Assembly (NCBI RefSeq): GCF_005938745.2
Contig: NZ_VCBX02000001.1
Coordinates: 5,594,501 to 5,658,500, forward strand
Direction of reading: 5' to 3'
Length of the DNA: 64,000 nucleotides
Source of the DNA: Rhodococcus sp. KBS0724
Lineage (GTDB): Bacteria; Actinomycetota; Actinomycetes; Mycobacteriales; Mycobacteriaceae
Below are positions 1-64,000 of the stretch, piece after piece (within the stretch, counting starts at the first letter, position 1; each line of letters opens with the position of its first letter). The notes beneath the pieces are model-generated. The model worked only from the letters and a program-made list of their open reading frames with translations, did not search any database and was not told where the DNA came from. Both the position numbers and the translations under genes were made by a program.

Positions 1-615
1 ATCGACCTCACACCGTCTGACGAAAAGTATTCGTACACAGCAAATGTCACGGACCGTGCCCGATTGGACGAAGTTCTGGCGGAGATCCGCACAGAATTGG
101 GTCCCGTCACCATCCTGGTGAACGCAGCCGGCCTCGACGGATTCCAACGATTCACGAAGCTGTCATTCGACGACTGGAAACGCGTCATCGACGTCAACCT
201 CGACGGCGTGTTCCATTGCTGCCAAGCAGCACTCCCCGACATGCTCGAAGCCGGCTGGGGGCGCATCGTCAACATCTCGTCGTCCAGTGCGCACTCCGGG
301 CAGCCGTTCATGACGCACTACGTCGCGTCCAAGTCCGCGGTCAACGGCCTCACAAAATCCTTGGCGCTGGAACTCGGCCCCGAGGGAATCACCGTCAACG
401 CCGTTCCCCCCGGATTCATCGACACCCCGATGCTGCGTACGGCAGAAGGCAAGCGTCTTCTCGGCGGCACCGTCGAAGACCACATTGCCAAGACACCGGT
501 CCGGCGCGTCGGCCGACCGGAGGACATCGCCGCTGCCTGTGCGTTCCTCATCTCCGAGGAAGCCGGATACATCACCGGTCAGATCCTCGGCGTCAACGGC
601 GGCCGCAACACCTAG
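1..615 (+). CDS. SDR-family oxidoreductase, 5' truncated
   Basis: Short-chain dehydrogenase/reductase whose start lies before the window; the open frame runs from base 1 and 204 residues are visible. The N-terminal TGxxxGxG nucleotide-binding segment is missing. What remains is typical of the family: the NAAG motif, the catalytic Ser run (NISSSS), the YVASK active-site Tyr/Lys and the C-terminal GQILGVNGG. It probably oxidises or reduces a hydroxy/keto group with NAD(P) in the cytoplasm. An 81-bp gap precedes a second SDR on the same strand, so the two may be co-transcribed. The substrate is unknown. Confidence 0.85.
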   Translation: MDLTPSDEKYSYTANVTDRARLDEVLAEIRTELGPVTILVNAAGLDGFQRFTKLSFDDWKRVIDVNLDGVFHCCQAALPDMLEAGWGRIVNISSSSAHSGQPFMTHYVASKSAVNGLTKSLALELGPEGITVNAVPPGFIDTPMLRTAEGKRLLGGTVEDHIAKTPVRRVGRPEDIAAACAFLISEEAGYITGQILGVNGGRNT

Positions 616-696
616 TCCTTCCGCTGTACGCGCGGCAAAAACACCTGTTGCGCAACCAGTTTGAACAACCCAACACATCAAACGAAGGGATTCACC

Positions 697-1557
697 ATGG
701 GACGCGTTGAAGGCAAGGTTGCGTTCATCACCGGCGCCGGGCGGGGTCAAGGCCGAAGCCATGCGGTGCGCTTGGCCGAAGAGGGTGCCGACATCATCGC
801 CGTCGACATCTGCGCCGACTTCGATTCCATTACGTACCCGATGGCCACTCCCGAGGACCTCGAAGAGACTGCCCGTCTCGTCGAGAAGCACGGTCGCCGC
901 ATCGTCACCGCCAAGGCCGACGTCCGTAAGGTCGACGAGTTGCGTGCGGCGCTCGAGCGCGGCGTGGCCGAGTTGGGCCACCTCGACATCGTTGTCGCGC
1001 AGGCCGGCGTTGCAGGAATGCGCGGTGAACCGGATATCGCGGCCTGGTCCGACACCGTCGACACCAACCTCGTCGGCACGATCAACGCGATCCAGGCAGC
1101 ACTGCCCTACCTCGGCAAGGGTGCCTCGATCATCGCCACCGGTTCGACTGCGTCGATGATCGACACCAGCAAGGTCGACGTGCCCGGCAAGGATCTCGGC
1201 GGAGTTGCGTACGTGTTCTCCAAGCGTGCACTCTCCCACTACGTGCACGAACTGGCTACACACCTCGCACCGCGCGGAATCCGTGCCAACGTGGTGCATC
1301 CCACCAACTGCAACACCGACATGCTGCACAACGAATCGATGTACAAGTCCTTCCGTCCCGACCTCGAGAACCCGGGCCGCGAAGATGCAGTGCTGTCGTT
1401 CCCGGTCCAGCAGGCAATGCAGATTCCGTGGGTCGAGCCCGAGGACATCAGTGAGACCGTCCTCTTCCTCGCATCGGAGCAGGCTCGGTACGTCACCGGC
1501 ATGCAGATGCGCGTTGACGGCGGCGGCTACCTGAAGTCGTACGACTACCACATCTGA
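697..1557 (+). CDS. Mycofactocin-coupled SDR family oxidoreductase (carveol dehydrogenase-like)
   Basis: SDR of 286 residues. I start it at ATG 697, which follows a GAAGG element; an in-frame TTG at 661 would add 12 unlike residues. The N-terminus (GRVEGKVAFITGAGRGQGRSH) and the PYPMATPEDL segment are hallmarks of the mycofactocin-dependent SDR subgroup, whose members hold a non-exchanging NAD and pass electrons to the peptide-derived cofactor mycofactocin; rhodococcal carveol dehydrogenase belongs here. A Ser-rich active-site segment and YVFSK (Tyr-x-x-x-Lys) are present. Probable role: oxidation of a secondary alcohol. No mycofactocin biosynthesis gene lies in the window. A strong hairpin follows the stop. 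Confidence 0.85.
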   Translation: MGRVEGKVAFITGAGRGQGRSHAVRLAEEGADIIAVDICADFDSITYPMATPEDLEETARLVEKHGRRIVTAKADVRKVDELRAALERGVAELGHLDIVVAQAGVAGMRGEPDIAAWSDTVDTNLVGTINAIQAALPYLGKGASIIATGSTASMIDTSKVDVPGKDLGGVAYVFSKRALSHYVHELATHLAPRGIRANVVHPTNCNTDMLHNESMYKSFRPDLENPGREDAVLSFPVQQAMQIPWVEPEDISETVLFLASEQARYVTGMQMRVDGGGYLKSYDYHI

Positions 1558-1564
1558 GCCTTGG

Positions 1565-1601
1565 ACTTCGCCTTCACGAAACACATTCGTGAAGGCGAAG
1601 T
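1565..1601 (+). terminator. Intrinsic terminator-like hairpin
   Basis: Perfect 16-bp inverted repeat (arms 1565-1580 and 1586-1601, 5-nt loop) starting 8 bp after the SDR stop codon. It is followed by a short T-containing stretch rather than a long U-run. It probably ends the SDR transcript before the hydrolase gene. Confidence 0.7.
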
Positions 1602-1655
1602 TTCAATCCTCACCCCTCGCGAAGTCAGTGCTCGCTATTTCTTCAGGACGGATAC

Positions 1656-2618
1656 ATGAGCACCACGAATACCGTAGTCGCCAGTTCGACTGGCACAATC
1701 GCTTCAGACCGCGCGCCCGTGCACCGGACCGTCGATGTCGACGGCATTCCCATGTCCGCGTTGCTGATCGAGGTTCCGGAACCACGCGCGGTCATTCTTG
1801 CTGTGCACGGCGGGGCAACAAACTCTGCATACTTCGACTGCCCCGGGCACCCCCGACTCTCGCTGTTGCGCACCGCAGCAGCCCTCGGATTCACCGTGCT
1901 TGCACTCGACCGACCTGGGTACGGCAGCTCGAATCCCCAGGCAGCCGAATTGGCCGATCCCGATGTACGCGTCGACATGACGTATGCGGCGATCGAACAT
2001 CATCTCGAAGGAATCGACCGCGGCGCAGGTATATTCGTTCTGGCTCACTCCATCGGCTGCGAATTGGCCACCAGGTTGGCCGCAGACGAGCGCGGAGACG
2101 CCTTCCTCGGTATCGAACTCTCCGGCACCGGCCGCGAGCAACAGCCCCTTGCACAGGAAATCCTGGGCGTCACCGCCCGCAATGCCGATCCGATCGCCGT
2201 GCGTGAATTGCTGTGGCAGCCCAGCCGGCTGTACGCGGAAGAACTGTTCGGCGGTCTCCCGATCGCATCCCGGACACCGAAGTACGAAGGTGACGTGGTG
2301 CGAAACTGGCCTCGCGAGAACTTCCCCAAACTGGCTGCCCGCGTGAATATTCCCGTTCATTTCACTGCAGGCGAATACGAGCATGTGTGGCGCAACGATC
2401 CCGCGGCGCTGCTCGCCGTCGCCGAGTTGTTCACCGCTGCACCTCGGGTGTTGGTGGACAAGCAGTTCGACGGCGGACACAACCTCAGCCTCGGCTATAC
2501 CGCGACTGCATATCACCTCCGCGTCTTGGCGTTTGTCGAGGAATGCATCGCCGGTCGATCCGAATTCGCAGACCTGCCAACAGACGACAGCACGGCTCAC
2601 GCGAGCCACGGAAGGTGA
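1656..2618 (+). CDS. Alpha/beta hydrolase
   Basis: Protein of 320 residues with an alpha/beta-hydrolase core: oxyanion-hole HGG at about 51-53, the nucleophile elbow AHSIG with Ser about 132, and a C-terminal catalytic His in DGGHNLSLG (about 275). The acid of the triad is not obvious; an acidic residue in the AGEYEHVW segment is a candidate. An esterase, lactonase or C-C hydrolase role is possible; there is no signal peptide, so it is cytoplasmic. It is first in a tight run with the DoxX-like and dehydrogenase genes (4-bp gap to the next), which suggests a shared operon. The substrate is unknown. Confidence 0.8.
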   Translation: MSTTNTVVASSTGTIASDRAPVHRTVDVDGIPMSALLIEVPEPRAVILAVHGGATNSAYFDCPGHPRLSLLRTAAALGFTVLALDRPGYGSSNPQAAELADPDVRVDMTYAAIEHHLEGIDRGAGIFVLAHSIGCELATRLAADERGDAFLGIELSGTGREQQPLAQEILGVTARNADPIAVRELLWQPSRLYAEELFGGLPIASRTPKYEGDVVRNWPRENFPKLAARVNIPVHFTAGEYEHVWRNDPAALLAVAELFTAAPRVLVDKQFDGGHNLSLGYTATAYHLRVLAFVEECIAGRSEFADLPTDDSTAHASHGR

Positions 2619-2622
2619 CTCC

Positions 2623-3126
2623 ATGAATTCCGCAGACGTTGCACTTCTACTGATCCGATTGGCCGTGGGCTCGACCATGATTGCCCACGGAGTCAATCAC
2701 TGGGTCGGCGGCGGAAAGATCGAGGGTACCGCCCGCTGGTTCAGCGGACTCGGACTACGCAACGGCACCTTCCAAGCCTGGATGAGCGTAGTCACCGAAG
2801 TCGGTGCCGGAATCTTACTGATCGTCGGATTCCTGAATTCGTTTGCCTGCGCGGCGGTCATCTCGGTCATGCTGGTTGCCGGGATACTCGCACACCGCCC
2901 CAACGGATTCTTCATCTTCCGTGACGGCTACGAGTACGTGATGGTGCTCGCGCTCGTCGCGCTCGCCTCAGCGATGCTCGGGCCCGGCAGCATATCTCTC
3001 GACGGCGCACTGAACATCGATGTCTCCGGGTGGGCGGGTGGCGGTATCGCCCTCGGAATGGGCGCAGTCGGCACCGCTGTACTTCTCGGCTTGTTCTGGC
3101 GGCCACAGCTACAGGAGGTTTCATGA
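2623..3126 (+). CDS. DoxX family membrane protein
   Basis: Small integral membrane protein of 167 residues. ATG 2623 is chosen because GAAGGTGA precedes it. The sequence holds about four hydrophobic segments and the DoxX-type start (LLLIRLAVGSTMIAHGVNH) followed by a GLGLRNG loop. DoxX-like proteins act in redox or quinone-linked membrane processes, but the exact function is usually unknown. It lies 4 bp after the hydrolase, and its stop is followed within 20 bp by the next gene, so it is probably co-translated with the dehydrogenases. Confidence 0.8.
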   Translation: MNSADVALLLIRLAVGSTMIAHGVNHWVGGGKIEGTARWFSGLGLRNGTFQAWMSVVTEVGAGILLIVGFLNSFACAAVISVMLVAGILAHRPNGFFIFRDGYEYVMVLALVALASAMLGPGSISLDGALNIDVSGWAGGGIALGMGAVGTAVLLGLFWRPQLQEVS

Positions 3127-3146
3127 TCACTCTAGGAGGACCCGCG

Positions 3147-3965
3147 ATGCACGTAGGATTCATCGGACTCGGTAGCCAGGGCGCACCGATGGCACGGCGA
3201 ATCGTCCACTCCGGCTATGAAACCACTCTGTGGGCACGACGTCCCGAAGCCCGAGTTCCCTTTTCCGACACCGCGGCCAAGTTCGCCGAATCTGCGGCGG
3301 AACTGGGCGCGGCAAGCGATCTCGTGTGTATTTGCGTCGGCAGCGACGCCGATGTTCTCGACGTTGTCACGGGCGAGGACGGAGTCCTCGCCGGAATGAA
3401 GCCAGGTGGAATCATCGCCGTGCACAGCACAGTTCACCCGGACACTTGTCGCGAACTCGGCGAAACAGCGACTGCTCGAGGAGTCTCCGTCGTTGACGCT
3501 CCAGTCAGTGGCGGTGGCATCGCCGCTACGGAAGGCCGCCTTCTGGTGATGGTCGGAGGAAGTGACGAAGACTTCGAACGCGTCCGTCCTGTCTTCTCGA
3601 TGTACGCGAATCCTGTCGTTCACCTCGGCCCTCTGGGCTCCGGTCAGATCACGAAGCTGCTCAACAATCTTCTCTTCACGGCAAACTTGGCTACAGCCGC
3701 GAACACGCTTGCACTCGGCCAGTCGCTCGGTGTTGATCCCAACCGCCTCGGAGACGTCATCTCACACGGCACGGCAAACAGCTTTGCGCTGAGCCGGATC
3801 GTCTCTGCCGGTGGAACACTCGAGCGTATCGCCCAGCACGCGGGCACCTTGCTCCAGAAGGACGTCGGCCTGATTGCGGATCTTGCGACAACAGCCCAAG
3901 CACCCACCGGAGTTGTACTGACTGCAGCTGATGCCACCCTCGAACTCATGGATCACCGCCGATGA
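3147..3965 (+). CDS. NAD(P)-dependent 3-hydroxyisobutyrate dehydrogenase-like oxidoreductase (first of tandem pair)
   Basis: 272-residue beta-hydroxyacid dehydrogenase. ATG 3147 is preferred because a perfect AGGAGG sits 8 bases upstream; ATG 3123, overlapping the DoxX stop, would add 8 residues. An N-terminal Rossmann motif (GFIGLGSQGAPMA), the substrate-binding DAPVSGG loop and the catalytic-Lys region (KLLNNLLF) are all present, so the active site looks intact. Probably oxidises a beta-hydroxy acid with NAD(P)+. Its stop overlaps the start of a second family member by 4 bp. Confidence 0.85.
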   Translation: MHVGFIGLGSQGAPMARRIVHSGYETTLWARRPEARVPFSDTAAKFAESAAELGAASDLVCICVGSDADVLDVVTGEDGVLAGMKPGGIIAVHSTVHPDTCRELGETATARGVSVVDAPVSGGGIAATEGRLLVMVGGSDEDFERVRPVFSMYANPVVHLGPLGSGQITKLLNNLLFTANLATAANTLALGQSLGVDPNRLGDVISHGTANSFALSRIVSAGGTLERIAQHAGTLLQKDVGLIADLATTAQAPTGVVLTAADATLELMDHRR

Positions 3966-4768
3966 CGCGCGTCGGGTTCATCGGCGCCGGACGGATGGGC
4001 GGACCGATGGTCAGTCGTCTCGTCGAAGCCGGTCACGAGGTTCGCGGGCTTGCACGTTCAACCGAATCGCGAACTGCGCTGGAAGCATCCGGCGCACAAG
4101 CCGTGTCCACCTTTGCCGAGGTCGGCGCAGACACCGACCTCGTGATCATCTGTGTCTTCACGGACGAGCAGGTTCGCGAGGTATGCCTCGGCAGCGATCT
4201 GCTCGCGTCGATGCCTCGCGGATCAACCCTGGTGTTGCATACAACGGGAAGCCCTCGCACAGCTGAAGCCGTCACCGAGCACGCAGCACAGTTCGGTGTC
4301 GCAGTCGTGGACTCACCGGTCAGCGGCGGACCGCACGATATTGCCGCGGGCAGGCTTACCCTCTTTGTCGGCGGTGATGCCAACACACTGGCACGCATCC
4401 AGCCGACCTTGGAAAGCTACGCCGATCCAGTTCTCTACGTTGGACCGATCGGCAACGGGCAGCGGGTCAAGCTTGTCAACAATGCCCTCTTCGCTGCTCA
4501 GATCGGCCTTCTTGCCGAAGCTGTCCGGCTGGGAACACAACTCGGGATCGACGAGGGTGATCTGCTCGCGGCACTTCCCTACGGCAGTTCCAACAGCCGG
4601 GCTCTGACCAGTGTTTCTGCCAAAGGTTCAGTGGCCGCATTCGCGGACTCCGTCGGAGATTTCCTGCGCAAGGACGTAGGCGTCGTCCGACAGGTCGCCA
4701 CCGAACTGGATGGCAATCTCGGACTGCTCGACGACGCGGTCAACGCCGCACTACCGAATCGCGTCTGA
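3962..4768 (+). CDS. NAD(P)-dependent 3-hydroxyisobutyrate dehydrogenase-like oxidoreductase (second of tandem pair)
   Basis: 268-residue paralogue of the preceding gene, coupled to it by an ATGA overlap. It has the Rossmann motif GFIGAGRMGGPM, the DSPVSGG substrate loop and KLVNNALF with the catalytic Lys. The two proteins differ throughout, so this is an old duplication rather than a copy error. They may form a heteromer or act on successive or stereo-different hydroxy acids; neither can be decided here. A GntR regulator follows 79 bp downstream. Confidence 0.85.
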   Translation: MTRVGFIGAGRMGGPMVSRLVEAGHEVRGLARSTESRTALEASGAQAVSTFAEVGADTDLVIICVFTDEQVREVCLGSDLLASMPRGSTLVLHTTGSPRTAEAVTEHAAQFGVAVVDSPVSGGPHDIAAGRLTLFVGGDANTLARIQPTLESYADPVLYVGPIGNGQRVKLVNNALFAAQIGLLAEAVRLGTQLGIDEGDLLAALPYGSSNSRALTSVSAKGSVAAFADSVGDFLRKDVGVVRQVATELDGNLGLLDDAVNAALPNRV

Positions 4769-4847
4769 CTCACGCCGGTTCTTCCGAATGCGATAGCGTT
4801 GCCGATGAGAATATCGGCAGTCAATCGACCATAAGCGGGAGAACAAG

Positions 4848-5609
4848 ATGGGCGGGTCAGTCCTGTCGGGCAGTACCGATCTACCGGGGTACCGACGCCT
4901 TGCTCTGACTCTTGCCGAAGCTGTGGCAGCCGGCCGCTACGACCAGAACACCCCTCTGCCGACCGACACCGAACTGATGACCGAGTACGGCCTCGGGCGA
5001 CAAACGGTGCGTCGAGCGTTTCAAGAGCTCGTGGCGGACGGCCTGGTGTATCGCGTCCGTGGCCGAGGAACATTTCCGACGGATCAGCCAAGCACCGGCC
5101 GCTCCGTTCGCGCCACCGATTCGATCGAACAGCTCGAGGAGTGGCCGGGCACCGAGATGGAAGTCATCTCGCCTCTCGAACTCCGACGCGATCGTGTCCA
5201 CGCCGAAAAGCTCGAACTCGACGGTCTTGTTGTGGCGCAGTTGAAGGTTCGGCGCTGGATCGACGACCAGCCATACGCCGTCAACACGATCATCCTTCCG
5301 CCCGACGTCGCCGAAAAACTGATATCAGAGAACCTGATCCCGACAAGACGAACACCCGGAACCATCCTCGCTTCGGTCGGTAGTGTCGCGGGTCCCGTTG
5401 CCGGGGCGGAGGAAACCGTCACCGCGATTCTCGTCTCCGACGACGTCGCCGAAATTCTGCACACCGCGCCGGGTAGACCTGCCCTACACATCGAGCGGGT
5501 CTACCGAAACGGCAACGGAGTTCCGGTTGAAATCTCACTGACGGTGCATGCGTCTGAACGGTACGAGCATCGACTCTCGATTCAGCGCGCCGGCCGTCAC
5601 GGCTCCTGA
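4848..5609 (+). CDS. GntR family transcriptional regulator (HutC/UTRA type)
   Basis: 253 residues. The N-terminal winged helix-turn-helix (about 15-80) has the GntR signature PLPTDTELMTEYGLGRQTVRRAF and a wing GRGTF. The C-terminal half resembles the UTRA ligand-binding domain of the HutC subfamily. It lies downstream of the hydrolase/DoxX/dehydrogenase genes on the same strand and is probably their local regulator. A 6-bp-arm inverted repeat (GCCGAT...ATCGGC, 4801-4818) lies just upstream and could be an operator, though it is short. Confidence 0.85.
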   Translation: MGGSVLSGSTDLPGYRRLALTLAEAVAAGRYDQNTPLPTDTELMTEYGLGRQTVRRAFQELVADGLVYRVRGRGTFPTDQPSTGRSVRATDSIEQLEEWPGTEMEVISPLELRRDRVHAEKLELDGLVVAQLKVRRWIDDQPYAVNTIILPPDVAEKLISENLIPTRRTPGTILASVGSVAGPVAGAEETVTAILVSDDVAEILHTAPGRPALHIERVYRNGNGVPVEISLTVHASERYEHRLSIQRAGRHGS

Positions 5610-5679
5610 ATTTTGCTGCAAGATCCACCGATACCTCTGGCTCCAAACATCATTCGGAAGAATGTGCCTGAAATATCCC

Positions 5680-5707
5680 TTGAATCGAATGGATGTTCGA
5701 GTATACT
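5680..5707 (+). promoter_or_regulatory. Promoter with LexA/SOS-box-like operator
   Basis: A -35-like TTGAAT (5680-5685) and a -10-like TATACT (5702-5707) are separated by 16 bp. The palindrome TCGAATggatGTTCGA (5685-5700) fills that spacer. It differs by one base from the actinobacterial SOS box TCGAAC-N4-GTTCGA, so LexA would block the promoter. The gene start is 25 bp downstream with GGGGAGG before it. Confidence 0.65.
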
Positions 5708-5731
5708 TAGGTCACAGGTGGGGAGGCCTTG

Positions 5732-7081
5732 ATGACCATGGTGAGCGATTCAATTGCGGTGGGGGATGTTGTAGCCGGTTCGGCTGTGGGTGTGCGTGGC
5801 AGGTTGTGGCGCCTACGTCCGGCCGAGGTTCGCGATGTCGCCGTATCGGTGTCCGCGGAAATTCTTCGGTTGGAAGCGATTCGAGTTGCCGCGGTCGACG
5901 AGCTGGCACTGAATCCGGATGAACAAGTGCTCTGCTACCGCGGTGTGGGCCGGTGGTTGGCGGCCAATACGATGCTGCAGAACTCGGCCGGCAACAAGAT
6001 CGCCGCTCTCGGTGCCGCACTGCGATCGTTCCCCGATATTGCTGCGCAGTTCGAGGCCGGAGATCTCTCGCTCGATCATGCGGCGTTGATCGCCGCGTTC
6101 TGTGAATCCCCACCAAAAGGGATGCCGGACATCGCGTTAATGCCAAGCCTGAAAACCCTTCTCGCCGCCGCATCCGGAGTAGAGGCTACGACTGTCAAGG
6201 TGCGGTATGCGATTGCTGTTTTGGAGCGGATTTTCGAATCCGATGAGCCTCCGCCCGGTGAGGATAATGATCTGAATGCGTTACGGATCGCGCCGACGTT
6301 GAATGGTCGGGTCGTGATCAAGGGTGATTTCGATGCACTCACCGGCGAGATGTTGTTGTCTGCGCTGTCGGGGTTGTCGATGCCGAAACCGGCTGCGGAC
6401 GGGACGCCGGATGCGCGGTCGGCAGCGAAACGTACCGCCGATGCGTTCACGGAACTCATTCGCCGGTATTTGGACAATGCTGTCACCGGTGTGGATGGTG
6501 GTCAGCGTCCGCATGTGAATGTGCATATCACTGCGAAAGATCTTGCCGAGCATCGGGAATGCGCCACCACAGGAGCAGACAACGATGACGCACCCGATCT
6601 GAACGATGAGCCTGCGTTCGAGGATCTCGATGTCGGCTACATGCCGTGGATGGGGCCACTGAGTGTGAGCAAAGCCCGGATGCTGGCGTGTGACTGCATG
6701 CTCTCGACCGTTCTGATGGACGGCAAGGGCGCACCGCTGGATGCGACCCCACTCAAACGCCTCGTCACAGCCGAGCAACGTATCGCGTTGATTGCCCGGG
6801 ACAAAGGCTGTGCCTTCCCGAACTGTGATGCCGTACCGGCCTGGTGCGACGCGCACCATATAAAACCGTGGTCAACAGGCGGTGTGACGGTGATGGACAA
6901 CTTGACGCTGCTCTGTCGCAGCCACCATACGTTGATGCACAGCACCAGCGGGTTCCGCGGCATTTGGGAGATCAAGATGGGTTCCGATCACAAACCGTGG
7001 TTCATCCCACCGTCGGCGATCGACCCGAAACAGCGACGCCGACGCTCCACCACCCGCCAAGGCCCCGTCCACCGAGACTGA
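5732..7081 (+). CDS. HNH endonuclease, DUF222 (13E12 repeat family) protein
   Basis: 449 residues from ATG 5732, placed after a GGGGAGG ribosome site. The long N-terminal part resembles DUF222, and the C-terminus carries an HNH nuclease domain: paired Cys in the FPNCDAVPAWCDAHHI segment, HH followed by the NLTLLCRSHH motif, and a final His pair. This family (13E12 repeat proteins of mycobacteria) is abundant in actinobacterial genomes and some members are DNA-damage-induced. The SOS-like box fits that. It stands alone between two catabolic groups. Its biological role and target are unknown. Confidence 0.85.
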   Translation: MTMVSDSIAVGDVVAGSAVGVRGRLWRLRPAEVRDVAVSVSAEILRLEAIRVAAVDELALNPDEQVLCYRGVGRWLAANTMLQNSAGNKIAALGAALRSFPDIAAQFEAGDLSLDHAALIAAFCESPPKGMPDIALMPSLKTLLAAASGVEATTVKVRYAIAVLERIFESDEPPPGEDNDLNALRIAPTLNGRVVIKGDFDALTGEMLLSALSGLSMPKPAADGTPDARSAAKRTADAFTELIRRYLDNAVTGVDGGQRPHVNVHITAKDLAEHRECATTGADNDDAPDLNDEPAFEDLDVGYMPWMGPLSVSKARMLACDCMLSTVLMDGKGAPLDATPLKRLVTAEQRIALIARDKGCAFPNCDAVPAWCDAHHIKPWSTGGVTVMDNLTLLCRSHHTLMHSTSGFRGIWEIKMGSDHKPWFIPPSAIDPKQRRRRSTTRQGPVHRD

Positions 7082-7115
7082 ATCCGGCCCTGCCGGAAGC
7101 ACATACCGCGCCAGC

Positions 7116-7146
7116 GCTTCGCATCACCAGCCAGACGATGCGAAGC
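7116..7146. terminator. Hairpin between convergent genes
   Basis: Perfect 10-bp inverted repeat (GCTTCGCATC, 7116-7125; GATGCGAAGC, 7137-7146) with an 11-nt loop. It lies in the gap between the HNH gene (+) and the dioxygenase gene (-). No U-run is present. Its place suggests a two-way transcription end. Confidence 0.5.
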
Positions 7147-7211
7147 CCACACCCATGCGCGGGTCCGGCGAGGGTTCACGCGGGTGGCCAACCCCAACCC
7201 ACCACAGACCC

Positions 7212-8054
7212 TCAACCGCCACAAACTGATTCCTCTCCCGCCAAGGTCGTGCGGTGCATGAGCCGCTGAGACGAGGGCTCGAACTCCGTTGCTCGATGCA
7301 GCATTCCGGTGTTGTCCCAGATGACAAGGTCACCTTTGCGCCACACCTGGCGCAGGACGAATTCGGGTCGCGTGGACCACTCGAGCAGTCGGTCCAACAA
7401 CGCACGACTTCGCTCGATCGGCCAACCGACAACTTCGGACGCGGTAGCGCCCAGCAGCAGCGACTTCCGTCCATTCTTTCTCGTCCATACCAACGGATGA
7501 ACCTGCGCTGGAACCCGCGCCCAGGCTCGCCTGGTTGCCTCGTCGGGATCCGGATTCGCCAGCGACTGTGCATGCCCAAAAGTGTGCACAACCTCGAGAG
7601 ACTCGAACTCGGCCTTCTCCTCGTCGCTCAAGCCGTCATAGGCTGCGTACGTACTGGCGAACTCTGTATCGCCGCCGGCCGGATCTACCTCACGAGCGCT
7701 CAGGAGCGTCGCCTGTTGCGGCATGACTTGTGTGGCACCGTCGATGTGCCAGTGGAAGTTTCCCGCTCGATACGACGCGAGGATTGCGTTCGTCTTGGAC
7801 GGGTCCATGGTGATGGTCTGAATCTCCGGAAGGCGGTGCTCGCCGGTGGATTGCACGACGACGGTGCCCAGTGCACGACTCAGCGCCAACAGGGCGTCGT
7901 CGTCGATGTTGATCTCGCGGTACACCAGGACCCCATGCCGGTCCAGAAGTTGCCGAATCTCTCGGGCAGAATCCGACTTCATGAGATCGTCGGCAGTGAG
8001 ACCTGCGACCTCCAGTCCGACGGTCGATGTGATGGGACGTATGGAAGCAGGCAA
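7212..8054 (-). CDS. TauD/TfdA family Fe(II)/2-oxoglutarate dioxygenase
   Basis: 280 residues, about the family length. The iron facial triad is visible: His103-x-Asp105 (FHWHIDG) and distal His about 253 (GMLHRAT), with an Arg about 15 residues later for 2-oxoglutarate. Members hydroxylate taurine, alkyl sulfates, phenoxyacids or other small carboxylates, releasing succinate and CO2. It lies downstream of a TetR gene on the same strand with a 160-bp gap, so it probably has its own promoter. No sulfonate transporter is nearby, so the substrate is open. Confidence 0.85.
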   Translation of the reverse strand: MPASIRPITSTVGLEVAGLTADDLMKSDSAREIRQLLDRHGVLVYREINIDDDALLALSRALGTVVVQSTGEHRLPEIQTITMDPSKTNAILASYRAGNFHWHIDGATQVMPQQATLLSAREVDPAGGDTEFASTYAAYDGLSDEEKAEFESLEVVHTFGHAQSLANPDPDEATRRAWARVPAQVHPLVWTRKNGRKSLLLGATASEVVGWPIERSRALLDRLLEWSTRPEFVLRQVWRKGDLVIWDNTGMLHRATEFEPSSQRLMHRTTLAGEESVCGG

Positions 8055-8214
8055 GAAGAACTCCTCGATCGGTACGTTTCTCGAAAAATACTGGGAAGAG
8101 GTACTTTTGGCGCTCGGTCAGCAGTCTGACGTCAAGCGATCTCGCGCACTACAGGACAGTAGCGCACTTGCTATACAGTCGTACCAATTTTCGGGAAAAG
8201 TCGCGATCCGTTTC

Positions 8215-8841
8215 CTACGTCCGCGGCCGCTTTGTACGTGCAGTCTGCCTGACGCGAGGCTCCACCGAATCGATGTAGCCCTCGAGTGCTTCCACCACTT
8301 CGGCATGCGCAGTGTTGACGCCGATACCCGATTCCAGGTTGAGGAACTTGGGAATCCCGGTGATCAGCAACACCATTGCGCCGTGAGACAGCCGGCCGTC
8401 CGGCCGAGTATCCGGTCCGAACTTACGAGCCACGGCATCCATCTGCAGTTGCCGGACCCGTTCGGTGACTTGGGCGATTTCAGCACGGATTGACTCACGG
8501 TGATTGCCAAGAGCCATGAACTCCGTCATCAGAGCACTTGTGGCTTCATCCCAGCTGTACTCCCACAACACATGGAGAGGATCTTCGGCTCGCTTCTGCA
8601 GCGCAGAGTGCAATACCGCGAGGTTGCGATCGGTATACCGCGCGATTGCGGCGCGGAAGATGTCGTCAAGAGTGGGAAAATAGTACTGGACCAGGCTCGC
8701 GGTCACACCGGCCTCTGCTGCCAACGATCGATAGGTCACGCTGGCGTAGCCGGTGTCCAGCATCATCTTCTCGACACTGTCCAGCAGAACATCTCGCGTC
8801 TTCGACTTCTCGGCACCCACGCGCCGCGACGATGAAGCCAT
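8215..8841 (-). CDS. TetR family transcriptional regulator
   Basis: 208 residues from the ATG at 8841, preceded by GAGGTGG; an upstream in-frame start would add 34 unlike residues. The N-terminal HTH is clear (VTYRSLAAEAGVTASLVQYYFPT). The C-terminal ligand domain is not assignable. It may control the TauD-type dioxygenase downstream or the operon that ends at 8950 upstream. No convincing perfect palindrome was found directly beside it. Confidence 0.85.
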   Translation of the reverse strand: MASSSRRVGAEKSKTRDVLLDSVEKMMLDTGYASVTYRSLAAEAGVTASLVQYYFPTLDDIFRAAIARYTDRNLAVLHSALQKRAEDPLHVLWEYSWDEATSALMTEFMALGNHRESIRAEIAQVTERVRQLQMDAVARKFGPDTRPDGRLSHGAMVLLITGIPKFLNLESGIGVNTAHAEVVEALEGYIDSVEPRVRQTARTKRPRT

Positions 8842-8949
8842 GACCACCTCACTCCGCTGAATTCGAAACCCCGTTGGATTCGAATCATCTTCGCACCCGA
8901 CGAGGTGTCGTGGAATGAGGGGTACGCGCCTCGCGTCACGCACACTGAG

Positions 8950-9864
8950 CTAATCGTGAAGAGACACCTGGGCAAGCTCTTCGAGGTATCGCACGACCTC
9001 GGTTTGATCCGCACCCGGAGCCAGGCCGTCGACGGCGGTTTCCCAGATCTTCCCGAGCGTGTCACCCAGAACAGTGGATACGTCCTGAGAACGAGCCAGG
9101 TCCAAGGCGATGCCGATGTCCTTGCGCATCAGAGTTGCGGCGAAACCCGAGTCGAATGTTCCTGACAGAACAAATTTTTCGTACTTCGTCTCCGTAGCCT
9201 GGTTCCGGCCACTACTGGCATTGATCACCGAAAGTAGCGTCGCCGGATCGATACCGAATTTGCGGCCCACCAACATGGCCTCCGCTGCGGCAACAAGACC
9301 GTTGGCCGCAAGAAGGTTGTTGAGGGCCTTTGCAGCGTGTCCCGAACCAACCGGACCGACATGGATGATCGCAGTTCCGGTGGCACGCAGGAGCGGCAGA
9401 ACCTCTGCGACGACATCGGTGTCACCGCCCGCCATCACGGCAAGATCCGCCTTCAGGGCGCGTCCGACTCCACCGCTGACGGGGGCGTCGACAATTCGAA
9501 TACCCTGATCGGCAGCTACTTCAGCCAGCTTCTGAGTGCGATCCGGAATGCTTGATCCCATGTCCACGATGGTGCTACCTGCCTGCAGTTGCGACAGTAA
9601 TCCCCCCTCGCCGAGAACCACGGCATCGACGATGTCGCTGGTCGGCAGAACCAGCACCACCACATCGCACTTCGCGAAGTCTGCGAAGTCCATTGCGCCG
9701 ACAGCGCTCGGATGACTGTCGAGAAACCGTTGCTGCGACGGCGCATCGGCGTCACGGACGATCAACGGTTGACCGGAGTTGACGAAGTTGCGAGCAATCG
9801 GACCACCCATCGCACCCAGCCCGACCAGACCGACACTTTTTCCCGGCAACGGAATCACGCTCAT
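8950..9864 (-). CDS. NAD(P)-dependent 3-hydroxyisobutyrate dehydrogenase-like oxidoreductase
   Basis: 304 residues. A Rossmann motif (GLVGLGAMGGPIA), the DAPVSGG loop and the catalytic-Lys region (KALNNLLAANG) are intact. It is the last gene of the minus-strand operon headed by the LuxE-like gene, and its ATG overlaps the stop of the CMD-like gene by 4 bp. It is the third member of this family in the first 10 kb. It probably handles a beta-hydroxy acid or related semialdehyde product of the operon's pathway. Confidence 0.85.
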   Translation of the reverse strand: MSVIPLPGKSVGLVGLGAMGGPIARNFVNSGQPLIVRDADAPSQQRFLDSHPSAVGAMDFADFAKCDVVVLVLPTSDIVDAVVLGEGGLLSQLQAGSTIVDMGSSIPDRTQKLAEVAADQGIRIVDAPVSGGVGRALKADLAVMAGGDTDVVAEVLPLLRATGTAIIHVGPVGSGHAAKALNNLLAANGLVAAAEAMLVGRKFGIDPATLLSVINASSGRNQATETKYEKFVLSGTFDSGFAATLMRKDIGIALDLARSQDVSTVLGDTLGKIWETAVDGLAPGADQTEVVRYLEELAQVSLHD

Positions 9865-10292
9865 ACGGACACCTCCGCTGTGAGGGGGCCCAGTTCTGCG
9901 GTCAGAGTTTCCTGAACGACTCGCATCGCTGCCATACCCAGAGGAACTCCCACGTAGGCCGTGGCGTGGATGACGGCTTCCGTGATCTCGCCCCGAGTCA
10001 GGCCGTTGCTCAGACCGACGCGAACGTGGACGGACAACTCATGCGGCTGGCTGAGGGCGATCAGCATTCCGAGATTGATCAGCGAACGACTACGTCGGTC
10101 CAAGCCGGGTCGGGTCCATGCACCTCCCCACACGAATTCGCTCACGAACTTCTGCAATTCTTCGCCGTCGGTCCCGGCACTGCGGGCCATTGCCCCATCG
10201 ACGTATTCCGCTCCGAGGACTTCCCTACGCACCGCCAAACCGGCCTCGAAGACAGTCTGGTGAGCCAGATCGAGCGGGCTCTCTTGTGTCAC
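9861..10292 (-). CDS. Carboxymuconolactone decarboxylase (CMD) family protein
   Basis: 143 residues from a GTG at 10292 that overlaps the aldehyde dehydrogenase stop (GTGA). It resembles PcaC-type CMD proteins: a DGEELQKFVSEFVWGGAW segment, then RSLINLGMLIAL and the VGLSNGLTRGEITEAVIHATAYVG helix. No CxxC peroxidatic pair is seen, which argues against an AhpD-type peroxidase. Family members decarboxylate gamma-carboxymuconolactone, but many have unknown roles. It is coupled by overlaps on both sides. Confidence 0.8.
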   Translation of the reverse strand: MTQESPLDLAHQTVFEAGLAVRREVLGAEYVDGAMARSAGTDGEELQKFVSEFVWGGAWTRPGLDRRSRSLINLGMLIALSQPHELSVHVRVGLSNGLTRGEITEAVIHATAYVGVPLGMAAMRVVQETLTAELGPLTAEVSV

Positions 10293-11734
10293 TGTGAATC
10301 TCCCTCGAATTTGATGGTCACGCACTTGACCTGGCTGTAGTGATGGAGAGCCTCCACACCTTTTTCGCGACCGTAACCGCTGTTCTTCCACCCGCCGAAC
10401 GGAGTCTGCACCGATCCTGTGGACCAGGTGTTGACAAACACCTGGCCCACACGGATCCGCTCACTGACGCGCAGTGCCCGCGACACATTGCTGGTCCAAA
10501 CACCGGCTACCAGTCCGTAATCCGAGTCGTTGGCCAGTTCAATCGCCTCGTCTTCGGTATCGAACGCGAGCACGAGAACCACAGGTCCGAATATCTCCTC
10601 GCGCGCGATCCGGGCGGAATTGTCGACGCCGATGTACACCGTAGGATCGATGTAGAACCCACCCGTTTCCTTCGCCATCGCTGATACCGTTCCTCCGGTC
10701 ACAGCCTGTGCACCTTCGGATTCCGCGATCTTGAAGTATTCCTGCACTCGCTCGAACTGGGCTCTGGTGATGAGCGGACCGATATCGCGCCCAGGACGCA
10801 CCGCCGCGGCACCCGCAACCAATTTCTGTACGACCTCGTCGTGGATCGACCGATGAACGAGAAGTCGAGTGCCGGCTGAACACACCTGGCCGGCATTGGC
10901 CGTGAATGCGAGGAGCGAACCGGCGACGGCCTTCTCCACATCGGCGTCGGCAAAGATGATATTGGCGGACTTTCCTCCCAATTCCAGTGTGAGCGGGATG
11001 ATTCGGTCTGCAGCAATTCGCCCGATAGCACGGCCAGTTTCCACGGAACCTGTAAATGCCACCTTGGACACGTCCGGGTGGGCCACCAGTGCCGCACCGG
11101 CATCTCGACCCGTGCCGAGAACCACGTTGAAGACTCCGGGCGGAAAACCCACCTCGGACGCGAGTTGAGCCAATCGAACCGTCGACGCCGACGTGCTCTC
11201 CGACGGCTTGACCACCACCGTGTTGCCGGCAGCCAGAGCCGGTGCGCATGCCCTCGCTGCCTGGTTCAGCGGAACATTCCACGGTGTGATGATGCCGATT
11301 ACTCCGAAAGCCTCACGGCGGGTGTACACATGCTGGTCCGGGGCCACGTCGAGAGTATCTCCGGCCGGCATGCCGATCAGCCCGCCGTAGAAATCGAAGT
11401 ATGTTGCCGAGTTCTCGACCTCGGCCAGTGCAACGGCCTCAGGCTTGCCGGTTTCGCTGATCTCCAACCGGGCCAACTCCGCAGAATCGGCGCGCATGGC
11501 CCGGGCGAGGTCGCCGAACAAGCGCGCCCGAGCCAGCGCCGGTATCTGCTTCCATGCCGTTTCAGCAGCAACGGCGGCCTGAACCGCCAGGTCGACGTCA
11601 CGAGCATTGCCACACGCGAGTTGCCCTGCTTCACAGCCGGTTGCCGGATCTGTGACGGGCATGTAGTCGGCACTGGTCGGCATCACCGCAATACCGGCGA
11701 TCCAATGATCGAGCTTGTCCAACGTGCTTCCCAT
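10289..11734 (-). CDS. NAD(P)-dependent aldehyde dehydrogenase
   Basis: 481 residues, full family length. Catalytic Cys285 lies in NAGQVCSAGTR and the general base Glu251 in LELGGKSANI; the FTGSVETGR cofactor loop and PWNVP motif are present. It oxidises an aldehyde to the acid. In this operon it sits between an aldo/keto reductase and a CMD protein, downstream of acid-activating and acyl-CoA-reducing enzymes, so the operon can both make and consume aldehydes. A 75-bp gap upstream holds a possible extra promoter (ACAAAG/CTTTGT inverted repeat, 11778-11797). Confidence 0.9.
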   Translation of the reverse strand: MGSTLDKLDHWIAGIAVMPTSADYMPVTDPATGCEAGQLACGNARDVDLAVQAAVAAETAWKQIPALARARLFGDLARAMRADSAELARLEISETGKPEAVALAEVENSATYFDFYGGLIGMPAGDTLDVAPDQHVYTRREAFGVIGIITPWNVPLNQAARACAPALAAGNTVVVKPSESTSASTVRLAQLASEVGFPPGVFNVVLGTGRDAGAALVAHPDVSKVAFTGSVETGRAIGRIAADRIIPLTLELGGKSANIIFADADVEKAVAGSLLAFTANAGQVCSAGTRLLVHRSIHDEVVQKLVAGAAAVRPGRDIGPLITRAQFERVQEYFKIAESEGAQAVTGGTVSAMAKETGGFYIDPTVYIGVDNSARIAREEIFGPVVLVLAFDTEDEAIELANDSDYGLVAGVWTSNVSRALRVSERIRVGQVFVNTWSTGSVQTPFGGWKNSGYGREKGVEALHHYSQVKCVTIKFEGDSQ

Positions 11735-11809
11735 CTACAAGGTGACGTAATAAGCCGACTCTAATGTCGAGAATCTAACAAAGTGCCGACCCTTTGTCGA
11801 GAGCTCTCT

Positions 11810-12793
11810 CTACAACTGTTGCGGCTCCAACACCGCGCGCCGCTCGTTCAGGAAATCGTGCGGATATCCGAGCCGTATCCGCGATGCAGCGTCGAGACGC
11901 TCGAGTTGCCCCTCCTCGAAGTTCACATGCAGTGCGCCTAAGTTGTCTCGAAGCTGTTCCACCGTGCGCGCCCCGATCGACGGCATGAGCCCGCGACGTA
12001 TGACCCACGCCAAGGCAACCTGCGCGGGGCTGGCTCCGAGTTCGACTGCAATGTCGTGGGCAACGGCTCTCGCCTCCCGGCCGGCAGGCGAGAGCCGTTC
12101 GGGATCGCCTTTACCGGCGAGCAGGCCGCGAGCCAACGGACTCCACGCGCACACGGCTAGATCCAAATCGTGTGCCATCGGAAGTAGCTCACGATCGGGA
12201 CTTCGTGCCACCAAGGAGTATTCGACCTGTATGGCGCTGTACGCACTCCAACCGCGCAACTCGGCGATTGCGTTCGAGCGGGCAACGACCCAGGCCGGAG
12301 TATTGGTGACACCGATCGCCAAGATCTTGCCACCGCGGACCAGATCGTCGAGTCCGCGGAGCGTCTCCTCGGCTGGTGTCTGCCTATCCCACGCATGCAC
12401 CCACAACAAGTCGATGTAGTCGGTGCCGAGACGTCGCAGACTCTCTTCGACACTGCGACGGAGGCTTTTCCGATGATTTCCGCCGGAATTCGGATCACCC
12501 GGATGCGTCGGGAGCGTGTACTTGGTGCTTACGACAACATCGTCGCGCTCGGAAGCGATCAGCCGCCCGAGGATTGTCTCGCTCGCACCGTTGGTGTAAT
12601 TGTTAGCCGTATCGATGAAATTCCCACCGGCACTGCGGAATTCCTTGTAGATGTCCTGACAGGTGGACTCATCGGCTCCGAAGCCCCAGTCCGTTCCGAA
12701 TGTCATCGCGCCCAAACATATTTCACTAACCCGAAGTCCAGATCTGCCGAGCACGCGCAACGGCATACCGGCACTACTCACTGCTTCAGGCAT
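11810..12793 (-). CDS. Aldo/keto reductase
   Basis: 327 residues from the ATG at 12793, which overlaps the end of the LuxC-like gene by 8 bp; an ATG at 12817 is an alternative. The AKR tetrad is visible: Asp and Tyr in FIDTANNY, Lys in VSTKY and His in LLWVHAWD. Members reduce aldehydes or ketones with NADPH in the cytoplasm. Placed just after an acyl-CoA reductase, it could reduce the aldehyde product to an alcohol or work in the reverse direction. Confidence 0.85.
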   Translation of the reverse strand: MPEAVSSAGMPLRVLGRSGLRVSEICLGAMTFGTDWGFGADESTCQDIYKEFRSAGGNFIDTANNYTNGASETILGRLIASERDDVVVSTKYTLPTHPGDPNSGGNHRKSLRRSVEESLRRLGTDYIDLLWVHAWDRQTPAEETLRGLDDLVRGGKILAIGVTNTPAWVVARSNAIAELRGWSAYSAIQVEYSLVARSPDRELLPMAHDLDLAVCAWSPLARGLLAGKGDPERLSPAGREARAVAHDIAVELGASPAQVALAWVIRRGLMPSIGARTVEQLRDNLGALHVNFEEGQLERLDAASRIRLGYPHDFLNERRAVLEPQQL

Positions 12794-14198
12794 CGTCGTC
12801 CACGACCCAGTTGACAAATCGATGCAGCGGATACATGCCGTCGTGCGGACTGCCCATACTGCCGGTCAATGCACTGCCCAGCTTGACCACACGCTGAACT
12901 CCCGCTGTTGCCAGGCGATCTCGCACCTCAGGCTTGCGATGCGTCGGGTATACCCCGACGGTCTGTGTTGCCACCGTCGCGAAGTGTGCCGCGTCGGCCA
13001 TCGATGCAATGGGGACGACGTTGACCGTCTTGTTGGTCGGGTGGAAGTCCACCGGTTCCGGTGAGCGGACAACAAGACCACTGCCGTCGTAGCTGCCCCA
13101 GATGCGGTAGTCGGGCTCGAGGAATCGCATTCCCTCCACTTCTTCGCGAATATCACGCGGCGTCTTCGGCCCGACCGCTTCGGCGAAGTCGCGGTCGACT
13201 CCCAGACGCTCGCACAGCAACGCGCAGAAACGATCCACCTGCTCGATGTCACCTTCAACGGCAATGTGACGCGCTGCGAGGCATGCGTCCTGGTTGAAGA
13301 TCGTGGCGTCGGACGCTGCCAGCTCCGCCACCTCGCGCAGGGTCTCTTCGGACTCGAAGGCTTCGCGTCCGATGACGGACATCGAGACCTTGGGGTCGAA
13401 GGAGATCAGCTGGAAGCCGGGACCGGCATACTTCGCGGCGTTCTCGATAGCGGGGCCACCACCCCACGCCACGAGCTTGTCGAAGTACTGAGAGCGGTAG
13501 AGCACGCTCTCGACCTTCTCGTCGCCGCCGCGCCAGTACACGGCGGACATCGAACGCAGGATCGGATGGTCCGGCTCGATGTCGGACATGGTGCGCAGCA
13601 CCGCAACAGTGGTGAACGGGTCGGCCGATGGCATCTTGAAAACGTTGACGGCCTTGACGAGTGCCGCGTCGGCAATCGACGTCATGGCAGCGCTCGGGGA
13701 GTTTCCGGCCAGCATGTGCACGAGTCTGGGCGGGAATGCCCGCACCCGGCTCACACGACCGTTGGGGTCGGTGCGCTCCACCCATCCGTCGAGGAGGTTG
13801 CGATCACCGAAGGTGCGGTCCAGACGGTATTCCAGCGCCTCCCGCGTCAGGAACTGCCCCGGCCGCGCAAAAGTGTTCTCGATGATTCGTCTGGGCAGCG
13901 CGCTGACCTGGAGGGTCATCTCGAGGGATTCCTGCAGGTACTCGTTGGTCTCGAGCGTGAGATGTTTTGCCGTCTCGACCAGGAAGTCGATGATGTCCGT
14001 GATCGGCACGTCGAACGCCGGTCCCGGCTCGGTGCGAGGTACGAACAATGAGTTCAGTTCGAGAGCAGGTGTGACAAACGGAACCCCGAAGTCCCGTGAC
14101 AGATACTCAGTGTCCTCACCCCAGACGAGCTTTCCTCGGATGAAGTGGGGTACCCGGATCTTGGATTTGCTCGGTGCGAGTGTTGATGACGTAGTCAT
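12786..14198 (-). CDS. LuxC-like acyl-CoA reductase
   Basis: 470 residues resembling the LuxC acyl-CoA reductase family, an aldehyde-dehydrogenase relative that reduces an acyl group held as a thioester to the aldehyde. The likely nucleophile is Cys306 in FNQDACLAAR, matching the LuxC active-site context. It lies 11 bp after the LuxE-like gene. In bioluminescent bacteria LuxC and LuxE together make fatty aldehyde for luciferase; there is no LuxA/LuxB here, and the partner genes are catabolic. The acyl chain is unknown. Confidence 0.8.
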   Translation of the reverse strand: MTTSSTLAPSKSKIRVPHFIRGKLVWGEDTEYLSRDFGVPFVTPALELNSLFVPRTEPGPAFDVPITDIIDFLVETAKHLTLETNEYLQESLEMTLQVSALPRRIIENTFARPGQFLTREALEYRLDRTFGDRNLLDGWVERTDPNGRVSRVRAFPPRLVHMLAGNSPSAAMTSIADAALVKAVNVFKMPSADPFTTVAVLRTMSDIEPDHPILRSMSAVYWRGGDEKVESVLYRSQYFDKLVAWGGGPAIENAAKYAGPGFQLISFDPKVSMSVIGREAFESEETLREVAELAASDATIFNQDACLAARHIAVEGDIEQVDRFCALLCERLGVDRDFAEAVGPKTPRDIREEVEGMRFLEPDYRIWGSYDGSGLVVRSPEPVDFHPTNKTVNVVPIASMADAAHFATVATQTVGVYPTHRKPEVRDRLATAGVQRVVKLGSALTGSMGSPHDGMYPLHRFVNWVVDDDA

Positions 14199-14209
14199 GA
14201 ATGTCTCTC

Positions 14210-15508
14210 TCAGTCCTCGAGGAATCCGCGGACATATGCGTCCGTGGTGCCGGCACAGGTGATTTTGTCGTCGTCTGCCAGATCGGAATAGCGGGTGATG
14301 TCTGCGTCAACCGTAGGACCGCTTCGGCCACAGGAGCATTCACCGAGTTCGACCGAGATCTTGTCACCGGTGATCGTTCCGCCCCAACGTCCGTCGACGG
14401 TGGTGTCGAAGAACGCGGCGCGGCCTTCCACCTTGCCGTCCGACTCGGGTGCCAGCGTTTCGCCGTTCTTGTCGAGAACGAACAGCACCAATTCCGAAGG
14501 CACGTGATACCGGCCCGACAGGCACTTCGGCAGACGAATATTCAACTCTTGCATCGAGTAGTAGTGAAAGAACCTGCTCGGATCGATGTTGAGCATGCGG
14601 AAGATCTGATCCTGATAATCGGCGGGCAGCGACATCCCCTTGAGCCCACCGCCCGCCGTCATCGCATTCTCCCCCGTGATGTCGCCTTCCTTCATTCCGA
14701 GTTCTCTCAGAATCTCGGTGAGGCGGAACAGGTTCGGAAATTGCGAATTGAAGAAGATTCTCTCGGTGCGATGTTCGACTATCTGCTCAGCCCAATGGCG
14801 CAGGCGGCGTTCGTTTTCCGCTTGACGCGCGGCGGCTGACGCCTCATGGGTTGCGAGTTCGTCCGGTGCCGCGGTCCCGTCTGCCATCGCCTTGCGCATG
14901 GCAGACAGACGCGCCATATAGGCATAGTGACCGCTTGCCGCCGCACCCGATGGCGGTTCGATACCGTCGGGCCGGCCGTACTCCTGGTAGATCAGATCAC
15001 GCATGGCGTTGTGTCCACTCAAGCCGGTTTCCGGTCCGACGGGGATGACGTGCCACGAGTTGTCGCGATGAATCCCCAAGTCGGTCAGGCAGTCCAACAT
15101 GTTCTGCATGGACACTTCGCGATCCCGTACGGACTTGTTCAGGAAGGAACTCTTCCCACTCGTCCCACTCGAACTCGACACCAGGTGTCCGACTGCCTCG
15201 AGGGCATCGATATACCCGTCGACATCGACGACGGTCGACACGTCCACCCCCTCGACGCGATGCGCCGATAGCGAATCGAGCCACCGATTAAGTTGTGCCC
15301 ATTGACCTTTAGCGATCAACGATTCCGGGTAACTCTTGTACGTGGTGTGAGGAAACAGCAGCGGAATCATATCCTCGCGGCGTGCGATTTCGGTGATCCC
15401 CTCGTCGTCCGCCCGCTGCTTCAGTACCGGCACCTGCTGACGCAGTTCCTGGAATCGCGCGTCGAGTCGCTCGACAATCTCATCTCGCTGTGTGGTCGTC
15501 CCTGACAT
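14210..15508 (-). CDS. LuxE/PaaK-like acyl-activating enzyme (acyl-protein synthetase-like)
   Basis: 432 residues from the ATG at 15508, which follows GGAGG; a longer frame upstream is not supported. It carries an ANL-type phosphate loop SSSSGTSGKSS and a C-terminal GECSCGR segment like phenylacetate-CoA-ligase and LuxE proteins. A Cys (ITCAGTT) lies 14 residues from the C-terminus, the place of the acylated Cys in Vibrio LuxE as I recall it. It probably forms an acyl-adenylate and passes the acyl group to the LuxC-like partner. It heads the operon and is divergent from a TetR gene. Confidence 0.75.
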   Translation of the reverse strand: MSGTTTQRDEIVERLDARFQELRQQVPVLKQRADDEGITEIARREDMIPLLFPHTTYKSYPESLIAKGQWAQLNRWLDSLSAHRVEGVDVSTVVDVDGYIDALEAVGHLVSSSSGTSGKSSFLNKSVRDREVSMQNMLDCLTDLGIHRDNSWHVIPVGPETGLSGHNAMRDLIYQEYGRPDGIEPPSGAAASGHYAYMARLSAMRKAMADGTAAPDELATHEASAAARQAENERRLRHWAEQIVEHRTERIFFNSQFPNLFRLTEILRELGMKEGDITGENAMTAGGGLKGMSLPADYQDQIFRMLNIDPSRFFHYYSMQELNIRLPKCLSGRYHVPSELVLFVLDKNGETLAPESDGKVEGRAAFFDTTVDGRWGGTITGDKISVELGECSCGRSGPTVDADITRYSDLADDDKITCAGTTDAYVRGFLED

Positions 15509-15539
15509 TGTGCCTCCAGTCGATGTGGCCCCCGAAATT

Positions 15540-15561
15540 AACTTTACCCATCGGTTTAGTT
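15540..15561. promoter_or_regulatory. Probable TetR operator in divergent promoter region
   Basis: Inverted repeat AACTTTACC (15540-15548), 4-bp spacer, GGTTTAGTT (15553-15561); seven of nine arm positions pair. It lies between the LuxE-like operon (-) and the TetR gene (+), the usual place for a TetR site controlling both. Confidence 0.55.
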
Positions 15562-15594
15562 TTCTGTCTATAGCTGAGTTCGACTGGCACACTG

Positions 15595-16266
15595 ATGTTC
15601 ATGACGTCGCACAAGTCCGAACCGGGTGCAGCCGGAGAACGCCGAAACCGCGGGGGACGCCCCACGCTCGAGCAAGCCACCGCGCTGGATCACTCCATCC
15701 GCGAGGGCGCCCTCGCCATGTTCCTCGAGCATGGATACGAGGGCACGTCGATGAACGCCATCGCCGCTGCGGCCGGCACTACCAAACCGACGCTGTACAC
15801 ACGATTCCCCACCAAGGAAGCAGTCTTCCGCTCGGTTCTCGGTTGGGCCGTCCAACGTACGGATTGGCCTGTGCCAGAACCACCTGCACCTGATCTCGAC
15901 AACCTGGAATTCGCGCTGACCGCCATTGCGAGGACAGCGCTGGGCCGCGCGCTGAACCCGTCGATGATCAAACTCGAACAGATCGCGATCACCTACGCGG
16001 AACGCTTTCCGGACATCGCTCGTCGAACACACGGCACGGGATTCTGGCCGCGCAAACAGTTGGTCACAGATCTACTCGTGCGACATGCCGAAGCCGGCGA
16101 GATCGTTGCCGAGGAGCCGGACGTACTGGCCGAACTCTTTCTCGGCATGACATCCGGCGGTCCGGCACGCCTGGCCTCGTTCGGCATTGTCCACGATCCC
16201 GCAGATCAGGAACGCCATGTTCAGTCCGCAGTCGCGCTGTTTCTTCGCAGCCTCAGACCTGATTGA
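15595..16266 (+). CDS. TetR family transcriptional regulator
   Basis: 223 residues from ATG 15595 (ATG 15601 is equally possible). The N-terminal HTH (SMNAIAAAAGTTKPTLYTRFPTKEAVF) is typical, and the C-terminal half resembles the TetR C-terminal domain common in AcrR-like members. It is divergent from the LuxE-LuxC-AKR-ALDH-CMD operon with an 86-bp shared control region holding an imperfect palindrome, so it probably represses that operon and itself. It ends 6 bp before a convergent TetR gene. Confidence 0.85.
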   Translation: MFMTSHKSEPGAAGERRNRGGRPTLEQATALDHSIREGALAMFLEHGYEGTSMNAIAAAAGTTKPTLYTRFPTKEAVFRSVLGWAVQRTDWPVPEPPAPDLDNLEFALTAIARTALGRALNPSMIKLEQIAITYAERFPDIARRTHGTGFWPRKQLVTDLLVRHAEAGEIVAEEPDVLAELFLGMTSGGPARLASFGIVHDPADQERHVQSAVALFLRSLRPD

Positions 16267-16272
16267 GATCGA

Positions 16273-16938
16273 CTAGGCGGGCGTTATTGTGCGTAAACAG
16301 AATTCGGTTATCCGGTCGATATCCGAATCGGTAGGCTGAATCCGCTGCCACAGGTAGTCGGAGAGCTTTCCAACTGTCGCATGCGCCGCCAATATGGCAT
16401 CGAACTCCGGTGCTGCACTGCCCAGTTGCGCAAGGGGACCACGCAGCAGAGTCGCCAGCGGACCGCTCGCCGACGGTGGTCCCGATACAGCGCCGACGCC
16501 CGTCCCACCCGCATTCCAGAGCACCGCGCGGGTAGTAGCCGCCGAGTCTTCGTCGGCCTGGGACAGGACGCCTTCGACCCACCGTCGAATCTTCCCTTCG
16601 GGGGTCGTCTCCTTGTCCATCTGATGCGCAACATACGTTGCCAAACGCTCGGAACCATCCTCCAAGATTGCCGAAACCAGTGCATCTTTCGACTTGAAAT
16701 GCCGATAGAAGACATCGTTGGACAGTCCGGCTTGGGCCACGATATCGGCGACCCGAGGGCGAGAGTTCGTTCCCAGCGACCTGATGACCACCAACGCCGC
16801 GTCGAGCAATCTGCGGACCTCACTCGCGTATACAGCGCCGCGATCAGCCAAGGCCCGCGCAGCAATGCGGGTTGCCAGATCTTGTGTCGGCTCGGTGGTC
16901 GAACCACTCATGTCCATCGGCAGAAGATACTCCGTCAC
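16273..16938 (-). CDS. TetR family transcriptional regulator (third gene of VOC-SDR-TetR operon)
   Basis: 221 residues from a GTG at 16938 overlapping the SDR stop (GTGA); an ATG at 16917 is an alternative. The HTH is clear (RVADIVAQAGLSNDVFYRHFKSKDALV). It is co-transcribed with a VOC protein and an SDR from a promoter region holding the TGAGAAGaatATTCTCA site (18336-18352), which also occurs before many genes further on. It is therefore a second candidate, after the TetR at 44762, for the protein that binds those sites. Confidence 0.85.
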   Translation of the reverse strand: MTEYLLPMDMSGSTTEPTQDLATRIAARALADRGAVYASEVRRLLDAALVVIRSLGTNSRPRVADIVAQAGLSNDVFYRHFKSKDALVSAILEDGSERLATYVAHQMDKETTPEGKIRRWVEGVLSQADEDSAATTRAVLWNAGGTGVGAVSGPPSASGPLATLLRGPLAQLGSAAPEFDAILAAHATVGKLSDYLWQRIQPTDSDIDRITEFCLRTITPA

Positions 16939-17780
16939 GAACGAGCCGTACTCAGTCCGCCGCTGGTGTGCACCGCGGCGCAGATTCCACCGTCGACGAG
17001 AATATCTGTTCCGTTGAGGAAGCTTGCGTCGTCCGAGAGCAGGAACGCCACGACTGCTGCTACTTCGTCAGCGCTACCGGTGCGGGAGAGAGGCGTCTGC
17101 GCAACCAGCGCACTCAGATGCGCGTTGTTCTCGGCTTCCTGTCGGCCTTGAGGGGTGTCGATCAGTCCGGGCGACAGCGAGCAGACGCGGGCACCCACGG
17201 AACCCAATCGCACGGCCTCGTTCTTCACGAAACGTTGGACACCGTACTTCGCCCACGCGTACGCGGCACCGGTGTGTTCGATCGCCGGTCCGACCGCTTC
17301 GTAGATCTCGTCCAGAAAGTGCTCTCGCAGAGGATCTTCCAATGCTGCAGCGGTGGCTGCATCCGGTGCGAGCGACGCGAGTGTCGGCGCCATGGATGCA
17401 AAACACACCATTGCCGTTCCAGCCGTGGCGAGCGGGCGCAACGCATTCGCAAGCAACGCCGTACCCACAAGATCGACGGAAAAGATCCTGCGCCAGTCGG
17501 CCATGGTCGGCGAGATTCCGGCAACGTGCGCCACCGCCCGCAGAGTTCCGAGTTCACGCACCCGATCCACCAGACGAGCAAGGCCGACAGGGTCAGTGAC
17601 ATCGAGGACAAACGGCTCCACGACAGCACTGCCGGCTTCGGAGAGCTCAGCTGCTGCCGCCGTGACGGTTTCCGAATCCAGGTCGACCAGCAGCAACCGG
17701 TCTACCGAGTCGGCCAGACGCTGCGCGCAGGCAAAACCCATGCCACGTCCCGCGCCGGTCACAATTCCGACAGTTGTCAT
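16935..17780 (-). CDS. SDR family oxidoreductase
   Basis: 281 residues from the ATG at 17780, coupled to the VOC gene by an ATGA overlap. The nucleotide-binding motif TGAGRGMG and catalytic Tyr/Lys (YAWAK) are present, with VDGG near the C-terminus. An Ala-rich insert with an acidic stretch lies between the active-site Ser region (CFASMAP) and the Tyr, as in 3-alpha-hydroxysteroid dehydrogenase-like SDRs; that resemblance is loose. It probably oxidises or reduces a hydroxy/keto group on the pathway substrate. Operon: VOC, SDR, TetR. Confidence 0.85.
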   Translation of the reverse strand: MTTVGIVTGAGRGMGFACAQRLADSVDRLLLVDLDSETVTAAAAELSEAGSAVVEPFVLDVTDPVGLARLVDRVRELGTLRAVAHVAGISPTMADWRRIFSVDLVGTALLANALRPLATAGTAMVCFASMAPTLASLAPDAATAAALEDPLREHFLDEIYEAVGPAIEHTGAAYAWAKYGVQRFVKNEAVRLGSVGARVCSLSPGLIDTPQGRQEAENNAHLSALVAQTPLSRTGSADEVAAVVAFLLSDDASFLNGTDILVDGGICAAVHTSGGLSTARS

Positions 17781-18259
17781 GACTTCGCACCAACTTCCGC
17801 TTCGCGCGCGACCGGTGTCGCCCAGCACTGTTCAAGGCCTGTCTTCGCGGTTCGGCTCACGAGTTCGATCCGAAATCCCCACGGACTGCGCTGGAATGAG
17901 AAGAACGGGATGCCGTCCGGCCCGAGACGTGTTGCCTCGGTGACATATCCGTGGCCGGCAAGTTCTGCGGAGTCTGCCGCGACGTCGTCGGACCAGTACC
18001 CGACATGATGAATACCCTGCCCCTTACTTGCGTCCCACAGAGTCGACTGTGGAACGGCGCGAACGATTTCCACGCGCGGAGCAGTCACCGAATACGCACA
18101 TCGCAGATCAACGGTGGCATCACCGCTCGGCAATGTGACGTCGATCGGGCCACCGACCTCAGGGCCCCATTCGTATCCGAACAGCGACGACAGTTCGTCC
18201 CTGGTCTGATCGAAGGTCTCGGTGACGATCCCGAGATGGAAAAGATCATCGGCCTTCAT
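17777..18259 (-). CDS. VOC (glyoxalase/bleomycin resistance/dioxygenase) family protein
   Basis: 160 residues from the ATG at 18259. It shows the VOC pattern: an N-terminal HLGIVTETFDQTRDEL, a central GIHHVGYWSDD and a C-terminal FRIELVSR strand. The His and Glu residues could bind a metal. Members include epimerases, lyases and extradiol dioxygenases, and the exact reaction cannot be told. It is first in an operon with an SDR and a TetR, 77 bp below the regulon palindrome. Confidence 0.75.
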   Translation of the reverse strand: MKADDLFHLGIVTETFDQTRDELSSLFGYEWGPEVGGPIDVTLPSGDATVDLRCAYSVTAPRVEIVRAVPQSTLWDASKGQGIHHVGYWSDDVAADSAELAGHGYVTEATRLGPDGIPFFSFQRSPWGFRIELVSRTAKTGLEQCWATPVAREAEVGAKS

Positions 18260-18335
18260 TCCGCGGTCACATCGATCTGCGGCGCCCTCTGTGACACCCG
18301 TGCGCACGCAACACCCAGAACATAATTCTTTGGCA

Positions 18336-18352
18336 TGAGAAGAATATTCTCA
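18336..18352. promoter_or_regulatory. Regulon operator, TGAGAAGaatATTCTCA
   Basis: 17-bp palindrome, seven-base arms with a 3-bp spacer and one arm mismatch. It lies 77 bp upstream of the VOC-SDR-TetR operon (minus strand). It matches the sites at 27255, 32929, 44630, 45431, 50937 and 57135. Confidence 0.75.
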
Positions 18353-18441
18353 CTTCAGGGCGCGCAAAGCAAGGGAATTGCAGGATCCCACCAAACCGTC
18401 ACGTGACCAACGCTTTCCACAGCAACACCGCTTCCACGACA

Positions 18442-18488
18442 ATGCTCCGGCTGTTGATACACGATATGCGCGTCAACAGCCGGAGCAT
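18442..18488. terminator. 16-bp perfect inverted repeat, likely transcription end
   Basis: Arms 18442-18457 (ATGCTCCGGCTGTTGA) and 18473-18488 pair perfectly around a 15-nt loop. It lies just past the 3' end of the minus-strand gene that stops at 18537, so it probably ends the TetR/hypothetical transcript. There is no U-run, and a role as a binding site is also possible. Confidence 0.5.
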
Positions 18489-18536
18489 GTGGCTTCTCGA
18501 TCCTTCCCGCACGGACTGTGCGCGGGAAGTAGTTCA

Positions 18537-19046
18537 CTAACCGACTGACACGAGGTTCACTCCGTCCGCCGGACACTTTCCGAACAGGCTGACCCCACGA
18601 AACGATTCGGTTGCACTGACAGGATCGGGCGAACTGGATGCGGCAGCAAGCGCATGTGACTTGAAAACCATTGCAGCGCGGCTCAACTGGTGCGAACTCG
18701 GCCCGAAGTGATGAGCAAGATCGCTCGGAACCTTGTCACCCCACAACGTGACGTCGATGATGCCGCGATCCAGAGTATCGAGCAATCCTTCACGCACCAT
18801 CGCATTGGACTCGAACAGATCACCCGCCAGAGCAATCGCCTGCGGGCGCGGCCCGTTGGGCGAGGCCATAACAGACTCCAAATCCAACGTGGTTGCGCCG
18901 AGAATCTGCAACGGCCGAGTGTTCTCGTGCTTTTCGATGATTACCGTGACGTCCCAGCCGGCCATCACCTGGTCGAACATCCACCCGCCGGCATGACGCA
19001 CCACGTCGGCAACCGTCGGCGCGAGGACGGCCAGGCGGTACCTCAG
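18537..19046 (-). CDS. Conserved-looking hypothetical protein, probably CTG start
   Basis: 169 residues if it starts at a CTG at 19046, which overlaps the TetR stop (CTGA) and follows AGG. No ATG, GTG or TTG lies near; the only in-frame ATG (19136) would overlap the TetR gene by 94 bp. The sequence begins (M)RYRLAVLAPTVADVVRHAGGW and has an alternating hydrophobic pattern like a Rossmann-type fold (WDVTVIIE, AIALAGDLF). I do not recognise the family. The coupling suggests function with the TetR or with the acyl-CoA genes beyond. Confidence 0.6.
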   Translation of the reverse strand: MRYRLAVLAPTVADVVRHAGGWMFDQVMAGWDVTVIIEKHENTRPLQILGATTLDLESVMASPNGPRPQAIALAGDLFESNAMVREGLLDTLDRGIIDVTLWGDKVPSDLAHHFGPSSHQLSRAAMVFKSHALAAASSSPDPVSATESFRGVSLFGKCPADGVNLVSVG

Positions 19047-19648
19047 GCTGTGCCTGCGAGCGCGAGCTGTCGAGTCAGCGATCGCGTGTAGTCCTTGAAT
19101 ATTTCGGTCAGTGGAATCGAACGATCGAGCAGCCATGAGGTCTCCATTCCGTTGAGAAACGCGACAATCTCTACGGCCTTGACGGCCGGGTCAATATCAT
19201 TGCGGTACTTGCCTGCGCGTTGACCGCGCAGGATACCTGCGGCAATCGTGTCGATGGCCGCACGCTGCCGAGCGAGCAAGCGACCATGCAACGGGGCCTC
19301 CGGATCCAAACTCTCGATCAAGAGCACCGAGTACATGCCGATCAAGTGAGGCGAACGTTCGAACCGCGCGCCAACTTGCTCGAGCTGTTCTAAGACATCG
19401 CCGGTTCGATCAGCATGAGCGTCGTCATCCGCATCCCGCGCGTCCAACACGGCATGCAACAACTGTTCCTTGGACTCGAAGTGGTGCAAAAGTCCAGCGG
19501 ACGTCACACCGGCTTCACCAGCGATCTGTGCAAGCGTCGTACTGCGCCACCCATTTAGTGTCAGCAGTCGCTGAGCAGCGGAAAGGATGAGCTGTTTCCG
19601 GTCTTCGCCCTTTGCTAAGAGAGTGGCATACGGGCGCTGCGCGGACAT
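19043..19648 (-). CDS. TetR family transcriptional regulator
   Basis: 201 residues from the ATG at 19648, after AGAGGAG. The HTH reads TTLAQIAGEAGVTSAGLLHHFESKEQLL. A perfect 14-bp-arm palindrome (19664-19697) sits directly upstream and is almost surely its own operator. The next gene upstream (acyl-CoA dehydrogenase, also minus strand) ends at 19798, so the palindrome lies between the two transcripts and chiefly points to autoregulation of this TetR and the hypothetical gene coupled to it. Confidence 0.85.
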   Translation of the reverse strand: MSAQRPYATLLAKGEDRKQLILSAAQRLLTLNGWRSTTLAQIAGEAGVTSAGLLHHFESKEQLLHAVLDARDADDDAHADRTGDVLEQLEQVGARFERSPHLIGMYSVLLIESLDPEAPLHGRLLARQRAAIDTIAAGILRGQRAGKYRNDIDPAVKAVEIVAFLNGMETSWLLDRSIPLTEIFKDYTRSLTRQLALAGTA

Positions 19649-19663
19649 CGAACTCCTCTGCTC

Positions 19664-19697
19664 AAAACAACCTACTGAACACACAGTAGGTTGTTTT
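19664..19697. promoter_or_regulatory. Perfect palindromic TetR operator
   Basis: AAAACAACCTACTG (19664-19677) and CAGTAGGTTGTTTT (19684-19697) pair perfectly around a 6-bp spacer. It lies 15 bp upstream of the TetR start codon. It is unlike the TGAGAAT-type site elsewhere and no second copy was seen in the window, so it appears to be a local operator. Confidence 0.75.
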
Positions 19698-19797
19698 CAG
19701 CTCTGTGACAAGCGTCTCATCAAATGTGAAGTTGTGCAACAGGACACAGCTAATCCGCCGCTCTTCGGTCAACGCCCAGACAGGATCCGGGATTCGC

Positions 19798-20946
19798 CTA
19801 CAACCCGAGGGACTTCGCGATAATCACCTTCATAACCTCGCTCGTACCTGCATAAATACGGGCCACACGCGCATCCGTGTAGAGCCGCGCGATCGGATAC
19901 TCCATCATGTAGCCGTAACCACCGAAAAGCTGAAGGCATCGGTCGACCACGCGCGCCTGCATTTCAGTGCAGAACAACTTGACCCGCGCAGCGTCAGCAC
20001 CTGACAACTCGCCGTCGACCAGATCGAGTACCGCGCGATCGATCATCGTCTGCCCGGCCTCGACCTCAGCCGACATCGCAGCCAATTCGAACTTCGTATT
20101 CTGGAACGACGCAACGGGCGTCCCGAAGGCCTTACGCTCCTTGACGTACTCGATCGTTGCCGTCACCGCGGCCCGAGCCTGAGCCACCGAACCCACGGCA
20201 ACAGTCATCCGCTCCTGTGGAAGATTGCGACCGAGGTAACCGAACGCGGCGCCCTCGTCCCCCAATCTGTTGGCGACAGGCACTCGCACATTGTCGAACG
20301 ACAACTCGACTGTGTCTTGAACCTTGCAACCCATCTTGTCGAGAACACGCCCACGGGTAAACCCGGGCATTCCATCCTCGACGACCAACAGCGACAGACC
20401 GGCGCGCCGATTCTCCGGATCCGTCGACGTGCGGGCGACCACGATCACGAGATCGGCGAGCAGCCCGCCGGTAATGAATGTCTTGGCACCATTGATGACG
20501 TACTCGTCCCCGTCGCGCACCGCAGTGGTGCGCACGCCCGCAAGATCCGAACCGGTACCCGGTTCCGTCATCGCAATTGCCGACAGAAGGGTTCCCGCCG
20601 CCAATCCGGGGAACCAGCGTGATCGCTGCTCGTCATTAGCGTAAGCAAGGAAATACGGGAGAATTACATCGAGTTGTGTGCGAACCGTGCTCAGTGTGAC
20701 CAGAGCGCGCGCCGACTCCTCCTGCAAGATGACGTTGTATCGATAGTCGGGCATCCCCGCTCCCCCGTATTCCTCGGGGATCGCGGTACCGAGCAGCCCC
20801 AACGAGCCGAGTTGTTCGAAAGTCGCCCGCGGCATCTGGCCGGCCTTTTCCCACGACGGATACTCGGGGACAACGTGCTTCTCGATGAAATCGCGGGCGA
20901 GCTTACGGAATGACTCGTGATCGGGAGTGAACACTTCTCTACGCAT
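19798..20946 (-). CDS. Acyl-CoA dehydrogenase
   Basis: 382 residues. FAD- and substrate-binding motifs are present (AMTEPGTGSDLAG, FITGG). The usual Glu of the C-terminal YEGT motif is Ala here (IYAGTSE). Glu245 in NLPQERM sits where the catalytic base lies in long-chain and isovaleryl-CoA dehydrogenases, so the enzyme should be active. It introduces the alpha,beta double bond in an acyl-CoA. It is the last gene of a seven-gene minus-strand operon that starts at 26550. Confidence 0.9.
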   Translation of the reverse strand: MRREVFTPDHESFRKLARDFIEKHVVPEYPSWEKAGQMPRATFEQLGSLGLLGTAIPEEYGGAGMPDYRYNVILQEESARALVTLSTVRTQLDVILPYFLAYANDEQRSRWFPGLAAGTLLSAIAMTEPGTGSDLAGVRTTAVRDGDEYVINGAKTFITGGLLADLVIVVARTSTDPENRRAGLSLLVVEDGMPGFTRGRVLDKMGCKVQDTVELSFDNVRVPVANRLGDEGAAFGYLGRNLPQERMTVAVGSVAQARAAVTATIEYVKERKAFGTPVASFQNTKFELAAMSAEVEAGQTMIDRAVLDLVDGELSGADAARVKLFCTEMQARVVDRCLQLFGGYGYMMEYPIARLYTDARVARIYAGTSEVMKVIIAKSLGL

Positions 20947-20958
20947 TTTGTCTCTTCC

Positions 20959-22104
20959 TCACACAGCCAGTTCGACGAGCGTGGCGTTTGCGGTGCCGCC
21001 ACCCTCACACATTGTTTGCAATCCGTACTGAATTCCGTTGTAGCGCATGTGATGGATCATTCGAGTCATCAAAACCGCTCCGGAACCACCGAGCGGATGT
21101 CCGAGCGCGATCGCGCCGCCGAGGGGGTTGACCAATGCCGGATCCGCACCGGTTTCCGCGAGCCACGCCAGCGGCACCGACGCGAAGGCTTCGTTGACCT
21201 CGAACACTCCGACCTCGTTCAGGTCGACCCGCGCCTTCTTCAAAACCTTCTCCGTTGCCGGAATCGGACCGGTGAGCATGAGCACCGGATCGGAGCCGGT
21301 CACGGCGCCTGCGCAGTAGCGAACGATCGGCGTCAATCCGAGCTGGCGTGCCCGCTCCGGCGTCGTCACCAACAGTGCTGCGGCGCCGTCGGAAATCTGC
21401 GACGAGTTACCCGCGTGAATGACTCCGTCATCGGCGAATGCAGGCTTCAACTTCGCGAGAGTCTCCACCGAGGTTCCGCGGCGAATACCTTCGTCGATCG
21501 AGACAACTCCGGAATCAGTTGTCACCGAAACGATCTGGCTTTCGAAAGCGCCGTCATCCTGGGCCGCGGCGGCGCGCTCGTGTGAGAGGGCGGAGAACTC
21601 GTCGAGATGTGTACGCGTGAGAGCCCACTTCTGTGCGATGGCCTCGGCCGACAATCCCTGATTGAACGAGAAATTGTCATAGCGCTCGAAGACTTTGGGA
21701 CCATAGGGCTGCCCGGACGCCTTGGCCGCGCCCAGCGGAACCCGACTCATGACCTCGACGCCACCCGCGACAACAACATCCTGCTGACCCGACATGACTG
21801 CGTGCACCGCAAAATCGAGTGCCTGCTGACTCGAACCGCACGCTCGGTTGACCGTCGTACCCGGGATGGACTCGGGCCATCCCGCCGCGAGTACCGAGTA
21901 GCGGCCGATATTGCTCGACTGGTCGCCGACCTGGGAGACGCAACCCCAGATCACGTCGTCGACGACGCCGGGATCGATACCGGTGCGCTCGGCCAGGGCA
22001 GCGAGGACCACTGCAGACAAGTCCGCCGGATGCACGCTCGACAACCCGCCGTTGCGCTTACCCACCGGAGTCCGAACTGCTTCGGCGATTACAACTTCAC
22101 GCAT
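20959..22104 (-). CDS. Acetyl-CoA C-acyltransferase (thiolase)
   Basis: 381 residues from the ATG at 22104. The thiolase residues are all visible: acyl-accepting Cys89 (NRACGSS), His336 (LGHPLGGSGA) and Cys366 (TMCEGGG). The NEAF motif (VNEAFAS) is present. It cleaves a 3-ketoacyl-CoA. It lies 12 bp upstream of the acyl-CoA dehydrogenase and 28 bp after the enoyl-CoA hydratase, so the set gives a near-complete beta-oxidation cycle. Confidence 0.9.
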   Translation of the reverse strand: MREVVIAEAVRTPVGKRNGGLSSVHPADLSAVVLAALAERTGIDPGVVDDVIWGCVSQVGDQSSNIGRYSVLAAGWPESIPGTTVNRACGSSQQALDFAVHAVMSGQQDVVVAGGVEVMSRVPLGAAKASGQPYGPKVFERYDNFSFNQGLSAEAIAQKWALTRTHLDEFSALSHERAAAAQDDGAFESQIVSVTTDSGVVSIDEGIRRGTSVETLAKLKPAFADDGVIHAGNSSQISDGAAALLVTTPERARQLGLTPIVRYCAGAVTGSDPVLMLTGPIPATEKVLKKARVDLNEVGVFEVNEAFASVPLAWLAETGADPALVNPLGGAIALGHPLGGSGAVLMTRMIHHMRYNGIQYGLQTMCEGGGTANATLVELAV

Positions 22105-22132
22105 GTCTCTCCACTCTCCGAACTGATTCTGT

Positions 22133-22954
22133 TCAACTACCGATTCGCGGCACGGCCCAGCGGCCGGCAAATCGAGGTTCACGTTTCTCCGCGAACGCGG
22201 CGTACGCCTCCGGTGCGTCGGAGGTACCGAAATTCATTGCCTGCGCGCGTGCCTCGTTGGCGAGCGCATCCCGCATCGTGCGGTCGGCGCCTTCGTTCAA
22301 CAACGATTTACTCTGCGCCAGTGCGATAGGTGGTCCTGACGCCAAACGCTGTGCCAGCTCGCGCGCATATCCGTCGATCTCCGATTGCGGCACAACCCAG
22401 GTCACCAAACCGAGAGCCTCGGCTTCCGCGGCGCCGATGGTCTCGGCGAGCAATACAAGGCGTTTGGCCTGTTGCAGACCGACAAGTTTCGGCAGCAGCC
22501 ATGATCCGCCGAGGTCCAATGACAACCCACGCTTGGAGAAGATCTGCGAAAACGTCGATTCGGGCGTGGCCACCACCAGGTCGCACCCGAGCGCCAGATT
22601 CCACCCTGCACCGACGGCCACCCCGGACACCTTGGCGACGGTCGGTATCGGCAGTTCGTGGAGCAGCAGGGCAACATCGGTGAGGACGCGCAACTTGTGC
22701 ATGGGGTGGATATCGGCGATTTCCGACAGATCCGCGCCCGAACAGAACGCACCGCCTGCCCCCTCGATGACCAACGCCCGGACGTCGCGGTTGGTCTCGA
22801 GGGACACCAGCGAATCACGCAGCGCTGCCCATAGTTCCGGGTTGATCGCATTCTTACGGTGCGGACGGTTGAGCGTCAGTGTCCGAACACCGTCGCGGTC
22901 GTCGCTCAGCAGGACGGGGCCGGGCGCCACCGATGTGTTTTTCTCGTGCGCCAT
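22133..22954 (-). CDS. Enoyl-CoA hydratase/isomerase family protein
   Basis: 273 residues with the crotonase fold: LNRPHRKNAIN at the start, the oxyanion-hole segments GAFCSGADL and GVAVGAGWNLALGCD, then RGLSLDLGG where one usual catalytic Glu is replaced. The second Glu position is also not obvious, so isomerase, hydrolase or hydratase activity are all possible. Its ATG shares one base with the stop of the CoA transferase (TGATG coupling). Confidence 0.85.
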   Translation of the reverse strand: MAHEKNTSVAPGPVLLSDDRDGVRTLTLNRPHRKNAINPELWAALRDSLVSLETNRDVRALVIEGAGGAFCSGADLSEIADIHPMHKLRVLTDVALLLHELPIPTVAKVSGVAVGAGWNLALGCDLVVATPESTFSQIFSKRGLSLDLGGSWLLPKLVGLQQAKRLVLLAETIGAAEAEALGLVTWVVPQSEIDGYARELAQRLASGPPIALAQSKSLLNEGADRTMRDALANEARAQAMNFGTSDAPEAYAAFAEKREPRFAGRWAVPRIGS

Positions 22955-24195
22955 CAGAAGTACGCCGGTCCGATCGCGCCGCCGCCGCGCAACGCGGCGA
23001 TGTCGTCTCCGGTGAAACCGAAGTCCGCGAGCACACGATCCGTGTGCTGACCGAGTCCCGGTACCGCCCCCATCGGCGGATCGAAGCCGGCGATGATCGG
23101 CGGCGGCAGCAGTGCCTCGATCGGACCGGCAGATGTGTCGACCTGCCGCCAGCGGTCACGAGCACTCAGTTGTGGGTGCTCGAGCACTTCGCTGGGGAGG
23201 TTGTAGCGAGAGTTTCCGATTCCGGCCGCGTCGGCAGTCTTCTGAATGTGCTCGAGATCGTGTTGACCACACCACGATTCGATGGCCTCATCGAGAATGT
23301 CCCGATGACGGACCCTCCCGGAGTTGCCGGCAAACCGTGTGTCGTCCGCCAGGTCGGGACGCTCCAGTATCTCGCGGGCAAGTCGCTGCCATTCACGGTC
23401 GTTTGTCGTGCCGAGAACAACCGTCTGCCCGTCTCGGGTCCCGTACGAACCGTACGGCGATACGGCAGGCGAACTCATCCCCAACGGTTGCTGATCGATC
23501 CCCGAGTACTTCGTGTACGTGAGCGGGTAGCCCATCAACTCCGTCATGGTGTCGAACAGACTCACCGACACCGACGACAGTTCGCCTCCGTTTCCACGCC
23601 CCTTACCGCACAATAGCGCCAGGATCGACAGCGCCGCATACAGTCCCGAGGAGATATCGGCGACGGGCGGTCCGGGTTTTGCCGGCTCACCCGGGCGTCC
23701 GGTCACGGCACAAGCACCGGACTCTGCCTGGACGAGAAGGTCGTACGCCCGCTTGTGCGACAGCGGACCGCCGGCGCCGTAGCCGTCGATTTCCACCGTG
23801 ATCAGATCCGGATGCCGTTCGGCCAGATCACTCGCCGACAGACGAAGTCGTGCCATCGCACCGGGCGCCAAGTTCGACACCAACACGTGAGCCTTGTCCA
23901 ACAGCCTGTGCATGGTTTCGATCCCGGCCTCGGATTTCAAGTTCAGCGTGACCGATTCCTTACCGCGATTGGCCCAGACAAAATGTGCGGCAAGACCATT
24001 CACGACGTCGTCGTAGTCTCGCGCAAAATCGCCTCCCTGCGGATTCTCGACCTTGATGACGCGGGCACCGAAATCCGCCAACGTACGCGTACACATCGGA
24101 GCAGACACGGCTTGCTCCAACGTCACCACGGTAATTCCCGCGAGCGGCCCCCCTGATGTAGCAGAGGAGCCCGCGGCAGGCTCCGAATCCGACAT
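22954..24195 (-). CDS. CaiB/BaiF family CoA transferase
   Basis: 413 residues starting at the ATG at 24195, which shares a base with the SDR stop. It is a class III CoA transferase: Asp152 in AYDLLVQAESG aligns with the catalytic Asp of formyl-CoA transferase, and KVENPQGGDFAR and GPPVADISSG are family motifs. It moves CoA from one acyl-CoA to a free acid, activating the substrate without ATP. An open frame continues upstream through the SDR gene but has no coding merit there. Confidence 0.9.
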   Translation of the reverse strand: MSDSEPAAGSSATSGGPLAGITVVTLEQAVSAPMCTRTLADFGARVIKVENPQGGDFARDYDDVVNGLAAHFVWANRGKESVTLNLKSEAGIETMHRLLDKAHVLVSNLAPGAMARLRLSASDLAERHPDLITVEIDGYGAGGPLSHKRAYDLLVQAESGACAVTGRPGEPAKPGPPVADISSGLYAALSILALLCGKGRGNGGELSSVSVSLFDTMTELMGYPLTYTKYSGIDQQPLGMSSPAVSPYGSYGTRDGQTVVLGTTNDREWQRLAREILERPDLADDTRFAGNSGRVRHRDILDEAIESWCGQHDLEHIQKTADAAGIGNSRYNLPSEVLEHPQLSARDRWRQVDTSAGPIEALLPPPIIAGFDPPMGAVPGLGQHTDRVLADFGFTGDDIAALRGGGAIGPAYF

Positions 24196-24962
24196 CACAT
24201 CACCATGCCACCATCCACCGGCAGCACCTGCCCGGTGACGAAGGACGAGGCATTCGATGCCAGGAACACAAAGGCACCCGCGATTTCCTCGGGCTCGGCC
24301 CAGCGGCGCAAAGGGATTCGCGTCATCATGTTGGCAGCGAACTTCTCGTCGGTGCGGATGGTCTCGGTCATCGGCGTTGCAGCCAGGGGAGCGAGTGCGT
24401 TGACCAGGATGTTCTTGCGCGCCAGTTCCCGAGCCAACGACTTGGTCAGGCCGATGATCCCGGCCTTCGCGGCCGAGTAGTTCACCTGACCGAGCGTTCC
24501 GGTGATTCCGGCCGAGGACGTCACGTTGATGATTCGCCCCGTCCCGTCGGTAGCCAGGAACGGCAAAGCTGCCTGCGAACAATGGAATGCGCCGAGCAGG
24601 TGGATGTCGAGCATCCGCTGGAACGAATCCTGCGCCAGATCCTTGAACATCGCGGGCGCGGTCACTCCGGCATTGTTTACCAGGATGTGCAGCTTTCCCT
24701 CGGTGAAACCGGCGGCACGCGCCACTGCAGCGTCGGCGGCGGCACGGTCCCTGACGTCGAGGGCAAAACTGTCCGCCTTGCCGCCGGCCGCCGTAATACG
24801 TTCTGCAACAGCAGCTGCCGCGTCGCCGTCGACGTCGGTGACCAGCACGGTCGCTCCCGCCGTCGCAAACGCCCGCGCAACGGCGGAGCCGATACCGCCG
24901 GCCGCGCCGGTGACCAGTGCTGATCGTCCCGTCAAGTCGAACATCGGATTGGTTGCGGTCAT
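24195..24962 (-). CDS. SDR family oxidoreductase (FabG/3-hydroxyacyl-CoA dehydrogenase-like)
   Basis: 255 residues. TGAAGGIG nucleotide-binding motif, NNAG, the catalytic Ser in NVTSSAG and YSAAK, and GQVLPVDGG at the end are all in place, so it should be an active NAD(P) enzyme. In a beta-oxidation operon the natural role is 3-hydroxyacyl-CoA oxidation. It is coupled by shared-base stop/start junctions on both sides. Confidence 0.9.
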   Translation of the reverse strand: MTATNPMFDLTGRSALVTGAAGGIGSAVARAFATAGATVLVTDVDGDAAAAVAERITAAGGKADSFALDVRDRAAADAAVARAAGFTEGKLHILVNNAGVTAPAMFKDLAQDSFQRMLDIHLLGAFHCSQAALPFLATDGTGRIINVTSSAGITGTLGQVNYSAAKAGIIGLTKSLARELARKNILVNALAPLAATPMTETIRTDEKFAANMMTRIPLRRWAEPEEIAGAFVFLASNASSFVTGQVLPVDGGMVM

Positions 24963-26140
24963 CAGTAGCTCCTCGGCATTCCCAAAGTATGTGATCCCAG
25001 ATAGTTCAAAATCATTTCCTGGCTGATGGGTGCAATCCGCATCAGTCGGGCCTCACGGAAGTAGCGGGCGACGTGGTATTCCTCGGAATAGCCCATCCCA
25101 CCGTGAGTTTGCAGTGCTCGGTCCGCAGCGGCAAAACCAGCCTCGGCACACAGATATTTGGCCGTGTTGGCTTCGCGACCGCACTGATTTCCCTGGTCGT
25201 ACAACCAGGTTGCCTTGCGCAGCACCAGTTCTGCGGCATCAAGATGTGCAAGCGCGTCCGCAAGCGGAAACTGAATGCCCTGATTCATGCCGATCGGCCG
25301 ACCGAATACCTCACGCTCGTTGGCGTACTTCACTGCCTTCTCGAGTGCCACCCGGCCGATGCCGAGTGCCTCGGATGCGATGAGCATGCGTTCCGGATTC
25401 AAGCCGTCCAGGAGGTACGAGAACCCCTTACCTTCCTCGCCAACCCTGTCTTCGACGGGAATCCGCAGATTGTCGATGAACAACTCGTTGGACGTGACGG
25501 CGTTTCGGCCCATCTTCGCGATCGGCCGGATGTCGACACAACTGCGGTCCAGATCGGTCAGGAACAACGTCATTCCGTCGGTCTTCTTCTTGACGTCGTC
25601 ATAACGCTCGGTGCGCGTCAGCAGCAGAATCTTCTCGGATTCAAGTGCTTTCGAGATCCACACCTTACGTCCGTTGACCACGTAGTGGTCTCCGTCGCGC
25701 TTGGCGAAGGTCGAGATTCGAGATGTGTCCAAACCGGCGCCGGGTTCCGTCACTCCGAAGCAGACGTGCAGGTCACCTGACGCGATACGCGGCAATGTTC
25801 TTGCTTTGAGTTCATCGGATCCGTGGACGACCACCGGGTGCATGCCGAAGATGGACAGGTGAATCGAGCTCGCGGCGTTCATGCCGCCGCCGGACCTGGC
25901 CACCTCTTCGAGAAGTATTGTGGCTTCGGTGATTCCGAGCCCATGACCGCCGTATTCCTCGGGGATGGTCATTCCCAGCCAACCGCCCTCGGCGATGGCG
26001 TTGTAGAACTCGACGGGGAACTCGTGCGCCCGGTCCTTCTCCATCCAGTACTGATCGTCGAACTTCTTCACCAATTCAGCGACCGACTTGCGGATCAATT
26101 CCTGATCCTCGGTCAGTTCGAAATTCATACCGCCGGACAC
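24962..26140 (-). CDS. Acyl-CoA dehydrogenase
   Basis: 392 residues from a GTG at 26140 with AGAGGAG seven bases upstream; an ATG four codons later is possible. FAD-binding motif GVTEPGAGLDTS and the WISKA segment are clear. Glu250 in LNPERM is the likely catalytic base; the C-terminal motif is IAPISQEM rather than YEGT. It would start beta-oxidation of the operon's substrate, with the second dehydrogenase at 19798 taking a later or shorter intermediate. Confidence 0.9.
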   Translation of the reverse strand: MSGGMNFELTEDQELIRKSVAELVKKFDDQYWMEKDRAHEFPVEFYNAIAEGGWLGMTIPEEYGGHGLGITEATILLEEVARSGGGMNAASSIHLSIFGMHPVVVHGSDELKARTLPRIASGDLHVCFGVTEPGAGLDTSRISTFAKRDGDHYVVNGRKVWISKALESEKILLLTRTERYDDVKKKTDGMTLFLTDLDRSCVDIRPIAKMGRNAVTSNELFIDNLRIPVEDRVGEEGKGFSYLLDGLNPERMLIASEALGIGRVALEKAVKYANEREVFGRPIGMNQGIQFPLADALAHLDAAELVLRKATWLYDQGNQCGREANTAKYLCAEAGFAAADRALQTHGGMGYSEEYHVARYFREARLMRIAPISQEMILNYLGSHTLGMPRSY

Positions 26141-26235
26141 AATCGACTCCTCTGCTGTGCATCACCTGAAGGCTCGTCGGTGCGGCGCCCGGTTGCCCGA
26201 ACTCCCCGCACCGACTTTCGTTGCTGTTTACGTGT

Positions 26236-26550
26236 TCAATCGGAGGCGGGGAGCGCGTTGGCAGCCTTGAGGGTCATGGCAACGCCGTCGCAGCTCAGTT
26301 CACCCACGCCGGACGACGTGCACAGCACTTCGAGGCTCTGATTGGCGTCTACATAGCGTTTCCCGATGAGCGTGACAGCATCGGCGACTGTCGAGGCGGC
26401 CGCCTTCCCCGGCGCAGCGGGAACCATTGGGCTGCCCCCACAGGCGATTACAGGGTTTCCGGTTGCAGGTGCGCGGACGACGATCACCCGCGTAGTGCAC
26501 ACGGAACTGGCGAGCTGGCCTCCCGGCCGCAAAGGTATTGGTGCGGTCAT
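26236..26550 (-). CDS. Small hypothetical protein with four cysteines
   Basis: 104 residues with GGGAGG just before the ATG. Cysteines lie at about 18, 37, 76 and 87 (SSVCTTRVIVVRAP, IACGG, EVLCTSS, LSCDG), a spacing that could bind a metal or form a redox pair. I do not recognise the family. It heads the seven-gene beta-oxidation operon (95-bp gap to the acyl-CoA dehydrogenase) and lies directly below the degenerate regulon operators, so it is probably part of the same pathway. Confidence 0.7.
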   Translation of the reverse strand: MTAPIPLRPGGQLASSVCTTRVIVVRAPATGNPVIACGGSPMVPAAPGKAAASTVADAVTLIGKRYVDANQSLEVLCTSSGVGELSCDGVAMTLKAANALPASD

Positions 26551-26680
26551 GGTGAACCTCCCTTTTCGATAGGTCGATCGCCGAGCAGGGCCGAACCTGT
26601 GGGCGCCTGGTGTCGACGCGAAGAAATCAGGCCGAGCCGACAGGTACTCGTCGGTGGATCGTCCAAATTGACGACTTCCT

Positions 26681-26719
26681 AGGAAATTATATTCTCCATA
26701 CTAGAGAATCAAGCTCTCT
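26681..26719. promoter_or_regulatory. Two degenerate copies of the regulon operator
   Basis: AGGAAATtatATTCTCC (26681-26697) and AGAGAATcaaGCTCTCT (26703-26719) each keep one good half-site of TGAGAAYnnnATTCTCA with the same 3-bp spacer. They lie between the minus-strand beta-oxidation operon and the divergent PPOX gene and could serve both. Confidence 0.5.
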
Positions 26720-26741
26720 TTGACTATTCGCAGGAGGAAAA

Positions 26742-27209
26742 ATGTCAGGACAGCGTCGTGGAACCGCCATCGCCATGACGGAGGAGGAACGCAATACATT
26801 CCTCTCCACACAGCCGATCTGCCGAGTGGCAACAGTCGGCCAGAGCGGAAGGCCGCACGTCAGTGCCCTGTGGTTCGTCTGGGACGGAACTTCTCTCTGG
26901 CTCAATTCCCTCACCCGAAGCAGACGGTGGACCGATCTCGAACTCGATCCCCGGGTAAGTGTCATCGTCGACGAGGGAGATACGGACTTCCTCGGCTTAC
27001 GCGGCGTTGAGCTGGAAGGAAAGGCTCGCCAGGTAGGTGAAATACCTCGCCGCGGGGAACCGGACGACACATTGACCACCCCCGAGCGCCTGTTTGCCGA
27101 CAAGTACATAGGCGACGGCGGGAACTTCAGTTACGACGGCCGGCACGGCTGGCTCCAACTCGTTCCCGAGAACATCGTGAGCTGGGATTTCTCCAAACTC
27201 CGGCGATAG
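26742..27209 (+). CDS. Pyridoxamine 5'-phosphate oxidase (PPOX) family protein
   Basis: 155 residues, with AGGAGG seven bases before the ATG. The split-barrel flavin/F420-binding pattern is visible: LSTQPICRVATVGQSGRPHVSALWF, then VSVIVDEG and a VELEGKARQV strand. Such proteins bind FMN, F420 or haem-related cofactors, so an F420- or flavin-dependent reductase is plausible but unproved. Divergent from the beta-oxidation operon and followed by the first Rieske gene. Confidence 0.8.
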   Translation: MSGQRRGTAIAMTEEERNTFLSTQPICRVATVGQSGRPHVSALWFVWDGTSLWLNSLTRSRRWTDLELDPRVSVIVDEGDTDFLGLRGVELEGKARQVGEIPRRGEPDDTLTTPERLFADKYIGDGGNFSYDGRHGWLQLVPENIVSWDFSKLRR

Positions 27210-27254
27210 CGGTTGACTACTGACATTCGTATATGGCAGTCTGAATTTCGTTGT

Positions 27255-27271
27255 TGAGAATCACATTCTCA
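27255..27271. promoter_or_regulatory. Regulon operator, TGAGAATcacATTCTCA
   Basis: The best copy: both seven-base arms pair perfectly around a 3-bp spacer. It lies 113 bp upstream of the first Rieske gene, between the PPOX gene and that gene. Confidence 0.8.
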
Positions 27272-27384
27272 TTAGAGAGAGTGCATCCTTCAGAAATCTG
27301 TACCAGCCGAACCAGCCGCAGCGCACAGCCAATTCACGCTTCGGCATCGCGGCGGAACACGAACATGAGAACGAGAGGTAGACC

Positions 27385-28650
27385 GTGCCACACTTCGCCA
27401 AACCGGCCGCGGGAAGCTGGACCGAACAGTATCCCCACCTCGGCACCGCACCCGTCGACTACACCGACTCCATCGACCCCGAACACTACGAAGCCGAACG
27501 CGAAGCAATCTTCAAACGCACCTGGCTCAACGTCGGACGCGTCGAACGAGTCCCCCGCACCGGCAGCTACTTCACCAAAGAACTCGCCGCCGTCAACACC
27601 TCCCTCATCATCGTCAAAGGCGCCGACGGAACCATCCGCGCATTCCACAACGTCTGCCGACACCGCGGAAACAAGCTGGTATGGAACGAAATCCCCGGCG
27701 ACGAAACCTCAGGCACCTGCCGCCAATTCACCTGCAAATACCACGCCTGGCGCTACGACCTCGACGGCAAACTCTCCTTCATCCAACAAGAAGGCGAATT
27801 CTTCGACGTCGACAAGCAGGACTACGGACTCGTCGAAGTCACCTGCGAAACCTGGCAAGGCTTCATCTTCGTCAACCTCAACCCCCAGCAAAGCCTCGAG
27901 GAATACCTCGGCCCCATGCTCAAGGGCGTCGAAGGCTACCCCTTCCACGAAATGACCGAGGTCTACAGCTACCGCGCCGAAATCGGCAGCAACTGGAAAC
28001 TCTTCATCGACGCATTCGCCGAGTTCTACCACGCCCCCATCCTGCACCAGAAGCAGGCAACCAAGGCCGAAGCAGACAAACTCGCCGCCACCGGCTTCGA
28101 AGCACTCCACTACGAACTCGACGGACCCCACTCCCTCATCTCCTCATGGGGTGGAATGGCACCGCCGAAAGACCTCAACATGGTCAAGCCCATCGAACGC
28201 GCACTCCGCAGCGGCCTCTTCGGCCCCTGGGACCGCCCCGACATCGAAGGCCTCGACCCCCTACCCCCCACACTCAACCCCGCCCGCCACGCAGCCTGGG
28301 GCGAAGACAGCTTCACCATCTTCCCCAACTTCATGCTCCTCATCTGGGCACCAGGCTGGTACCTCACCTACCACTACTGGCCCACCGCAGTCGACAAACA
28401 CATCTTCGAAGCCAGCCTCTACTTCGTACCCCCCAAGAACACCCGCGAACGACTCGCCCACGAACTCGCCGCAGTCACCTTCAAGGAATACGCACTCCAA
28501 GACGCGAACACCCTCGAAGCCTCACAAACAATGATGGCCACCCGCACCGTCACCGAATTCCCCCTCTGCGACCAAGAACTCCTCATCCGCCACCTCCACC
28601 ACACCGCACGAACACACGTCAAGGAGCACCGCGATGCCACTACCAACTGA
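27385..28650 (+). CDS. Rieske non-haem iron oxygenase, catalytic subunit (copy A)
   Basis: 421 residues from a GTG start. The Rieske [2Fe-2S] ligands are Cys91-x-His93 and Cys117-x2-His120; 23 residues separate the two pairs, longer than the usual 15-17, with an extra Cys at 112. The mononuclear-iron site is visible as His216 and His221 (EFYHAPILH), Asp373 (ALQDANT) and bridging Asp209. It should hydroxylate an unactivated or aromatic carbon using electrons from a reductase such as the one at 57187. The coding strand is unusually C-rich and G-poor compared with its neighbours. It overlaps the next gene by 17 bp. Confidence 0.9.
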   Translation: MPHFAKPAAGSWTEQYPHLGTAPVDYTDSIDPEHYEAEREAIFKRTWLNVGRVERVPRTGSYFTKELAAVNTSLIIVKGADGTIRAFHNVCRHRGNKLVWNEIPGDETSGTCRQFTCKYHAWRYDLDGKLSFIQQEGEFFDVDKQDYGLVEVTCETWQGFIFVNLNPQQSLEEYLGPMLKGVEGYPFHEMTEVYSYRAEIGSNWKLFIDAFAEFYHAPILHQKQATKAEADKLAATGFEALHYELDGPHSLISSWGGMAPPKDLNMVKPIERALRSGLFGPWDRPDIEGLDPLPPTLNPARHAAWGEDSFTIFPNFMLLIWAPGWYLTYHYWPTAVDKHIFEASLYFVPPKNTRERLAHELAAVTFKEYALQDANTLEASQTMMATRTVTEFPLCDQELLIRHLHHTARTHVKEHRDATTN

Positions 28651-28957
28651 CTTCGCCGACCTCGAACGCTTCGCCGACTGGATCCTCCCCACCGAAGGCG
28701 AACGCTACGCAAAACGCCTCGCCTCCACCATGCCCGAAATGCAAGAGTTCTACGACGCCGCCTTCAACCGACTCGAAGACGCCATCACCTACTGCGACAA
28801 ATTCCCCCTCGACGACCTCCCCGACGACGCACGAGCACTCGTACACCTCATGCAATCCTTCGTCATGGTCACCTTCCCCATCGAAGTCTGGAAACAACCC
28901 CGCGTCCCCGACAGCGGCGCCGCCTACGTAGCCGTCACCGTCGAACCCGTCGTCTGA
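28634..28957 (+). CDS. Small Rieske-partner protein (copy A), uncharacterised
   Basis: 107 residues, overlapping the Rieske gene by 17 bp. Mostly helical and acidic, with the conserved core MQEFYDAAFNRLEDA, then YCDKFPLDDLP and IEVWKQP. It is far shorter than the usual beta subunits of ring-hydroxylating dioxygenases (about 170 residues, SnoaL-like fold) and not like them. A diverged relative follows the third Rieske gene and an identical copy follows the second, so it is probably a structural or assembly partner of these oxygenases. I know no name for it. Confidence 0.8.
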   Translation: MPLPTDFADLERFADWILPTEGERYAKRLASTMPEMQEFYDAAFNRLEDAITYCDKFPLDDLPDDARALVHLMQSFVMVTFPIEVWKQPRVPDSGAAYVAVTVEPVV

Positions 28958-29010
28958 GTACCTAGACCCGGACTCCGGCGAAAGTAGTTGGGAAGCAAGC
29001 AAAACTGTAC

Positions 29011-29066
29011 AGACCGTAGCGTCCGGCATGCATATCTTCACGCATGCCGGGCGTTGCGGTCTTTTC
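29011..29066 (+). terminator. Rho-independent terminator
   Basis: Long stem with a perfect 9-bp core (CCGGCATGC, 29023-29031; GCATGCCGG, 29042-29050), extended by G-U-tolerant pairing to AGACCG/CGGTCT and followed by TTTT. It ends the copy-A Rieske transcript, so the third Rieske gene (29245) must use its own promoter. Confidence 0.75.
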
Positions 29067-29244
29067 ATTTTCGCCAGCACAACCCGGGATCTCGAAATAT
29101 GTTGCACCACAATGCACAATTACGGACACAATTTTATCGCCACTGCATAGGATACGAATACTCTTGCAACAGAACGCAATTCTTGACAATTGACGGCACA
29201 CTGGGAAGCATCGGGATCGCCGCCACAATCGAAGGACCTATGCG

Positions 29245-30510
29245 ATGGCACTCTTTCCCAAACCCGCCGAAGGAAGCTGGACCCAGCACTATCCGGATGT
29301 CGGAACCGGGCCGGTGTCCTACCAGGACTGCATCTCGCCCGAGTTCTACGAAGCCGAACGCGAGGCCGTTTTCAAGCAGGCGTGGCTCAACGTCGGTCGC
29401 GTCGAGGACGTCACCGACAACGGTCGCTATTTCACCAAGGAAATCGAGGTCGCCAATACCTCACTCATCATCGTGCGCGATCTGGAGGGACAGGTTCGCG
29501 CCTTCCACAACATCTGCCGTCACCGCGGAAACAAGTTGGTGTGGAACGAGATTCCCAGCGCGGAGACCAGTGGTTCCTGCCGCGCCTTCACCTGCAAGTA
29601 CCACGCGTGGCGCTACTCACTCGACGGGTCGCTGACGTTCGTGCAGCAGGAGGGCGAGTTCTTCGACTTGGACAAGGCCGATTACGGACTGGTCCCGGTG
29701 CACTGCGACGTCTGGGCAGGGTTCATCTTCGTCAATCTCGCAAAGGAACCGCCCACTACTCTCACCGAGTTCCTCGGCTCGATGATCACAGATCTGGCGG
29801 GATATCCGTTCGAGGAGATGCCCGAGCGCTACGATTTCAGCGCCGACATCGACTGCAACTGGAAGGTTTTCCTGGACGCATTCCAGGAGTACTACCACGT
29901 CCCGTCGCTGCATACCCAGGAAGCGACTCCCGACGCCAGACCCCAGATGATGAAGGGTTTCGAGGCTCCGCACTATCAACTCGACGGACCCCATCGAATG
30001 GTGTCGACGTCCAGCGTTCCGCGTCGCCTGTGGCCGGCCAATTTCCAGTACCCGATCGAAATGGAAACGCGCAGCGGATTGTTCGGACCGTGGAACGAGC
30101 CCGATCTCGGAGGCGAGATGTCCGGAACCAATCCTGGACGCATCAAGGCGTGGGCGGCCGACAATTTTCAGATCTTCCCCAACCTGGAAATCTTGATCTG
30201 GGCCAGCGGGTGGTATCTCGTCTACCGCTACTGGCCTACGTCACACAACACGCACCGGTTCGAGGGCACACTCTTCTTCCCACCGGCCAAAACCGCCAGT
30301 GACCGCGCTGCGCAGGAATGCGCCGTTGTCATGTTCAAGGAGTTCGCTCTGCAGGATGCGGGTACCCTCGTCGGAACTCAGCAGGGTCTCGATGCACTGG
30401 GCAGCTCGAGCGACTTCCCGCTCAACGACCAGGAACTTCTCGTCCGACATTTCCACAAATCCATTGCCGACTGGGTCGCGAGCTACCAAGGTTCCGGGGT
30501 GAACGTATGA
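29245..30510 (+). CDS. Rieske non-haem iron oxygenase, catalytic subunit (diverged paralogue C)
   Basis: 421 residues, the same length as the duplicated oxygenase, with the Rieske ligands at the same places (Cys91, His93, Cys117, His120) and the same long spacer with Cys112. The iron-site segment is EYYHVPSLH and the later ALQDAGT Asp is kept. Most changes lie in the substrate-pocket half, so it probably takes a related but different substrate. Codon use is ordinary for the region. It has its own upstream region after a terminator, and no clear TGAGAAT-type operator was seen there. It overlaps its small partner by 4 bp. Confidence 0.9.
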   Translation: MALFPKPAEGSWTQHYPDVGTGPVSYQDCISPEFYEAEREAVFKQAWLNVGRVEDVTDNGRYFTKEIEVANTSLIIVRDLEGQVRAFHNICRHRGNKLVWNEIPSAETSGSCRAFTCKYHAWRYSLDGSLTFVQQEGEFFDLDKADYGLVPVHCDVWAGFIFVNLAKEPPTTLTEFLGSMITDLAGYPFEEMPERYDFSADIDCNWKVFLDAFQEYYHVPSLHTQEATPDARPQMMKGFEAPHYQLDGPHRMVSTSSVPRRLWPANFQYPIEMETRSGLFGPWNEPDLGGEMSGTNPGRIKAWAADNFQIFPNLEILIWASGWYLVYRYWPTSHNTHRFEGTLFFPPAKTASDRAAQECAVVMFKEFALQDAGTLVGTQQGLDALGSSSDFPLNDQELLVRHFHKSIADWVASYQGSGVNV

Positions 30511-30848
30511 CGACAATCAATCCTCTTCTGCCTGACGAATTCTCGGAACTCGAGAGTTTTGCCGCCGCGTGGTGTCTCGAGACGGAGGCAGAACGCTGGA
30601 ATATGCGGATGGCAAGCAGCATGGCAACGATGCAGGCGTTCTACGACGCCGGATTCCCCGTACTTCAAGACGCACTTGCCTACTGCGACAAGTTTCCGCT
30701 CGACGACCTCCCCGAGGACGCGCGCAATCTGCTCCGCCTGGTGCACTCCGTCATCATGGTCGCGATGTGCGTCGAAATCTGGCATCAGCCCAAGGTGGTG
30801 GACGGCGGCGACGCCATCCTGCACCGTCTCACCGAACCATCCTTCTGA
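30507..30848 (+). CDS. Small Rieske-partner protein (paralogue C), uncharacterised
   Basis: 113 residues, ATGA-coupled to the Rieske gene. It shares the core with copies A and B: MQAFYDAGF, AYCDKFPLDDLPEDAR and VEIWHQPKV, while the N-terminus is about six residues longer and the rest differs. Conservation of this core across a diverged pair argues that the protein is functional. No signal peptide or membrane segment is seen. Confidence 0.8.
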   Translation: MTTINPLLPDEFSELESFAAAWCLETEAERWNMRMASSMATMQAFYDAGFPVLQDALAYCDKFPLDDLPEDARNLLRLVHSVIMVAMCVEIWHQPKVVDGGDAILHRLTEPSF

Positions 30849-30950
30849 AAATTCCCACTGTTCGAAATGACCCACTGACTCAGGTGAGCAGCCCCTCACC
30901 TCAAGAATCGAGACATACGCGCGAGCAATGTCGCGGGAAACGGTGTAGCC

Positions 30951-32246
30951 ATGACCGACTTCGAGACCAAGAACTTCTTCAAGGACGACGATCTTGTCGT
31001 GGACCCGTATCCGTACTTCGAGGCGATGCGCGGCGAATGCCCCGTCAAGCGCGAACCGCACCACAATGTAGTCATGGTGACCGGGTACGAGGAAGCCGTG
31101 GAGGTACTGCAGGACAGCGTGACATTCTCGTCGTGCACGTCGGTTACCGGTCCGTTTCCGGGTTTCCCGGTACCGCTCGAAGGCGACGACGTCTCGGAAT
31201 TGATCGAACTGCACCGCCACAAGCTCCCGATGAACGATCAGCTACCGACACTCGATCCCCCGGTACACACCGACCACCGCGCGCTGCTCATGCGATTGAT
31301 CACTCCCAAGCGCCTCAAGGAGAACGAGGACTGGATGTGGACCCTCGCAGATCGGTTGCTGGACAAGGCACTCGAGGGCGGCGAAGGTGAATTCATCAGC
31401 GAGTTCGCGCTGCCGTATGCGTTGTTGGCCATCGCCGATCTGCTCGGTGTTCCCGAGGACGATCGGAACAATTTTGTTCGCAATCTCGGACAACCGCACG
31501 GCGGTGGCGGCGGCGGCGTCGGAAGCACCGGCGACGACACGATGGCACACACCCCGATGGAGTTCCTGTACGCACAGTTCACCGCCTACGTCGAGGACCG
31601 TCGCCGCGAACCACGTGACGACGTCATGACCGGTTTGGCCACAGCGACGTTCCCGGACGGCTCGACCCCCGATGTCGCAGACGTCGTACATGTTGCTGCC
31701 AATCTCTTCTCGGCCGGCCAGGAAACCACGGTCCGCCTGCTCAGCTCCGCACTGAAGATTCTTGCCGAAGAGCCGGAGCTCCAAGCACTTCTACGCAGGG
31801 AACGCGACCGCATTCCCAACTTCATCGAAGAGACACTGCGGATCGAAAGCCCGATCAAGGGCGATTTCAGGCTCTCTCGAGTTCCCACAACCATTGGCGG
31901 AGTGGATATCCCGGCGGGTACCACGGTAATGTTGGTCAACGGCGCCGCCAATCGCGATCCGCGTCAGTTCCCGGATGCTGCGACGTTCGACATCGATCGA
32001 CCCAATTCCCGGACACACATCGCCTTCGGCCGCGGCATTCACAGCTGCCCCGGTGCTCCACTCGCACGTACGGAAGCCCGGATTTGCCTCGAGCGCCTTC
32101 TGGACCGAACCACGGACATCAGAATTTCGGAAAGCGTTCACGGAACTGCGGATAACCGTAATTTCCAGTATGTTCCGACGTTCATCCTCCGCGGTCTCAC
32201 CAACCTGAATCTCGAGTACACGCTCGCCGAGGGGGAAGGCCGATGA
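30951..32246 (+). CDS. Cytochrome P450
   Basis: 431 residues. Haem-binding loop FGRGIHSCPGAPLAR with Cys366, ExxR at Glu294-Arg297, and the oxygen-binding I-helix AGQETT at 255-260 (acid-alcohol pair intact). A run of six glycines (about 184-189) lies in a loop before the I-helix. It should insert one oxygen into the pathway substrate using electrons from the ferredoxin, whose gene overlaps its stop by 4 bp. The CYP family cannot be assigned by eye. Confidence 0.95.
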   Translation: MTDFETKNFFKDDDLVVDPYPYFEAMRGECPVKREPHHNVVMVTGYEEAVEVLQDSVTFSSCTSVTGPFPGFPVPLEGDDVSELIELHRHKLPMNDQLPTLDPPVHTDHRALLMRLITPKRLKENEDWMWTLADRLLDKALEGGEGEFISEFALPYALLAIADLLGVPEDDRNNFVRNLGQPHGGGGGGVGSTGDDTMAHTPMEFLYAQFTAYVEDRRREPRDDVMTGLATATFPDGSTPDVADVVHVAANLFSAGQETTVRLLSSALKILAEEPELQALLRRERDRIPNFIEETLRIESPIKGDFRLSRVPTTIGGVDIPAGTTVMLVNGAANRDPRQFPDAATFDIDRPNSRTHIAFGRGIHSCPGAPLARTEARICLERLLDRTTDIRISESVHGTADNRNFQYVPTFILRGLTNLNLEYTLAEGEGR

Positions 32247-32431
32247 AGGTTTCGGTCGACCCGGACGGGTGCAAGGGACACGGCGTCTGCCTCACCATCG
32301 CCCCTGAGGTCTTCACTCTCACCGACGACGGTTACGCCGAGGCGATTGCCGACGAGGTTCCGGCAGGCTCGGAAGGTGCAGTTCGCGACGCTGTCTCGAA
32401 CTGCCCTGAGCGCGCAATCACCTTGACCTGA
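32243..32431 (+). CDS. Ferredoxin, [3Fe-4S] type
   Basis: 62 residues. Cluster ligands Cys10, Cys16 and Cys54 (CKGHGVC ... NCPE), with His13 in the place of a fourth ligand, the pattern of the small [3Fe-4S] ferredoxins that serve bacterial P450s. ATGA-coupled to the P450 gene, so it is the natural electron donor to it. No separate ferredoxin reductase gene follows directly. Confidence 0.9.
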   Translation: MKVSVDPDGCKGHGVCLTIAPEVFTLTDDGYAEAIADEVPAGSEGAVRDAVSNCPERAITLT

Positions 32432-32472
32432 GATCACTTTCAACCATCAATCACGTCTACCAGGAGTACGCA

Positions 32473-32784
32473 ATGCCCAAGGGATATGTCATCTTGACCG
32501 AAGCCGTCAAGGACGAAGCCGGCATGAATGCCTATGGCCGGGCGTCTGCGCCCTCACTGGCAAAGGGCGGCGCCACAGTTCTGTCGGTCGAGACGACGCC
32601 TCGCGTACTCGAGGGCGATTGGCACGGCGACCGGACCGTTGTACTCGAGTTCGCATCGGTCGAGGCGGCTCGCACTTGGTACGAGTCCGACGAGTACCAG
32701 GAGGCAAAGGTGCTGCGCGAGAATGCTGCCGAGACCAACGCCGTGATCCTGTCAGGATTCGAGATGCCGAGTCGCCGTGGGTGA
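32473..32784 (+). CDS. DUF1330 family protein
   Basis: 103 residues with the dimeric alpha+beta-barrel pattern of DUF1330: GYVILTEAVKDEAGMNAYG, then VLEGDWHGDRTVVLEF and SDEYQEAKVLRENAAETNAVIL. The function of the family is not known. It follows the ferredoxin by 41 bp and is closed by a strong terminator, so it is the last gene of the P450 transcript. Confidence 0.85.
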   Translation: MPKGYVILTEAVKDEAGMNAYGRASAPSLAKGGATVLSVETTPRVLEGDWHGDRTVVLEFASVEAARTWYESDEYQEAKVLRENAAETNAVILSGFEMPSRRG

Positions 32785-32820
32785 TGTCGGCCTCTAACGG
32801 GTCGAGCAGACCCTGAATCT

Positions 32821-32857
32821 CACGCGGTGTTCGTTTGTCGAACACCGCGTGTTTTTT
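32821..32857 (+). terminator. Rho-independent terminator
   Basis: Perfect 13-bp stem (CACGCGGTGTTCG, 32821-32833; CGAACACCGCGTG, 32839-32851) followed by a run of six T. It ends the P450-ferredoxin-DUF1330 transcript. Confidence 0.85.
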
Positions 32858-32928
32858 GTGTGTAGACCGACCGAACCCGGCCAACGTTGACGACGAGTGA
32901 GGACTGTGGAAATATTGCGCTCAGTTAA

Positions 32929-32945
32929 AGAGAATGTGATTCTCA
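32929..32945. promoter_or_regulatory. Regulon operator, AGAGAATgtgATTCTCA
   Basis: One mismatch from the perfect palindrome. It lies 56 bp upstream of the CMD gene that leads into Rieske copy B. Its place argues that the longer in-frame start (32897) of the CMD gene is wrong. Confidence 0.75.
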
Positions 32946-33001
32946 AAGATGAGATCGAAAATATTGCAGCTTTCGATGACAGCAAAGGAAACGAACGTCT
33001 G

Positions 33002-33538
33002 ATGCGGCTATCTCCGTTACCCGAAGCAGATTGGGACGACCAGGTTCGCTTGTCGTTGCGCGGAATGCTTCCCCGTGAGCGGCAGAACCCGGAAGGTGCC
33101 GGACCGGCCCTGTCCACCTTGGTGAATCACCCCGAGTTGACCAGGGACTTCCTCATCTTCAGCACGCGAATGCTGTACCGCAACAGCCTTCCGCCCCGCC
33201 TGCGCGAACTGGCGATCCTGAGGGTTGCAACGCGCCGAAACTGCGCTTACGAGAAGACCCATCACATCATCATCGCCCAGGAAGAAGCAGGCTTGACGCT
33301 GGCCGAGGTCGAATCGGCCATACGCGGCGAAGCCCTCGTCGAACCCGACATCACAGTACTGCGCGCCGTCGAAGAACTCGAAGTCGATTCGATCGTCTCC
33401 GACGAGACCTGGGCTGCACTCAGCGAGTATTTCGACAAACGACAACTGATGGATTTTGTCTTCACCGTCGGCTGCTATGGCCTGATGGCCATGGCCTTCA
33501 ACTCATTTGGCATCGAGCCAGACCACGAAAGCGAGTAG
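33002..33538 (+). CDS. Carboxymuconolactone decarboxylase (CMD) family protein
   Basis: 178 residues from ATG 33002. A GTG at 32897 is in frame, but it would place the operator inside the gene. The CMD pattern is visible: HPELTRDFLIFSTRML, LPPRLRELAILRVATRRNCAYEKTHH and LMAMAFNSFGIEPD at the end. The usual CxxxH of AhpD relatives is CAYEKTHH here. Its stop codon TAG lies within the first four bases of repeat copy B, three bases before the Rieske start. Confidence 0.85.
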   Translation: MRLSPLPEADWDDQVRLSLRGMLPRERQNPEGAGPALSTLVNHPELTRDFLIFSTRMLYRNSLPPRLRELAILRVATRRNCAYEKTHHIIIAQEEAGLTLAEVESAIRGEALVEPDITVLRAVEELEVDSIVSDETWAALSEYFDKRQLMDFVFTVGCYGLMAMAFNSFGIEPDHESE

Positions 33539-33541
33539 ACC

Positions 33542-34807
33542 GTGCCACACTTCGCCAAACCGGCCGCGGGAAGCTGGACCGAACAGTATCCCCACCTCGG
33601 CACCGCACCCGTCGACTACACCGACTCCATCGACCCCGAACACTACGAAGCCGAACGCGAAGCAATCTTCAAACGCACCTGGCTCAACGTCGGACGCGTC
33701 GAACGAGTCCCCCGCACCGGCAGCTACTTCACCAAAGAACTCGCCGCCGTCAACACCTCCCTCATCATCGTCAAAGGCGCCGACGGAACCATCCGCGCAT
33801 TCCACAACGTCTGCCGACACCGCGGAAACAAGCTGGTATGGAACGAAATCCCCGGCGACGAAACCTCAGGCACCTGCCGCCAATTCACCTGCAAATACCA
33901 CGCCTGGCGCTACGACCTCGACGGCAAACTCTCCTTCATCCAACAAGAAGGCGAATTCTTCGACGTCGACAAGCAGGACTACGGACTCGTCGAAGTCACC
34001 TGCGAAACCTGGCAAGGCTTCATCTTCGTCAACCTCAACCCCCAGCAAAGCCTCGAGGAATACCTCGGCCCCATGCTCAAGGGCGTCGAAGGCTACCCCT
34101 TCCACGAAATGACCGAGGTCTACAGCTACCGCGCCGAAATCGGCAGCAACTGGAAACTCTTCATCGACGCATTCGCCGAGTTCTACCACGCCCCCATCCT
34201 GCACCAGAAGCAGGCAACCAAGGCCGAAGCAGACAAACTCGCCGCCACCGGCTTCGAAGCACTCCACTACGAACTCGACGGACCCCACTCCCTCATCTCC
34301 TCATGGGGTGGAATGGCACCGCCGAAAGACCTCAACATGGTCAAGCCCATCGAACGCGCACTCCGCAGCGGCCTCTTCGGCCCCTGGGACCGCCCCGACA
34401 TCGAAGGCCTCGACCCCCTACCCCCCACACTCAACCCCGCCCGCCACGCAGCCTGGGGCGAAGACAGCTTCACCATCTTCCCCAACTTCATGCTCCTCAT
34501 CTGGGCACCAGGCTGGTACCTCACCTACCACTACTGGCCCACCGCAGTCGACAAACACATCTTCGAAGCCAGCCTCTACTTCGTACCCCCCAAGAACACC
34601 CGCGAACGACTCGCCCACGAACTCGCCGCAGTCACCTTCAAGGAATACGCACTCCAAGACGCGAACACCCTCGAAGCCTCACAAACAATGATGGCCACCC
34701 GCACCGTCACCGAATTCCCCCTCTGCGACCAAGAACTCCTCATCCGCCACCTCCACCACACCGCACGAACACACGTCAAGGAGCACCGCGATGCCACTAC
34801 CAACTGA
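33542..34807 (+). CDS. Rieske non-haem iron oxygenase, catalytic subunit (copy B)
   Basis: Protein identical to copy A (421 residues, GTG start), with the same Rieske (Cys91, His93, Cys117, His120) and iron-site (His216, His221, Asp373) residues. Here it is placed 3 bp after a CMD gene and is followed by the amidohydrolase and an acyl-CoA dehydrogenase pair, so its transcript differs from that of copy A. Both copies look intact. The duplication probably raises dosage or puts the same enzyme under two promoters. Confidence 0.9.
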   Translation: MPHFAKPAAGSWTEQYPHLGTAPVDYTDSIDPEHYEAEREAIFKRTWLNVGRVERVPRTGSYFTKELAAVNTSLIIVKGADGTIRAFHNVCRHRGNKLVWNEIPGDETSGTCRQFTCKYHAWRYDLDGKLSFIQQEGEFFDVDKQDYGLVEVTCETWQGFIFVNLNPQQSLEEYLGPMLKGVEGYPFHEMTEVYSYRAEIGSNWKLFIDAFAEFYHAPILHQKQATKAEADKLAATGFEALHYELDGPHSLISSWGGMAPPKDLNMVKPIERALRSGLFGPWDRPDIEGLDPLPPTLNPARHAAWGEDSFTIFPNFMLLIWAPGWYLTYHYWPTAVDKHIFEASLYFVPPKNTRERLAHELAAVTFKEYALQDANTLEASQTMMATRTVTEFPLCDQELLIRHLHHTARTHVKEHRDATTN

Positions 34808-35114
34808 CTTCGCCGACCTCGAACGCTTCGCCGACTGGATCCTCCCCACCGAAGGCGAACGCTACGCAAAACGCCTCGCCTCCACCATGCCCGAAATGCA
34901 AGAGTTCTACGACGCCGCCTTCAACCGACTCGAAGACGCCATCACCTACTGCGACAAATTCCCCCTCGACGACCTACCCGACGACGCACGAGCACTCGTA
35001 CACCTCATGCAATCCTTCGTCATGGTCACCTTCCCCATCGAAGTCTGGAAACAACCCCGCGTCCCCGACAGCGGCGCCGCCTACGTAGCCGTCACCGTCG
35101 AACCCGTCGTCTGA
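34791..35114 (+). CDS. Small Rieske-partner protein (copy B), uncharacterised
   Basis: Protein identical to copy A (107 residues); the only base difference between the repeats is a silent Leu change in this gene (CTC to CTA). It overlaps the Rieske gene by 17 bp and lies 38 bp before the amidohydrolase gene. Confidence 0.8.
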   Translation: MPLPTDFADLERFADWILPTEGERYAKRLASTMPEMQEFYDAAFNRLEDAITYCDKFPLDDLPDDARALVHLMQSFVMVTFPIEVWKQPRVPDSGAAYVAVTVEPVV

Positions 35115-35152
35115 CCCGATCTTCCGATCGTCTGATCTTCAAGGGACTGAAC

Positions 35153-36364
35153 ATGATCACACTCAAAGCAGCGGGAATGCTCGACGTCGACAGCGGCGAG
35201 ATCGTCCGGCCGGCCGTCATCAAGGTCGACGAAGGCAAGATCGTCGGAATAGGCGGAACACCCGAAGGAGAAATCGTCGATCTCGGCGACCAGATTCTTC
35301 TTCCCGGCCTCATGGACATGGAGGTCAACCTCTTGATGGGTGGGCGCGGCGAAAAGCCGGTCTACTCAACGGTTCAGGATGATCCCCCGCTCCGCATGCT
35401 GCGTGCCGTGGGTAACTCGCGCCGCACTCTGCGCGCAGGTTTCACCACTGTTCGCAACCTGGGACTGTTCGTGAAGACCGGGGGCTACCTGCTCGACGTG
35501 GCTCTCGGCAAGGCAATCGACGCAGGCTGGGTCGACGGACCTCGGATCATCCCGGCCGGCCACGCGATCACTCCCACAGGCGGCCACCTGGATCCGACGA
35601 TGTTCGCGGCGTTCGCGCCGGGCGTGTTGGACCTGACTATCGAAGAGGGCATCGCCAACGGTGTCGACGAGTGCCGTAAGGCTGTTCGCTACCAGATCAA
35701 GCACGGCGCTCAGCTGATCAAGGTCTGCGTTTCGGGTGGAGTCATGTCGCACACCGGACTACCTGGTGCGCAACACTATTCCAACGAGGAACTGCGCGCG
35801 ATCGTGGACGAGGCGCACCGACGCGGTCTGCGTGTCGCGTCGCACACGCACGGCGCGGAAGCTGTGAAGGCGGCAATCGAAGCCGGCATCGACTGCATCG
35901 AGCACGGCTTTCTCGTCGACGACGAGGCCATCGCGATGATGGTCGAGCATGGCACCTTCCTGGTGCCGACCACACGCCTGGCCGATGCCATGGATACTTC
36001 CAAGGCCGCACCGGAGCTCCAGGCCAAGGCGGCCGAAATGTTCCCGCGCGCACGCCTTTCGGTCAAGGCCGCATACGACGCCGGTGTGAAGATCGCCGTA
36101 GGCACCGATGCGCCGGCGATCCCGCACGGAAAGAATGCCGACGAACTGGTTGCGCTCGTCTCTCGCGGCATGAGCAACATCTCGGTGTTGCGTGCGGCCA
36201 CCACCGTCGCGGCAGATCTCATCAACGTCACCGACCGTGGCCGTCTGGCCGAAGGTCTACTGGCCGACATCATCGCGGTACCCGGAGATCCGTTGGAGGA
36301 CATCACGGTTACACAGCGCGTCGGCTTCGTCATGAAGGGTGGAAAGATTTATGTCAACAACTGA
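35153..36364 (+). CDS. Amidohydrolase family protein with altered metal site
   Basis: 403 residues, amidohydrolase (imidazolonepropionase-like) family. Most site residues are there: Lys190 (QLIKVCVSGG, the usual carbamylated Lys), His231 (SHTHG), His251 (IEHGF) and Asp319 (VGTDAP). The N-terminal HxH that binds the alpha metal is replaced by Glu57-x-Asn59 (LMDMEVNLL). It may be a one-metal enzyme or have a changed reaction. It could open a lactam, lactone or other ring. Overlaps the next gene by 14 bp. Confidence 0.85.
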   Translation: MITLKAAGMLDVDSGEIVRPAVIKVDEGKIVGIGGTPEGEIVDLGDQILLPGLMDMEVNLLMGGRGEKPVYSTVQDDPPLRMLRAVGNSRRTLRAGFTTVRNLGLFVKTGGYLLDVALGKAIDAGWVDGPRIIPAGHAITPTGGHLDPTMFAAFAPGVLDLTIEEGIANGVDECRKAVRYQIKHGAQLIKVCVSGGVMSHTGLPGAQHYSNEELRAIVDEAHRRGLRVASHTHGAEAVKAAIEAGIDCIEHGFLVDDEAIAMMVEHGTFLVPTTRLADAMDTSKAAPELQAKAAEMFPRARLSVKAAYDAGVKIAVGTDAPAIPHGKNADELVALVSRGMSNISVLRAATTVAADLINVTDRGRLAEGLLADIIAVPGDPLEDITVTQRVGFVMKGGKIYVNN

Positions 36365-36770
36365 CGAGATCATGGAGATCTCGCAACTTCTCGCTCGCTA
36401 TGCGGTCAACATGACCAAGGGCGATGTCGACGGTGTTGTCGCAGTGTTCACTCCGGACGGCACGTACAGCGCTTTCGGCGACAAGTACCCGCTCGACGAG
36501 TTTCCCGCACTGGTTGCGGCCGCTCCCCAGGGGCTGTTCATGACGGGGACGCCGGTCGTCGAATTCACCGGTGCCGACACGGCAACCGGAAGCCAGACGC
36601 TGTGTTTCGTCGATCATGCAACACACGACATGCGGATCGGCTACTACAGTGACACGTACCTTCGCACCGAGGACGGGTGGCGACTGCAGACGCGGGCGAT
36701 GACGTTCCTGCGCCGCAACGGCGATCACGATTCGGGTATTCCTCACGCCTTTGATCGTCCGGGGGCATGA
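36351..36770 (+). CDS. SnoaL-like (NTF2 fold) protein
   Basis: 139 residues from ATG 36351, after GGTGGAAAG. The pattern is that of SnoaL/NTF2-like small enzymes: EISQLLARYAVNMTKGDVDGVVAVFTPDGTY, then CFVDHATHDMRIGYYSDTYLRTEDGWRLQTRAMTFL. Such proteins act as cyclases, isomerases, dehydratases or dioxygenase beta subunits. It overlaps both the amidohydrolase (14 bp) and the acyl-CoA dehydrogenase (4 bp), so it is firmly in the operon. Confidence 0.8.
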   Translation: MSTTDEIMEISQLLARYAVNMTKGDVDGVVAVFTPDGTYSAFGDKYPLDEFPALVAAAPQGLFMTGTPVVEFTGADTATGSQTLCFVDHATHDMRIGYYSDTYLRTEDGWRLQTRAMTFLRRNGDHDSGIPHAFDRPGA

Positions 36771-37861
36771 ACGTCCCCGAATTTCGGTCGGCCGTTGCGA
36801 CCTGGCTGACCGAAAACGATCTGTCCCCCGGAACCGATCATTCGCTCGACGGCCAGGTAGAACAGCTCGCCCGTGTACGAGCTGCACTGTTCGACGCAGG
36901 TTGGATGCGGTACGGCTGGCCGGAGGAGGTCGGCGGACTCGGCGGGCCCGCCGTCCTGCGTGCGGTGCTCGGCGAGGAAGTTGCGACCCGCGGCCTCGCC
37001 GAACCCGGCATCTACTCGATGATCGAAGTCCTTGCTCCCACAATGATTTCGTATGCTCGCCCGGAGTTGGCAGCGGAGATGGTTCCGCACCTACTCAGTG
37101 GACGTGAGCAATGGTGCCAGGGCTTCTCCGAACCCGGTTCGGGTAGCGACCTTGCGTCGCTGAGCACCCGGGCAGTTCAAGACGGGGACAACTGGGTTGT
37201 CAACGGCCAGAAGGTCTGGACGTCCTTGGCTCAGTACTCGGCGCGGTGTGTCCTGCTCACCCGTACCGGGCCGGGGCACGACGGAATTACCGCGTTCTTC
37301 GTGGACATGGACACCCCGGGCATCACCGTCCGGCCGCTGCGCACCATGCACGGAGTCGACGAGTTTGCCGAGGTCTACTTCGACGACGTCGTCGTTCCGG
37401 CGGACCGAATGCTCGGCAAGCCGGGCGACGGTTGGCGAGTGGCGATGGATCTGCTGCCCCATGAGCGTTCTACGTGCTTCTGGCATCGGATTGCCTACCT
37501 GTTCTCGCGTCTGGATCAGTTGATCGCCGAATCCGACACAAACGCAACAGATGACGCCGAACTCGGTGCCGCCTACCTGGCACTGCACACCGTGCGAGCC
37601 CGGTCCCTTGCAACGCAGACCCGGTTGGCGGAGGGCGCAAAGATCGGCCCGGAGACGTCGATCGACAAGGTGCTGCTGGCGACCTCCGAGCAGCAGTTGT
37701 TCGATACCGTGCGCGACTTGTTGCCCGGCACCATCGAACTCGACGAGACGCCATGGCGGTCGGAGTTCCTGTACTCGCGTGCAGCCACCATCTACGGCGG
37801 TACGGCTGAAATTCAGCGCAACATCATCGCGCGGCGACTGCTGGATCTGGGGAAGGAATGA
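36767..37861 (+). CDS. Acyl-CoA dehydrogenase, large subunit of a probable heteromeric pair (pair 1)
   Basis: 364 residues. FAD/substrate motif GFSEPGSGSDLAS and VWTS are clear, with C-terminal IYGGTAEIQRNIIARRLLDLG. The normal YEGT Glu is Gly; Glu in LLPHERS is a candidate base. It is followed with a 4-bp overlap by a shorter dehydrogenase lacking several FAD-site motifs. This arrangement matches the alpha2beta2 FadE/ChsE-type enzymes of actinobacterial steroid catabolism, which act on bulky ring or side-chain CoA esters. Confidence 0.85.
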   Translation: MNVPEFRSAVATWLTENDLSPGTDHSLDGQVEQLARVRAALFDAGWMRYGWPEEVGGLGGPAVLRAVLGEEVATRGLAEPGIYSMIEVLAPTMISYARPELAAEMVPHLLSGREQWCQGFSEPGSGSDLASLSTRAVQDGDNWVVNGQKVWTSLAQYSARCVLLTRTGPGHDGITAFFVDMDTPGITVRPLRTMHGVDEFAEVYFDDVVVPADRMLGKPGDGWRVAMDLLPHERSTCFWHRIAYLFSRLDQLIAESDTNATDDAELGAAYLALHTVRARSLATQTRLAEGAKIGPETSIDKVLLATSEQQLFDTVRDLLPGTIELDETPWRSEFLYSRAATIYGGTAEIQRNIIARRLLDLGKE

Positions 37862-38655
37862 GCATGCACGACGACGAGCTGAATCTGCTCACCGAAACGC
37901 TGCACAAGACGATGCTCAGTGTGTCCGGCACCGAACTCGATGCGGCCATGACCGAACTCGGCTGGATCGAGATGCTCACCGAAATGCCCGATACAGCAGT
38001 GCCCCTGGTATTTCGGCTCCTCGGCGAGACCGGCGCCCATGCACCACTGATCAACGATGTGGTCTTAGCCGATACCGCACTCAGTCTGCCCGCCGGCGGT
38101 ACCGTCGCGCTGCCGTACTCCGGTGGGCGCTGGGTCCGGTGGGAGCGGAGCGAGGGACCCGGAACAACGTTGGACACCGATGTTCCGCTCCGCGTCGTAG
38201 AGGCCGGTGATACCGTCCCGCTCGCGGCAGGTCGCCGGGCACTCGGATGGTGGTTGGTGGGTACCAGTCGCGCAATGCTCGACCTCGCCCGCACCCATGC
38301 CTTGAACCGCATGCAGTTCGGTAAGCCGGTGGCATCGTTCCAGGCTGTTCGCCATCGGCTTGCCGAGACGCTGGTCGCCATCGAGGGCGCGGAAGCAACG
38401 CTGAATACCGCGACCGACGACCTCGGCTCACTTCTCGCGAAGGCCGCGGCCGGCAAAGCTGCACTGACAACAGCCCGCCACTGCCAGCAAGTACTCGGAG
38501 GGATCGGTTTCACTGCCGAGCACGACCTTCACCGTCACGTCCGCCGAGCCATGCTTCTCGACGGATTACTCGGCAGTGCACGGGAACTGACCCGTGAGGC
38601 GGGGGCAATCATCCGCACTCACGGATGTGCTCCGCGTCTGACGCAACTGAGCTGA
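37858..38655 (+). CDS. Acyl-CoA dehydrogenase, small subunit (pair 1)
   Basis: 265 residues, short for the family. The N-terminal FAD-binding SEPGxGSD segment is missing. The C-terminal helices are kept: RMQFGKPVASFQAVRHRLAE and QVLGGIGFTAEHDLHRHVRRA, the GGIGFTxEH motif of FadE-type partner subunits. It overlaps the large subunit by 4 bp, and the two should form a heterotetramer. A hairpin follows shortly after its stop. Confidence 0.85.
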   Translation: MSMHDDELNLLTETLHKTMLSVSGTELDAAMTELGWIEMLTEMPDTAVPLVFRLLGETGAHAPLINDVVLADTALSLPAGGTVALPYSGGRWVRWERSEGPGTTLDTDVPLRVVEAGDTVPLAAGRRALGWWLVGTSRAMLDLARTHALNRMQFGKPVASFQAVRHRLAETLVAIEGAEATLNTATDDLGSLLAKAAAGKAALTTARHCQQVLGGIGFTAEHDLHRHVRRAMLLDGLLGSARELTREAGAIIRTHGCAPRLTQLS

Positions 38656-38668
38656 GCTGACACACAAG

Positions 38669-39232
38669 TCAGGTCGTCGGCGGAGGCGCGTCACGAAAGA
38701 GCGCCTCCGCCGACACCGCCAGGCGCCCGTCCACGGTGATCTCACCGTGAGCGCGGGGCTTCTCGTCCGTATTCCTCATCTGACAACCGGTGATCACAAT
38801 GTCTTCGAAGAGCGGAAGAGGCTGGTGGTAGCGCACCACCAGTTCCTCGATCTGGGTGCGTTCCTCCGGGTGTGCCAGGGCGAGTACGTGATCGAGCATC
38901 AGCGCCGACATCCCACCGTGCACAAGTCCTTGCGGCCCCTGGTAGGGCAGGCCAAGCGAACCGGTCGCCCTGACACTGCCGTCCGGCAATCTCTCCATCT
39001 TCAGAGGCGGCGCGAGGGCATTGCCTCTCCCACACACAGGGTCATGGAACTCCGCTGGTCCAGTGTTTCTCTCGAGCGCCTCCTCGATGCGGTCCAGTTC
39101 GTCGGCTATCGCGACCACGGCCGGCTCGTTCTCGTCCACACGCAGGAGAAGATCAGTCAATCGTCGCAGCCCGTCCGCCGTGTCGTCGATCAGCGACGGG
39201 GTAATACCTTCAGCCCTGTCGATCTTGGCCAC
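38669..39232 (-). CDS. Hotdog-fold thioesterase (PaaI-like)
   Basis: 187 residues if it starts at a GTG at 39232, which has AGAGG at the right distance; GTG 39247 is possible. The hotdog core is YQGPQGLVHGGMSALMLDHVLALA, with HGG and Asp as in PaaI-type acyl-CoA thioesterases. It may release stalled acyl groups from CoA. It overlaps the end of a second thioesterase gene, which suggests a paired, possibly heteromeric enzyme. Confidence 0.75.
   Translation of the reverse strand: MAKIDRAEGITPSLIDDTADGLRRLTDLLLRVDENEPAVVAIADELDRIEEALERNTGPAEFHDPVCGRGNALAPPLKMERLPDGSVRATGSLGLPYQGPQGLVHGGMSALMLDHVLALAHPEERTQIEELVVRYHQPLPLFEDIVITGCQMRNTDEKPRAHGEITVDGRLAVSAEALFRDAPPPTT
38676..38714. terminator. Hairpin at the end of convergent genes
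   Basis: Perfect 14-bp inverted repeat (GTCGGCGGAGGCGC, 38676-38689; 38701-38714) with an 11-nt loop. It overlaps the last codons of the minus-strand thioesterase gene and follows the plus-strand acyl-CoA dehydrogenase gene by 20 bp. Confidence 0.6.
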
Positions 39233-39839
39233 GAGGTCCTCTTTCACGTGGAATGATGAACAGACCCTCTGCACTCACGCACAGGTCGTGTTCCCACCAG
39301 ATTTCCCCACGGCACCACGACTTTCGGCCGTCGACATAGACGTGCCAGGCTCGCACCGTCAGGTCGCGGCCCACCGGCATCGGGTGATGGTAGCGAAGCG
39401 TCAACCCTGCTGTCATGGCGGGGACACCTGCTGCCATGTTCGCCTCCGCCAGGGCAACGTCGAGGACCATAGCAGCAAAGCCCTCATGCACTACTCCGAG
39501 TGAGCTCTGATACGCGGCCGAGAAATTGACAGTTCCCTCATTACCATCGCCGATGTGACGCAAGTGCAGCGGCGCGGCAAGCACATTGGCGGAGCCGACA
39601 ACCGGACTGTATCGGATGATTCTGCCGATAGTGTTCATCTGATACACCCGCTCGGCGGCAGAGCAGGAGCGAGCCTCGAGATCATCGGCAAGAGCCCTGA
39701 TCCGAGAAGCCACGGCGGAGAGTCCCGGCATGTCGGAGCGGGCGGTCGCTACAGCCGCCGTCAGCCGTCGCACGGACGCAGCAGCTCGGGCAACCTGATC
39801 CGACTCCTGCGGTGCCACTGTGTCCACGTCGCACCTCAT
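39210..39839 (-). CDS. Hotdog-fold thioesterase (PaaI-like)
   Basis: 209 residues. The hotdog core is SSLGVVHEGFAAMVLDVALAEAN, with HEG in place of HGG, then LTLRYHHPMPVGRDLTVRAW. The N-terminal 60 residues are an extra helical part with no clear match. It lies 18 bp after the LLM oxidoreductase gene on the same strand and overlaps the start of the second thioesterase. Confidence 0.75.
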   Translation of the reverse strand: MRCDVDTVAPQESDQVARAAASVRRLTAAVATARSDMPGLSAVASRIRALADDLEARSCSAAERVYQMNTIGRIIRYSPVVGSANVLAAPLHLRHIGDGNEGTVNFSAAYQSSLGVVHEGFAAMVLDVALAEANMAAGVPAMTAGLTLRYHHPMPVGRDLTVRAWHVYVDGRKSWCRGEIWWEHDLCVSAEGLFIIPRERGPRGQDRQG

Positions 39840-39857
39840 CCGTTTCCTCTCAGACAG

Positions 39858-40784
39858 TTACGGTGTTACAGGGGTTGCCATTTCAGCGAGAAGATCGGTG
39901 GTGCGGCGAACGGATTCCTTCCGGTCCGCGCCGACGGGGAATACGGCAGCCCAGATATCTGTGGCGCCGGCATCCACCAGAGACTGCAACTGAGCGCGTA
40001 CCGATCGAGCGTTGCCGACAATCGCCACATCCGCCGGGCTGCTTGCGCCGCCGGCATCGAGAACCCTTTGGTAGTTCGGCATTCCGGCATACGCGGTGGC
40101 GTTTGCCGCAACAGCGGCACGAGCTTCGTCGGCATCGTCGTGAACTGCCACCGGCAGCCCGGCAACAATTCGAGGCGTTGGGCGACCCGCAGATTCCGCA
40201 GCAGCATGTAACGCGGGAGCAATGTGGGAATCGATCACCTTGCCCGACGCCATCCATAGCACCGTTCCGGCGGCGTATTGCCCCGCCACCCGCAACATGC
40301 GGGGCGACATGGCGGAGAGCAGCACCGGCACGTCGTGGACGACCTTGGCCATCCGGCCGGCACTGCGCGTCGACCAGTCCGCGCCGCGGAAGTCGACGTC
40401 TTCACCGCGAAGCAGTGCGGTGACGATCTGTACATATTCTTCGGTATTGCGCCCCGGGCGATCGTAGGACAAGCCGTACACGTCCCGGACCAGCGATTCG
40501 TGCGAAGGCCCGAGTCCCAATGTGAATCCCTTGCGTCCCATGGCCTCTGATACGGCTGCAACGCGATTCGCCTGCAGCAGCGGATGGCACGGATAGGTCT
40601 GCAGAACAGCAGTTCCGAGCTCGATCGACGTCGTGGCCCGCCCCGCTACCGCAAGGGCGGTCAGCGGATCACCGGCGACTGTGCTGGCATACCAGAGTGA
40701 GGTAAAACCGTCTGCCTCTGCTCGTTGCGCTTGCTGGACGATTTTGTCGGTGGACGAAGCGCCGCCGGTCAATCCGATTCGCAT
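39858..40784 (-). CDS. LLM class F420/flavin-dependent oxidoreductase
   Basis: 308 residues, luciferase-like monooxygenase fold with motifs typical of F420-dependent actinobacterial members: MRIGLTGGASSTDKIVQQAQRAEADGF, LGTAVLQTYPCHPLLQAN and GRKGFTLGLGPSHESLVRDVYG. It could be an F420-linked reductase or dehydrogenase, or an FMN monooxygenase. It heads the LLM-thioesterase-thioesterase operon and is divergent from a SnoaL-like gene with a long palindrome between. Confidence 0.85.
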   Translation of the reverse strand: MRIGLTGGASSTDKIVQQAQRAEADGFTSLWYASTVAGDPLTALAVAGRATTSIELGTAVLQTYPCHPLLQANRVAAVSEAMGRKGFTLGLGPSHESLVRDVYGLSYDRPGRNTEEYVQIVTALLRGEDVDFRGADWSTRSAGRMAKVVHDVPVLLSAMSPRMLRVAGQYAAGTVLWMASGKVIDSHIAPALHAAAESAGRPTPRIVAGLPVAVHDDADEARAAVAANATAYAGMPNYQRVLDAGGASSPADVAIVGNARSVRAQLQSLVDAGATDIWAAVFPVGADRKESVRRTTDLLAEMATPVTP

Positions 40785-40899
40785 GATTCCTCCAAGGTTG
40801 GAGTGGCTGATCCTGGCCGCCTTCTGGCGCGAATCATGCTGCCAGAGAATTGGGTTGGCCTCGACGGAGAAAGATGTCCGCCGGTTGAATCACGCCACG

Positions 40900-40927
40900 A
40901 TTGGACTATACAACTGTATAGTCCAAT
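40900..40927. promoter_or_regulatory. Perfect 28-bp palindrome, probable operator
   Basis: ATTGGACTATACA (40900-40912) and TGTATAGTCCAAT (40915-40927) pair perfectly around two bases. It lies in the 199-bp region between the LLM gene (-) and the SnoaL-like gene (+). It differs from the TGAGAAT-type site, so a different regulator, not coded next to it, should bind here. Confidence 0.7.
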
Positions 40928-40983
40928 ACGTCTATCGCGGCAGACTTCCCTGCCGACATCACATCAGCTGAAATGAGCAGAGG

Positions 40984-41577
40984 ATGACCCTCGACAACTC
41001 CCCCGAGACCCAGCAGTTCGAGAACCAGCAATTCGAGACGCTGCAGAAAGATGTCCGCTATCTCATGGATCGCACCGCGATTCTGGACTGCATCAGTCGG
41101 CACGCCCGCGGATGCGATCGTCACGACATCGATCTCATCACCGCCGCGTACCACGACAACGGCGTCGACGAACATGGGTTCGCAACCAATACGGGCCCCG
41201 AATACGGCGATTGGGCGAACACTGCCCACGCCGAAACCTCGAAGGTACACACGCACAACATCACCACGCACTCGTGCGACATCGACGGCGAGGCCGCACA
41301 TGCCGAAAGCTACGTCATCGTTGTCCTCGTCGGCAGTGACGGCAAGAGCGCGCAATTCATCAGCGGACGCTATCTCGATCGCCTGGAACGGCGAGAGGGG
41401 CAGTGGCGCATTGCAGTTCGGCGATCAACCGTCGAGGCAATGTTCGTCGCCGACGCACGGGTGCTGCAATCACCCTTCTTCACCGAGAAGGGCTACCTCG
41501 TCGGCACCCGCGACCGCGAGGATTTGTCGTACGAACGTCCGTTGACGTTGGAGAAGCCGGCGCCCGCAAGGTGGTAA
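40984..41577 (+). CDS. SnoaL-like (NTF2 fold) protein
   Basis: 197 residues. The N-terminal part reads YLMDRTAILDCISRHARGCDRHDIDLITAAYHDNGVDEHG, typical of SnoaL_4-type domains, with later HNITTHSCDIDGEAAHAESY and a GRYLDRLERREGQWRIAVRR strand. It may be a dehydratase, isomerase or beta-subunit-like protein. It stands alone on its strand and is closed by a strong hairpin. Confidence 0.8.
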   Translation: MTLDNSPETQQFENQQFETLQKDVRYLMDRTAILDCISRHARGCDRHDIDLITAAYHDNGVDEHGFATNTGPEYGDWANTAHAETSKVHTHNITTHSCDIDGEAAHAESYVIVVLVGSDGKSAQFISGRYLDRLERREGQWRIAVRRSTVEAMFVADARVLQSPFFTEKGYLVGTRDREDLSYERPLTLEKPAPARW

Positions 41578-41580
41578 TGA

Positions 41581-41628
41581 CCCTGTGCGCCTTTCCGGTA
41601 GCTCGAACTACCAGAAAGGCGCACAGGG
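41581..41628. terminator. Bidirectional terminator hairpin
   Basis: 21-bp stem (41581-41601 and 41608-41628) with a single mismatch and a 6-nt loop. It lies between the convergent SnoaL-like (+) and enoyl-CoA hydratase (-) genes. Confidence 0.8.
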
Positions 41629-41637
41629 CAGAAGGCC

Positions 41638-42420
41638 CTACTTGATCTTTTCCTTCATCTCGTCCAGCTTCACCAGGATCGGGTAGCCCGAAACGCTCAG
41701 AGCGTTACCGTGACCGGTCTGGTGGATGTCGAACACCGACTGAACGGCAGCGTAGAAGCCCTGCACGTCGAGTGTCTGGTTGACTGCGCGCTTGGCCTGA
41801 CGGAGGCCGAAGGACGGCATCTCGGCGATCTGCAAGGCCATGGCGCGTGCCTCGGCGTCGAGCTGATCGCGCGGCACCACCTTGTTGACCATGCCGGTCT
41901 TCTCAGCCTCTTCGGCCGTCACCGGACGACCGGTGAAGAGGATTTCCTTTGCCTTACGGGCGCCGAGTTCCCAGGTGTGACCGTGGTATTCGACGCCGCC
42001 GATTCCCATGAGCGCAACCGGATCGGAGAACAAGGCGTCCTCGGACGCAATGATCAGGTCGCACGGCCAGCACAGCATCAACCCACCCGCGATGATGCGG
42101 CCCTGAACAGCCGCGATCGACGGCTTGGGAGTGTTGCGCCAGCGCAACGTGTATTCCAGGTATCTACGGCTTTCGGCGCGGTAGATCCATTCCAAGGTGA
42201 TCTCCTTGGGCGATGGCCAACGATCATTGAGGTCGTGACCGGCCGAAAAGTGCTTGCCCTCAGCACGAACCACGATCACCGCGACATCGTCGTCCTCGGC
42301 CGCACGGGTCCAGGCTGCGTCGAGTTCGTCGAGCAACTGCATGTTCTGGACGTTCGCAACTTCGGGACGGTTGAGGGTGATGGTCGCAATCTTGTCGGCC
42401 ACCTCGTAGAGAATGTACAT
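41638..42420 (-). CDS. Enoyl-CoA hydratase/isomerase family protein
   Basis: 260 residues from the ATG at 42420, with GAGGAG upstream. Crotonase pattern: LNRPEVANVQ, KHFSAGHDLNDRW and QGRIIAGGLMLCWPCDLI. The usual catalytic-Glu region is VALMGIGGVEYHG, so the active-site acids are not the standard pair and the reaction may differ (hydrolase, isomerase or ring cleavage). It is the last gene of an operon with acyl-CoA dehydrogenase pair 2, 10 bp after the large subunit. Confidence 0.85.
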   Translation of the reverse strand: MYILYEVADKIATITLNRPEVANVQNMQLLDELDAAWTRAAEDDDVAVIVVRAEGKHFSAGHDLNDRWPSPKEITLEWIYRAESRRYLEYTLRWRNTPKPSIAAVQGRIIAGGLMLCWPCDLIIASEDALFSDPVALMGIGGVEYHGHTWELGARKAKEILFTGRPVTAEEAEKTGMVNKVVPRDQLDAEARAMALQIAEMPSFGLRQAKRAVNQTLDVQGFYAAVQSVFDIHQTGHGNALSVSGYPILVKLDEMKEKIK

Positions 42421-42430
42421 GTCAGGCTCC

Positions 42431-43606
42431 TCAGCTTCGGGGAAGGCCGAGCACTCGCTCGGCGACAATAGTGCGCTGGATTTCGGAGGTTCCACCGGCG
42501 ATCGTGCCGGCGAAGCTTCGTGCATAGCGTTCGAACCAACTCGAACTGAAGGCCTCGTTGTCCATCGGGTTGTACGCCGATGTCAAAGCCGGATGAACCA
42601 ATCCTTCAGGCCCGGCAGCGATCAGGGCCTCTTCCGAAGAGCGTTGTACCGCTTCGGAACCGAGCAGTTTCAGTATCGACAGGGCGGCCACGTCCTGCTC
42701 GCCGCGAGCAGCGCGCGCCAACGCCGCCGAACCGAGCAGACGCAGCGCCTGATGGTCCATCACGAGCGTCGCGTAGTGATCCCGGTCGATGTCCGTCGCC
42801 GGATGGAAGTCCGCGATCAGATCTTGCAGGCGATCGGCAAAGCTGAGCCACAACAGGTTTCGCTCATGTCCGAGCGAACCGGTTGCCACCGACCACCCCT
42901 TGTTCAGTTCACCGATCAGGTTTTCTGCCGGAACTTTCACATCGGTGAAGAACACTTCGTTGAAGTCGAGATCATCGTCTGCGCAGATGGATGCAAAGGG
43001 CCGGCGAACCAAGCCGGGCGAGTCGGTGGGGATCATCAGCACGCTGATGCCCTGATGTTTCGGAGCGTCGGGATCGGTGCGGACGAAAGTCAGGATCACG
43101 TCGGCGTCATGCGCGCCGGATGTCCAGACCTTCTGGCCGTTGACCACAAAATGGTCACCGTCGCGGTCGGCTCGGGTGCGCAGCGAAGCCAGATCCGAAC
43201 CTGCGCCTGGCTCGCTCATGCCGAGCGCAGCGGTGATCTCGGCACGCAATATCGGTGCGGCCCACTGCTTTTTCTGCTCCTCGGTTCCGAACGAGAGCAA
43301 CGACGCGGCAATGATGCCCAGCCCTTGTGGGTTGAAGCTGTGGTAGATCCGCCGCTTCGACAGTTCCTCCAAATGCACGTACTGCTCGAGGATCCCGGCG
43401 CCCCGCCCACCGAATTCCGGCGGGTTGCCCGGCAACAGCCAACCGTTGTCGAACTGCAGGCGCTGCCAGGCGCGAGCCCACTGCGGAATATCCGCGCTGG
43501 ATCCGGCGCGCTCCGCGGCCTGCGCCTCGCTCGGAAGATTCTCGTCCAGGAAAGCGCGGAACTCGGCCCGGAATTCCTCGACATCGGCGTCAAAGTTGAG
43601 TTGCAC
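42431..43606 (-). CDS. Acyl-CoA dehydrogenase, large subunit (pair 2)
   Basis: 391 residues. GMSEPGAGSDLAS and VWTSGAHDAD give the FAD/substrate site; the C-terminus is FAGTIAGGTSEIQRTIVAERVLGLP. Glu in SLGHERN is a candidate base. It overlaps the small-subunit gene by 17 bp. With the hydratase that follows, the operon supplies dehydrogenation and hydration of one pathway acyl-CoA. A regulon operator lies upstream of the first gene. Confidence 0.85.
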   Translation of the reverse strand: MQLNFDADVEEFRAEFRAFLDENLPSEAQAAERAGSSADIPQWARAWQRLQFDNGWLLPGNPPEFGGRGAGILEQYVHLEELSKRRIYHSFNPQGLGIIAASLLSFGTEEQKKQWAAPILRAEITAALGMSEPGAGSDLASLRTRADRDGDHFVVNGQKVWTSGAHDADVILTFVRTDPDAPKHQGISVLMIPTDSPGLVRRPFASICADDDLDFNEVFFTDVKVPAENLIGELNKGWSVATGSLGHERNLLWLSFADRLQDLIADFHPATDIDRDHYATLVMDHQALRLLGSAALARAARGEQDVAALSILKLLGSEAVQRSSEEALIAAGPEGLVHPALTSAYNPMDNEAFSSSWFERYARSFAGTIAGGTSEIQRTIVAERVLGLPRS

Positions 43607-44588
43607 GGTACTCCTCGGCGATCAGCGCCCGATGCTGTGCCGCACCGCCGAGCAGTAGCTCACCGGCTTTGGCACGCTTGAGCGCAAACTGTAGGTCGTT
43701 TTCCCAGGTAAAGCTCATCGCTCCGAACAGCTGCATTCCGTTGCGGAACACCAGAGATTGGCACTCCCCTGCTGCAGCCTTGGCCATGGACGCGGCTAAC
43801 CGTCGTCTCGGGTCGTTCTCGGCAATCGTCAGCGCCGCGTAATACGCGAGAGCGCGGGCGCGCTCGATGGCAATGTGCATGTCGGCAGCCTTGTGCTGAA
43901 CAGCCTGGAACGATCCGATGAGGGAGCCGAACTGCTTCCGGTTACGCACATGGTCAAGCGCCAAGTCGAGGATGCGCTGACACGCTCCGACCGTCGTGAG
44001 CGCCATTCCGGTGAGCGCGAGGTCCATTGCGCGTGCCGGATCTGCGCTACTGCGCTGGTCGACGCCGACCCGGACACCGTCGAACGACACTTCCGCAACG
44101 TGAAGCACCGGATCGAAAATCGGACTGCGCGTCGTGGTGACGTCCGCGGCCGGAACTACAAAGACTCCTGCCGATGTGACAACGGCCAACTTCTCGGCGC
44201 GATCACCGTCGAGTACGCGGTGCGCCGTGCCGTTCAGCCGCCACCCATCTCCGTCGCGGCTGGCGCTGATGCCCTCGAATATTGCCGTTCCCGGCTGCTC
44301 AGGATCGATCGACTCGCTCGAAAGTGGGGCAAAGTGTGTCATTGTCGCCAGGTAGGGAGTGGGGTCGGTCGCTCGGCCCAACTCTTCCAGCACGATTGCC
44401 AATTCAACTGCGGTATCAGGATCGGTCAACTCGGTCCAACCGAGTGAAACGTAAGTTTTCCAAATTTGTACGGGGTTGGCGTCGTTGTCGACGACGTCCC
44501 GGATCAGCGCGGACGGGCATTCCTTCGCCGTCACTTCGCGCACGGTGTTTTGCCATAGTCGCTGATCGGAGTCGAACTCGAAGAGCAT
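43590..44588 (-). CDS. Acyl-CoA dehydrogenase, small subunit (pair 2)
   Basis: 332 residues. It lacks the SEPGxGSD segment but keeps RNRKQFGSLIGSFQAVQHKAADM and QLFGAMSFTWENDLQFALKRAKA, the TWE motif of partner subunits. It is first in the operon and overlaps the large subunit, so a heteromeric enzyme is likely. Its start lies 42 bp from the 44630 operator, which is shared with the divergent TetR gene. Confidence 0.85.
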   Translation of the reverse strand: MLFEFDSDQRLWQNTVREVTAKECPSALIRDVVDNDANPVQIWKTYVSLGWTELTDPDTAVELAIVLEELGRATDPTPYLATMTHFAPLSSESIDPEQPGTAIFEGISASRDGDGWRLNGTAHRVLDGDRAEKLAVVTSAGVFVVPAADVTTTRSPIFDPVLHVAEVSFDGVRVGVDQRSSADPARAMDLALTGMALTTVGACQRILDLALDHVRNRKQFGSLIGSFQAVQHKAADMHIAIERARALAYYAALTIAENDPRRRLAASMAKAAAGECQSLVFRNGMQLFGAMSFTWENDLQFALKRAKAGELLLGGAAQHRALIAEEYRATQL

Positions 44589-44629
44589 CCCGAACTGCCT
44601 CCCTGTCGGAGCTGCGGTGCATTATCGAT

Positions 44630-44646
44630 TGAGAATACCATTCTCG
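44630..44646. promoter_or_regulatory. Regulon operator, TGAGAATaccATTCTCG
   Basis: One mismatch from the perfect palindrome. It lies between acyl-CoA dehydrogenase pair 2 (-) and the TetR gene (+), well placed to control both and to give autoregulation of the TetR. Confidence 0.8.
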
Positions 44647-44761
44647 ATTAGCGAAAGTAAGAGTCTCTAAAATGTAAATAACACTTGGTCATTCCACTGT
44701 GGCGCTTACATCTCCGGTACAGTGCAAACATGTTTTTGACAATCGGAAGGGGGCTGGTGCA

Positions 44762-45421
44762 GTGGTGACCACGCCCAGCGAAGAGCCGGCCTGGAAGCAA
44801 CGGTCGGTCGAGCGTTCCATCAAGACCGCAAAGCTTCGCGCAGAGCAACGCGTGCAGCGATTCCTCGATGCGGCACAGTCGATCATCACCGAAAAAGGCA
44901 CCACCGACTTCACCGTCCAAGAGGTGGTCGACCGGTCGAAACTGTCCTTACGTAGCTTCTACCTCCAATTCGACGGTAAGCACGAACTACTGTTGGCATT
45001 GTTCGAAGACGCTCTGAGTCGCAGCGCCGAACAGATCCGCGCAGCGACGGCCGGAACGTCCGAACCGATGGACCAACTCAAGATCGCCGTCGAGCTTCTA
45101 TTCGAGTTCTGCCGTCCCGACCCGGCGGCGCAGCGACCGCTGTTCACCGATTTCGCCCCACAATTGCTTCTGTCACATCCGGCCGAGGTCAAGGTTGCGC
45201 ACTCCTCACTTCTCGCATTTTTTGTCGAGTTGATGGAAAAGGTGAGCGAAGCAGGCCAGTTGCGCGAGGGCGTCAACCCCCGCCGAATTGCCGCCATGAC
45301 CATGCAGACGGTGATGTTCATTGCGCAGTCCAGCGGCGCTCCGGACGACGCGACCGTGCATCCCATTTCTTCCGATGAGGTCTGGGCCTTCTGTTCTCAG
45401 GGGTTCGCACACAAGGGCTGA
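44762..45421 (+). CDS. TetR family transcriptional regulator, candidate regulon repressor
   Basis: 219 residues from GTG 44762, with GGAAGGGGG upstream; GTG 44699 in frame would add 21 residues without a good ribosome site. HTH: FTVQEVVDRSKLSLRSFYLQFDGKHELLLALF. The ligand domain is not assignable. Regulon palindromes flank it on both sides (44630 and 45431), the strongest sign that this protein binds TGAGAAYnnnATTCTCA and is released by a pathway acyl-CoA or acid. Confidence 0.85.
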   Translation: MVTTPSEEPAWKQRSVERSIKTAKLRAEQRVQRFLDAAQSIITEKGTTDFTVQEVVDRSKLSLRSFYLQFDGKHELLLALFEDALSRSAEQIRAATAGTSEPMDQLKIAVELLFEFCRPDPAAQRPLFTDFAPQLLLSHPAEVKVAHSSLLAFFVELMEKVSEAGQLREGVNPRRIAAMTMQTVMFIAQSSGAPDDATVHPISSDEVWAFCSQGFAHKG

Positions 45422-45430
45422 AAACAGGAT

Positions 45431-45447
45431 TGAGAACTTCATTCTCA
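45431..45447. promoter_or_regulatory. Regulon operator, TGAGAACttcATTCTCA
   Basis: One arm mismatch. It lies between the TetR stop and the TesB-like thioesterase gene, 29 bp before its start codon. Confidence 0.75.
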
Positions 45448-45476
45448 ATTGAGGAAATTTTATATACACTCGGCCA

Positions 45477-46304
45477 ATGTCCGAGTTATGGAACGACCTC
45501 CTCGCCTGCCTCGACCTGCAACCGCAGACGACCGGACGAACTGATACCAACAAGAATGCGACCACCCTCGTTTTCGAGGGCCCTAACTTGCATTTGACGT
45601 ACCACCGACTCTTCGGCGGGCAGATTCTCGGTCAGTTCGTCCGCGCGGCCGAACTGACCTGCCCGAACAAAAGCATCAAGTCCCTTCACTCCCTGTTTGC
45701 CCGGGAAGGTAGCGCCGACGAGACCGTCCGCTACGAAGTGACGCGTCAGCACGAAGGCCGTTCCTTCGCCACACTGACCATCGTGGCGCGCCAATCCAAA
45801 GGCGTCATCGCTACATCGCTGATCTCGATGCACGCTCCCGAGGACGGCCCGGATCGGCAGTCCGAGAACATCATTGCGCCGCTACTCGGCGAAGAGTTCC
45901 GGACCGACGTCGACCTGATCCCGTGGGAAATACGCACCGACGTCGACCTCAACTCCACCGACATCGGTGCACCCGATTTCGAGATGTGGATGCGCACACC
46001 ACAAGTGGGCAAGAATCTTGCGCCCGCCCTCGCTACCTACGCCACCGACCTCACGCTGATCGGCACGGCCCTGCGCCCCGTCGACGGCTTGAGCCAACTC
46101 GGCAACGGAACCACCTTCACCTCCGCAGTCACCTCACACAACCTGTGGTTCCACCGACCCTTCACGACCGACTCGTGGCTACTACTGCGCCAGCACAGCC
46201 CCGTCACAGCTCACGGCCGTTGCTTCGGCCGCGGCGACGTGTTTTCCGAGGACGGCAACCTCGTTGCCTCGTACGCGCAGGAAGCTTTACTTCGCCTACC
46301 GTGA
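45477..46304 (+). CDS. Acyl-CoA thioesterase II (TesB-like)
   Basis: 275 residues, usual TesB length. Double-hotdog pattern: FGGQILGQFVRAAELT near the start, HSLFAREGSADETVRYEVTRQHEGRSFAT, and in the second half SHNLWFHRPFTTDSWLLLRQHSPVTAHGRCFGRGDVFSEDGNLVAS. It hydrolyses acyl-CoA, probably to recycle CoA or drain dead-end esters. A regulon operator sits in its promoter region, and the DapB-like gene follows 42 bp downstream. Confidence 0.9.
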   Translation: MSELWNDLLACLDLQPQTTGRTDTNKNATTLVFEGPNLHLTYHRLFGGQILGQFVRAAELTCPNKSIKSLHSLFAREGSADETVRYEVTRQHEGRSFATLTIVARQSKGVIATSLISMHAPEDGPDRQSENIIAPLLGEEFRTDVDLIPWEIRTDVDLNSTDIGAPDFEMWMRTPQVGKNLAPALATYATDLTLIGTALRPVDGLSQLGNGTTFTSAVTSHNLWFHRPFTTDSWLLLRQHSPVTAHGRCFGRGDVFSEDGNLVASYAQEALLRLP

Positions 46305-46346
46305 CAACCTTTGCTCGGTAGAATCGACCGACCTTCGAGGTGTGAT

Positions 46347-47426
46347 ATGAGTTCGACTACCCTGTCCGACAGTACTGTTCAGGAAACTACCGTGCCCCGG
46401 CCCTATCGGGTGGTTCAGTGGGCCACCGGCAACATCGGCACACGCTCGCTGCGCGGCGTCATCGAACATGCAAATCTGGAATTGGCCGGTGTATATGTAC
46501 ATTCGGCCGACAAAGCCGGTCGCGACGCCGGTGAACTGTGCGGCATCGACGACGCCGGGGTGCTGGCCACCAACAGCATCGACGACGTCATCGGGTTGGG
46601 CGCGGATTGTGTGCTGTACATGCCGCGCCAGTTCGACGCCGACGAAGTATGCCGCATCCTCGCCGCCGGCTCGAACATCGTCACCACCCGGGGAGAATTT
46701 CACTACCCCGCCGGAATGGACCCAGCGCTGCGCGAACGTATCGAAGCCGCGTGCCGAACCGGAGGAACGTCGATCCACAGCACCGGCAGTAGCCCCGGAT
46801 TTGTGACCGAGGCGCTCCCCCTGGTGTTGAGCTCGATTCAACGTCGCCTGAACCACCTGACAATCAGTGAATTTGCCGATCTCTCCCAACGTAATTCACC
46901 CGGGATACTTTTCGACGTCATGGGATTCGGGCTCGCCCCGACCGATTTCGACGAGAACCGGATCGCACACGTGAAGTCCAACTTCGGTCCGTCACTGCAG
47001 ATGGTCGCCGAATCGATCGGCCTGCCACTGGACTCCGTGGACGCCCACGGCGAGCTGGCCACCACCCCAACTTCGGTCCAGATCGCAGCAGGAACCCTGG
47101 AAGCAGGCACCGTTGCCGCGCAACGAATCACGGTAAGCGGCACACATGCCGGCCGAGAACTTCTGAGCTTCTGCGCAACGTGGTACTGCTCGAGCGAACT
47201 CGACGTCGACTGGAAGATTCGTGACACCGGCTGGCATATCGACGTCGACGGGGATGCGCCACTCGACATCGATCTACGTTTCCCCATCCCGCTGGAGAGG
47301 ATGAGCGAGACTGCCCCGGCCTACACGGCCAACCGGGCAGTCAACGCCATCCTCTCTGTCTGTACTGCGGCTCCGGGAATCCGTACGACACAAGATCTTC
47401 CGCAGATTATTGCCGATCTGATCTAG
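46347..47426 (+). CDS. Dihydrodipicolinate reductase/amine dehydrogenase-like NAD(P) oxidoreductase
   Basis: 359 residues from ATG 46347, after GAGGTG. The N-terminal Rossmann domain (YRVVQWATGNIGTRSLRGVIEH) resembles the DapB-like group that includes 2,4-diaminopentanoate dehydrogenase; actinobacteria carry many of unknown function. A central STGSSPGFVTEALPL and a C-terminal domain complete it. No amine substrate is suggested by the neighbours. Its stop overlaps the stop of the convergent MeaB gene (CTAG). Confidence 0.8.
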   Translation: MSSTTLSDSTVQETTVPRPYRVVQWATGNIGTRSLRGVIEHANLELAGVYVHSADKAGRDAGELCGIDDAGVLATNSIDDVIGLGADCVLYMPRQFDADEVCRILAAGSNIVTTRGEFHYPAGMDPALRERIEAACRTGGTSIHSTGSSPGFVTEALPLVLSSIQRRLNHLTISEFADLSQRNSPGILFDVMGFGLAPTDFDENRIAHVKSNFGPSLQMVAESIGLPLDSVDAHGELATTPTSVQIAAGTLEAGTVAAQRITVSGTHAGRELLSFCATWYCSSELDVDWKIRDTGWHIDVDGDAPLDIDLRFPIPLERMSETAPAYTANRAVNAILSVCTAAPGIRTTQDLPQIIADLI

Positions 47427-48313
47427 TCTGAGCCCGACGTTCCGAGCAGTCGCGCAGCAGCGGTGTATGCATCGCTGCTGCCGGCTGCGACGGCATGGGC
47501 CAGATCGTCAAGTTCGGGGTGGGTGCGCAACTTCGACTGCGCGAGGGACAGAATCTGGACTCGCGCTCGCGCGGTTCGCCGTGCAAACGTGTCCGATCGC
47601 TGGTGAGCGTCGATCACATCCGCCAGTTCGGTGACACCCTCACCGCGCGATGCGATCAGTTTGAGGATGGGAACTCCGGCCTCCGCACGCAGGTCGCGGA
47701 CCGTCTGATCGGCACCCTCACGGTCGGCTTTGTTTACCACGAGAATGTCGGCCACCTCGAGCAACCCGGCCTTGGCAGCCTGAACAGCATCTCCCGCACC
47801 GGGATTGAGGACAACAACCGCGGGATTTGCAATAGCGGAAATCTCGATTTCCGATTGCCCGACGCCCACCGATTCGAGCAGAATCAGATCGTAGTCCAGC
47901 GCCGCGAGGAGGCGGATCGCTGCCGGCACGGCAACGGCCAGACCGCCCAGGTGACCGCGGGTGGCCACCGAACGGATGAGCACATCGGCGTCGTCGATGT
48001 GCTCTGCCATCCGTATTCGATCGCCCAACAATGCGCCGCCGCTGTACGGCGAGGAAGGATCGACTGCAAGAACGGCAACCCGCAGTCCGCGCTGGCGATA
48101 CGCCCGCACGAGAACTGCGATGGTGGTGGACTTGCCCGCGCCGGGTGGGCCGGTCACCCCGACCACTCGCACCGGTCGCGAGCCGACGATGTCGAGAACT
48201 TCTTCTCGCCTGCTGCTTTCGACCAAACTCAACAGGCGGCCCGCGGCGCGCAGTGAACCTGAGCGCGCCGCGGTGACAAGATCCTCGATCGTTGCAACAG
48301 TAGTGAGCGTCAT
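47423..48313 (-). CDS. meaB: MeaB/ArgK-type P-loop GTPase (methylmalonyl-CoA mutase chaperone)
   Basis: 296 residues from the ATG at 48313. G-domain motifs: Walker A GPPGAGKST (55-63), DPSSPYSGGALLGDR, then the long ESVGVGQSEIEI and the NKAD guanine-specificity motif. The family protects and reloads B12-dependent acyl-CoA mutases. No mutase gene lies in the window, so it either serves a mutase elsewhere or a pathway step giving methylmalonyl- or isobutyryl-type CoA. It follows a thiolase gene on the same strand by 46 bp. Confidence 0.85.
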   Translation of the reverse strand: MTLTTVATIEDLVTAARSGSLRAAGRLLSLVESSRREEVLDIVGSRPVRVVGVTGPPGAGKSTTIAVLVRAYRQRGLRVAVLAVDPSSPYSGGALLGDRIRMAEHIDDADVLIRSVATRGHLGGLAVAVPAAIRLLAALDYDLILLESVGVGQSEIEISAIANPAVVVLNPGAGDAVQAAKAGLLEVADILVVNKADREGADQTVRDLRAEAGVPILKLIASRGEGVTELADVIDAHQRSDTFARRTARARVQILSLAQSKLRTHPELDDLAHAVAAGSSDAYTAAARLLGTSGSD

Positions 48314-48359
48314 CGAGTAATCGAATACCTCTCGGTGCCAGTCGATATCCCAGTCGACA

Positions 48360-49499
48360 TCACGGAGCCGGAACCTCGATGACCGTCGCCGAACCCATAC
48401 CGCCACCGGCGCACATGGCTGCAACACCGATTCCGCCGCCGCGGCGTCGCAGCTCGTGCACCAGAGTCACCAGCATGCGCGCACCGGTGGCTGCCACGGG
48501 ATGCCCGAGAGAACATCCGCTGCCGCTGACATTGACGCGGTCAGCGTCGATTCCGAGCATCTTGATCGTCGCCACGCACATCGCCGCGAACGCCTCGTTG
48601 ATCTCGAACAGATCCACGTCGGCCAGCGACATTCCCGCGCGTGCCAACGCCTTCGGAATTGCCTCGACCGGAGCCAGACCCGTGAAGGCGGGATCAACCG
48701 CGACAGATGCCCACGACTTGACGGTTCCCAATCCCGGCATTCCCAGATCGCTGCTGGCGATCGTGAGAACCGCAGCAGCGTCGTTGGCGCCGCTCGCATT
48801 TCCGGCGGTGATGCTGAATCCTTCGATCTCGGGGTGCAGCACCTTGAGCGAGCCGAGCTTCTCCAGGCTCGTCTCGCGGCGCGGATGCTCGTCGACGGAG
48901 AAGAGTCCGTGAGGTGTGCTGATGGGCACGATCTCTTCTTTGAACCGCCCCTCGTCGATGGCGCTCACTGCCTTCTGGTGCGAGAGCAGAGCCCACGTGT
49001 CCATGTCCTCGCGCGAGACTCCGGCCTTCACTGCGGCATTCCAGCCCACCGTGATCGACATGTCCTTGTTCGGTGCATCGGGGCGATCCGGGTGCGTCGG
49101 GGACATCCACGGCACAAATTCGCCGTCGACGCGGAACAAGGATCGCGGACTGGTCGACGCGGAGTTGACGCCACCGGCGATGATCAGCTTGTCCATCCCG
49201 GAGCGGATGGACCCTGCAGCGGCCTGCACGGCACCCAGGCTGGCCGCACAGTGCCGGTTCAGTGCCAGGCCTGGCACTGTGGTCAGGCCTGCGGTAATTG
49301 CCGCGTGGCGGGCGATCACGCCGCCGCCGTACAGGCCCTCGGCAAGCATGACGTCGTCGATCTGGCTGGCATCGAGAGTTTCTGCTGCCGCCGCAACGAC
49401 ATGGTGAGCGAGGTCGTGAGCGGTGGTGTCGCGCAACGTTCCCTTACCCGCGGTACCGATGGGGGTTCGCAGTGCGGAGACGATAATTGCTTCAGGCAT
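48360..49499 (-). CDS. Acetyl-CoA C-acyltransferase (thiolase)
   Basis: 379 residues from the ATG at 49499, overlapping the ligase stop by 8 bp. Thiolase residues: Cys84 (NRHCAAS), His333 (LGHPVAATGAR) and Cys363 (AAMCAGGGMG), with INEAFAA. It ends beta-oxidation cycles by cleaving a 3-ketoacyl-CoA; a propionyl-CoA product would fit with the MeaB gene that follows, but that is speculation. The operon reads ligase, thiolase, MeaB. Confidence 0.9.
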   Translation of the reverse strand: MPEAIIVSALRTPIGTAGKGTLRDTTAHDLAHHVVAAAAETLDASQIDDVMLAEGLYGGGVIARHAAITAGLTTVPGLALNRHCAASLGAVQAAAGSIRSGMDKLIIAGGVNSASTSPRSLFRVDGEFVPWMSPTHPDRPDAPNKDMSITVGWNAAVKAGVSREDMDTWALLSHQKAVSAIDEGRFKEEIVPISTPHGLFSVDEHPRRETSLEKLGSLKVLHPEIEGFSITAGNASGANDAAAVLTIASSDLGMPGLGTVKSWASVAVDPAFTGLAPVEAIPKALARAGMSLADVDLFEINEAFAAMCVATIKMLGIDADRVNVSGSGCSLGHPVAATGARMLVTLVHELRRRGGGIGVAAMCAGGGMGSATVIEVPAP

Positions 49500-50937
49500 G
49501 GGTGTTCTCCAATTCGGCCAGCAGAACGCGGCGCAGTAGTTTTCCGGTTTCGGTCTTCGGGAGTTCGTGTCGGAACACGACGATGTCGGGAGTCTTGGAC
49601 GATCGCAGCCGTTCCTTGACCCACGCCTTGATCTCTGCTTCATCGACATCGCCGACGAGGACGGCAACTATCCGTTGTCCCCATTCAGGATCCGGAACGC
49701 CGATCACGGCAGCCTCGACAATGGCGGGATGCGCAAGAAGCACGTCCTCGATTTCTGCGGGGGCGATGTTCTCACCCCCTCGGATGATGGTGTCGTCCGC
49801 GCGTCCTTCGATGAACAGGAAACCCTCGGAGTCGAGTCGACCGAGATCACGCGTGGCGAACCAGCCATTCTCGTCGAGCACACTCCGGTTGCCGTATTCG
49901 CCGGAAATCTGCTCGCCCCGAACGAATACCAGGCCGGTGACGCCGGCCCCGACCGGATCGCCGTCCTCGCTGCGCACCTCGATCTCGATGCCCGGCAGCA
50001 TTTTTCCGACGGACCCGAGTCGGTCACGCACTGCCGGATCGGCAGAGGCAAAGGCAATCCGGTGATCGTCGGGGCCGAGAACTGCCACCGACGACGCTGT
50101 CTCCGTGAGGCCGTAGGCATTGACGAATCCGGTATCCGGGAAGCTTCGCAGCGCGTGCTCGAGTACCGGTCTGGGTGTTCTCGATCCGCCGTACGCCAAA
50201 CTTGCCAGCGAGGGAGTATTTGCATCGTTCTCCCCCAACTCGGCGACAACACGCGCCAGCATCGTAGGAACGAGCATCGCGTGCGTGACGCTTTGGCCCC
50301 GGACGGTGTCGAGCCAGATTTTGGCGTCGAAAGCAGCCAGATAGACGATCCGACGCCCGGTGTAGAGGTTGGAGAGCAGATTCGTCAGACCTGCGATGTG
50401 ATAGGGCGGAACAGCGACCAACGATGCGTCGTTCTCGTCGGCCGACGAGAACTCCATGGTGTTGAGCACGTAGGCGAGTAGATGCCGATGCCGGAGTATC
50501 GCAGGCTTGGGATCAGCGGTGGTTCCGCTGGTGTAGATGATTGCGGCGACGCTGTCACCGTCCCACTGTGGAGCCGGGGCATCGGATTCGGCCGAATCCT
50601 GCTGTATCGCTTCGATGTCGATCAGATCGTCGAGATCATCGAGACGCAGCACCAGTGCACCGGGGTGGCGGTCGATCAGGGCAGCCAACTGCTGATCGCC
50701 CAGTCTGTAGTTGAGTGGCACGAACGGAACCCCGGCCATCGCGGCGCCGAACAGCGCGACGGGATACGCGAGGTGGTTGGTGCCGAGGTAGAGCACGGCA
50801 GGGTACTGCCGGAATCGGTCGGCGGCGCGGCGGGCAAGGGCAAGGAGTTGCGCGGCGGTCAATGACCGATTTTCGACGGTCACTACGGCCCGATCGCAAC
50901 TCGATGCGGCCATTTCTGCAATCATGGTGATGTTCAT
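49492..50937 (-). CDS. AMP-forming acyl-CoA synthetase/ligase
   Basis: 481 residues from the ATG at 50937 (ATG 50925 possible). ANL motifs: phosphate loop IIYTSGTTADPKPA, YGLTET, the hinge region GRADDTIIRGGENIAPAEIE and the C-terminal catalytic Lys in PKTETGKLLRR. It activates a free acid to its CoA ester. The regulon operator at 50937 overlaps its start codon, so repressor binding would block transcription directly. Divergent from the SDR at 50990. Confidence 0.9.
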   Translation of the reverse strand: MNITMIAEMAASSCDRAVVTVENRSLTAAQLLALARRAADRFRQYPAVLYLGTNHLAYPVALFGAAMAGVPFVPLNYRLGDQQLAALIDRHPGALVLRLDDLDDLIDIEAIQQDSAESDAPAPQWDGDSVAAIIYTSGTTADPKPAILRHRHLLAYVLNTMEFSSADENDASLVAVPPYHIAGLTNLLSNLYTGRRIVYLAAFDAKIWLDTVRGQSVTHAMLVPTMLARVVAELGENDANTPSLASLAYGGSRTPRPVLEHALRSFPDTGFVNAYGLTETASSVAVLGPDDHRIAFASADPAVRDRLGSVGKMLPGIEIEVRSEDGDPVGAGVTGLVFVRGEQISGEYGNRSVLDENGWFATRDLGRLDSEGFLFIEGRADDTIIRGGENIAPAEIEDVLLAHPAIVEAAVIGVPDPEWGQRIVAVLVGDVDEAEIKAWVKERLRSSKTPDIVVFRHELPKTETGKLLRRVLLAELENTHA

Positions 50938-50953
50938 GAGAACATTATTCTCT
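50937..50953. promoter_or_regulatory. Regulon operator, TGAGAACattATTCTCT
   Basis: Two arm mismatches. It lies in the 52-bp gap between the divergent ligase (-) and SDR (+) genes and touches the ligase start codon. Confidence 0.7.
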
Positions 50954-50989
50954 CAACAGAGATCAATACTTGCAAGAAGGGAAATCAAA

Positions 50990-51751
50990 ATGCAGATCAA
51001 CGGTTGTTCCGCCATCGTCGTCGGTGGCACCGGAGGGCTCGGCGAGGCTACGGTTCGCCGTCTCCACTCGGAGGGAGCCAAGGTCGTCGTGGCCGACGTG
51101 GCCGACGACAAGGGCAAGGAACTCGAGCGCGAACTCGGCGTTCGATACGTCCGCACCGATGCCGGTGACGAAGACAGCGTTCTTGCCGCAATCGCCGAAG
51201 CCGAATCGCTGGGTCCGCTGCGCATCTCGGTCGACTGCCACGGCGGCCCCGCCGGTGGCGGCCGGCTGGTCGGCAAGGACGGCAGCGCCATGAGCCTCGA
51301 GGCGTTCACGACCACGATCAATTCGTACTTGATCTCGGTATTCAACGTGATGCGTCTGTCGGCAGCGGCGATGGGCCGCCAGGAGGCTCTCGAGACCGGC
51401 CGCGGCGTCATCATCAACACGGCATCCATCGCCGCGTACGAAGGCCAGATCGGCCAGCTCCCGTACTCCGCAGCCAAGGGCGGCGTTGTCGGCATGACTC
51501 TTGTTGCCGCACGCGACCTCTCGCCGCTCGGCATCCGAGTCGTGACGATCGCGCCCGGCACATTCCTGACGCCTGCATACGGCAAGGCCGGCGACCAGCT
51601 CGAGGCGTACTGGGGACCGCAGGTTCCGCATCCCCAGCGTATGGGCCGCTCACCGGAGTACGCCACGCTGGTCTCCTCGATCGTGGAGAACGACTACCTC
51701 AACGGCGAGGTCATCCGCCTCGACGGCGCACTGCGGTTCCCCCCGAAGTAA
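50990..51751 (+). CDS. SDR family oxidoreductase (HSD10-like)
   Basis: 253 residues from ATG 50990, after AGAAGGG. GGTGGLGEAT nucleotide-binding motif, the Ser region NTASIAAY and YSAAK active site are present, with LDGALRFPPK at the end. The overall pattern (IVVGGTGGLG start, GQIGQLPYSAAKGGVVGMTL, ARDLSPLGIRV) is that of the type II 3-hydroxyacyl-CoA dehydrogenases. It probably oxidises a 3-hydroxyacyl-CoA in the regulon pathway. Confidence 0.9.
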   Translation: MQINGCSAIVVGGTGGLGEATVRRLHSEGAKVVVADVADDKGKELERELGVRYVRTDAGDEDSVLAAIAEAESLGPLRISVDCHGGPAGGGRLVGKDGSAMSLEAFTTTINSYLISVFNVMRLSAAAMGRQEALETGRGVIINTASIAAYEGQIGQLPYSAAKGGVVGMTLVAARDLSPLGIRVVTIAPGTFLTPAYGKAGDQLEAYWGPQVPHPQRMGRSPEYATLVSSIVENDYLNGEVIRLDGALRFPPK

Positions 51752-51946
51752 CTTGCCGAACCGCGACGCCCGGGGGCGTCGGCAGCAGTACGGCGCCCCC
51801 GACCCGGTCGCGAGATACTACGAAAAGCGTTGTTCTGCAGACACAATCGAAGATTCTGGTTCTCCGATAACTTGAATCGCATTCCCATACTGTGTCCGCA
51901 TGACTTCCACATGTTCGACAATCAGCCGTCAGCGCAGGGCAGAAGC

Positions 51947-52840
51947 ATGAAATTCTGGACCGGCACGGCCTTCATGAACACCGCCGAGATGCCCGCCGTC
52001 GCAAAGATGCTCGACGAGAACGGCTATCACGGCGTCCTCGTATCGGACCATCTCATCTTCCCGCGTGAACTCAAAACCCGTTATCCTGCAACGGAAAGCG
52101 GGGTTCCGTACTGGCAACCCGACACCGAATGGCCCGATGCCTGGGTCCTCATCGGTGCAATGGCCGCAGTAACCGAGAACCTGCATTTCGGCAACAACGT
52201 CTACATCGCGCCCGCGCGCCCTATCCTCGAAGTCGCCAAACAGGTGGGCACCGCGGGAGCACTGTCCAACGGCCGGGTGTCCATTGGACTCTCTGCCGGC
52301 TGGATGCGCGAGGAATTCGAACTGCTCGGCCAGGACTTCGACAACCGCGGACCTAGACTCAACGAGATGGTTCAGGCTCTGCGAGCATTGTGGAAAGGTG
52401 GCTGGGTGTCCTGGAAGGGCGAGTATTACGACATTCCTGAAATGATGATCGAACCGCACCCGCCCGCACCGGTCCCTATTCTCTGCGGCGGCGAATCTGC
52501 TGCCGCCCTCAAACGTGCAGCGCGCTACTGCGACGGCTGGGTCGGTACTGCATACACGCTGGAAGAAGCCACAGTATGGATCGACCGAATCAAGGGTTAC
52601 CGCCGCGAATACGGACGCGAAAACGAGCCTTTCGAGATCATTCTCGGATTGTTCGACGAACGGACACCTGACCTCTACAAGCGGGCAGAAGACATCGGCA
52701 TCACCGGTGTGATGTGCTCACCCTGGGCCAACTGGGATCTCCAGCACAGCGGCGACCACTCACACTTGAAGGGAAGCGCGGAGCAGTACCGAGCCCCGAT
52801 CGAGAAGTTCGCCGAAGAGATCGTCTCCAAGTGCATGTGA
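51947..52840 (+). CDS. LLM class F420/flavin-dependent oxidoreductase
   Basis: 297 residues from ATG 51947; ATG 51911 in frame would add 12. The fold pattern is clear: MKFWTGTAFMNTAEMPAVAKMLDENGYHGVLVSDH, then RPILEVAKQVGTAGALSNGRVSIGLSAGWMREEFE and VPILCGGESAAALKRAARYCDGW. It belongs with the F420-dependent members (TIGR03619-like). It stands alone, 195 bp after the SDR, and ends at a strong hairpin. Confidence 0.85.
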   Translation: MKFWTGTAFMNTAEMPAVAKMLDENGYHGVLVSDHLIFPRELKTRYPATESGVPYWQPDTEWPDAWVLIGAMAAVTENLHFGNNVYIAPARPILEVAKQVGTAGALSNGRVSIGLSAGWMREEFELLGQDFDNRGPRLNEMVQALRALWKGGWVSWKGEYYDIPEMMIEPHPPAPVPILCGGESAAALKRAARYCDGWVGTAYTLEEATVWIDRIKGYRREYGRENEPFEIILGLFDERTPDLYKRAEDIGITGVMCSPWANWDLQHSGDHSHLKGSAEQYRAPIEKFAEEIVSKCM

Positions 52841-52849
52841 TGTGAAAAG

Positions 52850-52887
52850 AAGAGGCTGGGCACAGATCCCCCGGTGCCCAGCCTCTT
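52850..52887. terminator. Bidirectional terminator hairpin
   Basis: Perfect 14-bp stem (AAGAGGCTGGGCAC, 52850-52863; 52874-52887) with a 10-nt loop, between the convergent LLM (+) and enoyl-CoA hydratase (-) genes. Confidence 0.8.
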
Positions 52888-52901
52888 CCACTTTCTCCGA
52901 A

Positions 52902-53669
52902 TCAGCTCTTCACTGCGGTGAGCTTCGCGATGTTGTCCCGGAAATCCTCGCTCTGGAAAGTCAACTCTTCGGCCGTCGTCGCAAAGTCGAGTGTGGCAAG
53001 AATCGCCCGCTCGAGGTGCATGTTCAGCAGTCGCTTGGTGCTCTCGACGGCCTGACGCGGCTGCGAGGCAATCTTTTTCGCGCATTCGACGGCGTCGGCG
53101 AGCGGATCGAGAGACACATGGTTGGCCAGGCCGAGCGTGCAGGCCTTCTCAGCTCCGATGCGCGTCCCGGTCAGTGCGTATTCCTTGGCCAGCAGCAGAC
53201 TGATCTGCAGCGGCCAGGTCAGCGGTCCGCCGTCGGCGGCAACCAGTCCGACCTGCACGTGCGGGTCGGCCAGGTAGGCGGATTCTGCGATGTAGACGAT
53301 GTCGCTCAGTGCAACGAGGCTGCATCCCAGGCCGACGGCCGGGCCGTTGACAGCCGCGATCACCGGAACCCGGCACCGAGCCATTCCGAGCACCAGATCA
53401 CGACCGTGCGCGATTGTGCGAGCCCGCATTTCGGAGTCTTCGGCCAACTCCGCGAGGTAGGAAAAATCGCCACCCGCCGAGAAAGCCTTACCGTTGCCGG
53501 TAAGCACCGCGGCACGCGCGTCACGATCCGCGCTGAGCCGCGGCCACAACTCCGCCAGGCCCGTGTGCAAGCTGTCGTTGACGGCGTTGAGCGCGTCCGG
53601 TCGATTGAGAGTGATGATCCGCAGCGAGCCTTCTGCGCGGACGTCGATCTCTTCGGGCATGTCGTACAT
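52902..53669 (-). CDS. Enoyl-CoA hydratase/isomerase family protein
   Basis: 255 residues from the ATG at 53669, one base after the acyl-CoA dehydrogenase stop and after GGGAG. Crotonase pattern: LNRPDALNAVN, GKAFSAGGDFSYL, NGPAVGLGCSL and DPHVQVGLVAADGG. The standard Glu pair is not obvious (VQVGL and DGG positions), so hydratase, isomerase or hydrolase are all possible. It ends the ligase/ACAD-pair-3 operon. Confidence 0.85.
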   Translation of the reverse strand: MYDMPEEIDVRAEGSLRIITLNRPDALNAVNDSLHTGLAELWPRLSADRDARAAVLTGNGKAFSAGGDFSYLAELAEDSEMRARTIAHGRDLVLGMARCRVPVIAAVNGPAVGLGCSLVALSDIVYIAESAYLADPHVQVGLVAADGGPLTWPLQISLLLAKEYALTGTRIGAEKACTLGLANHVSLDPLADAVECAKKIASQPRQAVESTKRLLNMHLERAILATLDFATTAEELTFQSEDFRDNIAKLTAVKS

Positions 53670-53670
53670 G

Positions 53671-54759
53671 TCAAACTCCCAATCCGAGAATGCGCGAGGC
53701 AATGATGTTCTTCTGAATTTGTGATGTCCCACCCATGACGCTCTGGGCGCGGCTGTACAGGTACGACCCGAGCATCTCGGTGTCGCGGCTACCCGCCTCC
53801 GTCAACGCTGCGTGTCCGACGGCTTGATCAACCCAGGTCATGAGGAGCTTGTCGAGCGAACCCTCCGAGCCGTGGGAGAGTCCGTCCAGCTGCTCCGACA
53901 GCCGGCGACGCACGTGCAGCCGCAGCATTTCCGTTTCCACTGCAGCCCAGGCCAATTCTGTGGACGGCGGTCCGTCGCTCCTGGCTGCGAGCTGGCGGAC
54001 CAGTTTGCCGTAGCGCGCCGCGTACCCCAGCGTGGACGGTTCACGTTCGTGCCCGACAACGGTCATGGCCAATGCCCAGCCTTCACCGGGAGCGCCGACC
54101 ATCTGATCGACCGGCACACGAGCACCGTCGAAGAGCACCTGGCCGAACTCCTTGGTGACACCGTTCATCATCTTGAGCGGACGCTGCTCAATACCGGGCT
54201 GGTCCATCGAGACGATGAATGCGGTCAGTCCGCGGTGACGCTTTGCGTCGGGTTCTGTCCGTGCCAAGAGCAGGCACCAGTCGGCGACATCGCTGTAGCT
54301 GGTCCAGATCTTGTGGCCCGCGATGACGTACTCGTCGCCCTCCCGCGTGGCGGTGGTCGTGAGCGAGGCAAGATCCGAACCCGCACCTGGCTCACTGAAT
54401 CCCTGGCACCAGCGTTCGGTGCCGTTGATCATCCCGGGAAGGAATCGGCGCCGAAGATCCTCACTGCCATGCCTGCCGAGTCCATGTACCAGGTATCCGA
54501 GACTGGGCCGAGGCGGAGCACCGGCGATAGCAAGTTCCTCGTCGACGATGACGTCGTAGACAGGTGGCAGTTCTTGTCCACCATATTCTTTGGGCCACGA
54601 AGCGCCGAAGAATCCACCGCTGTACAGCGCCTGATGCCACTCACCCTGCCGTGCCCAGTACTCGTCCCCCGAACTGGGGAATGCTTTTGCCCGCTCAGCT
54701 GCCCATGACCTCAGTCGGTCTCGGAAAGCGGCTTCTTCCGGCGAATCACGAAAGTCCAA
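53671..54759 (-). CDS. Acyl-CoA dehydrogenase, large subunit (pair 3)
   Basis: 362 residues. GFSEPGAGSDLAS and IWTSYSDVADW form the FAD/substrate site; C-terminal VMGGTSQIQKNIIASRILGLG. Glu in VVGHERE is a candidate base. It overlaps the small-subunit gene by 14 bp and is followed by the hydratase, the same layout as pair 2. It should act on a bulky CoA ester in a heteromeric complex. Confidence 0.85.
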   Translation of the reverse strand: MDFRDSPEEAAFRDRLRSWAAERAKAFPSSGDEYWARQGEWHQALYSGGFFGASWPKEYGGQELPPVYDVIVDEELAIAGAPPRPSLGYLVHGLGRHGSEDLRRRFLPGMINGTERWCQGFSEPGAGSDLASLTTTATREGDEYVIAGHKIWTSYSDVADWCLLLARTEPDAKRHRGLTAFIVSMDQPGIEQRPLKMMNGVTKEFGQVLFDGARVPVDQMVGAPGEGWALAMTVVGHEREPSTLGYAARYGKLVRQLAARSDGPPSTELAWAAVETEMLRLHVRRRLSEQLDGLSHGSEGSLDKLLMTWVDQAVGHAALTEAGSRDTEMLGSYLYSRAQSVMGGTSQIQKNIIASRILGLGV

Positions 54760-55651
54760 GGTCGATCTCCTCCAGCCTTACGGGAAACAGTTCGGTGGAC
54801 GTCAATGCCCGCCGCAGGTACACATGCACGAGGCACTCCCACGTGTTACCGATTCCGCCGTGCACCTGCACTGCGGTTTCACACACGGTTCGAGTTGCCC
54901 GCGCGCAGTAGATCTTTGCGATCCGCGCTGCCGCGATCGCCTCGGCGGGCGGCAGTTCGTCCACGGCCCACGCCGCATACCGGAGCACACTCACCGATCC
55001 TTCGATCAGCGCGAGACCTTCGGCCAGCAGATGCGCAACAGCCTGGTACGACCCGATGGCCGTGCCGTACTGCTCACGGACCTTGGCGTACTCGGTCGCA
55101 ACATGGTGGGCGCCTCGTGCTGTGCCGACAAGATCGGCGCAGGTAGCCACGAGCGCAAGTGCCTCCCACCGCGTCACATCGTCAGCCGAGATTTCGCCGA
55201 GCGAATCCCCATCCTCGAGCAACTCGGCAAAACCTCGAGTCAGATCGGCGCCGGCAGCTACCGATCCGACTCGGCCCGCGAAGGCCTTGTTCTCGCGCAG
55301 GACAAGAGCATGTTCGAGGCCTGTTGCGTCGACCGCCTCGTCACCGACAGCTATCGCCCACGTGAGCTGATCGTCGGCGACATGGCGCCGTAGATCGTCG
55401 GCAAGCACCGGCCCGAGAAACGGAACGTCGACCAATCCGCGGCCGAATTCCTCTGCGACGATGGCAACTTCGACACCAGACGCGCCGTCCGACCGGAGCG
55501 AACGCCAGCCGGTAATGGCTACCGCCTTCTCCAGACGAGCATTCCGGGTGGCATCTTCCAAATCGAGGACCGAGCCCGGCCCCAGATCGTCGGCCAGTTT
55601 TGCGGCAGCGTCACGCAGCTGCCGCTGTTCATGAGTCAGACGTACGTCCAT
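54746..55651 (-). CDS. Acyl-CoA dehydrogenase, small subunit (pair 3)
   Basis: 301 residues. No SEPGxGSD segment; the C-terminal part keeps REQYGTAIGSYQAVAHLLAEGLAL and VQVHGGIGNTWECLVHVYLRRA, with the TWE motif of partner subunits. It overlaps the ligase gene by 23 bp and the large subunit by 14 bp, so the order is ligase, small subunit, large subunit, hydratase in one operon. Confidence 0.85.
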   Translation of the reverse strand: MDVRLTHEQRQLRDAAAKLADDLGPGSVLDLEDATRNARLEKAVAITGWRSLRSDGASGVEVAIVAEEFGRGLVDVPFLGPVLADDLRRHVADDQLTWAIAVGDEAVDATGLEHALVLRENKAFAGRVGSVAAGADLTRGFAELLEDGDSLGEISADDVTRWEALALVATCADLVGTARGAHHVATEYAKVREQYGTAIGSYQAVAHLLAEGLALIEGSVSVLRYAAWAVDELPPAEAIAAARIAKIYCARATRTVCETAVQVHGGIGNTWECLVHVYLRRALTSTELFPVRLEEIDLGLS

Positions 55652-57047
55652 AGCGCTCCTTGAGTTCTCGGCGCAACACCTTGCCGGAGGGCAGGCGAGG
55701 AATTTCGGGCACGAACACCACTCGCCGTAGGCGTTTGTAGCCGGCCATGCGGCCCGCTACGAGTTCCATCAGTTCCGCTTCACCGATCGAACCGTTTGTC
55801 GCGACGGCCGCGACAATCGCTTCCCCGTCTTTCGGGTCGGGAATGCCGAACACCGCGCAATCCGCGACGTCGGGGTGTCCGTGCAGGACTGCTTCGATCT
55901 CGGCCGGCGCTACCTGGAAGCCGCGTACCTTGATCATTTCCTTGAGGCGGTCGGTGATTCGCAGCCAACCGTCATCGTCGAGATGTCCGACGTCACCGGT
56001 TCGGTACCAACCGCCGGCGAACGCGCCGGCGGTTTCCTCGTCGGGAAGATAGCCGGCCATGACCGATGCCGACAGGGCCTGGATTTCTCCGGTCTCGCCA
56101 GGGCCGAGCACATCACCGGTTTCGGTAGACACAATTCGAAGGCTCACGCCCGGTGCCGCACGCCCCACGCTGTCGAGTTGCGCACCCTCGACGGGGTTGC
56201 ACGCGATGACGGGGAGCTCACTGGCACCGTACGCCGGCATCCACCCGACACCTGTTCGCCGAGTGACTTCTTCGGCGACGCTCGGTGTCACCGGCGTTGC
56301 ACCCCACATGATGTAGCGCAGCGACGACAGATCGTACGATTCGAGCTTCGGATGGGAAGCGATAGCCAAAGCGATGGGCGCAACGGCCATTTCGACGGTA
56401 ATCCGGTCTACCTCGATGTGGTGCAGCATCGCGTCGAGATCGAATCGGCGGTGAAGTCGCAGCCACGCACCGGACTCGAGAGCCGTGACGATGTTGAGCA
56501 GACCGAGTATGTGTGAAGGCGGAGTCACGATCTGCATGCGATCGCGTTCCGTCAACTCCAGCACGTCTCGCCACTGATCGACGGCAACAGCAAACGACGC
56601 GTGAGTGTGCCGGACCGCCTTGGGTAACCCGGTTGTTCCCGAACTGAAGACGAGAACGGCATCCGACGCGGGATCGGGCTCGCCGAACGTTCCGGTGCCG
56701 CGTGTGTCGGTGCTGCACGAGACCGACTCGTCAAGGCTCAGCATCGGCATCAGTTCCGCGAGCACCGGATTGTCGCCGATCGCGTACACGGGGCTTGTCG
56801 TCGCCAGTGCGTGCGCCACCTCGACGCTCTTCCACGCCGGACTGATGAGCACGACAGCGGCACCGACGCGCCAGATCGCGAGTACCGCGACAACGAACTC
56901 CGGACGATTCGACGACATGAGAGCAACGCGTTGACCAGCCACGACGCCGTCCCGAACCAGCCGCGATGCAAGTCCGTCGGCTAGCGCTTCGAGTTCTTCT
57001 CGGCTGTATTTCTGTTCGTCGAACACAAGGACGCTCTGGCCGTTCAT
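55629..57047 (-). CDS. AMP-forming acyl-CoA synthetase/ligase
   Basis: 472 residues. Motifs: VFSSGTTGLPKAVRHTH phosphate loop, YGASELP, YRTGDVGHLDDDGW, the KVRGFQVAPAEIE hinge and the C-terminal Lys in LPSGKVLRREL, as in 4-coumarate-CoA ligase-like enzymes. It activates the acid that the dehydrogenase pair 3 and the hydratase then process. It heads the operon, divergent from the reductase gene with a regulon operator between. Confidence 0.9.
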   Translation of the reverse strand: MNGQSVLVFDEQKYSREELEALADGLASRLVRDGVVAGQRVALMSSNRPEFVVAVLAIWRVGAAVVLISPAWKSVEVAHALATTSPVYAIGDNPVLAELMPMLSLDESVSCSTDTRGTGTFGEPDPASDAVLVFSSGTTGLPKAVRHTHASFAVAVDQWRDVLELTERDRMQIVTPPSHILGLLNIVTALESGAWLRLHRRFDLDAMLHHIEVDRITVEMAVAPIALAIASHPKLESYDLSSLRYIMWGATPVTPSVAEEVTRRTGVGWMPAYGASELPVIACNPVEGAQLDSVGRAAPGVSLRIVSTETGDVLGPGETGEIQALSASVMAGYLPDEETAGAFAGGWYRTGDVGHLDDDGWLRITDRLKEMIKVRGFQVAPAEIEAVLHGHPDVADCAVFGIPDPKDGEAIVAAVATNGSIGEAELMELVAGRMAGYKRLRRVVFVPEIPRLPSGKVLRRELKERYGRTSDS

Positions 57048-57134
57048 CCTTGGCTCCTCACCGGGGGATGGGGGCTAGCGCATCCCCCGTCTCGCGTGTA
57101 CAAATGCTTCATTGAGAAGATCCTATCTCGTTTG

Positions 57135-57151
57135 AGAGAATAGTATTCTCA
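57135..57151. promoter_or_regulatory. Regulon operator, AGAGAATagtATTCTCA
   Basis: One arm mismatch. It lies between the ligase operon (-) and the reductase gene (+), 35 bp before the reductase start codon. Confidence 0.8.
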
Positions 57152-57186
57152 AACTTATAGAATCTCAATATCAGCAGGAGGTAGCC

Positions 57187-58221
57187 ATGGCGAGACCACC
57201 GTTGTTCCAACGAGCGACCGTCACCCGAATCGTCAAAGAGAGCTCCGACGCACGTACGTATGTTCTCGCTCCGACCGACGGTCCGTTCACCTACAACGCC
57301 GGGCAGTTCTGCACGTTCCGCGTCGAGGTCGACGGCACCGAACTGTTCCGCTCCTACTCGATGTCGAGTTCACCCGACACCGACCACGAATTGATGACCA
57401 CCGTCAAACGTGTTGCCGGAGGCAAGGTCTCGAACTGGCTGCACGACAATGTCTCCGAGGGCGACGAAGTAGTCGTCACCAGGCCCGCCGGCACGTTCTG
57501 CCTGCGTGAGTCGCAGGCGCCGCTGCTCGGTTTCAGCGGCGGCAGCGGCATCACCCCGATCCTCTCGCTCGCCAAGACCACCCTCGCCACCACCGATCGC
57601 GACGTTCACCTCCTGTGCGCCGATCGTGATCACGACTCGATGATCTTCGAGCGCGTTCTCTCGGAACTGGTCGACCGCTACCCCGGCCGACTGACCGTCG
57701 CACGCCACCTCGATGACAAGAACGGCTTCCTCGACAAAGCCGCAGTACTCGAATTTGTCGGCGAACACGTGGGCGCCGACAGCTACCTGTGCGGCCCCGA
57801 ACCCTTCATGGATCTGATCGAATCGGCGTTACCCGGACCGGGCCGCATCTTCAGCGAACGGTTCGGCAGTGCGGCCGAACCGATTAACACGGCCGAACCC
57901 ATTTCCACCGGCGAATCTGCCGCTACCGAAACAACTTCCACCGAGGTCACCGGAACCGTGACCATCGTTCTCGGACGAAAGAAGACCTCGGTACCACGAC
58001 ACCCCAACGAGACGTTATTGGAAAGCGCTCGGCGAGCAGGACTTACACCGCCGTTTTCCTGCGAAGCCGGAAACTGCGCAACGTGCATGGCACATGTGAC
58101 CTCAGGAAGTGCCGTGATGAGAATCAACGACGCACTGACCGAGGAAGAGGTGTCGGACGGCTACGTTCTCACCTGCCAGGCAGTACCCGACTCCGAGTCC
58201 ATCACGGTCAAGTACGAGTGA
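57187..58221 (+). CDS. Rieske oxygenase reductase, FAD plus [2Fe-2S] (KshB-like)
   Basis: 344 residues. N-terminal FAD-binding domain (RSYSMSSS), NAD domain (GFSGGSGITPILSLAKTTL, YLCGPEPFMDLIE) and a C-terminal plant-type [2Fe-2S] domain with Cys292, Cys297, Cys300 and Cys330 (SCEAGNCATC ... TCQAVP). A Thr/Glu/Ala-rich linker with a repeated AEPI(N/S)T joins the last two. This is the layout of KshB and HsaB-type partners, so it can feed electrons to the Rieske oxygenases of the region. Good AGGAGG upstream of the ATG. Confidence 0.9.
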   Translation: MARPPLFQRATVTRIVKESSDARTYVLAPTDGPFTYNAGQFCTFRVEVDGTELFRSYSMSSSPDTDHELMTTVKRVAGGKVSNWLHDNVSEGDEVVVTRPAGTFCLRESQAPLLGFSGGSGITPILSLAKTTLATTDRDVHLLCADRDHDSMIFERVLSELVDRYPGRLTVARHLDDKNGFLDKAAVLEFVGEHVGADSYLCGPEPFMDLIESALPGPGRIFSERFGSAAEPINTAEPISTGESAATETTSTEVTGTVTIVLGRKKTSVPRHPNETLLESARRAGLTPPFSCEAGNCATCMAHVTSGSAVMRINDALTEEEVSDGYVLTCQAVPDSESITVKYE

Positions 58222-58585
58222 GACGGGAGAAGACAATCCAAGATTCGTTGTAAAACAACATCATTGACGCTTTCGATCAAAGGCGTCAGCTCGGCGACAC
58301 GAGCAACATCGTCGCGCCCGATTTCGGCCACAGCACTCGGGCGCAGCTTCGGCGACCCTCAATCCTGTTGATTTACAGTCCATTTACCGGCAACCGTCGG
58401 ATGTCGAAATGCACCGACAAGAGTTCTATCCAGGTTTCTCTTGCTATTCGCAGTGATCATTGAATATATTACAACAAATCCAGGTGCGCCAAGAGTGCGC
58501 ATAATCACACGCAAGCTTCGTAACAGTCCAAAATCTCTGCGTACAAGGAACTTTGGCCGCGCTTGCATGATGAAAGTCGAGTTGG
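58222..58585. other. 364-bp gap before the ABC transporter operon
   Basis: No plausible gene. It is richer in A and T than the neighbours. A weak hairpin (TGACGC 58265-58270 with GCGTCA 58283-58288) may end the reductase transcript, and the AT-rich part near 58440-58480 probably holds the promoter of the ABC transporter. No copy of the regulon palindrome was seen, so the transporter may be outside that regulon. Confidence 0.5.
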
Positions 58586-59539
58586 ATGATTCTCACAATT
58601 ACGAGACGTGTAGGCCGCAGCTTGGTGGTCGTCTTGTTGGTAGCGGCAGCAGCTGTTCTACTGTTGAGCCTGGCGCCCGGGTCTGCCGCCGAGGTGATCC
58701 TGGGTGAAAACGCTACCCCCGAGGCCGTTGCGGCGATGGAAGCAAAGATGGGACTCGACGTTCCCGTCTGGACTCAGTACTTCAATTGGCTCGGCGACGC
58801 ATTCCGCGGAGACTTCGGAACCTCACCGCTCACCGGGCAGTCAGTCAGCGAGGCGATCGTCGAGCGCCTCCCGGTCACTCTGCAGTTGGCCGCCATGGGT
58901 CTGATCATTGCTCTGGTCGTTGCCGTCTTGATGGCCGTCGCTTCCGCGTCGCGCCCGGGAAGCAAGCTCGACCGCGGCATCAATGTCGTTTCGGCTGTGT
59001 GCCTCTCGGTTCCCGCGTTCATCGCCGGCCCGGTCCTGATTTACTACTTCGCGATCAAATTCCAGCTCTTCCCGGTGACGGGCTGGTCACGCATGAGTGA
59101 AGGGCTCGGCGCAAACCTCCAGAGCGCACTGTTGCCCGCCATCGCAATCGCGTTGACCGAGATCGCCGCATTCCACCGACTGCTCCGCACCGACCTGATC
59201 GGAACCCTGCGTGAGGATTACGTGGCCGCGGCCCGGGCCAAGGGCATGCCAGGCTGGTACGTGATGTTCAGGCACGCGCTCCGACCGTCGTCGTTCTCCC
59301 TGATCACCGTTGCCGGCATCAGCCTGGGCCGACTCATCGGCGGCACCGTCATCGTCGAAACACTGTTCGGTCTACCCGGTTTGGGACAGCTCATCTCCTC
59401 GTCCATCACGTCACGCGACGTGATCATGGTCCAGGGACTCGTTGTCTTCATCGCCATCGTGTACGTGGGTATCAACACCCTGGTCGACCTCAGCTACGGA
59501 TTGATCGACCCACGGGTCAGGAAGGTTGTCGGAGCATGA
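58586..59539 (+). CDS. ABC transporter permease, DppB/OppB type
   Basis: 317 residues, about six membrane segments, with the DppB-like start (RRVGRSLVVVLLVAAAAVLLLSLAPG) and the cytoplasmic EAA-type loop LREDYVAAARAKGMPGWYVMFRHALRPS that meets the ATPases. It forms the channel of a peptide/nickel/opine-type importer with the next permease, whose ATG overlaps its stop by 4 bp. First gene of the five-gene operon. Confidence 0.9.
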   Translation: MILTITRRVGRSLVVVLLVAAAAVLLLSLAPGSAAEVILGENATPEAVAAMEAKMGLDVPVWTQYFNWLGDAFRGDFGTSPLTGQSVSEAIVERLPVTLQLAAMGLIIALVVAVLMAVASASRPGSKLDRGINVVSAVCLSVPAFIAGPVLIYYFAIKFQLFPVTGWSRMSEGLGANLQSALLPAIAIALTEIAAFHRLLRTDLIGTLREDYVAAARAKGMPGWYVMFRHALRPSSFSLITVAGISLGRLIGGTVIVETLFGLPGLGQLISSSITSRDVIMVQGLVVFIAIVYVGINTLVDLSYGLIDPRVRKVVGA

Positions 59540-60438
59540 CGCGATCAGTTGTCGAAGACCGAACCGGCTCACAGGACGAGCAACCGTCCGACCCGGCGTT
59601 GCCTCTGGTGCCACCGGCAAAGAAGTCACGATCCATTCTGGTGTACTTGTCTTTCGGATGGCTCGTCGCAGTACTTCTCGCCGCTGCGCTCGCGAACATC
59701 CTGCCCATTGCTCCCTACTCCGTTCCGATTGGCGCACCGCGCCTTTCACCGTCGTTCGAGTCTCTCGATCTACTCCTGGGGACAGACACGCTCGGGCGTT
59801 CAATGCTCTCCCGCATCATCTACGGTGCCCGTGTCTCGCTTCTTGTAGGCACTGTAGCCGGATTGATCGGTTTTGTGGTGGGCTCCTTCATCGGCCTGAT
59901 CGGCGGCTACTTCGGTCGACGTCTCGACTCCGGTGTCACACTCCTCGCCGACGCGATGCTCGCATTCCCACCGCTGATTCTGCTGCTGGCGCTGGCGTCC
60001 GTCCTGACCCCCTCGATTCCGACAATGCTGCTCGGACTGACCTTGGTCGTGATCCCCGGTTTCATCCGTCTCGCACGAGCCAACACAATGTCCTGGAGCT
60101 CGAGGGAATTCGTACGCGCCGCAAGGAACATGGGCGCCGGACACTGGCGAATCCTGTTCAAGGAGATCCTGCCCAACGTCCTCGCTCCCCTGGCTGCGTT
60201 CCTGCCGATCATCATGGCCGCTCTAATCGTCGCCGAAGGCTCACTGAGCTTCCTCGGCCTGGGAATCCCACCGCCACAGCCCAGTTGGGGCGGAATGATC
60301 GGCGACGGCAAGAACTACATTGCCGACTACCCACACTTGGTCTTCGTTCCTTCGTTGGCGATCTTCTTCACGGTGTTCGCCCTCAATCAGGCAGGTGACT
60401 TCCTCCGCAACAAGTTCGACCGCACTCTGCACGACTGA
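59536..60438 (+). CDS. ABC transporter permease, DppC/OppC type
   Basis: 300 residues. The DppC features are LLGTDTLGRSMLSRIIYGARVSLLVG after the first membrane segment and the EAA loop SREFVRAARNMGAGHWRILFKEILPN, followed by GSLSFLGLGIPPPQPSWGGMI. It pairs with the DppB-like permease. The substrate-binding gene follows after 100 bp. Confidence 0.9.
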   Translation: MTRSVVEDRTGSQDEQPSDPALPLVPPAKKSRSILVYLSFGWLVAVLLAAALANILPIAPYSVPIGAPRLSPSFESLDLLLGTDTLGRSMLSRIIYGARVSLLVGTVAGLIGFVVGSFIGLIGGYFGRRLDSGVTLLADAMLAFPPLILLLALASVLTPSIPTMLLGLTLVVIPGFIRLARANTMSWSSREFVRAARNMGAGHWRILFKEILPNVLAPLAAFLPIIMAALIVAEGSLSFLGLGIPPPQPSWGGMIGDGKNYIADYPHLVFVPSLAIFFTVFALNQAGDFLRNKFDRTLHD

Positions 60439-60538
60439 AACGCTGCACGACCGGCACTCGTCACAACCGAACGACCAAGACCGTTTTCCCGCTCGACCCG
60501 ACGTACCCGTTTCCACGTTCCACCTGAGAGGGCATTCC

Positions 60539-62107
60539 ATGATCCGAAAAAGACGCTTACTGACAGCGGTCGCGATGGTGTGTACCGCAGCATTCGTGCT
60601 GACCGCCTGCGGCTCCGATTCCGGCAGCAGCAACGAGGGCACTACGGCGGCAGGCGATCCCGTATCCGGCGGTGCCGGCCGCGCGATCATGGCGGGCGAG
60701 CCGCGGTCCCTCGACCCCGCCACGCTGTCCAACACCTGGGCACACCAGGGCATCCTCGGCAACTCGCTGTACGGCACGTTGATGATCAACGACACCAAGA
60801 CCCTCGATGTCACGTACACCATGGCCGAGGACTTCTCGACTACCGACGGTGGCGCTTCGTTCAACCTGAAGCTTCGCCCTGACGTGAAGTTCTCGGACGG
60901 AACTCCCCTCGACGCCGAAGCGGTCAAGTTCAACTGGGAGCGCCTCAAGGACCCGGCTCTCGGTTCGACATCCGCTCGCTACGTCGCACAGATCGCTAAT
61001 TTGAGCGTCGTCGATCCGGCCAACCTCAACGTCACGATGGTCATGCCGACTCCGCACTACGCGCAGACCCTCATCGCCAGTTCGATGAACTGGATCGCCT
61101 CACCGGCCGCTTTGCAGAAGGGTCAGGCCGGGTTCGACGAGAACCCGATCGGCGCCGGCCCGTTCACGCTCACCAAGTGGGCACGGCAGGACTCCATCGA
61201 ATTGGCAAAGAACCCCACGTATTACGACGCGCCCCGTCCGTACCTGGATACCCTCACCGTTCGCGTGGCTCCTGACACCAATCAGCGTTACAACACACTG
61301 TCGACCGGTGGCGCTGATCTGATCAGCGAATCCAATTGGCAGACGCTGGATACGGCCGAGACTGCCGGCTTCCCCACCGATATCGTTCCGATGGGCGGCG
61401 GCCAGTACCTGTCCATGAACTTCCGGCGCGCACCATTCAACGACGAGCGTGCCCGTCGCGCGGTGTCGCTCGCAGTTGATCTCGATGCTCTGAACACCGT
61501 CGTCTACAGCGGCAAGGGCGAGGTTCCGGACACTCTGTTCCAGGAATCCTCCCCGTTCTACGCAGACATCCCGCTCGCGGAGTACAACAAGGCCGAAGCG
61601 CAGAAGCTCTTCGACGAGCTGGCTGCCGAAGGCAAGCCCGTGTCCTTCACCTACACGTCGTACCCGACGGCCGAGAGCAAGACCGCAGGTGAGGCACTTC
61701 AGGCCCAGTTGAGCGCATACAAGAACGTCGAGGCCAAGGTCGATGTTGTCGACTACGCCGCCGCCACCGCCAAGATGGGTACCAAGGACTTCGACATGGT
61801 GGTCTCCTCCGCGATCATCCAGGATCCGGATTCCATGTGGTCGACTTTCCACAACAAGTCCCCGGGCAACATCATCGGCGTCGACGATCAGGAACTCAGT
61901 GACGCACTCGACGTCGGCCGCACCTCACAGTCACAGGACGAGCGCAAGGCCGCGTACACAACCGTCCAGGAGCGCCTCGCCGACCTCACCGTCGGACTCT
62001 GGTACATCCGCGCAGCACCGTCGACCGTGACGGGCAAGGACGTACAGGGCGTCACCATGTACGGCTCGGGTTCGCCTCTCACGGACGGTATGTGGATCGC
62101 GAAGTAG
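60539..62107 (+). CDS. ABC transporter substrate-binding lipoprotein (family 5)
   Basis: 522 residues from ATG 60539; an upstream open frame is only read-through. A signal peptide (RKRRLLTAVAMVCTAAFVLTAC) ends in the lipobox LTAC with Cys24 as the lipid-bearing residue, so it is anchored outside the membrane. The body is a family-5 (oligopeptide/nickel) binding protein: RSLDPATLSNTWAHQGILGNSLYGTL, FSDGTPLDAEAVKFNWERL and ENPIGAGPFTLTKWARQD. The ligand is unknown; peptides or a pathway substrate are both possible. Confidence 0.9.
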   Translation: MIRKRRLLTAVAMVCTAAFVLTACGSDSGSSNEGTTAAGDPVSGGAGRAIMAGEPRSLDPATLSNTWAHQGILGNSLYGTLMINDTKTLDVTYTMAEDFSTTDGGASFNLKLRPDVKFSDGTPLDAEAVKFNWERLKDPALGSTSARYVAQIANLSVVDPANLNVTMVMPTPHYAQTLIASSMNWIASPAALQKGQAGFDENPIGAGPFTLTKWARQDSIELAKNPTYYDAPRPYLDTLTVRVAPDTNQRYNTLSTGGADLISESNWQTLDTAETAGFPTDIVPMGGGQYLSMNFRRAPFNDERARRAVSLAVDLDALNTVVYSGKGEVPDTLFQESSPFYADIPLAEYNKAEAQKLFDELAAEGKPVSFTYTSYPTAESKTAGEALQAQLSAYKNVEAKVDVVDYAAATAKMGTKDFDMVVSSAIIQDPDSMWSTFHNKSPGNIIGVDDQELSDALDVGRTSQSQDERKAAYTTVQERLADLTVGLWYIRAAPSTVTGKDVQGVTMYGSGSPLTDGMWIAK

Positions 62108-62159
62108 CCGAAAGCAATTCGACGCAGTAGCCGACTACAGATCAAAGGGCCGGATCACC

Positions 62160-63158
62160 ATGAACTCTCAGCCACTCCTCGAAGTGAGGAACCTACGTGC
62201 CCATATCGGCACACCACGCGGAATCGTGCGTGCCGTGGACGACGTCTCCTTGACCTTGGACCGAAGTCAAGCACTGGGAATCGTCGGTGAATCCGGCTCA
62301 GGCAAGTCCGTCATGGCACGGGCCATCATGGGCCTGATGCCCCCACGTTCGGGCCGATCAGGGGAAGTCACCTTCCAAGGACGCGACCTACTGGCGCTGA
62401 CGAAGAAGGAAAAGCTCGAGATCTGGGGCAACCAGATCGCCATGGTCTTCCAGGATCCGGGCAGATCCCTCAACCCTGTAGTCAAAGTGGAACGACAGAT
62501 GACCGAAGGGATGCGCCGCCATCTCGGAGTCAGCCGTTCCGAAGCTCACAGTCGGGCCCTCGACCTCCTCACGGAGGTCGGGGTGCCCGACCCCGAACGG
62601 CGTCTGAGCAACTACCCCCACGAAATGTCCGGCGGTATGCGCCAGCGTGTCATGATCGCGATCGCGCTCGCGTGCGAGCCGGATCTGTTGATCGCCGACG
62701 AACCCACGACGGCATTGGACGTGACCATTCAGCGCCAGATCCTGGACCTGCTGCGCCGCATCCAGCGTGAACGTGGCACCTCGATGCTGCTGATCAGCCA
62801 TGACCTGGCCGTCGTCGCCGGCCGAACCGACCGCGTCTCCGTCATGTACGCGGGAAAGATCGCCGAAATAGGTTCCACCCGAGAAGTATTCGACGAGCCG
62901 CGCCACCGCTACACCCACGCTCTTCTGGGAGCAACGCCCACCATCGACCACGAACGCCACTCACCGTTGCGGTTGATCGACGGATCGCTCCCCGATCCCA
63001 CGTCCCCGCCCGAGGGTTGCCGCTTCGAGCCACGCTGCGGTCAGGCCGTCGCAGAGTGTTCCACCCCCGGCCTGCAGTTGGAATCAGTTGGCGCAGACCA
63101 TGATGTGGCGTGCCTCAACCCGGTCGCCGTCCCGGCGTCGGCAATGTCCGGAAGGTAA
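62160..63158 (+). CDS. ABC transporter ATP-binding protein, DppD type
   Basis: 332 residues. Walker A GESGSGKS (43-50), Q-loop [12 protein letters not shown], signature MSGGMRQRV and Walker [13 protein letters not shown] are intact, with the switch His ([10 protein letters not shown]). The C-terminal [17 protein letters not shown] extension with Cys residues is typical of oligopeptide/dipeptide ATPases. It powers the importer with the next ATPase. Confidence 0.9.
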
Positions 63159-63167
63159 GAGAATCTC

Positions 63168-64000
63168 ATGGCTGGTAGTGGTAGCGCTCACCTACGGGGC
63201 GACGACGCTCTCCTGAGTGTTCAAGATCTTGTCGTGGAATATCACACAAGTTCCGGAACCGTTCAGGCCGTATCCAAGATCAGTTTCGACGTCCTGCCCG
63301 GCGAAACCCTCGGCATCGTCGGTGAATCCGGTTGCGGGAAGTCCACCACCGGACGCGCAGTTCTGCGTCTGGACCGAGTCACCGCTGGCCGAATCCGCTT
63401 CGGCGAGGACTGGATCGAAAACGCCGACGAATCGCAGATGCGTAAACTGCGCCGCGATATGCAGATGATCTTCCAGGACCCGGTAGCCTCACTGAACCCG
63501 CGTCGCTCCGTCAAAGACATCGTCGTCGAAGGCATGGCAGTCGCCGGCGCCCCCGCAGCCGAAAGAGTCACCACCTCGGCATCGGTACTCGAACAGGTCG
63601 GACTGTCTGGCACGCGGTTCGCAGAGATGTTGCCGCGCCAACTCTCCGGCGGCCAGGCGCAGCGTGTGGCGATCGCGCGCGCTCTCGCTCTGAGCCCACG
63701 ACTGTTGATCTGCGACGAACCTGTCTCCGCACTCGACGTCTCCGTGCAGGCACAGATCCTGAACCTCATCGAAGTCCTCAAGAGCGAGTTCGACCTCACC
63801 GTTGTCTTCATCGCCCACGACCTTGGTGTGGTGCGAACCGTCAGCGACAACGTCATGGTCATGTACCTCGGCAAGGTATGCGAGTTCGGCGATTCCGTCG
63901 AGGTCTACGACGACCCCGCCCATCCGTACACGCGCGCACTGCTCGATTCCGTACCGCTGACCGATCCGGAGAAGGGTTTTGCCGGACCGGCTCTGGAAGG
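63168..64000 (+). CDS. ABC transporter ATP-binding protein, DppF type, 3' truncated
   Basis: Starts at ATG 63168 (GGAAGG upstream, spacing long) and runs off the window with no stop; 277 full codons are visible. Walker A VGESGCGKST (51-60), Q-loop MIFQDPVASLNPR, signature QLSGGQAQRV, Walker B LLICDEPVSALD and FIAHDLGVV are all present. It is the second ATPase of the importer. The C-terminal end lies outside the window. Confidence 0.9.
   Translation, partial: MAGSGSAHLRGDDALLSVQDLVVEYHTSSGTVQAVSKISFDVLPGETLGIVGESGCGKSTTGRAVLRLDRVTAGRIRFGEDWIENADESQMRKLRRDMQMIFQDPVASLNPRRSVKDIVVEGMAVAGAPAAERVTTSASVLEQVGLSGTRFAEMLPRQLSGGQAQRVAIARALALSPRLLICDEPVSALDVSVQAQILNLIEVLKSEFDLTVVFIAHDLGVVRTVSDNVMVMYLGKVCEFGDSVEVYDDPAHPYTRALLDSVPLTDPEKGFAGPALE

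Follow-up and report, generated by a model that had tools for sequence, protein, structure and literature searches.

The region under study belongs to a 64-kb stretch of DNA from a soil Rhodococcus (the window, meaning the whole stretch that was analysed) and carries a block of predicted catabolic genes together with two TetR-family regulators, here termed TetR16 and TetR44. The genes are arranged as follows.

16273..16938, minus strand: TetR16, the second TetR-family regulator and last gene of the VOC-SDR-TetR16 operon (PF00440, 33 bits)
16935..18307, minus strand: SDR (16935-17828) and VOC/glyoxalase protein (17777-18307) of the TetR16 operon
27385..28957, plus strand: Rieske oxygenase copy A and a 107-aa ORF, called ferredoxin by position only
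29245..32246, plus strand: Rieske oxygenase C (29245-30510) and a CYP150A6-like P450 (30951-32246)
32897..38655, plus strand: operon of CMD, Rieske copy B, 107-aa ORF, amidohydrolase, SnoaL, ACAD1a and ACAD1b
41638..44588, minus strand: operon of ECH, ACAD2a (best PDB match Tcur3483) and ACAD2b
44762..45421, plus strand: TetR44, TetR/AcrR-family regulator and predicted repressor (219 aa; frame open from GTG 44699)
45477..47426, plus strand: TesB-like thioesterase and DAP_DH_C-domain protein
48360..52840, both strands: thiolase and CoA ligase (minus), SDR and luciferase-like monooxygenase (plus)
52902..58221, both strands: ECH, ACAD3a, ACAD3b and CoA ligase (minus), FAD/NAD/2Fe-2S-domain reductase (plus)

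The top PDB match of Rieske copy A is the oxygenase subunit of carnitine monooxygenase, and a Pfam search of the 107-aa ORF gave no match. The family and PDB matches of the block proteins do not name a substrate. Judging from the heteromeric ACADs, the Rieske oxygenases and the CYP150-like P450, the substrate may be a polycyclic or terpenoid/steroid-like acid. CYP150A5, which shares its P450 family with the matched CYP150A6, is reported to oxidise beta-ionone (PMC6237146), and this is taken as a hint only. TetR44 contains an N-terminal TetR helix-turn-helix domain (PF00440, 33.3 bits, cut-off 24) and is predicted to adopt an all-helical TetR fold with a C-terminal ligand domain (mean pLDDT 84.4); the VIA-align structure list did not single out a relative. 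The best PDB match of TetR16 is Mce3R (E 4e-6).

An earlier note on this DNA proposed that a 17-bp palindrome, TGAGAAYnnnATTCTCA, marks one large catabolic regulon. Palindromes are present at all seven positions that it named (18336, 27255, 32929, 44630, 45431, 50937 and 57135), and several further sites accompany them. Scores are those of a scoring matrix (PWM) whose training set excluded the window and R. globerulus.

18315..18331: partner of 18336 in the tandem, a second palindrome of CAGAAN5TTCT type at a distance of 21 bp
18336..18352: one palindrome of the probable tandem operator before the VOC-SDR-TetR16 operon (PWM 23.8; tandem with 18315 conserved)
26681..26719: pair of weak palindromes with a 22-bp offset, ahead of a PNPOx-like gene (PWM 8.9 and 15.4)
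27255..27271: candidate TetR44-type operator before Rieske copy A (PWM 26.0)
29169..29185: single palindrome ACAGAACGCAATTCTTG, candidate TetR16 site, 60 bp before Rieske C (PWM 11.0)
32929..32945: candidate TetR44 operator before the CMD-Rieske B-107-aa ORF-amidohydrolase-SnoaL-ACAD1 operon (PWM 25.5)
44630..44646: candidate TetR44 operator between the divergent ACAD2b and TetR44 (PWM 26.2)
45431..45447: candidate TetR44 operator between the TetR44 stop and the TesB start (PWM 22.9)
50937..50953: candidate TetR44 operator between the divergent CoA ligase (49492-50937) and SDR (PWM 25.8)
57135..57151: candidate TetR44 operator separating the ligase/ACAD3 operon from the flavin/Fe-S reductase (PWM 27.6)

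Position 7 of 18336 is G and not Y, and its partner at 18315 had been missed. A better consensus is GAGAAYnnnRTTCTC, with the outer T/A loose. The description of all seven sites as intergenic needs two qualifications: if the CMD frame is taken at its longest, from GTG 32897, it includes 32929, although the likely ATG at 33002 comes 57 bp after the site, and 50937 shares one base with the first ATG of the ligase frame. The SDR facing this ligase has a frame from 50924 and a likely ATG near 50990. The degenerate copies reported at 26.7 kb exist, but they precede the PNPOx-like gene at 26742 (by 23 bp for 26703 and 45 bp for 26681), and the start of the beta-oxidation operon is about 540-580 bp away. 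The 26703 palindrome, the stronger of the two, is kept in R. globerulus (L020:660).

The seven named palindromes are the top seven matrix sites of the window (22.9-27.6), followed by a site at 15.4, with about 0.3 sites of at least 14 expected by chance. The 17-bp pattern with at most three mismatches gives 18 strand-matches in the window against a mean of 5.42 expected, and 18 or more were found in 0/100 shuffles. Matrix scoring was applied to the window and to loci, and the genome-wide counts are pattern searches. The 7.25-Mb genome contains 12 copies of GAGAAN5TTCTC, including seven within the window, against two occurrences of the reversed pattern; for KGAGAAYNNNRTTCTCM with at most one mismatch the counts are 16 forward and 0 reversed. 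Good sites beyond the window are located at C1:102897, C1:779394, C2:49256 and C1:5573833, the last of them 20.7 kb upstream of the window. In 79 of the best 80 of 439 TetR44 loci, together 1.48 Mb, the matrix gives 222 sites that score at least 18, training sites counted in. The reversed loci contain none, and 50 permuted matrices gave 0-1 sites in 48 cases, two in one and 29 in one. The matrix ranking, reversed patterns, genome site counts and permuted matrices rule out an artefact of chance or composition.

In these best 80 of 439 loci, a palindrome is located upstream of TetR44 in 80/80 (perfect arms in 77) and downstream in 75/80 (perfect arms in 56). Two gene classes outside the training set also carry the site wherever this was assessable, namely the CMD orthologues (53/53) and the orthologues of the SDR at 50937 (SDR50; 17/17). 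The CMD operon gene order recurs in Mycobacterium and Rhodococcus loci. Only 2/60 loci have a site directly ahead of the Rieske A orthologue, because Rieske A follows CMD in those loci. For the divergent junction of the ligase/ACAD3 operon and the reductase, a site is found in three loci, and a narrower test gave 0/3. The loci are related by descent, so these counts are not independent. Across nine site pairs between this genome and R. globerulus, 0/126 arm positions and 7/27 spacer positions are changed; the counterpart of 27255 keeps both arms and has a changed spacer.

Site number also follows the presence of TetR44. Genomes with TetR44 (n = 77) contain a mean of 8.0 and a median of 9 sites, while those without it (n = 224) contain a mean of 1.3 and a median of 1 (Mann-Whitney p 1.7e-33, kinship ignored). 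Exceptions are 11/77 TetR44 genomes with fewer than five sites and 10/224 genomes without TetR44 with at least five; in the four of these ten that were inspected, the sites are scattered over the genome. The TetR at 44762, which the earlier note had favoured, is thus, judging from its flanking palindromes and from co-occurrence, almost certainly the regulator of the single sites. Of the seven sites, six are single and of TetR44 type, and 18336 is half of a tandem that also fits the TetR44 matrix.

The tandem appears to belong to a related circuit. Close TetR16 orthologues (at least 56% identity) were found 14 times in 201 drawn genomes, all in genomes with TetR44, and in 24/77 TetR44 genomes with the present genome counted. 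The tandem operator is present in 10/16 TetR16 genomes and in 0/9 without a close TetR16 (Fisher p 0.003), and 11/12 tandem matches are directly before the VOC gene or TetR16. By this tracking, 18336 is probably half of TetR16's own tandem operator. A single palindrome of the second type with at most one mismatch matches in 22/28 genomes and is noise; the exact form is present in 10/16 TetR16 genomes and 0/12 others, though the pattern was drawn from some of the same loci. The 29169 palindrome resembles the second half of the tandem, and its R. globerulus counterpart (L203:4351) is CAAGAATTGCATTCTGT. Both it and the tandem were assigned to TetR16 by position and co-occurrence alone. TetR44 may also bind 18336, because this site fits the TetR44 matrix and the TetR16 genomes drawn all carry TetR44.

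Taken together, GAGAAYnnnRTTCTC is very probably the operator through which TetR44 represses the catabolic operons, with TetR16 running a smaller set through the tandem operator. We infer that a TetR44 dimer would bind one palindrome at each catabolic promoter, including its own divergent promoter, and block it. Release of TetR44, and with it induction of the whole pathway, would then be triggered by a metabolite of the pathway, for which a CoA thioester produced by the CoA ligases is the likeliest candidate. TetR16 would act on the VOC-SDR-TetR16 operon, and perhaps on Rieske C-P450, through two palindromes 21 bp apart, one of which is 18336. A more tentative extension, which we consider possible but rather doubtful, is a two-tier circuit of the Mycobacteriaceae in which TetR44 and the single palindromes govern an undescribed pathway for a polycyclic terpenoid-like or steroid-like acid, TetR16 and the tandem govern an oxygenase/VOC-SDR branch, and 18336 is readable by both. 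Two sensors of different intermediates would in that case be wired through one shared half-site.

Other assignments of the sites fare less well. Control of all sites by TetR16 (16273), alone or shared with TetR44, is suggested by the good copy at 18336 in its operon and by a tandem built of similar half-sites, and the earlier note had listed TetR16 as its second candidate. This is very unlikely, as no close TetR16 orthologue was found in 53/77 TetR44 genomes, of which 42 have at least five sites (median 8 against 9 with TetR16; a distant match of 37-40% identity is present in nine of the 53), and as the tandem pair tracks TetR16. It is harder still to credit that the palindromes are conserved by descent or for another role, with no cognate TetR. 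Some flanks are well conserved as well (CMD 5' flank 0.80, TetR44 3' flank 0.72, SDR50 3' flank 0.74), but the arms are fixed at 0.98-1.00 while the centre and flanks vary more, sites are few where TetR44 is absent, and paralogous Rieske clusters are without such a site in 7/8 loci.

The sign of regulation is less constrained, since position alone does not settle it and some TetR-family proteins activate; the model of FasR, described as an activator, matches TetR44 weakly (35 bits, cut-off 330). Activation by TetR44 is nonetheless unlikely. The window sites are 0-116 bp ahead of the nearest gene starts and overlap promoter-like hexamers at 8-9/12 matches, a weak test with no background control. 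The divergent layout of TetR44 and its site also fits autoregulation by a repressor, for which this arrangement is usual.

TetR44 as predicted here resembles the KstR and KstR2 systems, whose targets include heteromeric ACADs, CoA ligases, thiolases and Rieske oxygenases. These cholesterol regulons of Rhodococcus and Mycobacterium are likewise controlled by TetR repressors through a palindromic operator across a large catabolic block. Their published operators, TNNAACGTGTTNNA for KstR (PMC8228715) and AnCAAGnnCTTGnT for KstR2 (PMC3068626), do not match GAGAAYnnnRTTCTC. TetR44 was also rejected as a KstR protein, because the KstR model, with a cut-off of 280 bits, gives it a score of 19.1. The mycobacterial TetR protein BkaR (Rv2506/MSMEG_4718) controls its own gene and has a pair of palindromes next to that gene, together with acyl-CoA-related genes (PMC3920632), an arrangement like that predicted for TetR44. 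It differs in that its operator has the core GTTA(N)T(N4)A(N)TAAC, while its targets are branched-chain keto-acid genes. The motif is thus not the published one of KstR, KstR2 or BkaR, in keeping with the earlier note, which matched it to no described actinobacterial repressor. A tetramer of QacR occupies a 28-bp palindrome (PMC4482099), and by analogy with such larger QacR/Mce3R-type operators the TetR16 tandem could take two dimers; unlike the QacR site, it is split into two palindromes, with about two helical turns from one to the other. PMC4482099, a survey of mycobacterial TetR proteins, shows the motifs of 30 regulators with M. tuberculosis numbers in the form of logos; the comparison made here covers operators given in text. 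The literature searches returned no recognised description of the motif, regulator or cluster, but as short DNA strings match primers or unrelated text, this negative counts for little as evidence of novelty. The control circuit is apparently undescribed, and otherwise of a familiar kind.

Among the genomes drawn, the TetR44 system recurs across nine genera of its family (one weak match excluded), including many mycobacteria. A recurring regulator, operator and gene set for which no description was found in the literature searched can now be named. The operator also provides a handle on the substrate, as the TetR44 ligand should be a pathway intermediate. The site-bearing genes outside the block (thioesterase, Amidohydro_2, SnoaL/SDR) are candidates for the same pathway.

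The earlier note had proposed a palindrome (TGAGAAYnnnATTCTCA) as the mark of one large catabolic regulon, and all seven of its sites (18336, 27255, 32929, 44630, 45431, 50937 and 57135) were recovered by a pattern search of the window. A weight matrix was built from 82 distinct 17-mers flanking orthologues of TetR44 (44762..45421, + strand), a predicted repressor of the TetR family, in other species, with R. globerulus and the window excluded. The seven sites score 22.9–27.6 and are followed in the window by 26703 (15.4), 18315 (12.8) and 29169 (11.0); a first-order Markov model gives a chance expectation of 0.28 sites scoring at least 14 per 64 kb. The sites at 44630 and 45431 occupy the same places as training sites in other species, and the remaining five do not. 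The whole assembly (7,254,422 bases in 3 contigs) contains 12 copies of GAGAAN5TTCTC and two of the reversed pattern; seven of the 12 fall within the window (binomial P 3e-12).

Four of the occurrences outside the window match the matrix: C1:102897 (26.9) adjoins a 4HBT thioesterase, C1:779394 (22.3) a SnoaL/SDR pair facing an SDR, C1:5573833 (25.2) an Amidohydro_2 protein and C2:49256 (20.6) a 140-aa ORF without a match in a Pfam search. The fifth, C1:1832622, has no matrix match of at least 12. On contig C2, matrix sites (L170:1500 and L170:2064; 20.6 and 19.1) lie one on each side of the 140-aa ORF. Two degenerate copies had also been placed before a beta-oxidation operon at 26.7 kb; two weak palindromes 22 bp apart are indeed present (26681–26719), though the gene that they adjoin is PNPOx-like. 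The 26703 site is retained in R. globerulus (L020:660), where TetR44 is 100% identical and the 3-kb stretches surrounding the three distal sites on C1 share 90–98% identity. Over nine sites paired with R. globerulus, 0 of 126 arm positions have changed versus 7 of 27 spacer positions. Downstream of the reductase, 58586–62107 encodes a possible uptake system, made up of an ABC permease and a binding protein of the SBP_bac_5 family; the matrix scan of the window found no strong palindrome at these genes.

Relatives of TetR44 are present in 78 of 301 family genomes (E ≤1e-25), or 77 genomes in nine genera once G070 (31% identity) is removed as a non-orthologue. GAGAAYnnnRTTCTC averages 8.0 sites per genome with TetR44 (at least five in 66/77) and 1.3 without it (at least five in 10/224; p 1.7e-33, relatedness ignored). 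Six g6 genomes (G273, G293, G288, G298, G062, G081) hold 5–8 sites each despite having no TetR44; matches in the two inspected are scattered, many being GAGAAC..GTTCTC, and another regulator is possible there. Palindrome TGAGAATCCAATTCTCT is common to two genomes of the window's own genus (L019:1501 and L024:1501, 3-kb loci 93% identical), in which a search for TetR44 found none. A second TetR44-like protein (56–59% identity) occurs in genus g23 (G049, G119, G131, G142, G239, G252, G280, G285).

The best 80 of 439 relatives in named genomes were examined as loci, spanning Rhodococcus, Aldersonia, Mycobacterium/Mycolicibacterium, Nocardia and one MAG labelled Acidobacteria. All 80 carry the palindrome upstream of TetR44 with at most two mismatches in 10 arm positions (none in 77, one in 1, two in 2), starting, among the loci listed, 132–139 bp before residue 1 of the short-form protein. 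A downstream palindrome is found in 75 of the 80 (no mismatch in 56, one in 13, two in 6). The Acidobacteria label (L073, TetR44 at 78% identity) is possibly a binning error, and the Mycobacterium tilburgii cluster (L115), whose genes match piecewise and whose upstream site has two arm mismatches, looks to be decaying. Subject to contig ends that shorten some loci, the neighbours in the 80 include ACAD2a (73), ACAD1a (72), amidohydrolase, SnoaL and ACAD1b (70 each), Rieske A (63), CMD (58), TesB (24), and ligase 49 and SDR50 (18 each), mainly in loci from Rhodococcus and Aldersonia. Scanning 79 of these loci (1.48 Mb, L059 excluded, training sites counted) gave 222 sites scoring at least 18.

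Sites scoring at least 18 in 79 TetR44 loci (222 in total), by adjoining gene
Before CMD: 52, and 3 more inside a CMD frame that is too long
Between ACAD2 or ECH41 and TetR44: 74
Before TetR44, left neighbour unnamed: 3
Before TesB: 18
Before SDR50: 14
Before amidohydrolase: 2
Before DapDH: 2
Before Rieske A: 1
Between ligase and reductase: 3
Without a neighbour in the set of proteins compared: 50, nearly all just 3' of TetR44 among those listed

The same loci reversed gave 0 sites, and 48 of 50 symmetric column permutations of the matrix gave 0–1, one 2 and one 29. With a matrix threshold of 16, a site is present at 77 of the 79 TetR44 loci that could be assessed and at 19 of 20 TesB loci. 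Among classes outside the training set, assessable loci have the site at CMD in 53/53, SDR50 in 17/17, Red57 in 0/3 and Rieske A in 2/60, the last because Rieske A follows CMD there.

TetR16 (16273..16938, - strand) had been named the second candidate regulator, since its operon carries a copy. This is not supported for the palindromes at large: a close TetR16 is found in 24 of the 77 TetR44 genomes, and 42 of the 53 without one (distant match in 9) still have at least five sites. The VOC-SDR-TetR16 promoter contains two palindromes, 18315 and 18336, spaced 21 bp, with the approximate form GAGAATATGCTTCTC-N6-CAGAATGCAATTCTG in relatives. In 25 genomes searched, this tandem occurs in 10 of 16 with a close TetR16 and 0 of 9 without (five of the nine having TetR44). 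Eleven of 12 matches directly precede VOC or TetR16, including G170, where the two genes are separated and each has its own copy; the remaining match (G119:C2) adjoins a ligase-like gene. Close orthologues number 14 among 201 genomes, and because all 14 are in TetR44 genomes, co-occurrence cannot tell whether TetR44 also reads 18336. A single palindrome of this second type at 29169, before Rieske C (R. globerulus counterpart L203:4351), suggests that Rieske C–P450 may be under TetR16 control.

The layout of the predicted TetR44 regulon is like those of KstR, KstR2 and BkaR. The earlier note did not recognise the motif as that of KstR or KstR2, and the published operators of these two and of BkaR are unlike the palindrome. 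TetR44 scores far below the cut-off of the KstR model. As far as these comparisons extend, the regulon would be none of the three; this kind of system is already known, and the TetR44 regulon itself appears undescribed within the literature searched.

Among 25 genomes searched for the Rieske B protein (E ≤1e-80), 20 of the 21 that carry TetR44 had a match and none of the 4 that lack it did, the R. globerulus match being only the Rieske C paralogue (58%). Paralogous Rieske clusters in eight genomes had no site of at least 10 bar one before a CYP150-like P450 (L210:12134). Rieske A and B sit in a 1,580-bp duplication with one mismatch (27378–28957 and 33535–35114), and the palindromes of both copies lie outside it. 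The R. globerulus contigs (L020, L203) break off near this region, as such a repeat would cause.
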